Shown in pieces: positions 1 through 64,000 of a stretch of 64,000 nt of DNA. The notes under the pieces were generated by a model, which ran no database searches, was not told the origin of the DNA, and saw nothing but the letters and a program-made list of their open reading frames with translations. The stretch's first letter is position 1. Every line of letters starts with the position of its first letter. The DNA comes from Sphagnum magellanicum (taxonomy: Eukaryota > Streptophyta > Sphagnopsida > Sphagnales > Sphagnaceae). Made by a program: the position numbers and the translations under genes. The stretch lies in NCBI GenBank assembly GCA_021904315.1, contig CM038914.1:23485065-23549064 (forward strand), given 5' to 3'.

Positions 1-480
1 CGCTGGGGTAGCTGTATAAGGCCACATGCAAAGGTTATGTGGATCACTAAGGCCCTAGAAAGGGAGCAGTTCCCACAACTAAGGGCTTGTACAGGCACGT
101 CCCCATTGTCAGGCCTTACCTGGTGGTGCAACAGTTTTAATGTCCCTAGGGTAGAAGGCCGCAAGCAAGGTAGTGTGGAGTGGTTGAGGCCCAGGAATAG
201 GGTAGTTCCTGCCATTAAGGGCCTGTCCAACCAAGTTCCCTGTTGTTGGGTCTTACCTGGTGGTGCAACAGTTTTAATGTCCCTAGGATAGTTGTATAAG
301 GTCTCACGCAAGGTCATGTGGAAGGTTTAAGGCCCTAGGAAGGGCTAGGTCCGGAAATTAAGGGCCCATCCAGCCACATTTCCCATTGGGGGGCATTACC
401 TGGTAATAGTTCTTTGAATTAAGGGCCTATTGCAGGCACATCACCCATTGTTGGACCTTACATAGTGTTAAAGAACTTAG
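1..480. repeat. ~145-bp degenerate tandem repeat
   Basis: Units share the core CTTACCTGGTGGTGCAACAG followed by TTTTAATGTCCCTAGG. Cores lie near 113 and 249, with a degraded third near 391. The intervening text also repeats (AAGGGCCT, GTATAAGG, GTGGAG). The short ORF over this stretch has no coding character. The same array opens unit B. Confidence 0.75.
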
Positions 481-2168
481 TTTTTTTAACAAAAGAACTG
501 GGAAAGAAGGGGAAGAATCTTTCCACCTATTGAATTTTTCTTGAACAAATGGAATGAGAAAAATTAAGGTGAGGGTGCCTTAAATTTACAATTTTTTCTT
601 GAACAAAATAGAAAAGGGAAATAAGATAAAGCAAATTAAAAACTTTTAATTTTCTTGAACAAAAGAAATGGGAAATAAGAGGAAGTGCCATATACCCTCC
701 TTCATATATCAAAGGTGTTGTGTCCTTTTGAAAGCTGGCTCCATGCAGTACATTATGTGGTAATGTTGTAGATTACTACATTGTTATGTCATCTCTCATA
801 TTGAAAAACCACTAGTGTACTAAGTACTAACCCACTCTAGGTATAAGCTGTGATTAGCCATTCAGAACTAGTACAAATTTGCCCCTTTGATTCCTTCAGA
901 TCAAGGATTTACATAAGATTTAGGTTCACACTCATGTGAGTAAAAAAATCAAATAAGACGTATTCATCTTTTTCTTTGCCAAAAGGTTTGTTTTGGAATT
1001 CTACATGTGGTCAGGAAAATTAATAGCTAGACATGTTGATTAATCCAGTGATGAGCTGATGATCTAGTTATTTGTTCCAATGCCATCAAAAAGGCCTTAT
1101 GGACAACTTTGCCTTATCCCATAAGAAGAAGCTTTCTCCATATAGAGCTTGGCATTTGTGTCATCAGCCAGAGCGTGGTGTAGGTACTCTTCAAGCAAAG
1201 CAACAATGATAAGGAGTTATGGATACCTAATCTAAAATTCTACTTTTGCAAACACAAGTGACTAACCCATTTTAATCCTACAGCCTTTTGTCAAATTTGC
1301 CGGTGTCAAAGAAAAGGTTGGACTATGCCTAACCTATAGGCAGAAAATTGGTTGAAGGGAGTTGATGGTTGAGACTTGAAACCCCACCGCATGATTTAAC
1401 ATTGATTTTTAAATCCTTTATTGGGGAGGCTTGTATGGACTATAGACACCAGGCATTCCTCATGAACTGTAATTGCCGAGCTCAAAAAAGGTGCATTTTC
1501 AAAGCCTTATGCATGGATTTTGTTCTAGTCCACCACCAGAAAAAAATTTAAACAAATTTCAATGTAAGATATCAAAATATGGTAGCACTAAAAACCAACT
1601 TAATATTTTATTCAACATAACCCAATAGCTTACTAAGATAGAAAATGTTAATCCAATGGGAATTCTATCTAAAATCCACATTCTAGTTTTAAATTGATGT
1701 TTGGGAAATTTTTCTCTTATAGTTTTCATATTAAATTGCTTTTGGATCATACCCTCCTCCCATAATTTAGATGTCTGTTTATTGGTCAATTTGCAATGTT
1801 GTGTGGGCACAACTTCATAAACCATTTGGTGGCTATCACTTATGACTTACTATGGAGAATGATAAATGGCAAATGCTCCTCAGTGTGATCTTTAATGTCA
1901 TATATGGCTTATTCAAAGGGCATAGGTCCACCAGAAATTTGAAGTGAGTTCATTTTGTGTCATTGTTTTGCATGAAATTGCTATAGCAAGCAAGTGCCCA
2001 CAAGGGGAAAACTTTGATAACCTTGGTAACATATTTAAATCACCTATGAGAAACCACCACCTGTGAAATGTTCATCTGGCCATAGCTCGTCTTCATGTTG
2101 AGTGTTTTGCAAAAATCTGAGCCCATTTTACGCTCCTGTGTGGTTTACATTACCTTTTGAGATAATGT
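481..2168. other. Duplicated non-coding sequence
   Basis: No gene was recognised. Positions 530..690 hold about three imperfect ~60-bp repeats with TTTTCTTGAACAAA, which create a meaningless minus-strand ORF. The tract is AT-rich and repeated at 32590..34319 with small indels in no codon pattern, so I read it as non-coding. Confidence 0.6.
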
Positions 2169-2288
2169 TCAAATTGAGCTATCCACTAATGACTCATGTA
2201 GTTGGGCCAACATGCCCACAATGCAAGCTGTGACATCCACTGTTGGTGGGTCAAGCAAACTGCCATGATCTGCAAGTGGGATATTGTT
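2169..2288 (-). pseudogene. Squalene-hopene cyclase-like fragment (unit A)
   Basis: On the minus strand this short stretch reads NNIPLADHGSLLDPPTVDVT and continues through a GMLAQL segment to a TGA at 2171..2169. It matches the region after the catalytic DXDD motif in bacterial-type squalene-hopene cyclases (typically HIPFADHGALLDPPTVDVTA). Only about 39 codons remain. The upstream part was removed by a deletion that joins position 2288 to sequence equivalent to 36597 in unit B. It is a relic and encodes no enzyme. Its residues are nearer the family consensus here (LLDPPTVDV) than in copy B (SLDAPTVEV). Confidence 0.75.
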
Positions 2289-3357
2289 TTTAGAACTAGA
2301 GGTTCTTCATAAAAGTAAAGAAACACCCAACACTGGAATTTACTTCCCCTTGCATATTATGAGTTATGAGGATAGTATGTCTTTCAGACAACTGCAGCAC
2401 AACTGCATACTGCTTAGTCTCCCACAAGTCATGACATTCTCGCCAACCACAGAATTTCTATTTTCACACAATCTGCTTTGTTGGTTGATGAAAGTCAGGC
2501 ACTTGCTACTACACTCGCATCATGGACAACAAGGAGTTCGAGTCACAACAATGGTATTAACTTATGTATAATCTCTAAGACAAAATCTGTGCAGACTGCA
2601 CAACTCTTTATCAATGTGCACAGCTGCCTGTATTCCTGATGACAACTGCTCATATTCCTGAAATACACCCACAAGCCACTAAAAATTTCTCATCTTTTGC
2701 ATGAGATTCTGGTGTTGCTACATCCTACTTCACCACGTTTGTTGGAGGGTTGTTTGGGGTATAGCTGGCAACATTCAACAAATGCGATTCGTTGGGAGTC
2801 TTTTCCAGATTTCCAGAACCCTTTACACCAATGTATGGTTGCAATATCTGACAGTTCCATGATTATTTCCTCTTTCATGGCTCCTGTTTGAAATACATGA
2901 GAGACATCCTATTATATTTGCAATGTCGCCATTTGCATCCTTCTTAACATACACCAACCAAGAGAAAGGATGTCATTTGGAGTTTGGCAACAAAGGACTC
3001 AATCCACACAAGAATTTCCTTGATTCGATTCCATTTCTCTGCATTACTCAGCAGTTGTCGTCTCTTCACTGTGCACATGATGGAAGGACATCATTCACTT
3101 GGGAATCACCCTAGCTTACTCTAGTTCAATTCTACAGTAATTTGCATAAATGTAGAAAAAACTCCAGGATTCGACAATTAGGGTAAGATTTCAGAGGGTA
3201 ACCAATCAACAACACTCAGGAGATAGAATGAAGACAATTTAAGCCAACAATTTAAAGGTTGGCTGAGGTTTTTGAGCCATAGGAAATGAGCAATTAAGAT
3301 AGCTATCTAGATTGAGATTATTTGGAATGAGACCATGCAAATAGGTGAAACTTGGAA
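2289..3357. other. Duplicated non-coding sequence
   Basis: Matches 36600..37660 in unit B. Short ORFs occur on both strands (for example 2284..2571 and 2697..2891) but none resembles a known protein, and the B copies have frame-breaking differences. Confidence 0.55.
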
Positions 3358-3362
3358 AATGG
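3358..3362. repeat. Target-site duplication AATGG, left of Copia
   Basis: AATGG directly precedes the TG of the left LTR, and an identical AATGG follows the CA of the right LTR at 8821..8825. A 5-bp duplication is standard for Copia integration. Confidence 0.9.
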
Positions 3363-3603
3363 TGAAAAAGATAGGGGGGGGAGAGCTTGAGCTCTTGCAA
3401 ACACCCACACACACACACACGGACACGGACGACAACAAGCTCGCCAAAAACAAAAAAACACAGTAACCAAAATCCGTCGCGCGCACGCCAGTCGATGTGA
3501 ACGTAGAACGGTCACTAAGCACGCCAAAACGCGCTAGTCAATGTAGAACGGTCACTGAGGCACATTTTGAATGTCAGCTTTAGTTAAGCTTGACATCTCA
3601 ACA
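3363..3603 (-). repeat. 3' LTR of Copia element
   Basis: A 241-bp LTR, at the element's 3' side because the element runs on the minus strand. It begins TG and ends CA, and includes a (CA)n run near 3405..3420. Most differences from the other LTR are transitions, mostly A/T here where the other LTR has G/C. Confidence 0.92.
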
Positions 3604-6600
3604 CTCCCCCTCAAGTTCAACTCCAACTCCATCATTCCAAGCATGCTGTGGAATCGATGATGCTTCTCAGCTCCCAAGACCTTGGTGAAGATGTCGGCAA
3701 CCTGATCCTTTATGCTGACATAAATAAGATCAATCTCACCTGCCAAGACCTTCTCCCTGATGAAGTGATAATGAACCTCAATGTGTTTTGTCTGTGCATG
3801 AAACATTGGGTTCTTAGCCAGCTGAATATTGCTAAGGTTATCACAATATATGACAACCTATTTGTCCACATGCAGCCCCAAATCTCCAAGTAGCTTATGA
3901 ACCCAAGCTACCTCACATGTTGCCATCGCAGCACCCCTGTACTCTGCCTCTGTGCTCGACAAGGTAATTGTCGACTGCTTCTTGCTACTCCAAGTAACAG
4001 CAGCACTCCCAAAAGAAAACATAAAACCACTAGTGGATCTCCTGTCTGAGATGCTACCAGCCCAATTAGCATCTATGTATCCATGCACCTACAACTTCGT
4101 GCTAGCTTCATAAAAGAGACCATAATCTGCTGTGGCACTCACATAGCGTAGTGTGTGCCTCACACCATCCAAATGTGGCTTCCGAAGAACCTGCATAAAC
4201 TAGCTTTCCAACCCAATTGTGTAGTTTAAGTTTGGCTTGGTGATCGTCATGTAAATAAGACTACCCACTATCTTCCTATACATAGTGGCATCCTTTAAAA
4301 CCTCACCTACATCTGCACTCGGCTTGCCATTCTGATTCAGTGGTATAGAAATGGGTTTACAACCAACCATACCATATTTGGACAGCATGTCCAATGCATA
4401 TTATTGCTGTAACAACCATATACCTTCAGGCGTCCTGATGACCTCAATGCCTAGGAAGAATTTGAGCTCACCCAGATCCTTCATGTCAAATTTTTGTTTA
4501 AGGAGACATTTTACATGCTCAACTTCCTTCTCATTGTCACCCCCAATAATCAAATCATCCACATAGATAGTGATGACCACAATGCCCTCATCACTTTTAC
4601 GCACATAGAGTGAATGATCTGCATCTAACATACGAAAGCCAATGGTGACAAGATATTCTGCAATTTTGTCATACCATGCTCTCGGTGCTTGTTTTAGTCC
4701 ATACAAGGCTTTACGCAGCCTACACACATAATTTGGGTGACTCATATCCTCATATCCAGGTGGCTGGTCCAAATACACCTCTTCTTGCAACTCACCATGC
4801 AAGAAGGCATTCTTTACATCCATTTGATGTAACAGCCAACCTCTTGATGCAGCCACTACAATCACAGCTCTCATTGTTACCATCTTTGCAATAGGAGCAA
4901 ATGTCTCCTCATAATCAATGCCATGTGTCTGGGCATATCCTTTGGCTACTAATTTAGCCTTATACCTGCTTATGCTTCCATCCGAATTGTGCTTCACTTT
5001 GTACACCCACTTACATCCAATAGCCTTTTTCCCTTCAGGCAAGGGCACCAACTTCCATGTCCTGTTTGCATCCAATGCAGCCATCTCCTCATCCATGGCT
5101 TTATCCCAGAGTGCATGCCCAATGGCATCCTCAAAACAACTGGGTTCAACAACCTGCACAACCTTTGCCATATATGCATAATGGCGAGCTACATAACCAT
5201 CATATATTAATCTCTGGACTAGTCGTCTTTCGCTGGTAGACCTGCGTGGACTTGGATCTGTCCGTGGTGTCCCATTTGCTACATTAGCTCTTTTCACACT
5301 AGGTGTCCTGATAATTGGAATCCTAAACTCATCATCAAGGCTCTGCTCAGAGCCACTAGACTTTCCATCTACATGTGAATATCTTGGAAAAATGTCAGGC
5401 ATACCAAGGGCCTCACCAACCTTCTCTTTTCCTTTATATGATGCATCACCTGTGTTTGTAGGACTGCTATTATGATGCAGCCTACCACTCCATGGTCTAT
5501 TAGTAGACCCACTAGAAGAGGACTCTCGTGGTCCACTCAATGTTTGTGATTGCTCACCTGCATTCTTTGCAACCACATGCTCATCTGCATCAGCCCTAAT
5601 AGTGTCTTTCATGTCAGCATACCAGCTGCTCATTTCATCAAACACAACATCCCTGCTCACCCTCATTTTACATGTGACAGGATTATAACATCTGTACCCT
5701 TTTTGCTCAAGTGAGTACCCAATGAAAACACATTTTTCAGCCTTCGGATCCAGCTTAGTCTGTAGCTCATCTGGTACATGTACATAAGCAATGCACCCAA
5801 ACGCTTTCAAGTGTGACAAATCTGGTTTTCTGCCACTGTACTTCTCCTCTGGAGTCATACCATGCACTGTTGCTGTGGGGGTCCTGTTCATGATGTAAAC
5901 TGCAGTCGCAACCACTTCAGCCCAATAATGATGTGGCATGTTCTTGTCAGCCATTAATGCACGAGCAACCTCTGCAATGTGCCTGTTCTTTCTCTCAGCA
6001 ACTCCATTTTGCTGCGGAGTATACCTGCATGTAAATTGCCTCTGAATTCCATGCATTTTCAGATATGTAGTAAATTCATTGGAGAAATATTCTCCCCCTC
6101 CATCTGACCTTAGGCACTTAACCTATAACCCTGTTTGCTTTTCAGCCAACATTCTGAAATTTTGAAAGTGAGTAAACACTTCATTTTTTTCCTTCATGAA
6201 GTACACCCACACTCTCCTTGTGTGGTCATCAATGAATGATACATAGTAGTGACATCCTCCCATTGATGCTATCTTGGTTGGCCCCCATACATTTGAATGC
6301 ACTACATCAAGTGCTTTCTTACTTACATTCTTGTCATGCGGAAACACATTCTTTGTTTGTTTCCCAAATTGACATGCTTCACATATCTTATGCATTCCAT
6401 CCACCTTAAACTTTGCCAAACCTGTGACAATTTCTAAACTTTGCATAGACTTCAATCGTTGCTCATTTACATGACCAATACGCTTATGCCATATGTCCAT
6501 ATCAGCCACAACTCCTGCACCTTGTGCAAACATAGCAGCTTCCACCTCAGGCATGCTTACATCCAAGGTAAACATTCTGCCCACTCTTTTGCCCTTAGCA

Positions 6601-8030
6601 ACTAAACGACATTTGTCCTTGAAGTCTTCGACATAGCAGCCATCAGGGTTGAATTGAACTTGCAAACCCTGCTCAATCATTTGCCCAACAGAAACCAAGT
6701 TCTTTGTGATATTGGGCACATGAAGTACATCAGATAAGTACTTTATCTTGCCATCTTGCATAGCTAATGGCACATTCCCAATATGAACAATGGGATGGGC
6801 TGTGTCATCTCCCGTCTCTACATAACCTGGTTTTTCCAGATCTTTGACATCCCTAAACCACTCACCATGATAGGTCATGTGGTTAGAGGCTCCCAAATCC
6901 ACATACCATACATTATTAACATTTGTGGAAGCATTTGCAGCCACTGTATTTAGCATGTGCTACACAACAAATAGATGCTCATACCTATCTTTAGCCTGCT
7001 TACTTGAGGATGCATAATTATTCTGTTGCAATTTTCCAATCCTCATGTCACTTTCCTTCTTTCTACATTCTTTGGCCCAATGGCCTGGTTTGCCACAATA
7101 ATGACAGTCTCTAGAATTTGATCCAGATTGTTGTCTGTTCCAATTGCCACGTCCTCTTTGGCCCCCCTTGCCTTGAGACTGGCCTCTTCCACCACCTCTG
7201 TATGACTGTTGTTGCTGTGAGTCATTTGACTGTTACTGTCCAAAAATCTGATTTTCGAAACGGCCACCACCTTGGCCTTGACCACGACCTCTTCCTTTGC
7301 CTCTACTTGTATTTGTATTTGAGTAGAAGGCCTGCTGCTCTACATTATTCTTGTTTTGTGTAGAATAATCTTCATTTAAAGTTTTTTCTTTTACAATTAG
7401 CATTGAAACAAGATCTTGAAAGTTGGGAACATTCTCCCTGACAATTATGGATGTCTTGAAAGGTTTGTATTCCTTTCCAAGTCCATTTAGACAAACGCTG
7501 ACCAAATCATCATCATCCATAGATACATTAATAGATGCAAGGGATTCAACAATACCCTTGATCTTCAATGAATACTCATTGATAGACATGTTCTTCTCCA
7601 TAGTGTGCAGCTCTTGCTTTAGCTGTAGCTTCCTTGCCTTTGTATTTGTCTGGAACATTTGCACCAAGTTTTGCCATGCTTCTGTTGAAGTGTGAGCATC
7701 CTGTATGTGCCCAATCATAGTGTTTGTAACACTAACAGACAACCAATACATGACCTTGCGTGCACCCTGGTTCCAATCCTTGAATGCCTTTATCGCTATT
7801 GCAGTGGCATTTTCCTCGAGCAACTCTGGAGGGTCTTCATTCTCACCTTCCACATAGTCCCAAAATCCTTTTCCCATAAGGAAATTGGTCATCCTGAACT
7901 TCCAAGCATGGAAGTTGTTCTTGTCAAGCTTCTCACCAACAATTTGATTGATGTTGTCTGACATCTTGTCCGAATAGCACACGAACGCCTGCTGACTCAA
8001 AACAGAGGTTGAGATGATGCAGAAACGCAA
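3552..8030 (-). pseudogene. Copia gag-pol polyprotein, one frame with seven stops
   Basis: All pieces read in one minus-strand frame, with stops at 7233, 6960, 6123, 4401, 4200, 4089 and 3858 (TAA, TAG, TAG, TAA, TAG, TAG, TAG) and no frameshift. Gag lies at 8030..7233, possibly starting at the internal Met at 7964. A zinc knuckle (CHYCGKPGHWAKEC) lies near 7110..7070. The protease motif near 6890 reads DLGAS instead of DSGAS. Integrase has its HHCC zinc site near 6490..6370, but the first catalytic Asp is Asn (HSNVWGP, near 6290); the later Asp (SFIDDH) and Glu (GGGEYF) are present. Reverse transcriptase keeps YVDD (near 4560). RNase H follows at about 4085..3810. The frame ends inside the 3' LTR. 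The element could not make its own proteins without readthrough. Confidence 0.93.
3604..3618 (-). other. Polypurine tract of Copia
   Basis: On the minus strand the sequence TTGAACTTGAGGGGGAG lies directly upstream of the LTR start TGTTGAG. A purine-rich tract at this place primes plus-strand DNA synthesis in LTR elements. Confidence 0.8.
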
Positions 8031-8557
8031 TTTCAGCCGCTTCTAGATGCTAGTGGAAGGACGCTTCTCCTCCTCTGAGCCCCGCCGTCGTTCCGCCTCT
8101 ATCAGCCTTCGCGGCGCTTCAGCAAGCTCCTCCTTCAACAAGACTCCAGCTGAGTTATGACCGCTGCCGCCGTTACTCCCAAGTTTAGATCGGAGACCCA
8201 CCTTGAACACTTTCGGTCCCGCAGAACCCGAAAACGAGGCCATCTCTTCTCCCCACCACCACACCAACAACAACAACAACTCCAAGGACTTCACAACAAG
8301 CACGGATTGCAAGCTCAAATTTGCACGCACGATCGAATGTCGCGAAGTGCGAGCTCCAAATCGCGATCACCCACGATCGGATGTTGTTTGCCGGTGCCTC
8401 CCGAAGAGCTACAGCTCCTCGATCCGATGTCGTTTGTCGATGCCTCCCGAAGAGCTCCGACACGGTGTGGTGGCGAACACGAAGGGGGAAGAGATGATGA
8501 CCTCTTGCTGTCGTACTGCCTCCTTTGCTTCTTGTGCTTGCTGCTCAGCCCTTAGCC
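8031..8557 (-). other. Copia untranslated leader
   Basis: Sequence between the primer-binding site and gag, clearly more GC-rich than its surroundings. Overlapping ORFs on both strands (8157..8580 and others) look like chance products of this composition and match nothing I know. Confidence 0.7.
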
Positions 8558-8577
8558 TGTACCAGGCTCTGATACCA
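8558..8577 (-). other. Primer-binding site for initiator tRNA-Met
   Basis: On the minus strand TGGTATCAGAGCCTGGTACA starts directly next to the 5' LTR. TGGTATCAGAGC is the usual plant Copia primer site, complementary to the 3' end of initiator tRNA-Met. Confidence 0.92.
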
Positions 8578-8820
8578 TGAAAAAGATAGGGGGGGGAGAG
8601 CTTGAGCTCTTGCAAACAGCCGCACACACACACACGGGGACACGGACGACAACAAGCCCGCCAAAAACAAAAAAACACAGGGTCCAAAATCCGTCGCGCG
8701 CGCGTCAGTCGATGTGAACGTAGAACGGTCACTAAGCGCGCCAAAACGCGCCAGTCGATGTAGAACGGTCACTGAGGCACATTTTGAATGTCAGCTCTAG
8801 TTGAGCTTGACATCTCAACA
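8578..8820 (-). repeat. 5' LTR of Copia element
   Basis: A 243-bp LTR paired with 3363..3603. It carries the element promoter, although no TATA box could be assigned by eye. Confidence 0.92.
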
Positions 8821-8825
8821 AATGG
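8821..8825. repeat. Target-site duplication AATGG, right of Copia
   Basis: Identical to 3358..3362. Confidence 0.9.
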
Positions 8826-9090
8826 CACTGCCAATTGTGCCTCTATAGTACATGCTAGAAGTTCACCTTGTATCCAGGTGGTTGAAGCTCACACATTGGG
8901 TGTCTATTTGACTGTTTTTCAACCATGTTTCAGGTACTGTACACCAATCAAATTCCAAGATTAGTCTTTGATGCTGTGATAGAAAGTTCTAAAGCCTTGA
9001 GATTAAATAAGCTTTCTATCTTATACCCTCCAAACTGAAGAAAAGTCCTCTTGATGCCCTTGACTCCTGAGCACATGACTCAGGGGGCGG
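8826..9090. other. Flank present in A, missing in B
   Basis: About 265 bp without recognisable genes. In unit B the text passes from the equivalent of about 3350 straight to the equivalent of about 9085 (near 37665), so this block and the Copia site are both absent there. Confidence 0.6.
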
Positions 9091-12000
9091 GGCACCATGA
9101 AAATGCAAGGGACTGAATTGTGAAAGATGCTAAGAGTAATAGTGTTTTGATTAGGTCCAGAGGAGAGACAACCACTAGTTATACTTTGATTGCTTCCTGT
9201 CAAAAGTAAATGATACTTGAGATGACCACATGTACTCCCTAAAACAGAGACTGCTTTGGGACTTGATCAAAAGAAAGGATAGAGCATTCTTCATAATATT
9301 TCTGCACAATTAGCATGTCATAACTTTAGTTTGTAGGAGGGAGGAGGTTTGTAACATTGTAAAAGTCTTTTCCTCACTAAGAAGGTTATCCCATGACCGA
9401 AGTCCCATTCAAATAAGGCATACTAAGAACTACATCTGCACCTGCAATCACAATAGATCCAGAAAAAAACTAGACCTGTCTCAGTTAGAGATTTGCATGT
9501 TGGAAAGAAACTTGAGGTTTGTTTAATCTAAAACTGAAATGTTTCGATAGTTATTTAGGACCTGCATAAATGCAACACTAGTTATGCAGAATGGAGAACT
9601 TGATTAAAGCCTTGAAATACCAATAATCTAATAACTCTCACCATTAAAGGTACTTTAGCAAGGAGAAAAACTTTCCCTTTAAGTTAAAGATGAAGCCCAA
9701 ATGTGATTAAAGGACAAGGAAAAATGCACAAAATACACAAAAGGAACTTGAGTAGTTTGAATTAACTATAAATCTAGCAATATGAACAGCAATGATAGTC
9801 CCTCATTTACTCAGTGACCATCAATAGTGACATGTATGAAAGTGACATCTCCTTCACTTCATCAGTTCTGGATAATTTCTGTGCAATGGGTACAAGCCAA
9901 TGTAACCACTTGCCTCAGTGCTGAGTTTCTGTTGCAAGTCCAAAAGCAAGAGAAAGACTCAGCCATGATTATTCATTTTGGCAACCTACACTACCGAAGG
10001 AAATAGATGACTTCATTGTTTTTGGTTCATGTTATTCAAAAAGCGACTCTTTGTTTTTGGTATCAGTGACTTAAGAACAGACAAGGCACAAACCTTCATC
10101 AAACATATGATCAATTGTTATTATGTTAATTGGAACTTTCATATTAGCTTTTAGATCTGCCAGATCAATCTTAAGGCATTCAGTTGAAAAATCAAACAAC
10201 AGAAACAAGAACCAATAAGTTTTATTACAATCCAGTCCCAAATTCTCATATCCAACATTTCACACAAATGAAAACTCATTCAAGCAGCAAGCTTCAGACC
10301 CAGGCAATCTTCTCACCAAAAGAACGTGGCAGAAGGAAATAATGCTCCCTTACCACTGAGGGAGTAATAGATTACCTAACTTGTTGACATGCAAAGAAAA
10401 TAAAGCAAAATACTATTGCACCAATGCCACACATCATATGCGCTTGAATCTTTCTGAATGAACAGTCTGACACAAATTCAGCTACTTCTAGCCTAATTAG
10501 TGATTCTCAAATCCAAGAATCTGGTGAATGGCTGTTTGGATCAACACACTCTGGAACTCTTTTATGAGCAATTTTTCTTCTTCATGCCCGTCATACTCAT
10601 GAACATTCACAAGACTCTCTGACCTTCCTTCTAACATGCATACTTGGCCAATAAAACCATCACAATTATGTGAACCAGCACTCTGAGTAACTGGAACTTT
10701 GTTCACAAAGGGGAACATGGAGAGAGATTAAATGCTCGCAGGATGTTTCTGCTTGCATCCAAACTCAACAAAAAAAGTACATTTTCTTTTGGCCTTCTAC
10801 AAGATAGGTCCAAACTCCCCACTAATACAATTACTCATTATGCTGCCAAATAGCACAAACGGAATGCTTTTCAAATCACATGATGCCATTGTACTGTTCA
10901 ACAAAAACACATAAAATATAGTTTGTCTCAGACCCTTGAATGAAAGTATCATTACCACATCAATAACCCCTAAAATCTAACACCATGAATTCTTCCAGAT
11001 GGAACTTAACCAAACAGACTCAACAAACAGACAGACACAGAAATTCCTCACCATGCTCACAATCCCCTAAGAGTTTTCATCACTTCCACAACCATCCCTA
11101 ATCCCACTTCTCCTACTAAATGAATGGCTGAACATTGCATATGAAGTTCCAAGTTCCCAGCATAGCAGAAATAATGAAAAACCTAAAATTTCAACTTAAA
11201 AGTGGCATCCACATCTATGAATCAAGCATTCATCTTACTGCAGTTCATTATTCACAAATCAACCTCACTACATACTTAAGCATACCAAACCAAAAGCATG
11301 AATCATGAACTTAGCTTTTTCCATTGTGCCTCACCACCTACATTCCTCCCACTTATCTCCTCCCTTGGCCACACAAGCATCCTTCCTACCATCACTCTAA
11401 TGCATCTCCCATCAAGAATGCAATAAAAAAGCCCAGCTTGGCGACACCATTCAACATTTCTGCCTTCAGTGGCACACTGCACATCCACACAAAACCCACA
11501 CACAGTTATTATTCTAAGCACAATGCATAAACTCTTCACAGTGCCACCTTCAACAAACTACAAAAGGTGAAAGCATTTTAGCCATTCCAATTGATGATGA
11601 TAACTTTTCATAAAGTAGTTGATGTTGATGTCCTTCTCTTTTCACACTGGCCCAGAAAAATCCAGGTCACATTTCCAAATCACACTCTCATGTAGTTAAC
11701 CAAGGTATGTGTTTCTGTCACAAGACTCGCATTAACAGGATGACCCATCCTTGATGTTGGGTAGCTCAAAGGAACACTAAAGGGAAGGAGATCACCAAAA
11801 AAACAAAGAACAAAAAGACAAAACAAATAGAATGAAAAACTAGAATAAATCCCAAAATTCAAACAAAGAAAAATGAGGAGAAACAACATTGAGAGTTTTA
11901 AGCACAAAGTGGGCTTTGAAAAACCTGCTTTGATGGGATTGAGATTTCTTGTTAATGAAACCTCTGGTTTGCTCTAATATGAACTCTGAAAAGTAGCATT

Positions 12001-12544
12001 TTCTCCTCCAAACTTTGATTAAGCTGACCATTTGAGCTCCAAAGAACACTAGTGTTTACATTCTAGAAAGAAAAATTATTGCTTTATCTTGCCCCCAAAA
12101 AAATTCTTTACATGTTTTCCTATCACAAAGACTTTCAGTCATTGTGAAAATCTCCATTCACACAGGGATTGTTCTTTTTGACAGAGGAAGTCCAAACAGA
12201 ATATCAAATTTGGCAGAGTAATTAGTACCTCGGGTATGTATCATTCCGCAATTCTAGTCCTTTGCAACAGTGGCTTGAAATTGCAGAATTTCATCACCTA
12301 GCAGGTATGATATTGATTTGAGATACATCTTGAACTCCAACCTTCTGTCAAAGGAATTATACATGTAATGTCACCTAAAGGGCAGCTGATCCAATTACAC
12401 ATCCAATTCGAAGTCTCTGATTGCTGAACCACCCTCCTGCTAATTGAACTCAAGCCTAAGTAAACACCTCCCTCTATGAACAACCAATTTAGAGTTCCAT
12501 TCAAAGATTGCTTGACATCCTTAAAGACATGTGCACCTATTAGT
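9091..12544. other. Duplicated non-coding tract downstream of ROCO A
   Basis: AT-rich and matched by 37676..41129. It contains the 3' flank of the ROCO gene. Small ORFs such as 10497..10718 (minus) and 11303..11539 (minus) are broken or shifted in the B copy or match no family, so no gene is called. Part of it (about 9640..9990) has a third, more diverged relative at about 30745..31095. Confidence 0.6.
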
Positions 12545-15500
12545 TTACAGCCCCGTTCCTCCACATGGAAGTCTTGCAAGTTGGCCAGTTTGTTCACCCT
12601 TCTTCAAATGTTCTTCACAAATCCATCCCACTTCTGCTATCTGCTCATCCTTGTATATCACCCTCTGCAACCCAAATTCTTTGAGAATAGATTTATCTTT
12701 CAAGAAGTCCACCAGCCATTGTTCTGCAGACTCTTTCTGTGCAGTTCTCACAGCTGAAGCTGCATCCATCACAAGTTCCTGAGGTGTAACAGTGGCCCAG
12801 TCTATTGGCAAATGTGATCCCACAGAGTCACTTACAGCTTTAGCATATGCTCTGCTAGGATTAGGCACCAGGTCGCCTATCCCCAAAGTGATGTGTGCTC
12901 CCACTTTAATAGCCAGGAAGACCCACTTCAGCCCTTCCACCACCAATCCATGGATCTCCTCCCATTCCTTCTCTTGAAGAATCACCTCACATCCATGCTT
13001 CCCCTGCACTTTGTGCACATGTGTCTTGTATTCACATAGAAGATGCAGTCGGAGAGCCTTCATTCCAGGCACAAACTTTGTTACCAACCTCTGCTTCATA
13101 CTGGCATCATTTTTAGTGAACAACACAATGCGTGGCACTTGGTGTTGTGAGGACTTCACGAAAAAATCAATGATGTGTTTAGTCATTGGACACAACCTTT
13201 CATCCAGATGCCTAATGTGTATGCTCAAATCCTCAATCTTCTGCAAAACTATGTCCTGGTGCGAAGACATTGGGTCTTGTGGTAAAGGACGTTGCACATT
13301 GTTTCGGTTGTCTCCTGAGCTGGGCACAAGGACTTTCGAACTTTCACCAGAAAACACGGGTTTGGGGAAGGTTGATTCCTGTGCTTCCAGGATTGATGAT
13401 GTCAATCCACCTAAGGGATTCATTGTGTGTTCATAACCCTTGGAATGTTGTAGGTCATGAAGTCGTCTTTCCACATCCTCTTTTTCCTTGCTTCCCAAGA
13501 GGTCCATGGCTGCTTCACAACTTGAATCAAGAATGACATGATCTCCTTCTTTCAATCGACTCCAAGTATGCTGGTAGGATCTCATTCTGGACCCAGAAGC
13601 CTCAATTGCACGCTTCAAATCTTCCACAAGGACTGCTTGATTTTGCCTTTGCATGAAGGACATTTGTTGCCTTACACACTCTGGGCGCACAATCCCCTCC
13701 ACAAGTAAGACACCTTGGCAGCCTCCTGAACTGACACAAAGTTCTTGAACATGTGTCATGACTTGCTCGTGAACAATCTGCAGAGCATCGTCAAAGCTCC
13801 TGGAGTTTGAGCGTACCAACACATCAATATGAGTACCCACATTCCCATGATATTCCAAAACAATCTCCACCCCATTAAACACGATGAGGATGAGGTCCTT
13901 CTCAAGGAAGTAATCAGCAGTCATGTGATTACTAGGTCCTAGAAACTTGTTGTGCAAAGAGACCTGTATACACAACCATGACAACATGTCAACAAACAAT
14001 ACGTTTTGCAAATCTTTTGATTCATTTCTATCCTTGTTCTACCTAAAAATTTCAGAAAATGCAAAGTTCCCAAAACATTATATCAGCATGGTGGATGCAT
14101 GGCTATGGGCATAATTATTAACAAGAACTTTTTTCCCTCAATATTATCAATGAAGTGACTTGGAAAAGATGCAAGGTGGTAGTCAAACCTGTAATCGACA
14201 AAATAAACCAGGAGGTATGAATGTGCACTTCTGATCATCACACTGAAGCCTCCGTCCAAAGTGTACGACTTTTGTAATGTTGGTTTGGAAATCACAGTTG
14301 CTTGTTGGCCAATGCCACAGACATCCAGACTCTCTGGCTAGAGTCGTGGGAATGAACAGACCATCATCAAGGGATCCAGGCTTTCTCTCGAAACACAACT
14401 CCAACCTCAACATGAGTTTCACCAAAGTCTCAGCTTTCACACTCTGCATACTTCCTCCATGACGACCAAGGTCACGAGAGGTCTTCAAAGAGTCATTCAG
14501 AATGGCTTCGAGGTATTCTCTTGTTGTAAAACCATCTGCTCGAGATCCCATGGAGCTGTGATCTTTGAATTTGTCATGACTCAGCCGGATTAGGTGGCCC
14601 ATGACCCCGTGACAAAACCAATGCAAATCCACCACAATGAAATCAAAATCATTGAAGAAGATGATATCTCCAGCGTCATGCAGACATTCTGCAACAGCTT
14701 TGCGCCTCTCCGTCACAAGCAGATATTCTGGACCAAAACCTTCAAGATATGTAGTCAAGCCTGGCACCTGTGCATCTTGGCAAAGGTCTGAGAATGTCTG
14801 CCAACTGATCAATGGACACTCCAGATGTTGCAATCTCCAATCTGCAAGGGCAAGCCTCATCACACTACACACCTCATAGACAGGTGGTAACTTCTCAAGT
14901 ATGGCCTGGGTGTTGTCTTGGATAAGACAAGTTATGGAATTTGAAGAATGAGAGGATGTTGCATTCACAGCCATGGGCTCGGGTGATAGATCTAATGCAT
15001 CACGAAAATTCCTCTGCAATTGTGAGACAATCCCCTTCGCCCAAGCAGCAAGCCCAGCAACTTTGTCAGCATGAGTCAAGACCACATGGACTTTCGGTTT
15101 GAAGGAGACAGACTTCCGGGTATTGGAAGCGATGAATCGAAGCCAATACTCCAACTCCTGAGAGACAACTTCAGGTTGTTTCTTTGCATCCATGTACACA
15201 CTGGTGAATGGGTTGCAGACAAGGAGAAATGAGGATGGGTTTCCTGTGTCGCTAAGATTGGGGAACATGAAGTCATGAAAGGCATGGTACTCTTCTTGAC
15301 CCCCCATATCCCAGATGGACAACCTTATTCCTGCATTGTTTTTCAAGCCACAGATCTCAATTCCACGTGTGCGTAGTGCAAGCTGAAGGCGTCCATGCCA
15401 TAATTTTTGAATGCTGTCATGAGATTTTATCATAAGATCTTTGCAAGGACTGAGAAAGGTTTTGCGAAACTTGCTGCCAGGTTCACTACAGCGGATGAGG

Positions 15501-18494
15501 ATCTTTCGCAATGTTGTCTTACCTGCAAGGATCCATTACCAACAAAATGCCAATTAGCTACATAGCATACACCATAAACTCCTCTGTGGCAAGGGAATTT
15601 CAAGCAGGAGAAAAACATGAAAACTACAAGGCTGTCCACATTGACTTCTCCTTATTGAGCTGTTATGTCTGCTTGCCATCAAAGTTCAAACTGTCATGTT
15701 ATTCTAGAGCCAGACTGCCATTCCCTTGCTACCATTCTCAAATCTATTACATGCTTTTGAATGTTAAAACTGTCACAGGTTATCTGCAAATCTGGAGGAT
15801 CTCAACAATTGGATTAAATCTAGAAATGCAGCCCAAGATGCAATTGCTGAAGAAGTTATGGAAGATTGTGCAGGTTAGAAAAGACTGCTTTGGGACAGGA
15901 AGAAAGGTTGGCCAACAGCCCTCCAAATTCTATGTGAGACAGAGCATGTGAAGAATCACACCAATTCCATGGCACATACCAGCATATGGACCACCACACA
16001 AGAACACTCTTGCAGCCTGTGCCTTGGCCAGTGGAAGCCCCCTCAAATATGACTGCATGTACTTCTCATTCTTTCGTAGTTGTTCTTTCACACCATACCA
16101 GATTGAAGAGTCTCCAAAATTGATATCTCTCAAAGTGAAATTCACTAAGAGGATATCCATAAGGATAGGAATAACCCTCTGAGTAAGTATCCCTTGACAA
16201 TCAGACAGGTCAAGGATTTCAAGGGATTTGTTCTCCTTCAAAGATTGTAATAATGCACACAGCTTCTCTTCCCTCATCTCTTCCCTCCGTTCATAGAAGT
16301 GTGGAGCTTTCACTGTGAGCTCTTTTAGTGTGGAATTTCTCTGTAATAACTTAGGTAAGATTTCTCCAAATATTGCATGAGACCAACTTCCTTTCACTCT
16401 GACACGTGGAAATACAAGAGTGAGCTTGCTAAGGTTGGCTTTTGCTCGCTGACCATCTTCCTCCACAATCAATCGTCTGACCAATGCTTGGAGCAATGCA
16501 CAACTGGGATCAATGTCCGCACAATGGTCCAAGGTTTCAACTGTGAGCTCTTTCAGGATCGAGCTTTGTAACACCTCATGGAAAAGAAGATCACATACTG
16601 CACCAGAGATTCTACCCCCCGAAATTGTCACATTGAGCTTAGCAATGTCCACATTTGCTTGCTGGCCATCTGAATCAGTAGTCAGTGGTCGGACCAATGT
16701 GACCTGATCTTGGAATCCCTCATCTGCAAGATTGAGTTGGGTAAAGGTGACATTGGCTTGTGGGCTGTCTGTATCCACAATCAGTGATCTGACCAATGCT
16801 CGAATCAATGTGCAACTGGGACTTCCTTCCACCATGTTGCCATAATGATTTGAGTTCTCAACAGTAAACTCTTTTAGGGTTGAGCTTTGTAGCACCTCAT
16901 GGAAAATAAGATCACATATTACAGCAGACATTCCACTGTTCGAAACCGTAACAATGAGCTTAGTAAGGTCCAAGTTTGCTTCCTGGGCATCATTATCCTC
17001 CCGTGGTGGTCTGACCAATACAACCTGATTTTGGAATGTCTCATCTGCAAGATTGAGTTTGGCAAGGGTAACATTTGCCTTCTGACCTTCTGGATCCCCA
17101 ATCAGTGTTCTGACCAATGCTTGTACCAGTGCACATCTGGGACTCCCATCTAGAACATCACAACAAGATTCTGAGATTTGAACTGTGAGCTCTTTTAGGG
17201 TTGAATTTCTTCGTAGGGTCTCAGGTAAAGTGTCAGCAAGCATTGCAGGAGACGCTTTGACATTTGCAAGATTGATTTTGGTAAGGGTGACATTAGCTTG
17301 TTGACCATCTTCATCTGCAACTAGTGGTCTGACCAATGCTTGGAGCAGTGCACTGAAGCATCTACCTTCCAACACATCACCATAATCATCCGAGGTCTCA
17401 AGTGTGAGCTCTTTTAGTCTTGAACTTTGTAGGACCTCCTGGTAGATAAGAGCAAATAATTCAACAGATGCTACTACTTCCCCCAAAACTGTAAAATTGA
17501 GTTTGGTAAGATCCACTTTCGCTCGTTGGCCATCTTGACCAGCAATCAGTGGTCGCACCAATACAACCTGACTAGAAACTCGGAATCCCTTAATTGCAAG
17601 TGTGAGTTTGGTGAGGTTGCCATCACCATCCACAATCAGTGGTCTGATCAATGCCCTTATCCATCTACAGCTAGGGTCTCCTTTCAACCAGTGGAGATAA
17701 TAGTCAAAGGCCATTTCAACTGTAAACTCTCTTAGTGTTGAACTTTGTAGTACCGCATGGCAGATATAAGCACATACTCCAATAGATATCCTAGCCCCCA
17801 AAAGTGCAAGATTGAGTTTGGTACAGTCCACATTTGCTTGCTGAACATCAAGATCCTTGGTCAGTGGTCGGACCAATTTAACCCAATCAGAATTGTAGTC
17901 ATTTTGAATCTGAATAGTTTGCAAACCTTTGTTACAATGTAGCATAATGGCAAATTCTTCTATTGCAACCTTCATCACAATGGCAACTTCCATTATCCTG
18001 TTTTCCCCTGTATTCATTGTCAACAATTGACTCTGGGAGGAAATATTGGTGTCAAAAGCTTGAGAAAGAGCTAAAACATCTGGTGCTCTTCCTGACAGTT
18101 GAATCTGTAAGGTCGACATGGTACTGTTGGTGCATAGAGCTTCACAAAGCTTGGTAAAACCCTCACCACAACTGCGAAACAAACCTGGGAATACAGAATC
18201 CAGCTTATTCGAAGGCCAAAGGTACTGCAAATGGGTGGATTCAACATTATGGCTGTCACCTATTCGCCTCATCAGCATCAGGTATTGTTCTGCGCTGATT
18301 CTGAAAAAAACTTCTGGCTGAGGAAATACAAGTTCAAACTTGTGTATGGTTTTATAGGACATGTCAAAGTAGTAACCATCAGAAGGAAGGCGAAATTTGA
18401 CCCTCAACTGACCTATGACAATATGGGGAGAGCTCAGAACATCAGACACAAGCGTATCTAAATTGGTGATCCATCTAGTGTCGGTACGTCCCAT
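12545..18494 (-). CDS. LRR-Roc-COR (ROCO) GTPase, TORNADO1-like, copy A
   Basis: I see three exons: 18494..15980, 15522..14189 and 13963..12545. Each intron has GT-AG ends and the phases fit (1, then 0), giving 1,755 residues with no internal stop. Exon 1 (residues 1-838) is an N-terminal region followed by about four leucine-rich modules (repeated KELTVE, LVRPL and KLNL texts) of ribonuclease-inhibitor style. The Roc GTPase has P-loop GGPYAGKT (about 833-840, split by intron 1), switch-II motif WDMGGQE (about 909-915) and THADK (about 988-992) in the G4 position. A COR-like region follows (about 1040-1250), then a 472-residue C-terminal domain I do not recognise. Angiosperm TORNADO1, a regulator of auxin-linked leaf and vein patterning, has the same LRR-Roc-COR plan at about 1,380 residues. 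Function here is inferred from architecture only; expression is unknown. Confidence 0.82.
13964..14188 (-). other. Intron 2 of ROCO A
   Basis: The donor after CRLQ is GTTTGA at 14188, the acceptor is TATACAG ending at 13964, and the phase is 0. The B copy (42767..42543) has the same junctions. Confidence 0.85.
15523..15979 (-). other. Intron 1 of ROCO A, inside the P-loop codon
   Basis: The donor is GTATGT at 15979 and the acceptor CTTGCAG ends at 15523. The exon ends G and resumes GT, so the glycine before the P-loop lysine is split (phase 1). The unit B intron (44548..44093) has the same junctions and almost the same length (457 against 456 bp). Confidence 0.88.
16300..17890 (-). repeat. 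Intragenic array of leucine-rich modules (ROCO A)
   Basis: Within exon 1, modules of roughly 110-170 codons recur. Each starts near an LVRPL motif, passes a KLN text, then an LQSSTLKELTVE-like leucine-rich segment and a second ALVRPL helix. I count about four in this copy and only one in copy B, whose module looks like a fusion of the first and last modules of A. The DNA repeats are visible as recurrent GTGAGCTCTTTTAG and GGTCTGACCAATG texts. Confidence 0.75.
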
Positions 18495-19816
18495 GTCGGG
18501 GTCTGGCCACGACTATCTACTAAGAGATTTCGGGTGTTTTTGAGGCAAAATCGCCAGACGGCTAGAGAGCTGGCTGGCTCTTTAGCCAAACTCACAGTAG
18601 CCTTAGCATTGTATTGCGTGTATAGGCCCTATTAGAGGTGTCTTCGCATGTGGTTTTTGCTGCCAGTTGAGGCAGCATGTTGCCATAAGGCTATTTGTCA
18701 GAATCCATTTAGAAAAAACACTGATCTACACCACGGCAACTCCCTTGCCATAACTAACGTGGACCGATTCCGCCTAGGCAGACCATGAGAGTACACTAAT
18801 GCAGTAAGGGTCGTTCAAGAACTCCACACCTTGACAATATCACGGCCGCTGCAACTGTACATCACCCCAGAACTCCTATTTCGATGTTGAACATTGCATC
18901 ATGGTACATAGCTTGCAGAAATACGATAGTGCTTGCAGGAGCTCTGCCCCAATTGCAGATCTTACTTTCCACTTCATGTATGGTTACTTGTCATTGTGGA
19001 GGGATCCACTCCTATTCCGAATTAGGAAGTTGTGATCCCAACAACTCTCTCGACGCATCCTGCTGCTATTACTGCCCACACGCCTCTTTCAGTCTGCCAC
19101 CCCCTGTCCGTTCATCTCACTGGCTACTGCGAAAAAACAGTCTTCGTCACTCAGAACCTTGGACCGGAGAGTCTTGAGCCCTCGAGGTGGATACAAGCTC
19201 GACCTTCTTGTAGCTTTTATCCACACGTGATGGATAGAGCTACAAAGCCCTGCAGACACCAATCATCACAAATTCATAACAAAAACAACCATAATCTTAT
19301 ACATGTGTACTGAATTACTGACCATCATAATTTCTAGTCTGCAAAATGCAATTCGTTTTCACCAGTCACCAAAGATCATGCCTTTTTAGAAACTTCTCAT
19401 ACCAACGAAGTCCTGTAAATGGGCAAACAAAATATTCAGTAATATATTTCAGTTTTTGGTGTTAACACCTGAATTAAGATGTCGTTCCAAAACTAATCGA
19501 TAGCTCCAGTTTGTAGGCATCTTCTCCTATCTTCTCCACACCCCTCTTCCCGGTGCAACTTCATGACTGTTCATCTCACTGTTACTGCAAAAAAATGGCT
19601 TTGTCAAACAGATTCGTGGAGCACATCCGATTGAGTGCCTTGAGTCTTTTTTTCTTCTTGAGTCTCTCGAGATGGATACAACCTTGAACTCCCGGACCTT
19701 CGAGAATCCGGAGTGGGGTCTGCAGGTCTTTTGCATGAGCTTTTTCAATCGTGAAAGAAAGCTGGATGTCGGCTTCGTCTTGGACTTTGTGGACTCCGAA
19801 GAGAAAGTACCTTAGG
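18495..19816. other. 5' flank of ROCO A
   Basis: Presumed promoter and upstream region on the minus strand, similar to 45927..46735. The first ~700 bp are collinear with unit B, which suggests shared promoter sequence. Further up, A has an internal partial duplication (about 19090..19200 resembles 19560..19680, both with CTCGAGRTGGATACAA text) that B lacks. No TATA box could be assigned with confidence. Confidence 0.5.
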
Positions 19817-19839
19817 AAACGAGTGGGTGCCCGTGACCT

Positions 19840-20520
19840 TCGGCCACTGTGATCATCTAGCCGGACGGATATTTCATCCATCCCCTTAATCGAGACGGAC
19901 AGTAGCTAAAAGAAAAAAAGCTTCCCCAAAATCCATCTCGTCATCAAGCCGGACGTACATTTCATCCATCCCTTTAATTGGGACGGACAATTTTTATTTT
20001 TATGTGTTTTCTATTATTATTATTATTTTGTGATCATCCAGTCGAACGGACATTTCATCCATCCTCTTAATCGGGACGGACAGTAGCTAAAAGAAAAAAA
20101 GTTTCCCCAAAATCCATCCCGTCATCAAGCCGGACGTACATTTCATCCATCCCATTAATTGGGACGGACAGTAGCTAAAAGAAAAAAAAGGTAGTCTTGG
20201 TCAATACAAAAAAAAAAAAAAAAAAAAATTGATTCTGGGCTGTCCAAGGCCTAAATATTTTTTTTCTGGTCTTCCCCTAAATCCGTTCCATCATCAAGCC
20301 GGACGGACATTTCATCCATCCCCTTAATTGGGACGAACAGTAGCTAAAAGAAAAAAAAGGTAGTCTTGGTCAATCAAAAAATAAATAAATTGACTCTGGG
20401 CTGTCCAAGGCCTAAATATTTTTTTCTGGTCTTCCCCTAAATCTGTCATCAAGCCAGACGGACATTTCATCCGCCCCCTTAATCGGGACGGACAGTAGCT
20501 AAAAGAAAAAAAAGGTAGTC
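19840..20520. repeat. Minisatellite, GGACGGACAGTAGCTAAAAG units
   Basis: About five to six repeats contain CATTTCATCCATCC, then TTAATYGGGACGGACAGTAG, then CTAAAAGAAAAAAA. Later units add a GGTAGTCTTGGTCAAT segment and a CTGGGCTGTCCAAGGCC segment, so period length alternates. Poly-A runs occur between units (near 20208..20228). Confidence 0.85.
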
Positions 20521-20545
20521 TTTAATTTTTTAGAAACTTTTAACT

Positions 20546-20622
20546 GGCCGCCCTGCCCTGCCCCCGCCCTGCCCTGCCCCTGCCCTGTCCTGTCCAGCCC
20601 ATGCCCTGCCCTGCGCTGTTTG
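20546..20622. repeat. CCCTG-rich simple repeat
   Basis: A short array of CCCTG, GCCCTGCCC and GTCCTGTCC variants, strongly C-rich on the plus strand, inside the Helitron-like element. Confidence 0.85.
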
Positions 20623-20753
20623 TCGTGACAGACAGACAGACACCTCGGTTCAGGTCCTCGAAGATTTTGAGGACCTCGCTCATTTCAGGACCTCGTCTTG
20701 TTTTTGTCGTGACAGACAGACGGACACACATGTAGCTTTTATATATAAGATAA

Positions 20754-21291
20754 CTAGTTGGTAAACCCATTTTGCAAGCAAAATGATCAGGGGAAAAGTT
20801 TTATCAGGAGGTAGAAAGAAAAGAAACGAAAGAAAAAAGGAAAATCTCCCGGAAAAAGGAAAACCCTAAACCCGGACACACCCAAGAGGATACCCATTAC
20901 ACTGAGTGATACCCTGACACTGAGGGATACCCATTACACTGGGTGATATCCATTACGGACACACCCAAGAGGATACCCATTACACTTAGTGACACCCTGA
21001 CACTAAGTGATACCCATTACACTGAGTGATACCGATACCCTGAGTGACTTTTCCTCTCACCGAAAGTTCTCACAACCCACCCAAGAGTTTACCCATTGCA
21101 CTGAGGGACCCTGTTTTCCTCACAAACAAACCAGACGCTGAGTGATACCCATCACACTGAGTGATTTTTCCTGACACTGAGTGATACCCATTACCCTGAG
21201 TTTTCCAGCCAATAGGATATCGGACTGAGTTCCAGCCAATAGGATATCGGACGGACGGACGGACACACACCGATTCTTTTATATAAGTAGA
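20754..21291 (-). mobile_element. Short Helitron, 538 bp
   Basis: On the minus strand it starts TCTACTTATATAAAAGAA at 21291 directly after A. It ends in the hairpin CATTTTGCTTGCAAAATG followed by GGTTTACCAACTAG at 20754, directly before T. A TC start, an 8-bp hairpin and CTAG end, and an A/T target without duplication are the Helitron signature. The inside is a minisatellite. It sits 3 bp from the 5' end of the neighbouring Helitron-like element, in the same orientation. Confidence 0.8.
20885..21200. repeat. ~19-bp minisatellite, GATACCCATTACACTGAGT
   Basis: Many degenerate copies of GATACCCATTACACTGAGT and GACACTGAGTGATACC, interrupted by CACACCCAAGAGGATACCC. They fill most of the short Helitron and have no coding character. 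Confidence 0.85.
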
Positions 21292-21296
21292 TACAG

Positions 21297-21750
21297 GGAT
21301 TCCAAAGGTGCGCACATTAGCATTAAAATAATAAATAGATCAGTTACCTCCAGAGGTAAGACACATGGAGCAAAGTTCACAAAGGATCCAAAGCCTTTGG
21401 CGGTTCCCAAACAAAGGGTCCACATTGGGATTAACTTTGGCGGCGCCGGGGGAAAAGGTTCGCTTCGGGAATACCTTCGGCAGTGCCGAGGGAAGAGGTT
21501 CACCTTACGAATTTCTTTGGCAGGTATGTACTCCAAAGTCAAAGTGCCTTAGGCTTTAAAAGAATCCTGGAAGCACATTAGGATAAAAATAATAATTGGA
21601 CCAGTGACGTAGAGATAAGACACATGGAACGAAGTTTACAGAGGAGGCAAAGTCTTTGGCCGCGGGGGCAAGAGGTTCACTTTGGGAATACTTTGGTGGC
21701 GCCCAAGGGAAAGAGGATCACTTTAGGAATTTGTTTTTTGGGGGCAGTGG
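21297..21750. repeat. Two diverged ~200-260-bp direct repeats
   Basis: The text RTAAGACACATGGARCRAAGTT and a following GGTTCRCTTYGGGAATA recur at 21355..21480 and 21612..21700. The same pair lies at 46790..46870 and 47035..47110 in unit B, so the doubling is older than the segmental duplication. Confidence 0.75.
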
Positions 21751-21756
21751 GTAGGC

Positions 21757-21765
21757 GAGGCAGGG
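21757..21765. repeat. 9-bp target duplication, left of MULE
   Basis: GAGGCAGGG here and GAGGTAGGG at 27924..27932 match at 8 of 9 positions, differing by a C/T change. Confidence 0.8.
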
Positions 21766-21845
21766 GCGAGACACTAAATACCTCCTAACGAGCTCTGTCC
21801 AGCGCAGTGTCAGGACTCCTGACCCACCGCCGGACTTGACCCCAG
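21766..21845 (+). repeat. Left TIR of MULE
   Basis: Pairs with 27840..27923 on the opposite strand. Shared stretches include CTAAATACC, GAGCTCT and, after a small gap, GACTTGACC. Confidence 0.8.
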
Positions 21846-22567
21846 TCCCAGAGCCGGGCCCTCCGTGTGCCGTCAGCAGAACATGCCAAGCGTCGTCAAC
21901 TGTCCGACGCTCCCTTCATCATCGACTGCAGGACATCCAACACGGTTGACTCCCTGTTGCGCTTTCTGCCATCGGCTACAACAAACTTTTGCTCTTCAGT
22001 ATAAAGCTCTACCCGCCTAGAGATGGATTCTGAAATGATGGCTAATTTTAGCAGATTGCAGATAAAGTCCATGGCATGCCAAAGACCAAACATTGCAGCA
22101 ACCCAAACCTTTTGCAGGTAGCCACAATTTTTTTCAGGTTTTGGCTCTTCTTTTGATGCTTCAAAATGTGAAGTTTTAATATGTTACTGGAACGATGGCA
22201 TGTGCATGTAGCTTTGTTCTTTTTCATCTTAGCTAATGTTTCAATTCTCTCAAGTCTACTCTAGGTTTTGCAGAAGTTTTGGGTTGCATCCTTGCTTCTA
22301 AAACTTTTGGATAATTGTCTCCTTGATTCTAAAATCCAATGTCAATTCTACATCTACCCCCTATTTGCATGTTTGGGTTTTTCATCTTCCAAGTGCCATT
22401 TCAACTCTCTGTTAATTTATGTTGTCCGAAGAAGTGGGGTTCAACTTTTGTAATGGCACACCCATAGTGCAATGTGGTCTTTGATGATGGTGGAATCCCA
22501 CATATTTTTAAAGATACACCTTTCATTCCCTCTAGAGAAGTGAATTTGCTGTAAGCATTGAAGGCAA

Positions 22568-25010
22568 TTGTGCAAGAGCCTCCCCTTGGACCTTTTCAAA
22601 GATCTAATATTATGTGGCATACCTCATGTTACCAGTGGTCATGGATTGTATACCAATGTTGAAATTGCAATCATCCCATGGGATTGTTTGGAAGATTTTG
22701 TAGAATGGGAGCGGAAAAACCCCAACTTCCCTTGCAAGTTTATGAAGACAAAGGACCTTGTCAAGTCATCTACCCCAAACACATTGACGCACCCTCAAGC
22801 AAATTTTGCAGCACTTGTTTATAGGTAAAACAAGCTATAATGTAACATTCACTTAATAGGACTGCCATTATGTTCTTTGCAAATTTACGTTGTTTTGTAG
22901 TGTTTTGTTTTGATGGACTATAATATTTTTTATAACAATTAAAATCACTATTTTATATGGAAATTATACATGTACCATATTTTGCACCAATGATTATATG
23001 TTATAGTTCTCAACCTATTCTCGGATATGTTTTTTATTAACTCCCCTTTGGACACTATTTTCTTCTAAAACTCAAATGATTCATTCATACTCTATTGATG
23101 TAGAACATAATGAAAAGCAAATCAATTTTAGATGGACATCTTCATTTTTCTACACCTCCTAATCAATGACAAAATGTGAATTTGGTTTGCTTCCTTTTCC
23201 TATTATTAATTTCATGTTTGTAAATCAAAATTTGACACTAAAAGTTAACTACAAACCTTGATTCATTTGTCAACAGTTTCTTGCAAAACACAATTTATAT
23301 CTACAAATACAGGCCAATGTTGTAGTATTGATTTACTTTCACCATTTTCTATCATTACCTTTAATATAATTCATAGGTTGTTGTACCTCTAAACCTTTTC
23401 CACAACTTGGTTTTGAGTTCTTTCTTGTCATTATAGTATATCATTTTCCCAAGAGTAAAGTCTTTGGAGAACCACATGCCTAGTACCATGCAGATTTTTT
23501 TGTACAAAGTTATCAACTAAGATGTTTTTGTTATTAGGCAATCATGATCTTTATTCCAATATAGTAATCTTTCTAATCTTAGCATGGATATTACATCCTT
23601 ATTGCCTACTTCCCCAACAAAAAATATAAAATGACCTGTCTTCTCATGACTATTGTCAAATGTACACTTTTTGTTTTGCAATTTGTATTTGTTTTGGAGA
23701 TTTAAAATGTTTTAATTTTGCCAATATATAATTATGTTTTTTCCTTCATTTTTCATTGTTGCAATTTCACAACAAATGTAAACCTCATTGCCAATATCAT
23801 TGTTCTGCAGATTTTCTTGTAACTTTGGACCTAAAGACAAAATCAGCATCCTTCCAACAAACATACACTAGCTTCTTCTATCTACACAACAAAAGCAGAA
23901 GTGAAATGAAGTTCACAATATATCCATCAAGAGGAAGGGGAAGAAAATCTTGTTGGAATTCCCAAAATCCAACCAATAATCACAACAAAATCCTAGGATA
24001 GCGAAGACAATGGCAAGTATGTCCATTAAACATGGTTGCCAAAGATCCTTGATCGCAAAACAACCATACTTGGACCATAGTATTTGTCAATTGATGTATC
24101 TACATGTAAAACATAAAAACAAATTGGGTGAAATATGCCATGGAAAGAGTGTTCTTGGATTCTGGCATACTTTTGGGTTCATAACTTTCAGATGCTATGA
24201 AGGCACCTCATGAAGCTAATAAGGCAAAGTTTGTCCCCTACTCAAGTTATCGCACATCATAAGGCATATGTTAAGGAATAGGCATTGCAAAATGAACCTA
24301 TTACATGGGACACATTTGTTTTGCCCTTTGACATCAAGAACTTGGCAAAAAAATGGGTGGATGAATTATAGCAAAAATGTCAAAAGGACCCACTTAGTTT
24401 GAGAATGTGGGTTTTGGAAAATCCTAAATCAATTTTCTACTATGTAGAACATGCCCCTTTAAATCTCAATATATCAAACCAAGATGACACCCCTTTCACC
24501 TTGGGAATCCAAACTACATGGCAATGTGAAATGATGATGAAATATGGGCAAGGGAGTTCAATGCATTCGATGCAACATTTGGCACTAATCAATGCAGGGT
24601 ATGGCATTATTTTCCATTTTCTGAAGTTGTATATTTTTACATTCTAGAACATTCAACCTATTAACCTTGCATTGTGTTTTTTGTAATACTCTCTATACAT
24701 TATGATGGTGTTTGACGAATGGCAAAATGGAATACCCATTGCATTCATTGTAATTAAAAAATGCCGAAAAAATGACCTCCATCCAATCCTGTAATCACTA
24801 TCACAAAGAATGCCAAATGATTGGATGTCATCTGCTATCATTGTTGACAATGCTTAAGTAGAAATCAACATCTTGAAGTAAAATTATTCTCATGGCTTTA
24901 GATGGCAAAACATAAATATTTATCAAATTTTGACTTGAAATTCATGATGATTTCCAACTCCTCCTTTGTGTGTTGCCATGGGCATTAAGGATTAGTTTGC
25001 AAAGGATAGT
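22568..25010 (+). pseudogene. MULE transposase relic
   Basis: Plus-strand fragments in several frames look like a plant MULE transposase (SWIM-type family). Positions 22568..22828 give an N-terminal DNA-binding-like piece. Near 23910..24000 is a FTIYPSRGRGRKS text. Positions 24399..24610 give a part with PLNL and FTLGIQTTWQ. Near 24700..24860 comes DEWQNGIPIAFIV, then NDLHPIL and MPNDWMSSAIIVDNA, typical of the catalytic core. Stops and indels interrupt it many times, and no intact frame above 90 codons exists. A long AT-rich gap (about 22830..23750) may have been an intron. Family assignment is by motif memory; no search was run. Confidence 0.6.
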
Positions 25011-27839
25011 GTTTCAATAGTTAATATAAAGGCAACCACCCCACTTGGATTTCTCCTCAATACCGTTAACTTGTTGGTCATAAATTTATAATTCTTGCTA
25101 GACATACTTTTTTTTTCTTCCTAAATGTTTATGCAACCTTTGCCTTGTCTACATCATACTTTTTTTTTCCCCCACATACTGTAGGGATTCCCAAAGATTT
25201 TTCATTTCTATGAATCATTTCATGGTGTTCTTTCCACAACTAGCTTCAATCAATGTGTTGAAAGACTTTGCAACAATCTCAAAAATTGTGGTTGTCCTTT
25301 CAACCCTTTTAGCAACCTACATGCACAATATGTGACTAATAAGAACCTAGGTTAGAGAACAATGACTTACAATAATAACAACTTGGGTTGCAGAACATTG
25401 ATTGTGACTAATAAAAACCAAAGTTGGAGAATAGTGACTATACAAGTAAAAAAAACAAGGTTGTAGAACATTGAATGTAAGTAATAAAAACCTAGGTTGC
25501 AAATGAATGATTGTGAAACATTTGAACTTAGGGTGCAAAACAATGATAGTGAATAAGAAGAAATAAATTCATTGTTGGAAAAAGGTACCATTTTCCAAAT
25601 GGGGAAACAAGTGTGTTTCCTAAAATACCTTCAGTTCCTTCCTCATAAAGAGAGCTAGGGCTTCTTCAAGGTCTTTAAGCATTGTTAGGGCCATTACTTT
25701 ATTTGTTTTTGACAATAAGATGTCCAACCCATTCATTTGTACTTCCATAGGAGGAAAAGCCAAATCACAAACGTTTTTTATTGTGAATGTTTCAATCGTC
25801 TTGCTTGCTACCACTTTAATGTTAACCTTACTTACATCTGCTACACCCTTTTTACAATAGTGTTCGCCCATCCAAAAACAATGATAGATTTGCCAACACA
25901 TAGGTTGAATCTTTTAGTGCTTTCAAATGAATCTAGGCCTTTAATTCCCCTCATAGAAAGAATTAAATACCTCTCTTCAGAAAAAATATACATGCATATG
26001 GTTTGTTATGCCTTATATGGCGTATTGTTTTATAATTGTAGAATTTTCCATTATAGGCATCTTTGCTTGGAAAATGGTTTAGGTAGTCTATAGTGATTGG
26101 GTAACACCTACAAGTATCCCACCTAAAAGTGAATGAAAATTTGGGAATCTAAAATTGTGGTACAGATTGTTTACATGGGCATTATGAAGATTTATAAATA
26201 GAAGTGGGAAATAAATAATTAGTTGATCAACAATTGGAGTTAAAAATCTTCATTTGCAAAGTGTTTGTAGATTAAAATTGGAAAATAAAAATGCAACAAG
26301 CTAAGCTCTTATATGAACTAGAGATTTTATAAAAGAATGCCAAGTTTGGAATCATAGATACCTTAGAGGTGAATTGAGGAAAAGTTTCCATCATTGCTTA
26401 ACTCAACAACCACCATGTCCTTTTGATGTATGGGCCTGGAGGTGGTAGTGCTTTGTCTTGAAATTTTGAACTTGTTGATGCAGCCTTCTTACCGAGATAT
26501 TCTGTTGCATCATCATTCGGCTACTTACTTTTGTTTAGTAAGGTTTTGCTATGTTTGTCCTTTAACCTTGTTAACTCTTTTGCCTCAAACTTGGTCCAAG
26601 TTAGGTACATCTTTAGCAACTCCTTGTTTTTGTATTTCAAGCATTGCATCATCTATGGTCACTTAAGGTGTTCTTGTCTTTGTAATAATTCTTGCAAAAC
26701 TTGCATTGAAAGGAAGGCTAGTTTTTTATGGGGAAATCAATGCATTTGGCACTAAAATGTGATTCTAATGCGAGAGTTTTGTACTCCTCTTCAAAGTATA
26801 CAATGTTGTATAGAACAAGGTGGATAGGAATTGATGTCCAATATTATTTTCCCAAATTGTATGTATTCAACACAATAAACCTAAATTTCAAAAGAAAAAC
26901 AACAAACTGCAAAACCCCAAGGTCCTATATGAAGTCAACAAACTAAGACCTTTTTTTTGCAGTCAACAAATCCTACCCATTTTTTACAACACACTCAACA
27001 ACAAATTCATGATAGGTAGAAATAAAATAATAGAAAGCTTACCCCTTTTACCCATCTTGTTTTGCTATCTTCACAATGTCAATATATTTCTGTTTTCCAA
27101 GCAAACGAACCATGTAAGGGTCTTCTTGCACAAAAATCGACAATGCCTCTTGCAATAGATGTCTTCACTCTCCATCCCCTCCTCCAGTTTGCATCATGCC
27201 ATCGTCAAGCTTTCGTGTGTCATCAAGATTTTGTCTATCGTCATTTTGAATTGCAAGAAAATCAAGCTCACCTTCAACATTGTAAATAACAATGGGAGTG
27301 GGAGATCTTCCCATAGTGTACTATGTTGTTTTCCTCAATGACATTTGTAGTAACAAAAGGTGCAATTTTCGTTCTTTGTGTTGGTTCCATACTTGATCAC
27401 GAATTAAAACAAGACACAACAATTATGAAGAAGACTATTTAACATAGTCAGCTCAACACTTAACGCAACCTTAAACCCTAAACTATTCAAGGGAAGGTCA
27501 CTCTCCAATGTGTCATTTGATGAAGGACAATCACGCTCTCCGATGTGTTTTCTAACAAAAGACAATTAGTGTTTTGCACTCAATGCTTCTACCATCATTT
27601 TGCACCACCAAACCCTAAAAACTTCCTTACATTGCTTACAACATGAGACCCTAAACACCCAATCTACATTTGGCTATTTTTAGTTTATATTTGAACTATT
27701 ATGTTTCTAATGCAAAACACTAGATGTTCTCCAATCGACAATGAAAAGAGTGATGGAAAGATGACAATGCTTGGGATGTTCTCTTGATAGCGAAAGGAGG
27801 GCTTGGCTGAAAGGAGGGCTTGGCTTTGGAGGTGTGGTC
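25011..27839. other. MULE interior without recognised gene
   Basis: AT-rich, with short ORFs on both strands (for example 25620..25901 minus and 25737..26093 plus) that match nothing I know. An imperfect ~50-bp repeat with AATAAAAACCWAGGTTG lies at 25335..25560. Confidence 0.5.
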
Positions 27840-27923
27840 AAGTCTGGTGGTGGGGTAGGCAGTGGGTTAGGGGTCCAAAGATTGTGCCGGATAGAGCTCA
27901 TTAGGGGGTATTTAGCATCTCGC
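27840..27923 (-). repeat. Right TIR of MULE
   Basis: Inverted partner of 21766..21845. The short ORF 27771..27971 runs across it and is not a gene. Confidence 0.8.
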
Positions 27924-28080
27924 GAGGTAGGGGGGCTCAGGGAGCGGTTCTTTGTCACCTTGTGCACATAAGCTTAGGGTCAAACAAATTTGCATAGAGA
28001 AGGAGATGGTTCAAATGTTCAACATTGTGATAAAGTACTGAAGATAGTGTTTACTACTAGTTCCAAGTATACACTTGCAA

Positions 28081-29276
28081 GGAGAGGGGAATGTATCTTC
28101 GATACTAATTGAGCAAAAAGTGTTGATCTAGAATTGGCACTATTACAGGGGCAACTAATAGACAACTGGCAAGCAGTTTTGTTCAATAAGATTTCAGTAC
28201 ACAACTCAGATTATTAACATTGGTACCTGATAGGTATTGTTGGTTAAGATTTCAAGATGCTGATCCAAAAGTCAATACGTTTCCATTCACCAGCCAATAA
28301 TACATAGAACCTAAGATATAGACAAAATTGATTCATACCCAAAGGTAGGGTAGATTTGGCTACATATTTTATGTTGAAAAAAATCCTGCACAGTATTGCA
28401 TTTTTGGATTATAAACAATTTAAGAGTAGGGCAAAGCAAGAGGCAAACATTATCATGAACCTAAACATCCTTGAATCGCAAGGGGCAGGAGGGGGAGGGT
28501 TCTCACTTTGAGGGTCTGAAAAAGTAAGCAATTCATCCCAAACATCTGACTTGGCTATGTAGGCCTTCACCATCAAACCATCAAATAGCATGAACTATAT
28601 ACATCGCCTATACCCATGTACATGATAACTTTTCAAAACATTTATTCACATGCCACCTTGTGCAATAATAGGTGGATGATTTGAAATTTTGCCACCATAC
28701 TCAATGTAAGGGATTTAAGGTTCTTATGACCATTTCTAAAAGCAAATTTGATGAAACAATCAAAGTGGGAGGGAACTTATACCTATAGTAAGGCATAATT
28801 TCCCTCCCCCTCTTTAGGAGTAGGTGTAAGATCCCTCCTCCTTTCCAGGAGGGATAGTCATAGATATGAGGTGCCCTTCAACACACTACGACATTTTGGA
28901 GATGAGTTGCCACCCCCCCCTCCCCGCTTGAATTTCTCCAAGTCCTTTCCATGAAAGACATTACGAGGACTAACAATTGCATCCTGTGATTGTAAGAATT
29001 ACACAAAGGATAGGCTTTTGACTCTACTGTAAAACCACATGCCTCTGCAGACAAGAAAATATGATTTTGAAAAAATTATAGTTTGTAAATACTTCCTCCA
29101 ATTATGTTTGTAATTTTCCACCCCAACAAAGATTCCTTCTTGATGCTGATTCCTACTTGGACTAACAGTTGGATAAATATGAATATGAATTTTCTTAAAC
29201 TCAATGTCATTGACGATCAATAAATTCTGTTGAACAATGTCATTTCAAACCATAGCTCATCAGCATAAACAGACTT
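28081..29276. other. Spacer, nothing recognised
   Basis: Between the duplication units. It contains pyrimidine-rich low-complexity text near 28800..28925 and no ORF of interest. Confidence 0.5.
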
Positions 29277-29456
29277 TCACATGTCCATATCCAGAAAATC
29301 ATTTGGTGAGAAGTGTTTAGCTGGTAAGTTAGTAGCAACAAGCAGGAAAGGTAGGGGATCTTCTATCTCATCTCCTGGTATAGGACTTCCCATGGCAGAG
29401 TTGCAACTTTCAAAAACAAAGTCATTAAGAGTTGCAAAACATTGGCCCCGGCAAAC
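29277..29456 (-). CDS. Possible terminal exon of an unknown protein
   Basis: On the minus strand an acceptor-like CTAGACAG precedes an open stretch of about 59 codons ending in TGA. The peptide looks coding rather than random: it includes CFATLNDFVFESCNS, then SPIPGDEIEDPLPF and KHFSPNDFLD. I do not recognise the family. No matching upstream exon was found between 29460 and 30150. It could be a chance ORF or a gene-end fragment like the ClpP exon next to it. Confidence 0.25.
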   Translation of the reverse strand, partial: VCRGQCFATLNDFVFESCNSAMGSPIPGDEIEDPLPFLLVATNLPAKHFSPNDFLDMDM

Positions 29457-30151
29457 CTCCTGTCTAGCAGGTGTCATTCATCACAAATCATTAAAAACAG
29501 TCATTACCTTGTTCATGTGTACTTTACAACCATTTTATTACAGGCACAAATTTGAGCAATCTAATTGATTGCAGCACAAGACCTTTCCTTAGTTTATGAA
29601 CCAAAATATATTTACAATGCTGAAGGGCAAAGGGAATGCAGGATTCAGACAAAGCACTTTCAACCTGGATTCATATATACAGGGTATGTTGCCACAGCAT
29701 TCACAGTTCACTTGTTTTGAACCAGATGCAATTGAAGCTAACAAGGTTTCAGACCCTTCCATGCATCAGATCAGATGCAGTATTGCATGCAAGTGTAGCA
29801 AAGTCTGGACACACCAACACCACTCAACAACAAAAATTCAAGCACATGCTTAAAAGACTTTCAATGCTTCAGAATCTCACAAAGTTATCTACCAGTAAAC
29901 AAAATTTGCAGCTTCTGTTCAGCCTTCGAAACCATAAAGGAGCAAAAGACAAAGACATCATAGAGCTGAAGCAGACATAAAAAACCTCTATGGTTCAAAG
30001 GGTTAAGCTTAATTTTGTAAGGCTTTGTGGGAGTATTCACATCCTGTCAAATTCAGAACTGCATGCGTCCCATTACAAGTCTTATTCTGGTATTCTGGCA
30101 CACATCTTGGGCCCAAAAGCTGGATTCAATGAGCAATATTGATGCAGTCAC

Positions 30152-30357
30152 TCAAGCAGGGACAGGTTCAGGTAGTGGCCTAAGTGCCTTCAAAGGGTTA
30201 GAAATCACGGCGTCAATTAGTCCATACTCCTTTGCCTCCTTTGCACTCATGAAAAAATCTCGGTCTGTATCTTGCACAATTGTTTCATAAGGTTGCCCCG
30301 TGTGATAAGCAAGATACCCGTTCAAATTTGCCTTGTGGTGCAAAATCTCATTTGCCT
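30152..30357 (-). pseudogene. CLPP: Orphan last exon of plastid-type ClpP
   Basis: After the acceptor GTCCAG the minus strand encodes [20 protein letters not shown], then a [20 protein letters not shown] segment and a short tail rich in Pro and Leu, ending in TGA. This is the conserved C-terminal part of the plant nuclear-encoded ClpP serine protease subunit (closest to CLPP5/CLPP3 by motif), which sits in the chloroplast stroma and degrades proteins with a Clp ATPase. The final catalytic Asp region (QDTDRDFF) is intact. The preceding exons, with the Ser and His active-site motifs, were not found up to 32100, so this is an isolated fragment unless a very long intron reaches further. The exon itself has no stop or shift. 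Confidence 0.75.
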
Positions 30358-31430
30358 GGACCCAATGACAGCACCAGGGAAATTAAAATCAGCCTTCTTT
30401 TCCTCTAACAAAACTAAGCACGACACTTGGACTGGACTCATATGATCATCTAAACCACTGCTGCCTTTTTCCTTCAACAAAGTGAAATGGCCAGTCCTTC
30501 CAGCCTTTTAACTCCCAGACTAATTCCCATTTGATCTACAACATTCAACGCTTCCACAAAGAAACTGTCCATAGACATTTATCTTCATCCAACTGATAGT
30601 TTAGACCAATGGTGTCACAGCTATCCTTCAGTGCAAGACAACAGCAGATCAACCTGGAGAAGGCAAGAACCTAATGAACTTTTAAGGCCAGATGCACAAT
30701 AATCTTCTCAAAAAAGAGTTGAGAAAAAGCTCCAAAGAGAAGAATTAACTATTGTGAGAGTCAAGAAATCTCTATACTCACAATTAAAGGTAAGTGCAAC
30801 CAGGTGAAAAATTCTTCTGTGAAAGACAGAAAAGCTCCCAGATAAGGACTTAAGAACACAGGAAAAAGAAATACAAAGAAGCGAAGGAAAAGTACAAAAA
30901 GAACAATAAAACTAACACTATGAACAGCAGTGGCAGTGTGTGGATTTTTCATCACCATGTATGACAGTGACTTTTCTGTCACAACTTTCCCACTTACTTC
31001 ATCAGTTTCCCTACAGTGGGGATAGATCAGTGCAACCACTAGCCTGCATACTAAGTTTCTCAGCCATGGTACATACTGGCTCCCTACACCACAGAAAAGA
31101 AAACACAGAGGGAAGAAAATGGGCGAGAAAAAGGAAGGCACATGAGGAAGAAGAAACCATAGCAGAAAAGGGAGAAGATGAACAAAGACCAAGCAGACCA
31201 AGTCTGATTTAAAAAGCTCCCCACTTACAAGACTACAAAATCATTCAATAACCCTGGACGCTTAAGTCCAAAAAGAAAATTTTCTCTGTCTAAAAGACCT
31301 ATAGTCCTCATTAAGAGAATCTTTACAAGATAGGCTTTATCCTTCAGAAGGACAATGAGACTAACTGTCTAAGAAATGAAGAAAACTTACCAAGCCTCAA
31401 GAACCTCTAGAACTGACTATTTATAGTGCC
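30358..31430. other. Spacer with diverged third copy of a duplicated tract
   Basis: About 30745..31095 resembles 9640..9990 and 38220..38580: shared CTCACMATTAAAGGTA, ATGAACAGCARTG, CTTCATCAGTT and CTCAGCCATG in the same order. The divergence is much greater than between A and B. Otherwise nothing was recognised. Confidence 0.5.
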
Positions 31431-31890
31431 CAACTCAGCAGTAATAGAGACTTTGGAACGAATGCGAGGCATACAGATCATGTCAGTATTTGCATACTCT
31501 GATAATGTGCATTCATAAACAATGGCACATAAAAGATCTCTAGGACTTTTCATTATCAATAAATCCAAGAAGTTACAACAGAAGCCGATAGCTCACAAGA
31601 TGTATTGGGGTATATGAGACTGCAAAAAGAGTCTTCATCCAGGTACATAAAACTCTTGAAGTCCAGAAAGTCCACGCCAAAATATCATCCACAAACCTAG
31701 GAACTAGGTATAAGCTCTGAAGCAATAACAGGGCAAGTGTTGGATTTCAAAAGACACTTTCAAAACTCAAACTCATGGAAAAAGAAGGTAGAAATTCACT
31801 AAATAGTCTGCACACCTAGTACCCATGGGGATACCAATACCTTGTCCATAAGCACCAAAGATCAAAAGTATGGATCAGATTATCTATCAA
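31430..31890 (-). pseudogene. Penelope-like element reverse transcriptase relic
   Basis: On the minus strand the order is GQGIGIPMGTRCADYLVNFY (near 31850..31790), then in a shifted frame HEFEF and a following Leu/Lys-rich piece, then RFVDDILAW (near 31690) and a later FLDLLI. Penelope-like reverse transcriptases have GIPMGTNCAP, a YEFEF-like segment, RYVDD and FLD in this order and spacing. Two or more shifts and several stops show it is dead. No GIY-YIG endonuclease motif was found nearby. Confidence 0.55.
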
Positions 31891-32099
31891 AAGCACAAAC
31901 CTGAAACTATAGGATCCAAAAGAACTTACCTTTTATATACTGATAACCCACACATATCTGAAATTAAGAGCCCATTTTTGAACCAACAAGAACTTAAAAC
32001 AATAAAATTGAAATAAACGACCAAACACTCTACTAACTGCTTTTACATCTGCTCAATCTTATTATATAGAGTTCAAATCAAACAACTACAGCAAAAGCG

Positions 32100-32580
32100 G
32101 AAAAGTGTTACTAAGGGCTCGTCCAGCCAGTTCCCATTGTTAGGCCTTACCTGGTGGTGCAACAGTTTTAATGTCCCTAGGGTAGCTGTATAAGGCCACA
32201 AGCAGGGTAGTGTGGAGTGGTTAAGGCCCAGGAATGTAGTAGTTCCTGCCATTAAGGGCCTGTCCAACCATGTTCCCCGTTGTTGGGCCTTACCTGGTGG
32301 CATGACAATTTTAATGTCCCTAGGAAAGTTGTATAAGGCCTCATGCAAGGTCATGTGGAGGGCTTAAGGCCCTCGGAGGAGATAGTTCCAGAAATTAAGG
32401 GCCTATACAGCCACATTCCCCAATTGTCAGGCCTTACCTGATGGTGCAAAAGTTTTAACATCCATAATGGTAGCTGGTAGCCTTATACAAGGCTGTGTGT
32501 AGGGTCCCGGTCGGTAGGCAGTTCCTTGAATTAAGGGCCTATTGCAGGCACATTGCCCATTGTTGGGCCTTACATAGTGT
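32100..32580. repeat. ~145-bp tandem repeat opening unit B
   Basis: Three cores of GGCCTTACCTGRTGGYR near 32142, 32289 and 32437 give a period of about 147 bp. The array is related to 1..480 and marks the left edge of unit B. Confidence 0.8.
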
Positions 32581-34319
32581 TAAAGAACTTTGTTTCTTTG
32601 AAAAAAGGACTTGGGAAATAAGGGGAAGAATCTTTCCACCTATTGAATTTTTCTTGAACAAATGGAATGAGAAATTAAGGTGAGGGTGCCTTAAATTTAC
32701 AATTTTTTCTTGAACAAAACAGAAAAGGGAAATAAGATAAAGCAAATTAAAAACTTTTAATTTTCTTGAACAAAAGAAATGGGAAATAAGAGGAAGTGCC
32801 ATATACCCTCCGTCATATATCAAAGGTGTTCTGTCCTTTTGAAAGCTGGGCTCCATGCAGTACATTATGTGGTAATGTTGTAGATTACGACATTGTTATG
32901 TTATTTCTCATATTGAAAAACCACTAACGTACTAAGTTCTAACCCACTCTAGGTATAAGCTGTGATTGGCCATTCAGAACTAGTAAAAAATTGCCCCTTT
33001 GATTGCTTCAGATCAAGGATTTAAGTAAGATTTAGATTCACACTCATGTGAGTAAAAAAATCAAATGAGACATATTCATCTTTTTCTTTGCAAAAATGTT
33101 TGTTTAGGAATTCTCCTTGTGGCCAGGAAAAGTAATAGGTAGACATGTTGATTTAAGGTACAGGGTTTAATGGAGTGGCAAGCTGATGATCTAGTTATTT
33201 GTTCCAATGCCATCAAAAAGGCCTTATGGACAACTTTGCCTATCCCATGAGAAGAAGCTTTCTCCATATAGAGCTTGGCATTTGTGTCATAAGCTAGAAT
33301 GTGGTGTAGGTACTCTTTGAGGAAAGCAACAATGATAATGAATTGTGTATACCTGATCTGAAATTCTACTTTTGCAAAGACACTTAACTAACCCATTTTA
33401 ATCCTACAGCCTTTTGTCAAATTTGCCAGTGTCAAAGAAAAGGTTGGACTATGCCTAATATATAGGCAGAAAATTTGTTGAAGGGAGTTGATGGTTGAGA
33501 CTTGAAACACCACTGCATGATTTAGCATGCTTTAGAATTGATTTTTAAATTCCCCTTCATTGGGGAGGCTCGTATAGACTATAGACACCAGGCATTCCTC
33601 ATGAACTGTAATTGCCAAGCTCAAAAAAGGTGCATTTTCAAAGCCTTATGCATTGATTTTGTTCTAGTCCACCACCAGAAAAAAATTTAAACAAATTTCA
33701 ATGTAAGATATCACAACATGGTAGCACTAATAACCAATTTAATATTTTATTCAACATAACCCAATAGCTTACTAAGATAGAAAATGTACATACATTGGGA
33801 ATTCTATTTTAAATCCACATTCTAGTTTTAAATTGATTTTTGGGAAACTTTTGTCTTATAGTTTTCACATTAAATTGCTTTTGGAGCATACCCTCCTCCC
33901 ATAACTTAAATGTCTGTTTATTGGTCAATTTGCAATGTTGTGTGGGCACAACTTCATAAACCATCCGGTGGCTATCGCTTATGACTTACTATGGAGAATG
34001 ATAAATGGCAAATGCTCCTCAGTGTGATCTTTAATGTCATATATGGCTTATTCAAAGGGCATAGGTCCACAAGAAATTTGAAGTGAGTTCATTTTGTGTC
34101 AATTGTTTCCCATGAAATTGTTATAGCAAGCAAGTGCCCACAAGGGGAAAACTTTTGATAACCTTGGTAACATATTTAAATCACCTATGAGAAACCACCA
34201 CCTGCGAAATGTTCATCTGGCCATAGCCCGTCTTCATGTTGAGTGTTTTGCAAAAATCTGAGCCCATTTTACACTCCTGTGTGGTTTGCATTACCTTTTG
34301 AGATCAAGGCAAGCAATGC
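32581..34319. other. Duplicated non-coding sequence in unit B
   Basis: Collinear with 481..2168. No gene recognised. Confidence 0.6.
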
Positions 34320-34800
34320 TCAAGTTGAGCTATCCACTAATGACTCATGTAGTTGGGCCAACATGCCCACAACACAAGCTGTGACCTCCACTGTTGGTGC
34401 GTCAAGCGAACTGCCATGATCTGCAAGTGGGATATTGTTGATGTAGAGATGGGTGTTGCCTACATCACAAGCAGCAAAACCCCCTTTCTTGCTTTGCAAG
34501 CCCATAACCCAGTCTTTGCCACAAGCTATGGCTTTGTTGTTGTCCCCTATGCCAAATTGTTGGCAGGCATGATCCATAACCATCGCCACCACTGATGTGT
34601 TATCTCGGTCAATGAAGTAGGTGTTGGTAAATTGGAAGGCCCAACTACCTGGACGAACATGTGGCTTTTGATACACCCAATCACCTTTGACATGTAACAC
34701 TTGTCTATTAAGTAGCCAATTGAGTGCATGGTTGATTTGTGTTTCAAAAGCTTGATTGCCAACTGGATGATAGTTTGTGGGGTTGTTGGGGGTGTAAACT
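34320..34800 (-). pseudogene. Squalene-hopene cyclase-like fragment, middle part
   Basis: An open minus-strand frame of about 155 codons matches the middle of bacterial-type squalene-hopene cyclases: a LNWLLNRQ helix, KGDW, PGSWAFQF, the catalytic region DRDNTSVV, WVMGLQSKKGGF (a QW-like motif) and NNIPLADHGS. These enzymes cyclise squalene to hopene-type triterpenes at membranes; bacterial-type versions are known in ferns and mosses. Here the DXDD proton-donor motif reads DRDN, and the QW motif tryptophan is Phe. The frame ends in TGA at 34320, well short of the enzyme's end, and the C-terminal part lies on the other strand nearby. It is a relic, not a working gene. Confidence 0.82.
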
Positions 34801-34979
34801 ATATCTATGGTACTTGATCAGTGTCGGTAGCACTAAGCAATGTGGGCATTAGTTCAATGACTCTTCGGTGACTAAGGCAGTGCATTGGTCGCTCAATATC
34901 CAAAATGTGTACGGTGGCTGGGAGTGGTCTTCTGATAGCTACAAGCTAGATAGACTATAAGGGTTACAAACCTGAATCT

Positions 34980-35249
34980 TCAACCTCAAACCAAACAGCT
35001 TGGGCATTGCTTGCCTTAATGTCAGCAGATGAGGTCAAGCATAAGGCAGTGGAAAATGGGATCACATTTTTGCAAAACATTCACGGTGAAGAAGGTTGTT
35101 GGCTTGGTGAGTGTTTCAGTGGTGGTGATTTTCCACAGGTACTTTACTTCCAACACCATGGCTACCTAACGTTTTTCCCCTTATGGGGCCTCACCCATTA
35201 TCACAATATCCTGCAAAATAGTTCACACGCAATTGTAGTTGAGATTTGA
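34980..35249 (+). pseudogene. Squalene-hopene cyclase-like fragment, C-terminal part, inverted
   Basis: The plus strand reads NQTAWALLALMSADEVKHKA, then a segment with GEEGCWLGECFSGGDFPQVL and a HHGYLTFFPLWGLTHYHN ending. This matches the cyclase C-terminus (QTAWAL, DGSW, GTGFPRVFYLRYHGY, FPLWALARY). It is head-to-head with the middle fragment at 34320..34800, so an inversion has split the gene copy. The DGSW of the QW repeat reads EGCW and FYLRYHGY reads LYFQHHGY, so key residues have drifted. Unit A has lost this piece. Confidence 0.82.
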
Positions 35250-36200
35250 ACTACAAATTTTGTATGGACATGTGTCCTAATGATGGTCACTTGAAATTGC
35301 ACAAAAGCAAGATTTCCCAGTGATCATAGTAAAATGACCTGAAAAAATAGTTGGAGAAAAACATATTTATGCCAAGTTAAGTCTTAGGTTGTGATCAGTT
35401 TTCAAATTCTGTGCCATGTTTATCAAGACAATGTACGAAGGATTGCAATATCCATATATTTGGGTAACAGACTTGTTTAGCTGATTGTCTTACTAAAGGT
35501 TGAGGCATAACATTCAATAACTATGAAATCAAGCTGATTACTTTGCTAATTGATTTTTCCAATGACCGCAAAGTAGCATAATATTCTTTCCAAGCTCATA
35601 ATATTGGAAATCATGACCTTGGCATAGTGAAGTCCAAATCCTGTACCCAGTGCACACCTTCTTATGAAGGGCCATTGACCATGATTTTCTCCACCAGTTA
35701 TATGAAAGCATCAATGTTAAGTAGAAAATCTTGCTGTATGTACCATTTAAATTAAATATCAGCTTCATGATAAGGACATAGATGCACAAGAAACTTGAAG
35801 CAAGTTCAAAGCCCAAACATCATCTTATGTGAACTAAGTCTCCTCATCCTTGTCCTCTTATTGCCACCTCTATATACTGGCTCATTGTGTTCTTGTCCTC
35901 ATTGGTTTATTAAATTTTTGTGATGTCTGATTTAGGGCTTTCATGACAGTGTCAAAATATTGTGGTTTTGTGGTTTCCATGGATAACTTTGTTTTTCTTT
36001 CTATGTTCTTTGCCTTTAGTCGAAGATGATCAATTTCCATGATGACATACGAGATATGAGCAGAGCTGATCTTATTGGTGTCCTGAAAAGATAACATTCG
36101 ATGTCGTCCCGAGTGACATGATCTCAAAGCCAAGAATCACACGGTCTGAATGTTACTGACATTCAAAATCCTGCTCATTTGGGGAGTGTTGCAAAGTTAA
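35250..36200. other. Sequence unique to unit B
   Basis: Part of the 2.16 kb missing from A. A weak LINE RNase H-like text (CLADCLTKG) occurs on the plus strand near 35475..35505, too short to call. The minus ORF 35882..36133 is not recognised. Confidence 0.4.
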
Positions 36201-36214
36201 TGAAGGAATTTACA

Positions 36215-36610
36215 AACGTTGGGCTCCTACCTGGTCTGGTGGATTCGAATCACCAGTTCTGGTTCCAGTTAGTAAACACTGAACCAGAACTGGGTCTAAT
36301 TGTCAGAACTAGCTGATTCTGGAATCAGAACTGGGCTATTTTAAAAACAGGACTTGGAACTGGGTTCCTGGTTCTATTTATGTGTGGAACCAGAACCAAT
36401 ACCAGAATTTGTTTCCAAAAGAATTATAGAACCAAGAGCAAACTGGAGCTTAAGTAGCAGTTAATTGCTCAATCTGATGTGAATTACTTCGAACTGGATC
36501 TGATCTTCACAACTGGAACTGGAAAAAAAATTAATGAAGAACCAGACCCGGATGGCTGGTTCCATTTATGTGTGGAACTGGAAGCATTCTAATATAGTTT
36601 TTAGAACCAG
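36215..36610. repeat. Degenerate GAACCAGAACTGG repeat cluster
   Basis: About a dozen variants of GGAACCAGAACTGG and its complement CCAGTTCTGGTTCC are scattered over ~400 bp, close to palindromic in places. It ends at the deletion junction shared with unit A (TTTTTAGAACYAGAGG). Confidence 0.7.
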
Positions 36611-39600
36611 AGGTTCTTCATAAAAGTAAAGAAACACTAAACACTGGAATTTACTTCCACTTGCATATTATGAGTTATGAGCATAGTATGTCTTTCAGAC
36701 AACTGGAGCACAACTGCATACTGCTTAGTCTCCCACAAGTCATGACATTCTCGCCAAACACAGAATTTCTATTTTCACACAATCTGCTCTGTTGGTTGAT
36801 GAAAGTCAGGCACTTGCTACTACATTTGCATCATGGAAAAGAGGGAGTTGGAGTGACAACAATGGTATTAACTTATGTATAATCTCTAAGACAAAATTTG
36901 TGCACACTCCACAACTCTTCATCAATGTGCACAGCTGCCTGTATTCCTGATGACAACTGCTCATATTCCTGAAATACACCCATAAGCCACTAAAAATTTC
37001 TCATCTTTTGCATGAGATTCTGGTGTTGCTACATCCTACTTCACCATGTTTGTTGGAGGGTTTTTTGGGGTATAGCTGGCAACATTCAGCAAGTGGGATG
37101 CGTTGTGAGTCTTTTCCAGATTTCCAGAACCCTTTACACATATTGGTATGGGTGCAATATCTGGCAGCTCCATGATTATTTCCTCTTTCACGGCTCCTGT
37201 TTGAAGTACATGAGAGACATCCTATTATATTTGCAATCTCACCATTTGCTTCCTTCTTAACATACACCAACCAAGAGAAAGGATATAATTTGGAATTTGG
37301 CAACAAAGGACTCAATCCACACAAGAATTTCCTTGAATGGATTCCATTTCTCTGCATTACTCAGCAGTCGTCTCTTCACTGTGCACATGATGGAAGGACA
37401 TCATTCACTTGGGAATCACCCTAGCTTACTCTAGTTCAATGCTACAGTAGTTTGCATAAAGGTAGAAAAAACTCCAGGATTCTGCAATTAGGGGAAGATT
37501 TGAGAGGGAAACCAATCAGCAACACTGAGAAGATGGAATGAAGAGAACTTAAGCCAACACTTTAAAAGTTGGCTGAAGTTTTTGAGCCATAGGAAATGAG
37601 CAATTATGATAGCTATCTGGATATTGAGATTATCTGGAGTGAGATCATGCAAATAGGTGAATTTTGGGGGGCACCATGAAAGTGCAAGGGACTGAATTGT
37701 GAAAGATGCTCAGAGTAATAATGTTTTGATTAGGTCCAGAGGAGAGACAACCCCTAGTTATTCTTTTATTGCTTCCTGTCAAAAGTATATGACACTCGAG
37801 ATAACCACATGTACTCCCTAAAACCGAGACTGCTTTGGGATGTGATCAAAAGAAAGGATAGAGCATTCTTCATAATATTTCTGCTGAAATGCACAATTAG
37901 CATGTCATAACTTTAGTTTGTAGGAGGGAGGAGGTTTGTAACAGTTTAAAAGTCTTTCCCTCACTGAAAAGGTTATCCCATGACCTAAGTCCCATTCAAA
38001 CAAGGTATACTAAGAACTACATCTGCACCTGCAATCACAATAGATCCAGAAAAAAACTAGACCTGTCTCAGTTAGAGATTTGCATGTTGGAAGGAAACTT
38101 GAGGTTGGTTAAACCTAAAACTGAAATGTTTCCATAGTTATTTAGGACCTGCATAAATGTAACACTAGGTATGCAGAATGGAAAACTTGATTAAAGCCTT
38201 GAAACACCAATAATCTAATAACTCTCACAATTAAAGGTACTTTAGCAAGGAGACAAAACTTTCCCTTCAAGTTAAAGATGAAGTCCAAATGATGATTAAA
38301 GAACAAGGGAGGAAAAATGCAGAAAATACACAAAAGGAACTTGTAGTTTGAATTAACTAATATGAACAGCAGTGATAGTCCCTCATTTACTCAGTGACCA
38401 TCAATAGTGACATGTATGAAAGTGACATTTCCTTCACAATCCAGTTCATCAGCTCTGGATAATTTCCGTGCAATGGGTACAAGCCAATGTAACCACTTGC
38501 CTCAGTGCTGAGTTTCTGTTGCAAGTCCAGAAGCAAGAGAAAGACTCAGCCATGATTATTCACTTTGGCAACCTACACTAAAGAAGGAAATAGATGACTT
38601 CATTGTTTTTGGTTCATGTTATTCAAAATGCCACTCTTTGTTCTTGGTATCCGTGGCTTAAGAACAGACAAGGGACAAACCTTCATCAAACATATGATCA
38701 ATTGTTATTATGTTAATTGGAACTTTCATATTAGCTTTTAGATCTGCCAGATCAATCTTAAGGCATACAGTTGAAAAATCAAACAACAGAAACAAGAACC
38801 AATAAGTTTTATTACAATCCAATCCCAAATTCTCATATCCAACATTTCACACGTATCAAAACTCATTCAAGCAGCAAGCTTCAGACTCAGGCAATCTTCT
38901 CACCAAAAGAAAGTGGCAGAAGGAAATAATGCTCCCTTACCACTTTGGGAGTACTAGATTACCTAACTTGTTGACATGCCAAGAAAATAAAGCGAAATAC
39001 TATTGCAACAATGCCACACATCATATGCGCTTGAATATTTCTGCATGAACAGTCTGACACAAATTCAGCTACTTCTAGCCTAATTAGTGATTCTCAAATC
39101 TAAGAATCTGGTGAATGGCTGTTTGGATCAACACACTCTGGAACTCATTTACGAGCAATTTTTCTTCTTCATGGCCCTCATACTCATGAACATTCACAAG
39201 ACTCTCTGACCTTCCTTCTAACATGCATACTGGCCAATGAAACCATCACAATTATGTGAACCACACTCTGAGTAACTGGAACTTTGTTCACAAAGGGCAA
39301 CATGGAGAGAGATTAAATGCTTGCAGGATGTTTCTGCCTTGCATCCAAACTCAACAAAAAAAGTACATTTTCTTTTGGCCTTCTTCTACAAGATAGTTCC
39401 AAACTCCCCACTCATACAATTACTCACTATGCTGCCAAATAGCACAAACAGAATGCTTTTCAAATCACATGATGCCATTCTTCTGTTCAACGAAAACACA
39501 TAAAATATAGTTGTCTTAGACCCTTGAATGAATGTATCATTACCACATCAATAACCCCTAAAATCTGACACCATGAATTCTTCCAGATGGAACTTCACCA

Positions 39601-41129
39601 AACAGACTCAACAAACAGACAGACACAGAAATTCCTCACCATGCTCACAATCCCCTAAGAGATTTCATCACTTCCACAACCATCCCTAATCCCACTTCTC
39701 CTACTAAATGAATGGGTGAACATTGCATATGAAATTCCAAGTTCCCAGCATAGCAGAAATAATGAAAAACCTAAAAATTCAACTTAACAGTGGCATCCAC
39801 ATCTACGAATCAAGCATTCATCTTAGTGCAGTTCATTATTCACAAATCAACCTCACTACACACTTAAGCATACCAAACCAAAAGCATGAATCATGAACTT
39901 AGCTTTTTCCATTGTGCCTCACCACCTACATTCCTCCCACTTATCTCCTCCCTTGGCCACACAAGCATCCTTCCTACCATCACTCTAATGCATCTCCCAT
40001 CAAGAATGCAATAAAAAAGCCCAGCTTGGCGACACCATTCAACATTTCTGCCTTCAGTAGCACACTGCACATCCACACAAAACCCACACACAGTTATTAT
40101 TCTAAGCACAATGCATTAACTCTTCACAATGCCACCTTCAACAAACTACAAAAGGTGAAAGCATTTTAGCCATTCCAATTGATGATGATAACTTTTCATA
40201 AAGGAGTTGATGTTGATGTCCTTCTCTTTTCACACTGGCCCAGAAAAATCCAGGTCACATTTCCAAATCACACTCTCATGTAGTTAACCAAGGTATGTGT
40301 TTCTGTCACAAGACCCGCATTAACAGGATGACCCATCCATGATGGTGGGTAGCTCAAAGGAACACTAAAGGGAAGGAGATCACCAAAAAAACAAAACAAA
40401 TAGAATGAAAAACAAAAATAAATCCCAAAATTCAAACAAAGAAAAAAGAGGAGAAACAACATTGAGAGTTTTAAGCACAAAGTGGGCTTTGAAAAACCTG
40501 CTTTGATGGGATTGAGATTTCTTGTTAATGAAACCTCTGGTTTGCTCTAATATGAACTCTGAAAAGTAGCATTTTCTCCTCCAAACTTTGATTAAGCTCA
40601 CCATTTGAGCTCCCAAGAACACTAGTGTTTACATTCTAGAAAGAAAAATTATTGCTTTATCTTGCCCCAAAAAAAATTCTTTACATGTTTTCTTTTCACA
40701 AAGACATCCAGCCATAGTGAAAATCTCCATTCACACAGAGATTGTTCTCTTTGACAGTGGAAGTCCAAACAGAATATCAAATTTGGCAGAGTAATTAGTA
40801 CCTCAGGTAGGTACCATTCCGCATTCTAGTCCTTTGCAACAGTGGCTTGAAATTGCAGAATCTCATCACCTAGCAGGTATGATATTCATATTGAATGTCG
40901 TTTTGAGATACATCTTGAACTCCAACCTTCTGTCCAAGGAATTATACATGTAATGTCACCTAAAGGGCAGCTGATCCAATTACCGTTCCAACTCAAAGTC
41001 TCTGATTGCTGAACCACCCTCCTGCTAATTGAATTCAAGCCTAAGTAAACACCTCCCTCTATGAACAACCAATTTAGAGTTCTATTCAAAGATTGCTTGA
41101 CATCCTTAAAGACATGTGCACCTATTAGT
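36611..41129. other. Duplicated non-coding tract downstream of ROCO B
   Basis: Collinear with 2290..3350 and 9085..12544. No gene recognised; small ORFs repeat those of unit A with frame-breaking differences. The Copia element and its right flank are missing at about 37665. Confidence 0.6.
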
Positions 41130-44100
41130 TTACAGCCCCGTTCCTCCACATGGAAGTCTTGCAAGTTGGCCAGTTTGTTCACCCTTCTTCAAATGTTCTT
41201 CACAAATCCATCCCACTTCTGCTCGCTCATCCTTGTATATCACCCTCTGCAAGCCAAATTTTTTGAGAATAGATTTATCTTTCAAGAAGTCCACCAGCCA
41301 TTGTTCTGCAGACTCTTTCTGTGCAGTTCTCACAGCTGAAGCTGCATCCTTCACAAGTTGCTCAGGTGTAACAGTGTCCCAGTCTATTGGCAAATGTGAT
41401 CCCACAGAGTCACTTACAGCTTTTGCATATGCTTTGCTAGGGTTAGGCACCAGGTCGCCTATCCCCATAGTGATGTGTGCTCCCACTTTAATAGCCAGGA
41501 GGACCCACTTCAGCCCTTCCACCACCAATCCATGGATCTCCTCCCATTCCTTCTCTTGAAGAATCACCTCACATCCATGCTTCCCCTCCACTTTGTGCAC
41601 ATGTGTCTTGTATTCACATAGAAGATGCAGTCGGAGAGCCTTCATTCCAGGCACAAACTTTGTTACCAACCTCTGCTTCATACTAGCATTTTTAGTAAAC
41701 AACACAATGCATGGCACTTGACGTTGTGAGGACTTCAAGAAAAAGTCAATGATGCCTTTAGTCATTGGACACAACCTTTCTTCCAGACGCCTAATTTGTA
41801 TCCTCAAATCCTCAAACCTCTGCAAATATATGTCTGGGTGTGAAGATGTTGGGTCTTGTGGTGAGGGATATTGCACATTGCTTCGGTTGTCTCCTGAGCT
41901 GGGCACACGGACTTTAGAACTTTCACCATAAAACATGGGTTTGGGGAAGGTTGAATCCTGTGCTTCCAGGATTGATGGTGTCAATCCACCTATGGGATTC
42001 ATTGTCTGGTCATAACCCTTGGAATGTTGTAGCTGACGAAGTCGTCTTTCCACATCCTCTTTTTCCTTGCTTCCCAAGAGGTCCATGGCTGCTTCACAAC
42101 TTGAATCAAGAATGACACGATCTCCTTCTTTCAATCGACTCCAAGTATGCTGGTAGGATCTCATTCTGGACCCAGAAGCCTCAATTGCACGCTTCAAATC
42201 TTCCACAAGGACTGCTTGATTTTGCCTTTGCATGAAAGACATTTGTTGCCTTACACACTCTGGTCGCACAATCCCCTCCACAAGTAAGACACCTTGGCAG
42301 CCACCTGAACTGACACAAAGTTCTTGAACATGTGTCATGACATGCTCGTGAACAATCTCCAGAGCATCGTTAAAGCTCATGGAGTTTGAGCGGACCAACA
42401 CATCAATATGAGTACCCACATTCCCATGATATTCCAAAACAATCTCCACCCCATTAAACACAATGAGGATGAGGTCCTTCTCAAGGAAGTAATCAGCAGT
42501 CATGTGATTACTAGGTGCTAGAAACTTGTTGTGCAAAGAGACCTGTATGCACAACCATGACGACATGTCAACGAACAATACTTTTCACAAATCTTTTGAT
42601 TCACTTCTATCCTTGTTCCACCTAAAAATTTCAGAAAATGCAAAGTTCCCAAAACATTATATCATCATGGTGGATGCATGGCTGTGGGCATAATTATTAA
42701 CAAGAACTTTTTTCCCTCAATATTATCAATGAAGTGACTTGGGAAAGATGCAAGGTGGTAGTCAAACCTGTAACCGACAAAATAAACCAGGAGGTATGAA
42801 TGTGCACTCCTGATCATCACACTGAAGCCTCCGTCCAAAGTGTACAACTTTTGTAATGTTGCAATGGTTGCTTGTTGGCCAATGCCACTTACATCCAGAC
42901 TCTCTGGCTAGAGTCATGGGAATGAACAGACCATCATCAAGGGATCCAGCTGTTCTCTCAAAACAGAACTCCAACCTCAACATGAGTTTCACCAAAGTCT
43001 CAGCTTTCACACTCTGCATACTTCCTCCATGACGACCAAGGTCACGAGAGGTCTTCAAAGAGTCATTCAGAATGGCTTCGAGGTATTCCCTTGTTATAAA
43101 ACCATCTGCAGGAGATCCCATGGAGCTGTGATCTTTGAATTTTTCATGACTCAGCCGGATTAGGTGGCCCATGACCCTGTGACAAAACCAATGCAAATCC
43201 ACCACAATGAAATCAAAATCATTGAAGAAGATGATATCTCCAGCATCATGCAGACATTCTGCAACAGCTTTGCGCCTCTCCTTCACAAGCAGATATTCTG
43301 GACCAAAACCTTCAAGATATGTAATCAAGTCTGGCACCTGTGCATCCTGGCAAAGGTCTGAGAATGTCTGCCAACTGATCAATGGACACTCAGGATGTTG
43401 CAATCTCCAATTTGCAAGGACAAGCCTCATCACACTACACACCTCATAGACACGTGGTAACTTCTCAAGTATGGCCTGGGTGTTGTCTTGGATAAGACAA
43501 GCTATGGAGTTAGAAGAATGAGAGGATGTTGCATTGACAGCCATGGGCTCGGGTGATAGATCTAATGCACCACAAAAATTCCTCTGCAATTGTGTGACAA
43601 TCCCCTTCGCCCAAGCAGCAAGCCCAGCAACTTTGTCAGCATGAGTCAAGACCACATGGACTTTCGGTTTGAAGGAGACTGACTTCCGGGTATTGGAAGC
43701 AATGAATCGAAGCCAATACTCCAACTCCTGAGAGATGACTTCAGGTTGTTTCTTTGCATCCATGTCCACACTGGTGAATGGGCTGCAGACAATGAGAAAC
43801 GAGGATGGGTTTCCTGTGTCGCTAAGATTGGGGAACATGAAGTCATGAAAGGCATGGTACTCTTCTTGACCCCCCATATCCCAGATGGACAACCTTATTC
43901 CTGCATTGTTTTTCAAGACACAGATCTCAATTCCACGTGTGCGCAGGGCAAGCTGAAGGCGTCCATGCCGTAATTTTTGAATGCTGTCATGAGATTTTAT
44001 CATAAGATCTTTGCATGGACTGAGATAGGTTTTGCGAAACTTGCTGCCAGGTTCACTACAGCGGATGAGAATCTTTCGCAATGTTGTCTTACCTGCAAGA

Positions 44101-45926
44101 ATCCATTACCAACAAAATGCCAATTAGCTACATAGCATGCACCATAAACTCCTCTGTGGCAAGTGATTTCAAGCAGGAGAAAAACATGAAAACTACAAGG
44201 CTGTCCACATTGACTTCTCCTTATTGAGCTGTTATGTCTGCTTGCCATCAAAGTTCAAGCTGTCATGTTATGCTAGAGCCAGACTGCCATTCCCTTGCTA
44301 CCATTCTCAAATCTATTACATGCATTTAAATGTTCAAACTGTCACAGGTTATCTGCAAATCTGGAGGATCTCAACAATTGGATTAAATCTAGAAATGCAG
44401 CCCAAGATGCAATTGCTGAAGAAGTTATGGAAGATTGTGCAGGTTAGGAAAGACTGCTTTTGGACAGGAAGAAAGGTTGGCCAACAGCCCTCCAAATTCT
44501 ATGCGAGACAGAGCATGTGAAGAATCACACCAATTCCATGGCACATACCAGCATATGGACCACCGCACAAGAACACTCTTGCAGCCTGTGCCTTGGCCAC
44601 TGGAAGCGTCCTCAAACATGATTGCATGTACTTCTCATTCTTTCGTAGTTGTTCCTTCACACCATACCAGATTGAAGAGTCTCCAAAATTGATATGTCTC
44701 AAAGTGAAATTCACTAAGAGGATATCCATAAGGGTAGGAATAACCCTCTGAGTAAGTATCCCTTGACATTCAGACAGGTCAAGGATTTCAAGGGATTTGT
44801 TCTCCTTCAAAGATTGTAATAGTGCACACAGCTTCTCTTCCCTCATCTCTTCCCTCAGTTCTAAGTAGTGAGGAGCTTTCACTGTGAGCTCTTTTAGTGT
44901 GGAATTTTTCTGGAATAGCTCAGGTAAGATTTCTCCAAATATTGCACGAGACCAACTTCCATTTGCTCTGACATGTGGAAGTACAAGAGTGAGCTTGCTA
45001 AGGTTGGCTTTTGCTTCCTGACCAGCTTCATCCGCAATCAATGGTCTGACCAATGCTTGGAGCAATGCACAGCTGCGACTACTGTCCAGCATGTCCCCAT
45101 AACGGTCCGAGGTTTCAACTGTAAGCTCTTCCAGGGTTGAGCTTTGGAACACCTCATGGAAAGCAAGATTGCATACTGCAGCAGGCATTGCACTCCCCGA
45201 AATTGTCACATGGAGCTTAGCAAGGTCCACGTGTGATTGCTGCTGAACATCTGCTTCCTGAACATCTAGATCCTTAGTCAGTGGTCGCACCAATTTAACC
45301 CAATCTTGATCAGAATTGTTGTCACTTTGAATCTGAATAGTTTGCAAAGCTTTGTTATGACATAGCAGAAAGGCAATTTCTTTTATTGCAACCTTCATCG
45401 CACTGGCAACTTCCATCATCCGTTTTTCCGCTGGATCTATTGTCAACAATTGACTCGGGGAGGAAACATTGGTGTCGAAAGCTTGAGAAAGAGCTAAAAC
45501 ATCCGGTGCTTTTCCTGACAGTTGAATCTCTAAGGTCGACATGGTCCTGTTGGTGCATAGAGCTCGACAAAGCTGGGTAAAACCCCCACTACAACTGAGA
45601 AAAAAACCTGGGAATACAGAATCCAGCTTATCCGAAGGCCAAAGGTACTGCAAACAGGTGGATCCGACATTCTGCCTGTCACCTATGGACCTCATCAGCA
45701 TCAGGTATTCTTCTTTACTGATGCTGATAGAACCTTTTGGCTGAGGACGTACATGAGCGTTAGACTTCTTCTCTATGGCTTCATAGGACATGTCAAAGTA
45801 CTCAACATTAGAAGAAGGACGAAATTTGACGTTCAGCTGACGTATGAGGGTATGGGGAGACCTAAGAACATAAAACTCAAGCGCATCTCTACCGGCAATG
45901 ATCCGTTTAGTGTCGGTATGGTCCAT
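41130..45926 (-). CDS. LRR-Roc-COR (ROCO) GTPase, TORNADO1-like, copy B
   Basis: The exons are 45926..44549, 44092..42768 and 42542..41130, with the same junctions and phases as copy A and no internal stop. The product has 1,371 residues. Exon 1 (459 codons) has the same N-terminal region but only one leucine-rich module instead of about four. Then come P-loop GGPYAGKT (about 454-461, split by intron 1), WDMGGQE, THADK, a COR-like region and the unrecognised C-terminal domain of 470 residues. It is clearly paralogous to copy A in the Roc, COR and C-terminal parts, with scattered substitutions, mostly in a linker near nt 41750..42060. The length is close to that of angiosperm TORNADO1. Open frames in both copies after ~5% non-coding divergence suggest selection. 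Confidence 0.82.
44093..44548 (-). other. Intron 1 of ROCO B
   Basis: GTATGT donor and TTGCAG acceptor, splitting the P-loop glycine codon as in copy A. Confidence 0.87.
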
Positions 45927-47310
45927 GATTTGGGTCTGGCGACTACTATCTACTAAGATTTTTGGGGTGTTTCTGAGCCAAACTCACAGTAGCCTTAACA
46001 TTGTATTGCGTGTATAGGCCCTATTAGAGGTGTCTTCACATTTGGTTTTTGCTGCCAGCTGAGGCAGACTGTCGCCATAAGGCTATTTATTAACAATCAT
46101 TTAGAAAAAACATTGATCTACACCACGGCAGCTCCCTTGCCATAACTAACCTGGATCGATTCAGTCTAGGCAGACCATGAGAGTACACTAGTGAGGTTAG
46201 GGTCGTTCAAGAACTCCACACCTTGACAATAAAATAATGACGGCCGCTGCAACTCGACATCACCCCAGAGCTCCTATTTCGATGTTGAACATTGCATCAT
46301 GGTACAACTAGCTTGGAGAAGACATACGATAGTGCTTGCAGGAGCTCTGCCCCAATTGCACATCTTACTTTCCACTTCATGTATGGTTCCTTGACGTTGT
46401 GGAGGGACCTACTCCTATTCCGAATTAAGATGCTGTGATCCCAAAAACTCTCCCCACGCATCCTGCTGCAATTACTGCCCACGCGCGTCTTTCACTCTGC
46501 CAACCCCCTGTCCGTTCATCTCGATGGCTACTGCGAAAAAACAGTCTTCGTCACTTCGAGCACATCCGGAATGAGAGCCTTGAGTCTCTCGAGATGGATA
46601 CAACCTTGAACTACCAGACCTTCCAGAATCCGGAGTTGTGTTCTGTAGGTCCTTTGCATGAGCTCCATCAAGCACGAAAGGAATCTGGATGTGGGCTTCG
46701 CCTTGGACTTTGTGGAGTCCAAAGAGAAAGTACCTTAGGCTCTAAAATAATACTGGGATTCCAAACGTGCGCATATTAGGATTAAAATAATGGTAAGACA
46801 CATGGAGGAAAGTTCACAAAGGAGGCAAAGTCTTACGCGGTTCCCAAGCAAGGGGTCCGCTTTGGGAATAGAGCTTCGGCAGGGCCGGGGGGAAGAGGTT
46901 CAGTTTACGAATTTCTTTGGCAGGTGTGGACTTAAGACTCCAAAGTCGAAGTACCTTAGGGTTTAAAATAATACTGCGATTCAAAAGGCGAGCACAATAC
47001 GATTAAAATAATAATTGGATCAGTGACGTATAGAGGTAAGACACATGGAACGAAGTTTACCGAGGAGACAAAGTCTTTGGCCTCGGGGGCAAGCGTTTCA
47101 CTTTGGGAATACTTTGGTGGCGCCCAAGGGAAATAGGATCATTTTAGGAATTTCTTTTTTGGGGGGTTGGCTCAGGGAGAGGTTATTTGTCACCTTGCGC
47201 ACAGAAGCTTAGGGTCAAACAAATTTGCGCAAAGCCGAAGACGGTTGAAATGTTCAACATTGTGATAAAGTATTGAAGATAATGTTTACTACTAGTTCCA
47301 AGTATACTCT
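45927..47310. other. 5' flank of ROCO B and end of unit B
   Basis: The first ~700 bp resemble 18495..19200. From 46740 to 47165 lie the two ~200-bp repeats also seen at 21297..21750, then a block matching 27930..28080. No insertion is present where A has its Helitron-like elements and MULE. Confidence 0.6.
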
Positions 47311-47522
47311 CACACCCAGATTTGCCTTAGTGCCCTTGCACCTTCGTGTCCAATCTCACTCGTTCATAAACACCTAAACTACCTTCACATGGCAAGACAC
47401 GCACTAATTGAGTTTCAACATTTAAACTTGTCTCATAACCTAGGATTAACCTCAACCCATAGACAGGTGGGATTCAACCCATCGTGGATAGAAATGGTAC
47501 AAAGCCTTGTCACCTAGGATTA

Positions 47523-49476
47523 CAATAGAACCTCCCTATAAGGTTCAGCCTATATAAAGTACACCTCCGCAAATAGTATAGAAATTTTAAAATAGTGTGA
47601 ACCTCTTTATTTATCTATATTAAAACCTCTCTACAAGAAGTACACCTCCATTAGGTACTTAAAGTACACCAACCTGAGGCCACGGAATGGTCACGCAGTT
47701 CCGTATGAAGTACATTTGTCTCTCTTTGGCACTAATTGTTCTTGCCGACAATGGAGCCTAAAAAGAAGAAGTAGAAGGTGGTGGATCTGAATACGAAACT
47801 GGCCATCGTCAAGCATCTTGATGAGGGACATAGCATCAAAGCTATTGCTGATAAGTTTGACGTTTCCAAAGGAACAGTCCAGGCTGCTAAGGAGAACAAA
47901 GACTTGATACTAAAGGAAGCAGAAAGCAATCGTTCCTTATCAAAAGCAAGAATTGTCAAGCACAGCGACATTAATGTTATCTTCTGAAAATGGTTTGCAA
48001 TAGCTCGTGCGAGAGGATATCCAATAAGCGAACCAATCTTGCAAGGGAAGGCCAAGCAAATTGCTAGCGAACTAGGAGTTGAAGGTGGTGACTTCTCAAC
48101 TTCGAAAGGGTGGCTGTAGAAATGGAAACAACATAACAATGTCTAATCGTATAAGATCAGCAAAGAATCTGGAAATGTCGACCTTGAATGCGTTGAACAA
48201 TGGAAATCGTCTTTAAAAGCTCTTCTAATTGGATATAATCTGAAAAACGTGTTCAATATGGATGAAACGAGTTTCTTTTTTCATGCGCTGCCACATTCAA
48301 CTTTAAGTCATGTCAAGCAATCGTGCAAGGGTGGAAAACAAGGAAAGGATCGATTCACAGTGGTCCTGATGTGTTCTGCACTGGGAGAGAAATTGCCGCC
48401 ATGGATAATCGGCAAATCCAAGAACCCAAGAGCATTTCACAGACAAAACATGAGCAAATTGAAAGTCAAGTATACAAATAGTGCGAAAGCTTGGATGACG
48501 AATCCAATCTTCAATCAGTACCTGAAGGAGCTTGATGAATACTTCAAAAGAAAAGGGCGCAAGATTGTGTTTTTTCTAAATAACGCTCCAGTGCATATTG
48601 TTGATGAGGCCACCAATCTGACGAACGTTGAGCTGCACTATTTTCCACCAAATCTAACCTCAATTCTCCAGCTCCTTGACGTTGGCATCATTCGAAGTCT
48701 AAAGGCACTGTCCTAGAAATTTGAAGTCTTGTCCATATTGGACAACATCAATGATTCATTGCATGCATCGGACCTTATCAAAAAGTTGACTATTTTAGAT
48801 GCAATCAAATTCATTGACAAATCATGGTCAATGGTGAAGCTGAGATAATCCAAAAGTGCTTCTCTAAATGCGGTTTTGTTATCAATGGAGAAGAGGCTCA
48901 AAAGTTCAACAAGATTGTTACACAAGAAGAAGAGCTCGCAACACTTGCAGTTAGAATCGGCATCCCACGACCCAATCTTGTCATTGAAGAACAGTTACCA
49001 GAGTTTGAAATTGTTGAGGAACAAAACCTTATCCGATAACTAGTTGAAAAGCACACTAACGTAGCTAATGACAACGAAGTAGAAAAAATAGCAATCGAAT
49101 TAGAAGACTTGGAGCAACCTGAAGTTCCAAAAGTCATTTCTATCGCAGAAGCAAGAAACATGGTAACTCAATTGATTTTGTTCACAAAAACACATTCTCT
49201 TTTCAGTGAGGAACTCAATTTACTTAGCTTGAATGCGACTCTTAAAAACCTTTATAATTCTGCTTTAAAATAATTGAAGATACATCAGTACTTTCAATGA
49301 TCGAATAAACTTAGAGAACTACAATTGCAAGAAAGCAAAAGTTTCAAATTTTGGGTTGAAGGTTAGGGATTCTTCCTAGGGTTAGGGTTTCTCTGCATAA
49401 AGTAAACCTACTCTATAAGGTACAAGACGATTTTTTTTTGGAGCAAATAGGGTGTACTTATACGAAGGTTCTACTA
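47523..49476 (+). mobile_element. pogo/Tigger-type Tc1-mariner element, full length, dead
   Basis: A 1.95-kb element flanked by TA at 47521 and 49477. The left end reads CAATAGAACCTCC, and the complement of the right end reads TAGTAGAACCTTC. Both fit an ancestral CAGTAGAACCTCC, the usual pogo-type terminus, each with one transition. It carries one decayed transposase. Confidence 0.85.
47751..49300 (+). pseudogene. pogo/Tigger transposase with many stops
   Basis: Starts MEPKKKK, then a stop, then KLAIVKHLDEGHSIKAIADK (an N-terminal helix-turn-helix), a CENP-B-type second DNA-binding part (GKAKQIASELG) and the DDE catalytic domain from FNMDETSF near 48258. The second catalytic Asp is Asn (FLNNAPVH instead of VDNAPAH). 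FPPNLTSILQ and LDVGII mark the third acidic site. Stops at 47772 (TAG), 47985 (TGA), 48117 (TAG), 48144 (TAA) and 48714 (TAG) share one frame; a frameshift follows near 48830, then TAA at 49037. It is not functional. Confidence 0.88.
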
Positions 49477-51303
49477 TACACAAACTTGTGTCAAAGACTT
49501 AACGCACTAAGGACATCTTTTCAAGTCCCCTTCTTCAAACCCTCACTTGTTAGCACTTATGCGGCTCATGAGTGCTACCAAACCAAGAGTCAAACTCGGT
49601 CCAACACTTCAACATGCAACCCAATCCACCATAAGGGTCAACCCACAATGGTTTAGACTTATGCCCCGACTAAGCAAATATTCCCACTTGAAGGTTTACT
49701 TAAAAGGGCATGTCATTCTCCCCCATTTTAGAATTGTCAACATTCTTGTTGATATTACTTAGGGGTGATTGCCCTTAAGCACTTTTATTGTTTTTCTCAC
49801 TTTGATCCCATGGTGCGATTAGTTATTCCTTGATCAAAGGAAACCATTTGTGTTGTGTTTTTGTGTTCTTAGTGAAGGAGGTATTATTGAATGTGTTTTT
49901 TGTTTTCACCTAATACATTCACTTTTGGTGTTTTCCCCAAATTCCTCCTTGTGGTCATCTCTACTTTCCTTGGAATCCAATTCAAATCTAGCTTGGAATT
50001 CTAATCACCAGACTGAACAAGGGTTACAAACATACTAACATATAGTGTTGAACTAGTTTTTAATGTTCAAATCCCCTTTACCCAAGTGGGACATGATTTG
50101 TAAATTCATGCACAAGAAGTTTGACTCCTCCACTCAAGGATGTGCCATTTTAAACATATGCACCACCACTTTGATCTCACTTGACCAAGCAATAGAGTTT
50201 TTTTATTCGAATCTAACTCCAAGTCCATCGGTTACCACCTCCTTGCCTTTCTCATCCACTTCTTTCACCACAAACATTAACATTTTCGTTGTCAACCATG
50301 CTCCTGAAAATCCTTAACCACCCCTGCCCCCCCCAAGATTAATGAAGTTAACTCCTTTTGTTATTTTGTGGGCATTCTCCCCCACTTTAGAGGAGGTTGA
50401 TGATTTCATCAACACTCAGACCATTTGTAGGTGGGTTATTCTTTTCCTTTTGGGCTAAAAACATGGTAAAACAAACACAAAATAATGTAAGCAACAAAAT
50501 ATTGGGGTGTCTCTATAAAAGTACTAACAAGTAGATGATTTTATGAAGATAATAGCATTATTTTTGGGTACATTATTTTTTAACTCTTGTTTGCAAGAAC
50601 TTCAAAAATTAAATTGTCATAATCATGTTCTTTTACACTAATTGCAAGTACTTGAATTAGACCTAAAATTTGTGGCAATTTGAAAAATAACGTTTAAGTA
50701 CTTGCAAATAGGTGAAATGTTTTTACAAGTATTTGGTTTTTTTTCATGCACCTCAATATTGATATGGTGAACATTCGAAACCTTTTTCAATTTTCTATGT
50801 TGCAAATCAAGTTGAAGGTGCAGATCAAGGTTAACACATATGGAAATGATACTCAACCTATTATTGATGAAGGGATGGGAGGAGGTGACCATCAAACACC
50901 TCAAGAAATTGGGGCAAAGTGTGGCACCATCGGTGTTATGGCAATATCACCCATATAACATGTTACCTCTTCTAACCCTACAACTACAACAAAGGTGACT
51001 ATCCTAACTTTATCTATTGCATCTAAAGCAACATTGCTACTATCCCACTCCCACCAAAATATGATTTGAACCAAATATAACCTTTTAGCCAATTAAGAAG
51101 AGGGGTAACTTATAGCCAACTAAATTTGAACTAGGTTACGTGCCAGCTCAAGTGTTTGAATTCACCGCCTTTGTAGACTTACCCCCCAAAAACATTGCTC
51201 ATCAATTTGTTGTAACAAAAAAAAAAAAGTTTTTGCCAACCCCACCCCAATTGAACCAAAATCTCCACCTACTCTTAATCTGTCAACTTTTGTTTTAGAA
51301 GGG
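49477..51303. other. AT-rich stretch, nothing recognised
   Basis: Short ORFs only. CATTCTCCCCCA-type text occurs at about 49710 and 50373 and might be a retroelement remnant, but no LTR pair was found. Confidence 0.4.
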
Positions 51304-51774
51304 TTGTTTTTGACCCAACCACTACCCCCATTTGCAATAGTTGCATCCCATGATGCTAACCCCCCCCCCACTGATTCACCTATTGCGGTGAAAACACCAC
51401 CCTCATTAGAAGTGCCAAATCCCTCCCTTACACAAGTGGCCATGGAACCCCATAGTAACATCCCAACACTACCATCTACCAAAATCTTATATCCAATCCT
51501 TATTGATGTACCAACACCAACACCAACCCCTATAGAGGTGTCAAAACCACTACTTGTTGAAGAACCAATTCCACCTTCTATTCAAACACTAGCTCCCCCC
51601 ATTCATAAGGTATCTACCGCATCTTCTATTGAAGTGCCTCTGATTTCTACCATCATGGATGTGTGTAAACAAGCTAAGGAATCATCAAAGACATTGTTGC
51701 AAAAGTCTTCTAAATCAATTACGCAAGTTAAAAAAGATGTTAAATTACAACAATTGTATGTTTCTTTGCAATGA
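51304..51774 (+). CDS. Pro/Thr/Ser-rich ORF, probably transposon-derived
   Basis: An open frame of 156 codons rich in Pro, Thr, Ser and Ile, with short PTPTPIEV-like repeats and a Lys-rich end. There is no signal peptide or known domain. It lies upstream of a Ulp1-like protease relic on the same strand, and such low-complexity regions often precede the protease domain in transposon ORFs. It may equally be a chance low-complexity frame. Confidence 0.2.
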   Translation: MFLTQPLPPFAIVASHDANPPPTDSPIAVKTPPSLEVPNPSLTQVAMEPHSNIPTLPSTKILYPILIDVPTPTPTPIEVSKPLLVEEPIPPSIQTLAPPIHKVSTASSIEVPLISTIMDVCKQAKESSKTLLQKSSKSITQVKKDVKLQQLYVSLQ

Positions 51775-52423
51775 GCCCTTTTGCCATCCTTGTATCTTTA
51801 TATAACATAATTTTGGATATGTTACACTAGATATTTTATTCTTCAAGTAAGCTACACCATGTTACAAATCGTTCATTGTATCCATGTTACATGAACTATT
51901 GAGATGGTTTGTAATATAACTTGAAATAATCATGATCATGTTATAGCAGAATGTGTAACTAATATATGCATATCTTACTTGCATATCTTCTAATATGTTA
52001 ATTACTTACATGAGCTATTGAGGTGGTTTATAACATAGGTTGAAATAGGTTTGATCATGTTATAACAGAATGTGTGCTTAATGTATGCATACGTTTTAAT
52101 TTTGTAACTATCGTGTTTCCATTGTTATCCCTCCATGTTACAACTCCTATTTGTAATGCATTCATTGATTGTAACCATGTTACATGATTTACTATGTAAC
52201 TTGCTAATTAGTTTCCCACCATATAATGCAATTATTTCACATTATAGTTTAATGTCTTGAATTGCTTTGCATGGTTGATGATATATTGAATGAGTTGAAG
52301 ACAAGTGTGAACATGGAGACAACTAATTACATTGTTTTTTTCAAGGGTTTCAACATTGGTTTTAATGATGTTTAGGACCTCCCTCATTTTTAGGCACAAC
52401 TAAGTGACACATGGCTTGCTTTC
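51775..52423. other. AT-rich stretch with imperfect repeats
   Basis: Text like ATGAACTATTGAGATGGTTTGTAA recurs at about 51890 and 52010. No gene. Confidence 0.4.
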
Positions 52424-52542
52424 ATGTTTGTACACACATTTGCAATGAATGTAACATTGAATAGGAGCGGATATTTGTTGTTGACTTCACAATCTTATTC
52501 TTGTTTAAAAAATGATGTTAAAAGTAGGGGAAGGGTGGCTAA

Positions 52543-52900
52543 GTGGGGAAAGAAAATTTCAAGAACCATAAAAATTCTTATAATACTATTATTTCGCCTT
52601 ATTTGGCATGGAACCATTGGTCCTTGTACATATTTGAGGTGAAGAAGACCATTCACTTTGATTGGATACTAGGGCACCATGATAACCCACAATTTTCAAA
52701 AAATGTACAAAGAGCATGGGCTGTTTCTAAGGGCCTGAAACCAAGTGATGGGAACTCATGAACAAGGCATACCTTTTTCGACTCTAAGGAACACAAAAAA
52801 AAAACTAGATCATTTGTAAAATGTTGCCGAATGTAGTTGAAATCAAATGAGGGAATAACGCCTACAAGAAACATCTGATCAAGGAGTTCCTATTTATCTA
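52543..52900 (+). pseudogene. Ulp1-like cysteine protease relic of a transposon
   Basis: The plus strand contains NHWSLYIFEVKKTIHFDWIL, followed by a FSKNVQRAWAVSKGLK segment and a stop. WSL with the preceding His and a FD about 12 residues later are the His and Asp sites of C48 (Ulp1/SENP) proteases carried by many plant Mutator- and CACTA-type elements. The Cys motif is not found, and the frame is broken after 52761. Confidence 0.5.
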
Positions 52901-54813
52901 ATCAAGAAGGGGGAACTGGGATCACTTTGGGAGATGCAAGTTGTTGAAAAATTTGACCAAACTAATGAAAGTAACAATGAAGAAGGAAGGAAAGAAACAT
53001 TTCCATGTAAGCACACAACATTCAAGCAAAATTGTGCACTTGGCAACTTTGAAAAAGGACTGAAAAACTATCCTCCACTTGTAATTTGTGCATCCAAGCG
53101 TGCCAAGGAGATATAACTTCTTTTACATGTAACTTTTACAAGCAAACTACAAGCAATGCAAGACCTTCGAATTGGGCAATACATGCACCTGGATGAGGTG
53201 TTGTAGAAGCACATGTAACAATTGTATCGATGAAATTGATCAATGATGAAGGCATTAGAGAAAAACGAAAACTATTGTGAGAGCATTCGACAATGAGCAC
53301 AAGCACATGGAGAAACGATGGAAGGAGACATTGCAGGATTATGCGATACAAATTGCAAAACATACGCAATGACGGCGACATCTTAAAGCAAAAAGGTCTG
53401 TCGTCATGAGAGCAAGAAGACGTGGTGGTGTGGCATGCACGGCACAAGAGTACCATGGGGATGGGGATGTCGTTGGTCCGTTATGCAAAATAAATAATGC
53501 GAACGTAACTGATAGATGAACGAAAGGCTTGTTACACGAAGAAGGAAATGGAGGGCCCAAAGGTTACGAAGGGGAGGGGAAGGATGAAGTCATGGTGACA
53601 TGGGGTAGTCTTTTTGCACTGGTAGCATTCAAGACCCTTGGCATGTTTAACATTTTCCATATGGTAACCTCCAACATTACCAACATTAAACGAAAGCTCC
53701 AAAATTCAATGTTCATGAACCACAAATACCTTGCTCGACAAGAAACATGATGAGCAAAGGTCACTATGTGCCCCAGGGATTGCCACCTGTCTAGATCCCT
53801 TGAGGACAAGTGGCTTATCTTTCGTAGATAGGATATTCTCAATAGTTGATGTGGCAACAAAAGTCTCTTGCACCATTTGAGCACTAATTTTAGCACATGC
53901 TTAACAACTCTTCACCCAAATTTAAGAATTTTCATAGCCAAGTCATGAGTGCACAAAGCAGCTTTGTGTAGCACCAACTTGGCCAATAGAGCCCCCATTG
54001 AACTATGTTGAACATTAAAGAAGGAGAAACAGTTGGATGTGTCACGTGTAAGGCACTTTTTCCTAAGACAATGCACAAGTGTGGCAAATGTCTTGGTGAC
54101 CTAAACTTCTGGAGAATCAGCACTGCATTTACTAGAACAATTCTAAGCGAGAATGATCCCCACACCCCGCACATCTAGAACACTAATCAATGGAGCTCCA
54201 CATTCCCGGAAGGCTAGTGTCAGCAACCCCAATAACTCTGAAAATCCATCCTCCAATTCTTGTGATTACACCCATGTGGCCTACATATTTCCAATCTTAA
54301 AAGGAAGAGTAACCATAATGGATAAACTAAAAGTGAAGGCGAAGAACCTATAACCTCAAGCACATGCATGCATGCTAGCCATGGGTTTACTTGCTTGTGT
54401 CATAGACCAACACAGCAAGAACAATAGCGCAACAATGGCATGAGTAAAGAGAGGAGAAACCCCATCCATCAGCGAGATAATCTCAATCTCCCATCCACCA
54501 GCCAATCATTGATCATGACAGCTGATCAACGATTAAAGTCCCTTGAGGCTCTAAATTGATGTCCAACGAAAAAATCATTTCTTCACTCAGAGTACCTGGA
54601 TTCACACCTAGCCCCGAACCTCTAAAACACAATTTTGTCAACTTGCAGATGAGTTTCCTATTGTTAGAGTTCCCGGAGATGTATATAACCTGGTGGAGCT
54701 AAAAACACCCACAACTGCATGATTGTTTTAGGACCTCCTGCGACCTGTACTGAAACTACTTCATTTTCGGCAAACGAAATATTGTCTACAGCCCCTGTTA
54801 TCTGTGCTCAACC
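52901..54813. other. Stretch without recognised gene
   Basis: Only short ORFs on both strands (for example 53136..53456 minus and 53564..53896 minus), none resembling a known protein. Confidence 0.4.
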
Positions 54814-56915
54814 TTTTTTTTTTTCAAGAGATGACACGAACACACAACATGAGGAACGCTCCAATTATCAATACCTGTGTAATAGGAGATAGACAGCAAA
54901 AAGGAAAGACAATAATAACTTCACAGTCTATGCAGAAATGCCGACCTTCAGAAGACTTTTAGCAGACTGTAGTAATAAGCCAAAAATCAAACCACAAAAA
55001 TTGGAAACCTTCCACAACTATAAGCTGTCTCATTCGCAAGTGCACAAAACACCTAATTTTTAAACTAAAAGATAATTTAGTTAACTAAAAGATACAGGAT
55101 AAAAGAGCCAAAGATGGGGGCCAAGGTGACCCACTGTCAGGTTGGATTTGGTAACTGATCTTGCTTACCAAATGAGAGTCTAAGCAGGCTATACAGGAGA
55201 TTACAAATATAAAAAGCCACAGAGAAAGAAACAGAACAAAGAGAGGGAGAGAAAGCCCTTGCACCCTGCAAAAGGGCAATACATAACCAGGGACAGCCCA
55301 TCATCATGGACTAGAATTGGGGGAAGACTACACAATAGAGTATCAGGTCAAATCCTCAGGTGAGATGAAGCTGCTAAATTTGGGAAGCAGTAGCCAGACA
55401 ACTGGCAGGTCGTTGAAGCCCCTTTGAGTTGGGTGGAGACATTGGAGAGCCCTGTTTAGCCAATTGTTTCCGTTTCTCCTCTCGCTTCATTTTAAGCTCC
55501 TGCTCAAGCTCCTCTTTCCAGAGCCTTTGACGCTCATTAGAACTCAGACTAGGGCTTGGCAGTGGTTGCTGTGTATCATTAATAAGTCCTTTCCATTCAT
55601 TCAACGTTGCTGACGGAATTTCCAAAAGAGGGGAACAATTGACACTGGGAAAAGGTGCTCCAGTTCCACTGGGGCTCCCAGAACTCACACTCGTCTCACT
55701 CTCTTGGCTGCTTATGATTCCAATTGACCTTCCACTGAGACTGTCCGGTGATTTGCCGGGGCTGTGCGTTTGTTGTTTCGCAATAGCAGGGTTCAAAGGT
55801 GCAATACAGCTCTCTGCAGGCCTAGTTGATGCAGGAATTTCTGAGCTCCTCATTGAGGTCTCATAAAGTTCCTCCTGGAGTGGTGTCTGGAGCCTTTTGA
55901 GCTCCGAAGCCTTCTCATCCAAGAAGGCACGAATCTTGGATTCTGTCACTTCATCTTCCTTCTGCTGCAGCGCTGCAGCAGAGACCATCCCCTCTCCCCC
56001 AGACTATGCTCACATTCTGGGGTCCCCATCCTTGCAAGATCTCCATTAGCAACAGGTCCTCCTACAGAGAACCCTCCATTGGCTGTCAGATTAAGCCTCC
56101 AGTCGCTGCCATCCACAAATGATGGCTCTGACACCGGGTTATAGCTTTCATTCCAAGTATCATCTTGGATAGAATCGAACCTTATAGAGTCCAACCTCAC
56201 AGAACAATTAAGGTCGTCCATGTCTGAATTCCCAACCTTTCTGGAAGCCCAGTTGATGTCATCAGATTTCTTCACGGAGTATGGGGAGCCCCTGAAAGAA
56301 AAGGAGGAACCCTTTCCAAGCACCCCAGTTGGCTTCCAGCTGTCCTGGCCAATCTGTCTCCGTGTACCTTTCACAGATCGCAATTCCGTGTTTCCCCTAT
56401 TTGCCCGCTGCTGCTGCAAATGACCATCAGCTGCTGCTTGTTGTTGTATGTCCTCAGATCCATCTAATCCTCCTTGAATCTCATAGGTGAGAACAAAGGG
56501 ATGCTTCAGAAGCTCAGTTGCACTAGGCCTTAGTGCGGGCTCCCTCTGGAGACACTTGAGGAGAAAATCCTTGCCTTCGTGAGAAAGATGCTCAGGGATG
56601 GGAGGGTGTGAGTTTGTAGTTCCAATGTGGAACAATGCAACTACCTCTTGGAACTGCTGGCTCCAGGGACGTTTACCAGTCGCCGTTTCAATCACAGTGC
56701 AGCCAACACTCGACATATCAGCTTGCCAGTTACTACCCATCTGACGAATGACCTCAGGAGCCATCCAGTAAGGGGTGCCTTTCATGGACTTGGCTTCAGA
56801 AATCGTTCCAAGTTTAACCACCTTTTTGGATGCACCAAAGTCTGCAAGCTTGATGCATCCCCTGTTATCAACCAGGATGTTTGCCCCTTTGATGTCACGA
56901 TGCCAATTTGCAACC
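54814..56915 (-). pseudogene. Retro-pseudogene of an ANP/NPK1-type MAPKKK
   Basis: Minus strand. Coding similarity starts abruptly at [12 protein letters not shown] (near 56915), so the kinase N-lobe and start are missing. The C-lobe continues: [19 protein letters not shown], then [11 protein letters not shown] where DIWSVG is expected, and the kinase end near 56480. The regulatory tail includes KIRAFLDEKASELKRLQTPL, typical of NPK1/ANP kinases, which drive the cytokinesis MAPK cascade. An extra C near 55990..56000 shifts the frame. No intron interrupts about 540 codons, although plant ANP genes have many introns. The stop is near 55374, and an 11-nt A tract (minus strand, 54824..54814) follows ~550 bp of UTR-like sequence. 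I infer a 5'-truncated retrocopy. Confidence 0.78.
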
Positions 56916-58400
56916 CTTGTGGCCAATGTTGTAGCATTTATTAGTAACTTGGGGCCAGAAAAAAATCCAAAAATGCTCAAAGTTGGCCTCAAGTTTTTTC
57001 AGCCCTGACTCCTAGTGTAAAGCGGGCCTTAGACTAAATCGTGGTCTCTGAGTTCAAATTTAACATTTCTTTGATGCGTCTTGGAGTTATTATGGGGAAA
57101 GGGCTCATTCAAGAAGGTTAATGTATTAATGTAGCTGCAGGTTTGGCCTGGCCATTAATTACAGGTTCCCCCAATTCCTTCACAAACAACAGACTTGGTT
57201 GTGGGCACCATAACACAAAGCAAGTCAGAAAACCACATATGAGCAAAAACTTACTAGCTTTCACTAGGCTAACGCCTCAGATCTCGCATCCAACATGCTT
57301 GCACTTTGCATCAGATGTCGTGGTTCCACATAAGGAGTCAAAAGGGTCTTGCAGTAAAACACCATTAGGCCCACTTTAGACGAGGGTCCGGGGTCCAATT
57401 TCCTAGAAACCAATTTGGACTCATGTGAAGCAAATTGAATCCTTGAGTTGGAGTGTACCTGGGTCCCTAGCCTGATTCTTGGTACTCCAAATCACGAGCT
57501 CTCCTTTAAGCACTGTCTTTCGGTCTGAACCAATTGATTTTCCCTCTAAAATAGGTGCCGTATTGGCCTCAATTTGCCACTTTTTGGTCTTCGACCCTCC
57601 TCTAAAGGCGTTGGGACCAATTGAAAGCTTTCGACCAATAAGATTGCTTGAATTCATTGGTCCCTGGACCTTGGACCCTCCTCTAAAGTCGCCCTTAGTT
57701 TCACAACATGTTTTTCCATATTTTATTTAGGGTGCACACATATATACCTCTGTACCAGTGTTTTTTTTTCCTTTCCTTCTTTTTTCAATTTTGTGGTTTG
57801 TAAACTTTGTCACTTTTTTCCATTTTATGTGCATTTTTTTCCCAAATTCACACTATTAGAACGAATTTTCCCAGTTTCTTCAAATTTTCTTTGTAGCCGC
57901 AGTGCGAAAATCCACCAAGAAAAATCAATCCTCTGTACAGAATTTCTTTTGTTTTTCCACTCTGGATTTATTTGCTATGACCGTCCATGTAATTTTCCTT
58001 CTCCACCGACGCTGCTCCAATCATAGCCACTGGCCAGGGCGAACCAGCACCTACACTGCTACACTCACCTTCTTGAGTGAGGCCTCTTAGAGGCTAGGCT
58101 GTCTTTGTCGATTTAGAGACCCTGATTTTGTCTAAGATCATCTCCACCCCAAAAACTGCAAAAAACTGCTTTATGTTAAAATAGAATAGATTTTAATGAT
58201 CACTGTACCCACCCACAAACGTCATAAAAGTCCCTTTAAACACTCAAAGACCATTTATGTCTTTAGTGGAGGTAGGTTTGGAAGCTCAAAATGCAATCTA
58301 AATTTTCAGGGCGCCACGTGGCATCATCTTTAACACCTTCAAAGTAAAGATTTTTTTTCACAGTCCATAATTACATGCAAGCTCGATCACAATCGTTACC
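56916..58400. other. Intergenic, nothing recognised
   Basis: Only short ORFs. CTTGGACCCTCCTCTAAAG-like text repeats at about 57590 and 57670. The last ~300 bp precede the PGAP1-like exon and could be its old promoter. Confidence 0.45.
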
Positions 58401-58699
58401 ATGTTATCGCAACGGCGGTGGCAGCAGCAGAAGATTTAGTCCTAGGGTTTAGTTTTTCTTGCTGCCATAAGTTGCACAAGCCTTTGCTGAATGGATGCGT
58501 CATGACATATATGCACCTGACTTATATTCCATTCCCAACTCCCGTCACTATTGCCTCCTCCTCCTCCTCCTCCAAAGAGAAGTACGGTCTTTATCTCTAT
58601 CATGAGGGTTGGAAGAAGATTGACTACCAGCTACATCTCGTCGAGCTTTTGGGTGTCCCTGTCCTCTTCATTCCAGGCAATGGAGGCTCCTATAAACAA
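58401..58699 (+). pseudogene. PGAP1: PGAP1 GPI inositol-deacylase, first exon relic
   Basis: The plus strand reads NGCVMTYMHLTYIPFPTP, a serine run, KYGLYLYHEGWKKID and GVPVLFIPGNGGSYKQ, then the donor GTAAGC. This is the conserved start of eukaryotic PGAP1, an ER-membrane lipase that removes the inositol acyl chain from GPI anchors. VLFIPGNGGSYKQ is the region before the catalytic serine. A likely ATG at 58401 is in another frame from the conserved part, and the conserved frame has no ATG upstream, so a small indel has probably broken the N-terminus. The serine stretch is encoded by a (TCC)n run near 58555..58572. Confidence 0.78.
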
Positions 58700-59639
58700 G
58701 TAAGCCCATTGATATCAATTTCTACATAAATTCAAACCGAAAGAGGAATGTTTCTCAGCTTGGTGATTGGCTGCGAATTTTTTTTCTTCTTGCTGTTTCT
58801 AACAGGATATTTGATTAGCATTAAGATTGTTCCTGTGCTGGATGAATTTGTGCATCGCATGGCAAGGCCAGCCTTTTTTCTTACTCCTATTCATTCAGAT
58901 GATCAGTCTTCATTGTGATGTGTGTTTTGATTTAGAACCCTAAAAATCTATGTTGAATTCTTGCTCAGGAATTGAAGCACGAAAAAGAAGAAGAAAAAAC
59001 CAGATTTCTCTGCCTTCCTCAGTCTTCGTCGTGATGTGTGTTCTGATCTAGAACCCTGAAATCTAAAAGGAGTTCTTGCAGCACATGAACAATCATGATG
59101 CCAATCAAATATTAAAACATTAGCATAATTTTTTAAAAAAAGAAACCAGCTTGCTCCTCCTTCCTCAGTTTCTGGTCACATTAGAAAGTGAGCTTGATGT
59201 TCACCATGAGAGCATTACAGTGCTGAAGTAGGTTTTCCAAGAAACAGGGACATAGGGTTTTGACATCTTTTTGCTAAAGACAAGAGTTTGTTTCTAAAGC
59301 AGAACTCCATTGTTGTTGCTAATGGCAGTAGCCAAGCTGATCAATTTGAGAAATAGATACAAGAAAATTCTCAAATGCTGATCTCAGGAGCTATGAATGA
59401 CTTAGCCATGCACAGGGTCTTAAACCCTAAAAGATGCCAATCTCAGGAGCTTGGAATGGCTTAGCCATGTACAGGGTCCTAAACCCGAGAAGATGCTTAT
59501 TGCATGATTAGATCGGGAATGCTTGTCAGTATATTTCTCTCATCCTCAGCTGGTCTGGTTTGCTTTCATATGTTTGCTTTGGGTTTTGTCCCCTGATTTG
59601 TTTTGGGAAAGCCTTCTCACATGACTTTGTGCTCTACAG

Positions 59640-59741
59640 ATGCCCTTGATAGCTGCAGAGTCTGACAGGGCCTACAATGGAGGGCCACTGGATGGCAAAT
59701 ACTATCAGCATTCCTCCTTCACACCTCTTGAAGCAGGATTG
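59640..59741 (+). pseudogene. PGAP1: PGAP1 second exon relic
   Basis: After CTCTACAG the text reads MPLIAAESDRAYNGGPLDGK, then YYQHSSFTPLEAGL and GTATAG. It matches the PGAP1 segment RSLAAESDRAYQGGPLE. It is phase 0 on both sides, 34 codons, in the right order after 58699. The following exons (LDWF, DLEGEHSAMDG) were not found downstream, so the gene is truncated. Confidence 0.8.
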
Positions 59742-60957
59742 GTATAGGAGGGAACAAATTTTCTCATGGAAGAATACACATTTAGACTTTCTGTTCTCTA
59801 TTTTAAGGACTTGGGTCAGCTAGATAAAAGTGTAAGTGAGCAGCCTTCTCGAATTGAAGGTCTTGTGCAAGATGGGCATTTGCAAAATGCACATGCAAGC
59901 TTACTTTAGGCTCTGCATGGTGCATATCCTGCCTATGGTCTAACTGTCAAGTGAATAACATATACCTCATATTACACCAGGTTGAAGACTTGTCTTTGGA
60001 ATGAATGCTGGAACTGTGTTAGGATTCTATCAGGATGTATGGGAAATTTGTTTTGTGATTGGTCCTTACTATCAATTATGCTCTGCTCATGTAAAAAAGT
60101 GTGGTTCATTGCAAGCTAGCAAAGAGATGGATGTGGTCACATTTGTTTTCTGGTGTGATTTCTGATGAAGTTGTTGAGCTTCTGGTGGTGTATACTTTTG
60201 TAAAATCAGCTCCGAATGGTCCTCCCTCCTCTCAAGGTGACTGGCTTCCTAAGGTATGTACTTCCCCCACCCATTCTTCAGTATTTTGCACAAGCAAAGA
60301 TGCCTTTAGGATAGTGGTATTGAGCACCTGTATGTATGCTTTTGCTGCCTCACTGTAACTGCATTCCTGAATATTTGGATATTCCGTTGCACTGGTTCAA
60401 AGTGGATGGTCTCAAGAGCCCCTCCCTTTCCATGAAATGGGTGCAACAATTCTGCTGATAGGCCAAGAATATAGATTGTTATGCTGCTATCTGGAGAAGA
60501 TTCTTCTTTTGGAAAGTAGATTTTATTGCTGCAGAAACTGGAAGGTGGTCAATGATTAGAAAATGATGTCATGCACCATACTTAGTCATCTTTCACCTTT
60601 ATTATTGACTTGGTGCAACTAACTTCATAGAACCCTTCTTTCTATGTTCTGAGCAAGAAGTTTCTGTGAATGGGTCCAAATCATATTTATCCCTCATAGC
60701 TCCAATGGAACATATCTACCATTTTCCAGAGCAATGGCAGTGTGCAAGTCTTTGAGAAGCACATATGTGTTTGTGATGCTATAGGTATCTCAACTGTTTT
60801 TTCTTCTTTCTTTTTTTCAATTGGCATGGTTTAGTTTAACAAATCTGCTATTTGGTATGTGATTGTTGTCTGCAGTCAGTCTTTCGGACACCTTTGACAT
60901 GTTATGATGCTCTCATAATGTTTCATCAAGAGGCATTACCTCATCTCAGTCTTCTAA
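59742..60957. other. Mostly intron-like sequence
   Basis: No further PGAP1 exon was found. A text with HICVCDA near 60760 faintly resembles the Cys-rich C5HC2 end of KDM5 proteins, which would fit the next feature, but it is too short to call. Confidence 0.3.
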
Positions 60958-61155
60958 TTGTTCCTGTTGTCCTTGCTGCAAGTGAATGGAAGGAACATGG
61001 GTTTGTTGTTCAAGCTGGCCGAAGAATGGCTTACGAAGGCACAAATTGAGTTGAAGCATACTCTTACATTGGCAGTTGTGAAAGAGCTGCTCACAGAAGT
61101 TGAGCAGTTTTTGTGGGCAGGCCATGAGATGGACCCAATATGTTCCTTCTCCTGA
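60958..61155 (+). pseudogene. JMJ17: JMJ17/KDM5-like PLU-1 domain exon relic 1
   Basis: The plus strand gives LAEEWLTKAQ and, after a short helix, LLTEVEQFLWAGHEMDPI. The PLU-1 region of plant JMJ17 (a KDM5-type H3K4 demethylase) has LAEEWL and a LREAEQFLWAGxEMDPV text at the same spacing. A stop follows soon after, with no clear donor. The catalytic JmjC part is absent from the window. Confidence 0.62.
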
Positions 61156-61274
61156 GTAGCTCAATTTGTTGTTAGTCCACCATTGTCACATGGGCCTTTG
61201 TTTGCTGTGCAATACACCTAAGATGGCAGTCCATGCAGGTGCAGGTGGTGGAGAGAACTTTGGCTGCTGTTTGT

Positions 61275-61433
61275 AATTAGGGTGAAGAAGTGGCACAATG
61301 GTGGGGCACTATCAATAGCTGGCTGCAAGCCAAGGATAATAGACCATCAGTCAAAGTGCCATTCTCCAGGGTTCAACAGCTGATAACTGTTGATCATGTG
61401 CCATGTGAAGAGCCATGTCTTGCATTGTTGAAG
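61275..61433 (+). pseudogene. JMJ17: JMJ17/KDM5-like PLU-1 domain exon relic 2
   Basis: Reads AQWWGTINSWL, then VQQLITVDHVPCEEPCLALL, then the donor-like GTTAGT. It fits the next PLU-1 segment of JMJ17 (AQKWA, then LL..DPVPCNEPG..KLK). The order and strand match relic 1. Confidence 0.62.
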
Positions 61434-61889
61434 GTTAGTGGGCAATTTTTGTCATCTTTAAGCTCATGTTATTTTCAAATACTGCAAATCTTTCAGACAT
61501 CAATGTTGCATCTAATAGTTTGCTAGTGAAATGATCCTGTCTTAAGAGACTTGTTTGTATTGAATAGGATTTTTTGAAAATGCACAGTCCATGCAACAGC
61601 AAATTGTCAACTTCTTGTCAATTCAACCCCCTCCCCAGGTACTTCAGCATTAATTGCACATTGTTTTCTCTGTAAGTCCTTTTTTGGAAGTCTTTCTTTG
61701 ACCTTGTTCTAGCTTTCTTAATCGTGAGAATGGACATTTCTCAATTCTCTTGAGAGATATTGTTTCTCTGTATGTCCAAAGCGAAAGGGCAAAGACTGTT
61801 GCAAAGAAAAAAGGTAAGTGTTTACAAAGAGGCTAGTAAGGCATAGATCGAAGGATCACCTGGATTTAGTTGTCTAGTAATTTGTGAAT

Positions 61890-62043
61890 TCAGGTCACAA
61901 TTGCAAAAAGTTCAATAATGCTAAGGGATGGTTCTGATGTTTTCGGAAGGAGAATGTAGAGGCACTGTTGAAGGAGGCCAATAACTTTCTTTTGGAGTTT
62001 GAAGAGCTGCCATGTCTACAGCAGCTAGCGTCTCTTGGAAAGG
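61890..62043 (+). pseudogene. JMJ17: JMJ17/KDM5-like PLU-1 domain exon relic 3
   Basis: After a CAG acceptor, the frame reads NNAKGWF, a TGA stop, CFRKENVEALLKEANNFL and EELPCLQQLASL. The alternation of a W-containing helix and a VEALL helix is typical of PLU-1 repeats. The stop and the short length mark it as a relic; assignment rests on order and style. Confidence 0.45.
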
Positions 62044-62191
62044 TGCCTGGCATCCTCATATTCTTGTTTGTGCAGGTTTTTGTCCACACTTTTTTCCTAT
62101 TCTAAAGATGTTGAACTTTTGCACGGCCATTCTTGTCAATATATATGAACAACAGGACATGTGGGCCTCGTCCCATGCATTAGGCTGTTGC

Positions 62192-62612
62192 AAATAAACT
62201 GCACCACTTATGATTCTTTTGTACACATGGGTTGTCACATTTTGTCAACAGTTCCATTAGATTCCATATCTTGAACCACTTCATCTGTGTTACTAGATGG
62301 AGAGCCAAACAAACTGCACAATATTGTAGGATTCTTCTGGACATACAGGCTCTCACATTTTGTCAACGATTTGCTTACTTTCCAGATTATGAGCCACTCC
62401 ATCTGCCTTACTGGATGGAAAGCCAAATACACTGCACCACTTATGATTCTTTTGTACACATGGGTTGTCACATTTTGTCAACAGCTCCATTAGATTCCAT
62501 ATCTTGAGCCACTTCATCTGCCTTATTGGATGGAGAGCCAAATAAACTGCACCTTGTATGATTCTTCTAGACACATAGGCTGTCACATTTTGTCAACAAT
62601 TCCATTAGTGTA
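62192..62612. repeat. ~115-bp tandem repeat, about 3.6 units
   Basis: Units start at 62192, 62307, 62425 and 62540, each with AAAYAMACTGCAC, then a GATTCTTYTRKACAYA segment and TGTCACATTTTGTCAAC. Overlapping minus-strand ORFs simply repeat this text. Confidence 0.88.
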
Positions 62613-62822
62613 GGGTAAGGCCCTAGGTAGAAGGCATTACCATTTGAAGGGCCTGCACGAGATGGAAGCTGAGTGAATAATGCCCTTGGTTGAGGGCCTT
62701 AAGAAACGTAATGCACACGCTGAAAACTAGGTTTATGCTCTTGAAAATGGAAGGCACTGACATGTAGTGGACGTCAGATTCCACTTTAGAAGGTGCTCTC
62801 CACCTACACTCTCAAATTTTCG
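62613..62822. other. Interruption in the 115-bp array
   Basis: Unrelated text containing GTAAGGCCCTAGG and GAGGGCCTTA, which resembles the GGCCTTA/CCCTAGG words of the repeats at 1..480. The next unit start, at 62885, is 345 bp after 62540, exactly three periods, which may be coincidence. Confidence 0.45.
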
Positions 62823-63170
62823 GCAGTGCATTCTGTTTCCAAATCATGAACCACCACTATAGCTGCCTTTCTGGATGGAGTGCCAAATAAACCGCACCAC
62901 ATATGACTCTTCTGCACACACAAGTTGTCACATTTTGTCAATGATTCCCTTGGTTTCACATCTGGTAGGCCATTGCCTATGCTACATGATTTGCTATGAC
63001 TGAGCCAAAAGAAAGTAGGGGGTTGATGGTGGCTCCAAAGGGCACAGAGAAGATCTGTTGAAGATGCACACAAACCCCTTCATTGGCCTTAATGGAGGGA
63101 GAGCCTAGTAATCTGTACCATCTATGATTCCTATGGACAGAAGGATTCCCACGATTTGTGAATGATCATT
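62823..63170. repeat. Outlying copies of the 115-bp repeat
   Basis: One unit begins at 62885 with AAATAAACCGCACC and TTGTCACATTTTGTCAA. A more degraded one begins at 63106 (TAGTAATCTGTACC) with CACGATTTGTGAATGATC in place of the conserved end. Confidence 0.65.
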
Positions 63171-64000
63171 AGTTTTCCATTTGGAAGCTAGGCCATTGGC
63201 TACACTAAATAAATGATAGTAATGGACTAAAACGAAGTCAGGGCTGCAATGCTGATGTGATACACACAGGAACTCAGATGGGGATAATGTGCGGTAAGTA
63301 ATGCCCTAGGAGCTGCCTTGTGCCAACCCTTCATTATGGAACACCCTGCTCTGGGTCAGGGTTCTTCTTTTCAATTTTGTGATGTAGCTAAAGGACATCA
63401 TCCATGAGATGATTTAGACAGATTTGGTTACATACTAGATATGAAAGTGATAAAACTAGAATCGTTCTATATTCTTAGCTACCTACTGGAAGTTATCATA
63501 AAAATCTGGAAAATTTGGGTCATTTTTTTCATGAAATATCCTTTTGCATAGGTCAAAATCATATTTTTCAGGTTGACATTTGGCAAAATTTTGCCCAAAA
63601 AAAACACTATTGTTAGGGCATTGTTTGACATAATGTTGTCCTTGCTTTTCTTGTTTTGTTCATGCTAGGAAAGTTTTTTTTTAATTTTAAACTTTTCACA
63701 TTCTAAAATGTTCCAACATATTAGAGATATTTGCAAAGTTAGTAAAACCCAGAGCAAAATCTCAAGTTAAACTTAGGATAGTAATCAAAATGCAAGATGA
63801 GATTGTGCCAAAGGAAAATAACAGAGGAAAAAACTCAATTTTCTTCCTCAACACAAAATAACTTGAGTTTGTTTGTATCTCTTTTGTTTTGCATGTGTCT
63901 ACTTATGTGCCTACTTAGGTTATGGGATATTTAAAGGCTACTTAGGAGATTACACAAAATTTACTTTAAGGATTAGCTAAGGATTTTCTAAGTTAGAGAA
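63171..64000. other. AT-rich end of window, nothing recognised
   Basis: No open frame of note and no repeats matching the rest of the window. Confidence 0.5.

What the first reader, a model, noticed from the sequence alone, without database searches (positions are those of the whole stretch)
12545..45926. Two intact ROCO (LRR-Roc-COR) genes in a recent duplication, differing in leucine-rich module number
Both copies keep all splice junctions and open frames (1,755 and 1,371 residues). About four leucine-rich modules precede the GTPase in A, against one in B. The B module looks like a join of A's first and last modules, as expected from unequal exchange between repeats. Angiosperm TORNADO1 is the known plant member of this architecture. 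A local pair with rapidly changing sensor-like length but conserved Roc-COR core suggests diversification of the ligand- or partner-binding part. The ~470-residue C-terminal domain is unfamiliar to me.
Basis: partly seen in the sequence, partly recalled or inferred. Interest (0 to 1): 0.78.

Follow-up and report, generated by a model that had tools for sequence, protein, structure and literature searches.

The report
Moss LRR-GTPase genes evolving like receptors
Two neighbouring moss genes encode large switch proteins (a leucine-rich sensor, a GTPase and an unknown tail) and belong to a family of some 70-86 loci in this one genome whose sensor part changes fast while the switch is kept, as in immune receptors.

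Summary
Two minus-strand genes (A 18494-12545, 1,755 aa; B 45926-41130, 1,371 aa) share a three-exon plan (LRRs; Roc-COR-A; last exon) inside a segmental duplication. A has five leucine-rich modules before the terminal one, B has one; B's array reads as A's start joined to A's fifth module. Passages I read credit plants with one or two ROCO genes. Core exons are under purifying selection in the window pair (dN/dS 0.44) and in cluster C4; C2's tail is an exception (1.19). Amino-acid change concentrates on the presumed concave LRR face in both clusters tested (dN/dS 2.24 and 1.41; the second interval includes 1). LRR exons show tract exchange, and some copies are broken. Best reading: a moss ROCO family of recognition receptors evolving by birth and death, with an uncharacterised conserved tail. 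Immune function, expression and the tail's fold are unproven; the one finished structure prediction (pLDDT 32) was unusable.

The parts
15980..18494 (-). Gene A exon 1: N-terminal region (1-202), five leucine-rich modules (220-680), terminal LRR module, up to the P-loop
   Evidence: Open frame, GT donor at 15979; modules mapped; homologous to LRR exons of L040-L044 and L068
14189..15522 (-). Gene A exon 2: Roc GTPase and COR-A
   Evidence: Pfam COR-A 1.2e-6 and Roc 1.3e-4, both below curated cut-off; GGPYAGKT (begins in exon 1), WDMGGQ, THADK motifs
12545..13963 (-). Gene A exon 3: probable COR-B (1284-1439), variable linker (1440-1539), conserved C-terminal domain (1540-1755)
   Evidence: Open frame to stop; conserved in the 23 rows of alignment A1; no convincing Pfam or PDB relative
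44549..45926 (-). Gene B exon 1: N-terminal region, one leucine-rich module, terminal LRR module
42768..44092 (-). Gene B exon 2: Roc and COR-A
   Evidence: Pfam COR-A 6e-6 and Roc 2e-4, both below curated cut-off; motifs
41130..42542 (-). Gene B exon 3: probable COR-B, linker, C-terminal domain
16668..17837 (-). Gene A residues 220-609 (modules 1-4 and spacers), the stretch of the leucine-rich array without counterpart in B
   Evidence: Windowed match of B's array onto A's; coordinates computed from the residue numbers
408..19816 (.). Left copy of the segmental duplication that carries gene A
   Evidence: Self-BLAST
32520..46739 (.). Right copy of the segmental duplication that carries gene B
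   Evidence: Self-BLAST

Best explanation
Genes A and B are two intact members of a large, clustered moss family of LRR-Roc-COR (ROCO) GTPases that probably act as intracellular recognition receptors. Proposed working: the N-terminal ribonuclease-inhibitor-type LRR horseshoe binds a variable ligand or a guarded host protein on its concave face. Binding changes the Roc-COR nucleotide-dependent dimer. The conserved C-terminal domain passes the signal on. Diversity comes from tandem duplication, unequal exchange and gene conversion within the LRR exon. Shown: architecture, copy number, clustering, purifying selection on the core of the window pair and of the C4 cluster, concentrated amino-acid change on the presumed concave LRR face in two clusters, tract exchange, broken copies. 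Inferred: cytosolic location, ligand recognition, dimer switch (from ROCO biology), signalling by the tail, an immune role.
For: Family size and order: 86 loci, 73 with both core exons, order correct in 73 of 73, 51 of 86 with a long exon 2 and no stop in any matched stretch (from; exon 1 not part of this test). Roc and COR-A in 19 of 19 members scanned. A member with LRR, Roc and COR-A in one uninterrupted frame (L068; LRR_6 1.5e-9, COR-A 1.2e-6, Roc 3.4e-5, an RI-like LRR structure at 5e-13). Window pair: Roc dN/dS 0.27 (bootstrap 0.10-0.66), core 0.44 (0.28-0.70), N-terminal region 1.82 (0.99-3.81). LRR exposed positions dN/dS 2.24 (1.32-4.33) in C2 and 1.41 (0.84-2.39) in C4, buried leucines 0.61 and 0.52; 0 of 500 random column sets reached the nonsynonymous change there in either cluster. 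Core in C4: Roc 0.42, COR-A 0.49, CTD 0.37. Tract exchange: a 338-bp identical run between two C2 LRR exons 94.5% alike overall; third C8 copy B-like at its 5' end and A-like at its 3' end.
Against: No expression or functional data. dS is also raised at the exposed LRR positions (0.146 against 0.054 elsewhere in C2; 0.363 against 0.178 in C4), so part of the variation may be old and spread by exchange. Random column sets reached the observed dN/dS ratio itself in 118 of 500 (C2) and 59 of 500 (C4), and shifting the mask by +1 to +8 columns gives similar ratios, so the signal covers the strand and the following loop rather than exactly xxLxLxx. C2's C-terminal domain gave dN/dS 1.19 (0.71-2.3) and its COR-B region 0.71 (0.42-1.27), neither clearly purifying. 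The C4 exposed-site interval and the window N-terminal interval include 1. The tail has no recognised relative. Developmental ROCOs (TORNADO1) show that the architecture alone does not imply immunity.
Confidence: 0.5

Rival explanations
1. A TORNADO1-like developmental or trafficking ROCO family that expanded in this moss for dosage or tissue specialisation; LRR change reflects partner diversification rather than pathogen recognition.
For: TORNADO1 has RI-like LRRs followed by ROC-COR (PMC4104024, passages), the same order as here. A Roc-COR core under purifying selection fits any function.
Against: Clustered loci with broken copies, conversion tracts and change focused on one LRR face are unusual for developmental regulators (judgement from general knowledge). 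Direct kinship with TORNADO1 was not tested.
Confidence: 0.2
2. Mostly non-adaptive expansion: a family prone to duplication, with many relaxed or dying copies, in which LRR exons drift and A and B are recent survivors.
For: 35 of 86 loci are not clean in both core exons by the criterion, which also counts short fragments. Two of the four C8 copies near the window are broken. dN/dS is near 1 over whole LRR exons of C4 (1.02) and in C2's tail (1.19).
Against: Core dN/dS is below 1 with bootstrap intervals excluding 1 in the window pair as a whole and in C4. 51 of 86 loci are free of stops in both core exons. LRR change is concentrated on one face.
Confidence: 0.2
3. Self/non-self or hybrid-incompatibility recognition (allorecognition, mating or symbiont choice) rather than pathogen defence.
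For: The same molecular signatures would be expected.
Against: Nothing here points to it specifically.
Confidence: 0.1

Closest known systems
Brown-algal LRR-ROCO candidate immune receptors (Teng et al. 2024, PMC11378527; abstract, sections 10 and 15 and passages seen)
   Same: Large LRR-Roc-COR families (9-47 genes per species), diversifying LRRs over a kept core, and the proposal of recognition receptors
   Different: There each LRR is its own exon, and in Nemacystus decipiens most genes are on different scaffolds. Here all LRRs lie in one exon, 62 of 86 loci are clustered, and a C-terminal exon of probable COR-B plus an unknown domain is shared.
TORNADO1 (Arabidopsis and other flowering plants; PMC4104024, passages seen)
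   Same: N-terminal RI-type LRRs followed by ROC-COR
   Different: One or two ROCO genes per plant by the passages seen (PMC11378527), with developmental mutant phenotypes; sequence kinship was not tested here.
Plant NLR (NB-ARC-LRR) resistance genes
   Same: Clusters, birth and death, and a fast LRR surface (NLR behaviour partly recalled, partly PMC11378527 section 15)
   Different: The switch is a Roc GTPase with COR, not NB-ARC. No NB-ARC appeared in the Pfam scans of exons 1-3 of A and B. The LRR precedes the switch.
Bacterial Roco proteins (PDB 4wnr, 3dpu, 6hlu, 8r4b)
   Same: Roc and COR-A sequence similarity: profile of exon 2 against the PDB, E 1.4e-5 to 4e-4
   Different: No relative of the C-terminal domain was found in prokaryote or viral contigs by the pattern-started scans.

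Membership tests
ROCO (LRR-Roc-COR) | Roc GTPase domain | tested here: met
   Roc model in 19 of 19 members at E<=0.01; A 22.6 bits against cut-off 27, so below the curated cut-off; G1, G3 and G4 motifs present in A and B (motif definitions recalled)
ROCO (LRR-Roc-COR) | COR directly after Roc | tested here: met
   COR-A in 19 of 19 at E<=0.01, window members below the curated cut-off; 39 COR-A matches in the genome, 8 of 39 over the cut-off, all 39 in loci; control rings in 1 of 14 genomes
ROCO (LRR-Roc-COR) | COR-B half | tested here: inconclusive
   First 156 residues of exon 3 lie where COR-B should be and are conserved, but no Pfam or PDB match
ROCO (LRR-Roc-COR) | N-terminal leucine-rich repeats | tested here: met
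   Met by homology, not directly: A and B exon 1 have no Pfam LRR hit. Of six other LRR exons scanned, L043 and L044 pass an LRR cut-off, L040 and L041 match below it, L042 and L039 show none or one weak hit. L068 passes LRR_6. A's exon 1 is homologous to these
ROCO (LRR-Roc-COR) | GTP binding and nucleotide-dependent dimerisation | not testable with these tools
   Needs biochemistry
TORNADO1 orthologues | Groups with angiosperm TRN1 in a tree | not testable with these tools
   No plant collection held; one other Roc-like hit (C7:18008278) proved an Arf-like GTPase by its reading frame (class recalled)
Brown-algal-type shuffled LRR-ROCO | Each LRR on its own exon | tested here: not met
   All LRRs in one exon in A and B; of 18 further LRR exons read, 15 hold them in one unbroken frame, while L039, L061 and L063 have a broken frame
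NLR | NB-ARC domain | tested here: not met
   No NB-ARC in Pfam scans of all three exons of A and B at E<=1

The most novel reading that the evidence does not exclude
Mosses, or at least peat mosses, run a second intracellular receptor system parallel to NLRs. In it a Roc-COR GTPase replaces NB-ARC as the switch, RI-type LRRs recognise the ligand, and a previously undescribed C-terminal domain with invariant HxLCE...H and WxCxxH motifs is the output module.
Probability: 0.35. Interest if true: 0.88.

Novelty: new variant of a known kind. Interest (0 to 1): 0.7.

Why it matters
[quoted passage not shown] At least 73 two-exon ROCO loci in one moss do not fit that general picture. The signatures match those used to nominate brown-algal ROCOs and plant NLRs as recognition receptors, so this would be a second case of ROCOs recruited to recognition, in a land plant with laboratory relatives where mutants and infection assays are feasible. 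It also gives a conserved C-terminal domain without any recognised relative.

Tried and rejected
Structure of exon 3 (A+B only): mean pLDDT 31.9, 460 of 472 residues below 50, unusable. No fold search was made. I folded only the window's own sequences. The rule printed with structure prediction names other sources than genome search and the fetch from genomes, so I did not hand in the family members, although a deep family alignment would have been the natural input.

Prokaryote and viral relatives: none confirmed for the C-terminal domain (87 pattern stretches in genome contigs; 48 in viral contigs) and none for exon 2 in genome contigs (24 stretches). These scans start from two short peptide patterns each and are not exhaustive; bacterial Roco genes certainly exist and were missed. 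PDB profile of the C-terminal domain: nothing below E 0.27; whole exon 3: best E 0.11, in the linker. Pfam on the 23 exon-3 rows: best DHC_N2 0.008 in 1 of 23 and NUT 0.012 in 6 of 23, judged chance. NCBIfam: nothing for the window exons. PF08477 search of the genome: the count of 71 was not used, because the best rows lie away from the family loci and the model also matches other small GTPases; one row checked was an Arf-like gene.

Papers: no listed row was about moss ROCOs in searches (5 of 5 listed; 25 of 3,686; 10 of 5,982; 15 of 69; 10 of 1,464; 8 of 48); searches (20 of 36; 8 of 19) also listed none. PMC9946827, PMC10463551, PMC5446989 and PMC8195603 were searched by terms only; ROCO was among the terms in PMC10463551 (0 hits) and PMC8195603 (reference list only), not in PMC9946827.

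Dropped rows: L031 and L019's exon 2 were left out when a translation held a stop (L019 stayed in exon-3 alignment A1). A1 (23 rows) leaves out L011, L012, L016-L018, L023, L024 and L031; A2 has 19 rows. L061 and L063 lacked one open exon 1 and were left out of the LRR test (4 of 5 C2 exons and 9 of 10 C4 exons used; the sixth C2 exon and further C4 exons were not fetched). Core tests used 8 of 14 C4 loci and 5 of 6 C2 loci. LRR strand positions were marked by eye on one reference per cluster.
Full report
What is in the window. Two genes on the minus strand, A (18494-12545, 1,755 aa) and B (45926-41130, 1,371 aa), each have three coding exons with GT...AG introns, intact from ATG to stop. Exon 1 carries the N-terminal region and leucine-rich modules and ends inside the P-loop (GGPYAG|KT). 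Exon 2 carries the rest of the Roc GTPase and COR-A. Exon 3 carries about 156 residues where COR-B is expected, a linker of about 100 residues and a C-terminal domain of about 216 residues. Pfam sees COR-A (1.2e-6) and Roc (1.3e-4) in A's exon 2, both below curated cut-offs, and nothing convincing in exons 1 and 3.

The module difference. A has five modules plus a terminal LRR module; B has one plus the terminal one. Matched in 60-nt windows, B's array follows A from residue 203 (90% identity). After one junction window without a good match (57%), it follows A's module 5 (78-90%, with one window at 72% that fits module 2 slightly best) and the terminal module (88-93%). This fits unequal exchange between modules, either loss in B or gain in A; the direction was not determined. 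The third local copy (L039), read by eye, has yet another arrangement, with a terminal-type module followed by N-terminal-type sequence and a further module.

The duplication. Self-comparison places A and B in a segmental duplication of at least 0.4-19.8 kb against 32.5-46.7 kb. The block from A's module 5 through the gene's 3' end and 3.4 kb beyond is 94.6% identical over 7.6 kb. The first part of exon 1 is 83.7% identical and the 5' flank 88.9%. Introns are 97.6% and 95.1% identical. So the 5' sensor half is more diverged than the rest of the gene.

The family. Protein searches of the window's own genome with exon 3 (113 matches) and exon 2 (87 matches, 67 of at least 1 kb, 59 of these 67 without a stop) merge into 86 loci. 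73 of 86 have both exons, in the expected order in 73 of 73, and 51 of 86 have a long exon 2 and no stop in any matched stretch (exon 1 was not part of this test). The search tool warns that counts are lower bounds, and some of the 86 are fragments. 62 of 86 lie within 200 kb of another: 14 loci in 0.5 Mb of C4; 9, 2 and 4 on C18; 7 and 6 on C12; 6 and 2 on C2; 4 on C9; 3 on C3; 2 on C27; and A, B and one broken copy on C8, with another broken one 0.24 Mb further. A tree of exon 3 for 24 rows puts the C4, C2 and C8 members in separate supported clades (99/99, 100/100, 97/100), while a less firm clade (86/98) is spread over C1, C8, C12 and C15.

Is it ROCO? Each of 19 exon-2 members matches COR-A and Roc at E<=0.01. 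The exon-2 profile finds bacterial Roco structures in the PDB at 1.4e-5 to 4e-4. COR-A searched over the genome gives 39 matches, 8 of 39 over the cut-off and 39 of 39 inside loci, against 1 of 14 control genomes. The model missed every C4 locus, so an outlying TORNADO1-like gene could be missed too. A member on C9 (L068) reads LRR, Roc and COR-A in a single uninterrupted frame, so nature supplies the joined product. Its LRRs match LRR_6 at 1.5e-9 and a ribonuclease-inhibitor-like LRR structure at 5e-13. The window's own LRR exons are too diverged for Pfam but are homologous to exons that Pfam recognises. A phmmer search of whole A against the PDB gave nothing useful.

Selection. In the window pair, by bootstrap over codons: N-terminal region dN/dS 1.82 (0.99-3.81), Roc 0.27 (0.10-0.66), COR-A 0.63 (0.30-1.55), COR-B region 0.32 (0.08-1.37), linker 1.64 (0.70-6.52), C-terminal domain 0.52 (0.24-1.41), core without linker 0.44 (0.28-0.70). 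In C4 (8 genes): Roc 0.42, COR-A 0.49, COR-B region 0.52, linker 0.58, C-terminal domain 0.37, all with intervals below 1. In C2 (5 genes): COR-B region 0.71, linker 0.62, C-terminal domain 1.19, all with intervals that include 1. LRR exons: exposed xxLxLxx positions (definition recalled) dN/dS 2.24 in C2 (4 genes) and 1.41 in C4 (9 genes), buried leucines 0.61 and 0.52, whole exon 1.55 and 1.02. 0 of 500 random column sets reached the nonsynonymous change at exposed positions in either cluster, but 118 and 59 of 500 reached the ratio. Sliding the mask shows that the fast zone is the strand and the loop after it, while twelve to four columns before it, the presumed helix side, dN is low (0.01-0.08 in C2, 0.05-0.13 in C4). 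dS is raised in the fast zone too, which points to exchange or old variation as a contributor. This is the pattern described for ligand-binding LRR surfaces, but it is not a formal site-model test.

Exchange and death. Two C2 LRR exons share a 338-bp identical tract although they are 94.5% identical overall. The third C8 copy is B-like in its 5' flank and N-terminal region (95.8% and 92.0% to B; 90.3% and 84.1% to A) and A-like in linker and C-terminal domain (98.3% and 99.1% to A; 91.2% and 96.8% to B), while its exon 2 and second intron are no nearer to A than to B (97.1% and 96.0% to A; 97.4% and 99.1% to B). It is broken by a frame break in exon 1, a stop in the Roc exon and a frame break near the end; the fourth copy is broken as well.

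The C-terminal domain. Over 23 members it has invariant or nearly invariant HxLCE...H, AxQWLVxFL and WxCxxH motifs and a conserved moderately hydrophobic stretch (the KD19 maximum of exon 3 lies there in 22 of 23 rows, 1.2-2.1), short of a clear membrane helix. Pfam gives only weak scattered hits, the PDB none, and the pattern scans of prokaryote and viral contigs none. The fold could not be predicted from two sequences. From memory only, the motif pattern recalls C-terminal stretches of uncharacterised repeat proteins of Mucoromycota fungi; this was not tested.

Mechanism. For ROCOs in general, Roc-COR is proposed to be a nucleotide-dependent dimer switch (PMC4104024, passages). The inference here is that the LRR face receives a variable input, that the switch is conserved, and that the tail is the output. 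I put this at 0.5 for a recognition receptor in general.

Novelty. PMC11378527 (abstract, sections 10 and 15, passages; [quoted passage not shown] PMC4104024 (passages) finds them only in flowering plants among the groups it searched. Six searches of the library listed no paper on moss ROCOs; unlisted rows and most subscription journals are not covered. Hence a new variant of a known kind: a large moss ROCO family with its own C-terminal module.

Noticed in passing
window 34320-34817, and 408-2288 against 32520-34439: A squalene-hopene cyclase C-terminal stretch (PF13243, 1.1e-37) lies in the right copy of the same segmental duplication, so part of a triterpene-cyclase-like gene travelled with the ROCO gene.
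   Followed up: partly
window 3363-8820: A Copia-like retroelement (frames 4401-8042; class recalled) with 93.8% identical direct terminal repeats (3363-3603, 8578-8820) sits in the left copy only; a stop separates two of its reading frames.
   Followed up: no
G000:C8:23562257-23562961: An NB-ARC match lies between gene B and the fourth ROCO copy, and NB-ARC matches lie about 13-15 kb from two ROCO remnants on C2 (8.10 and 7.93 Mb), so the two receptor-like families share some neighbourhoods (only the best 125 of 380 NB-ARC candidates were scored).
   Followed up: no
L068 (C9:1791800-1794950): One family member has no intron between the LRR exon and the Roc-COR exon, while the three other loci of the C9 cluster show only exon-3 matches with stops, apparently remnants.
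   Followed up: partly
window 55374-56998: Frame of a protein kinase (Pkinase 3.1e-34) to the right of the duplication.
   Followed up: no
window 62191-62608 and 19834-20544: Two arrays of tandem repeats of about 90-170 bp spacing, found by the repeat finder.
   Followed up: no
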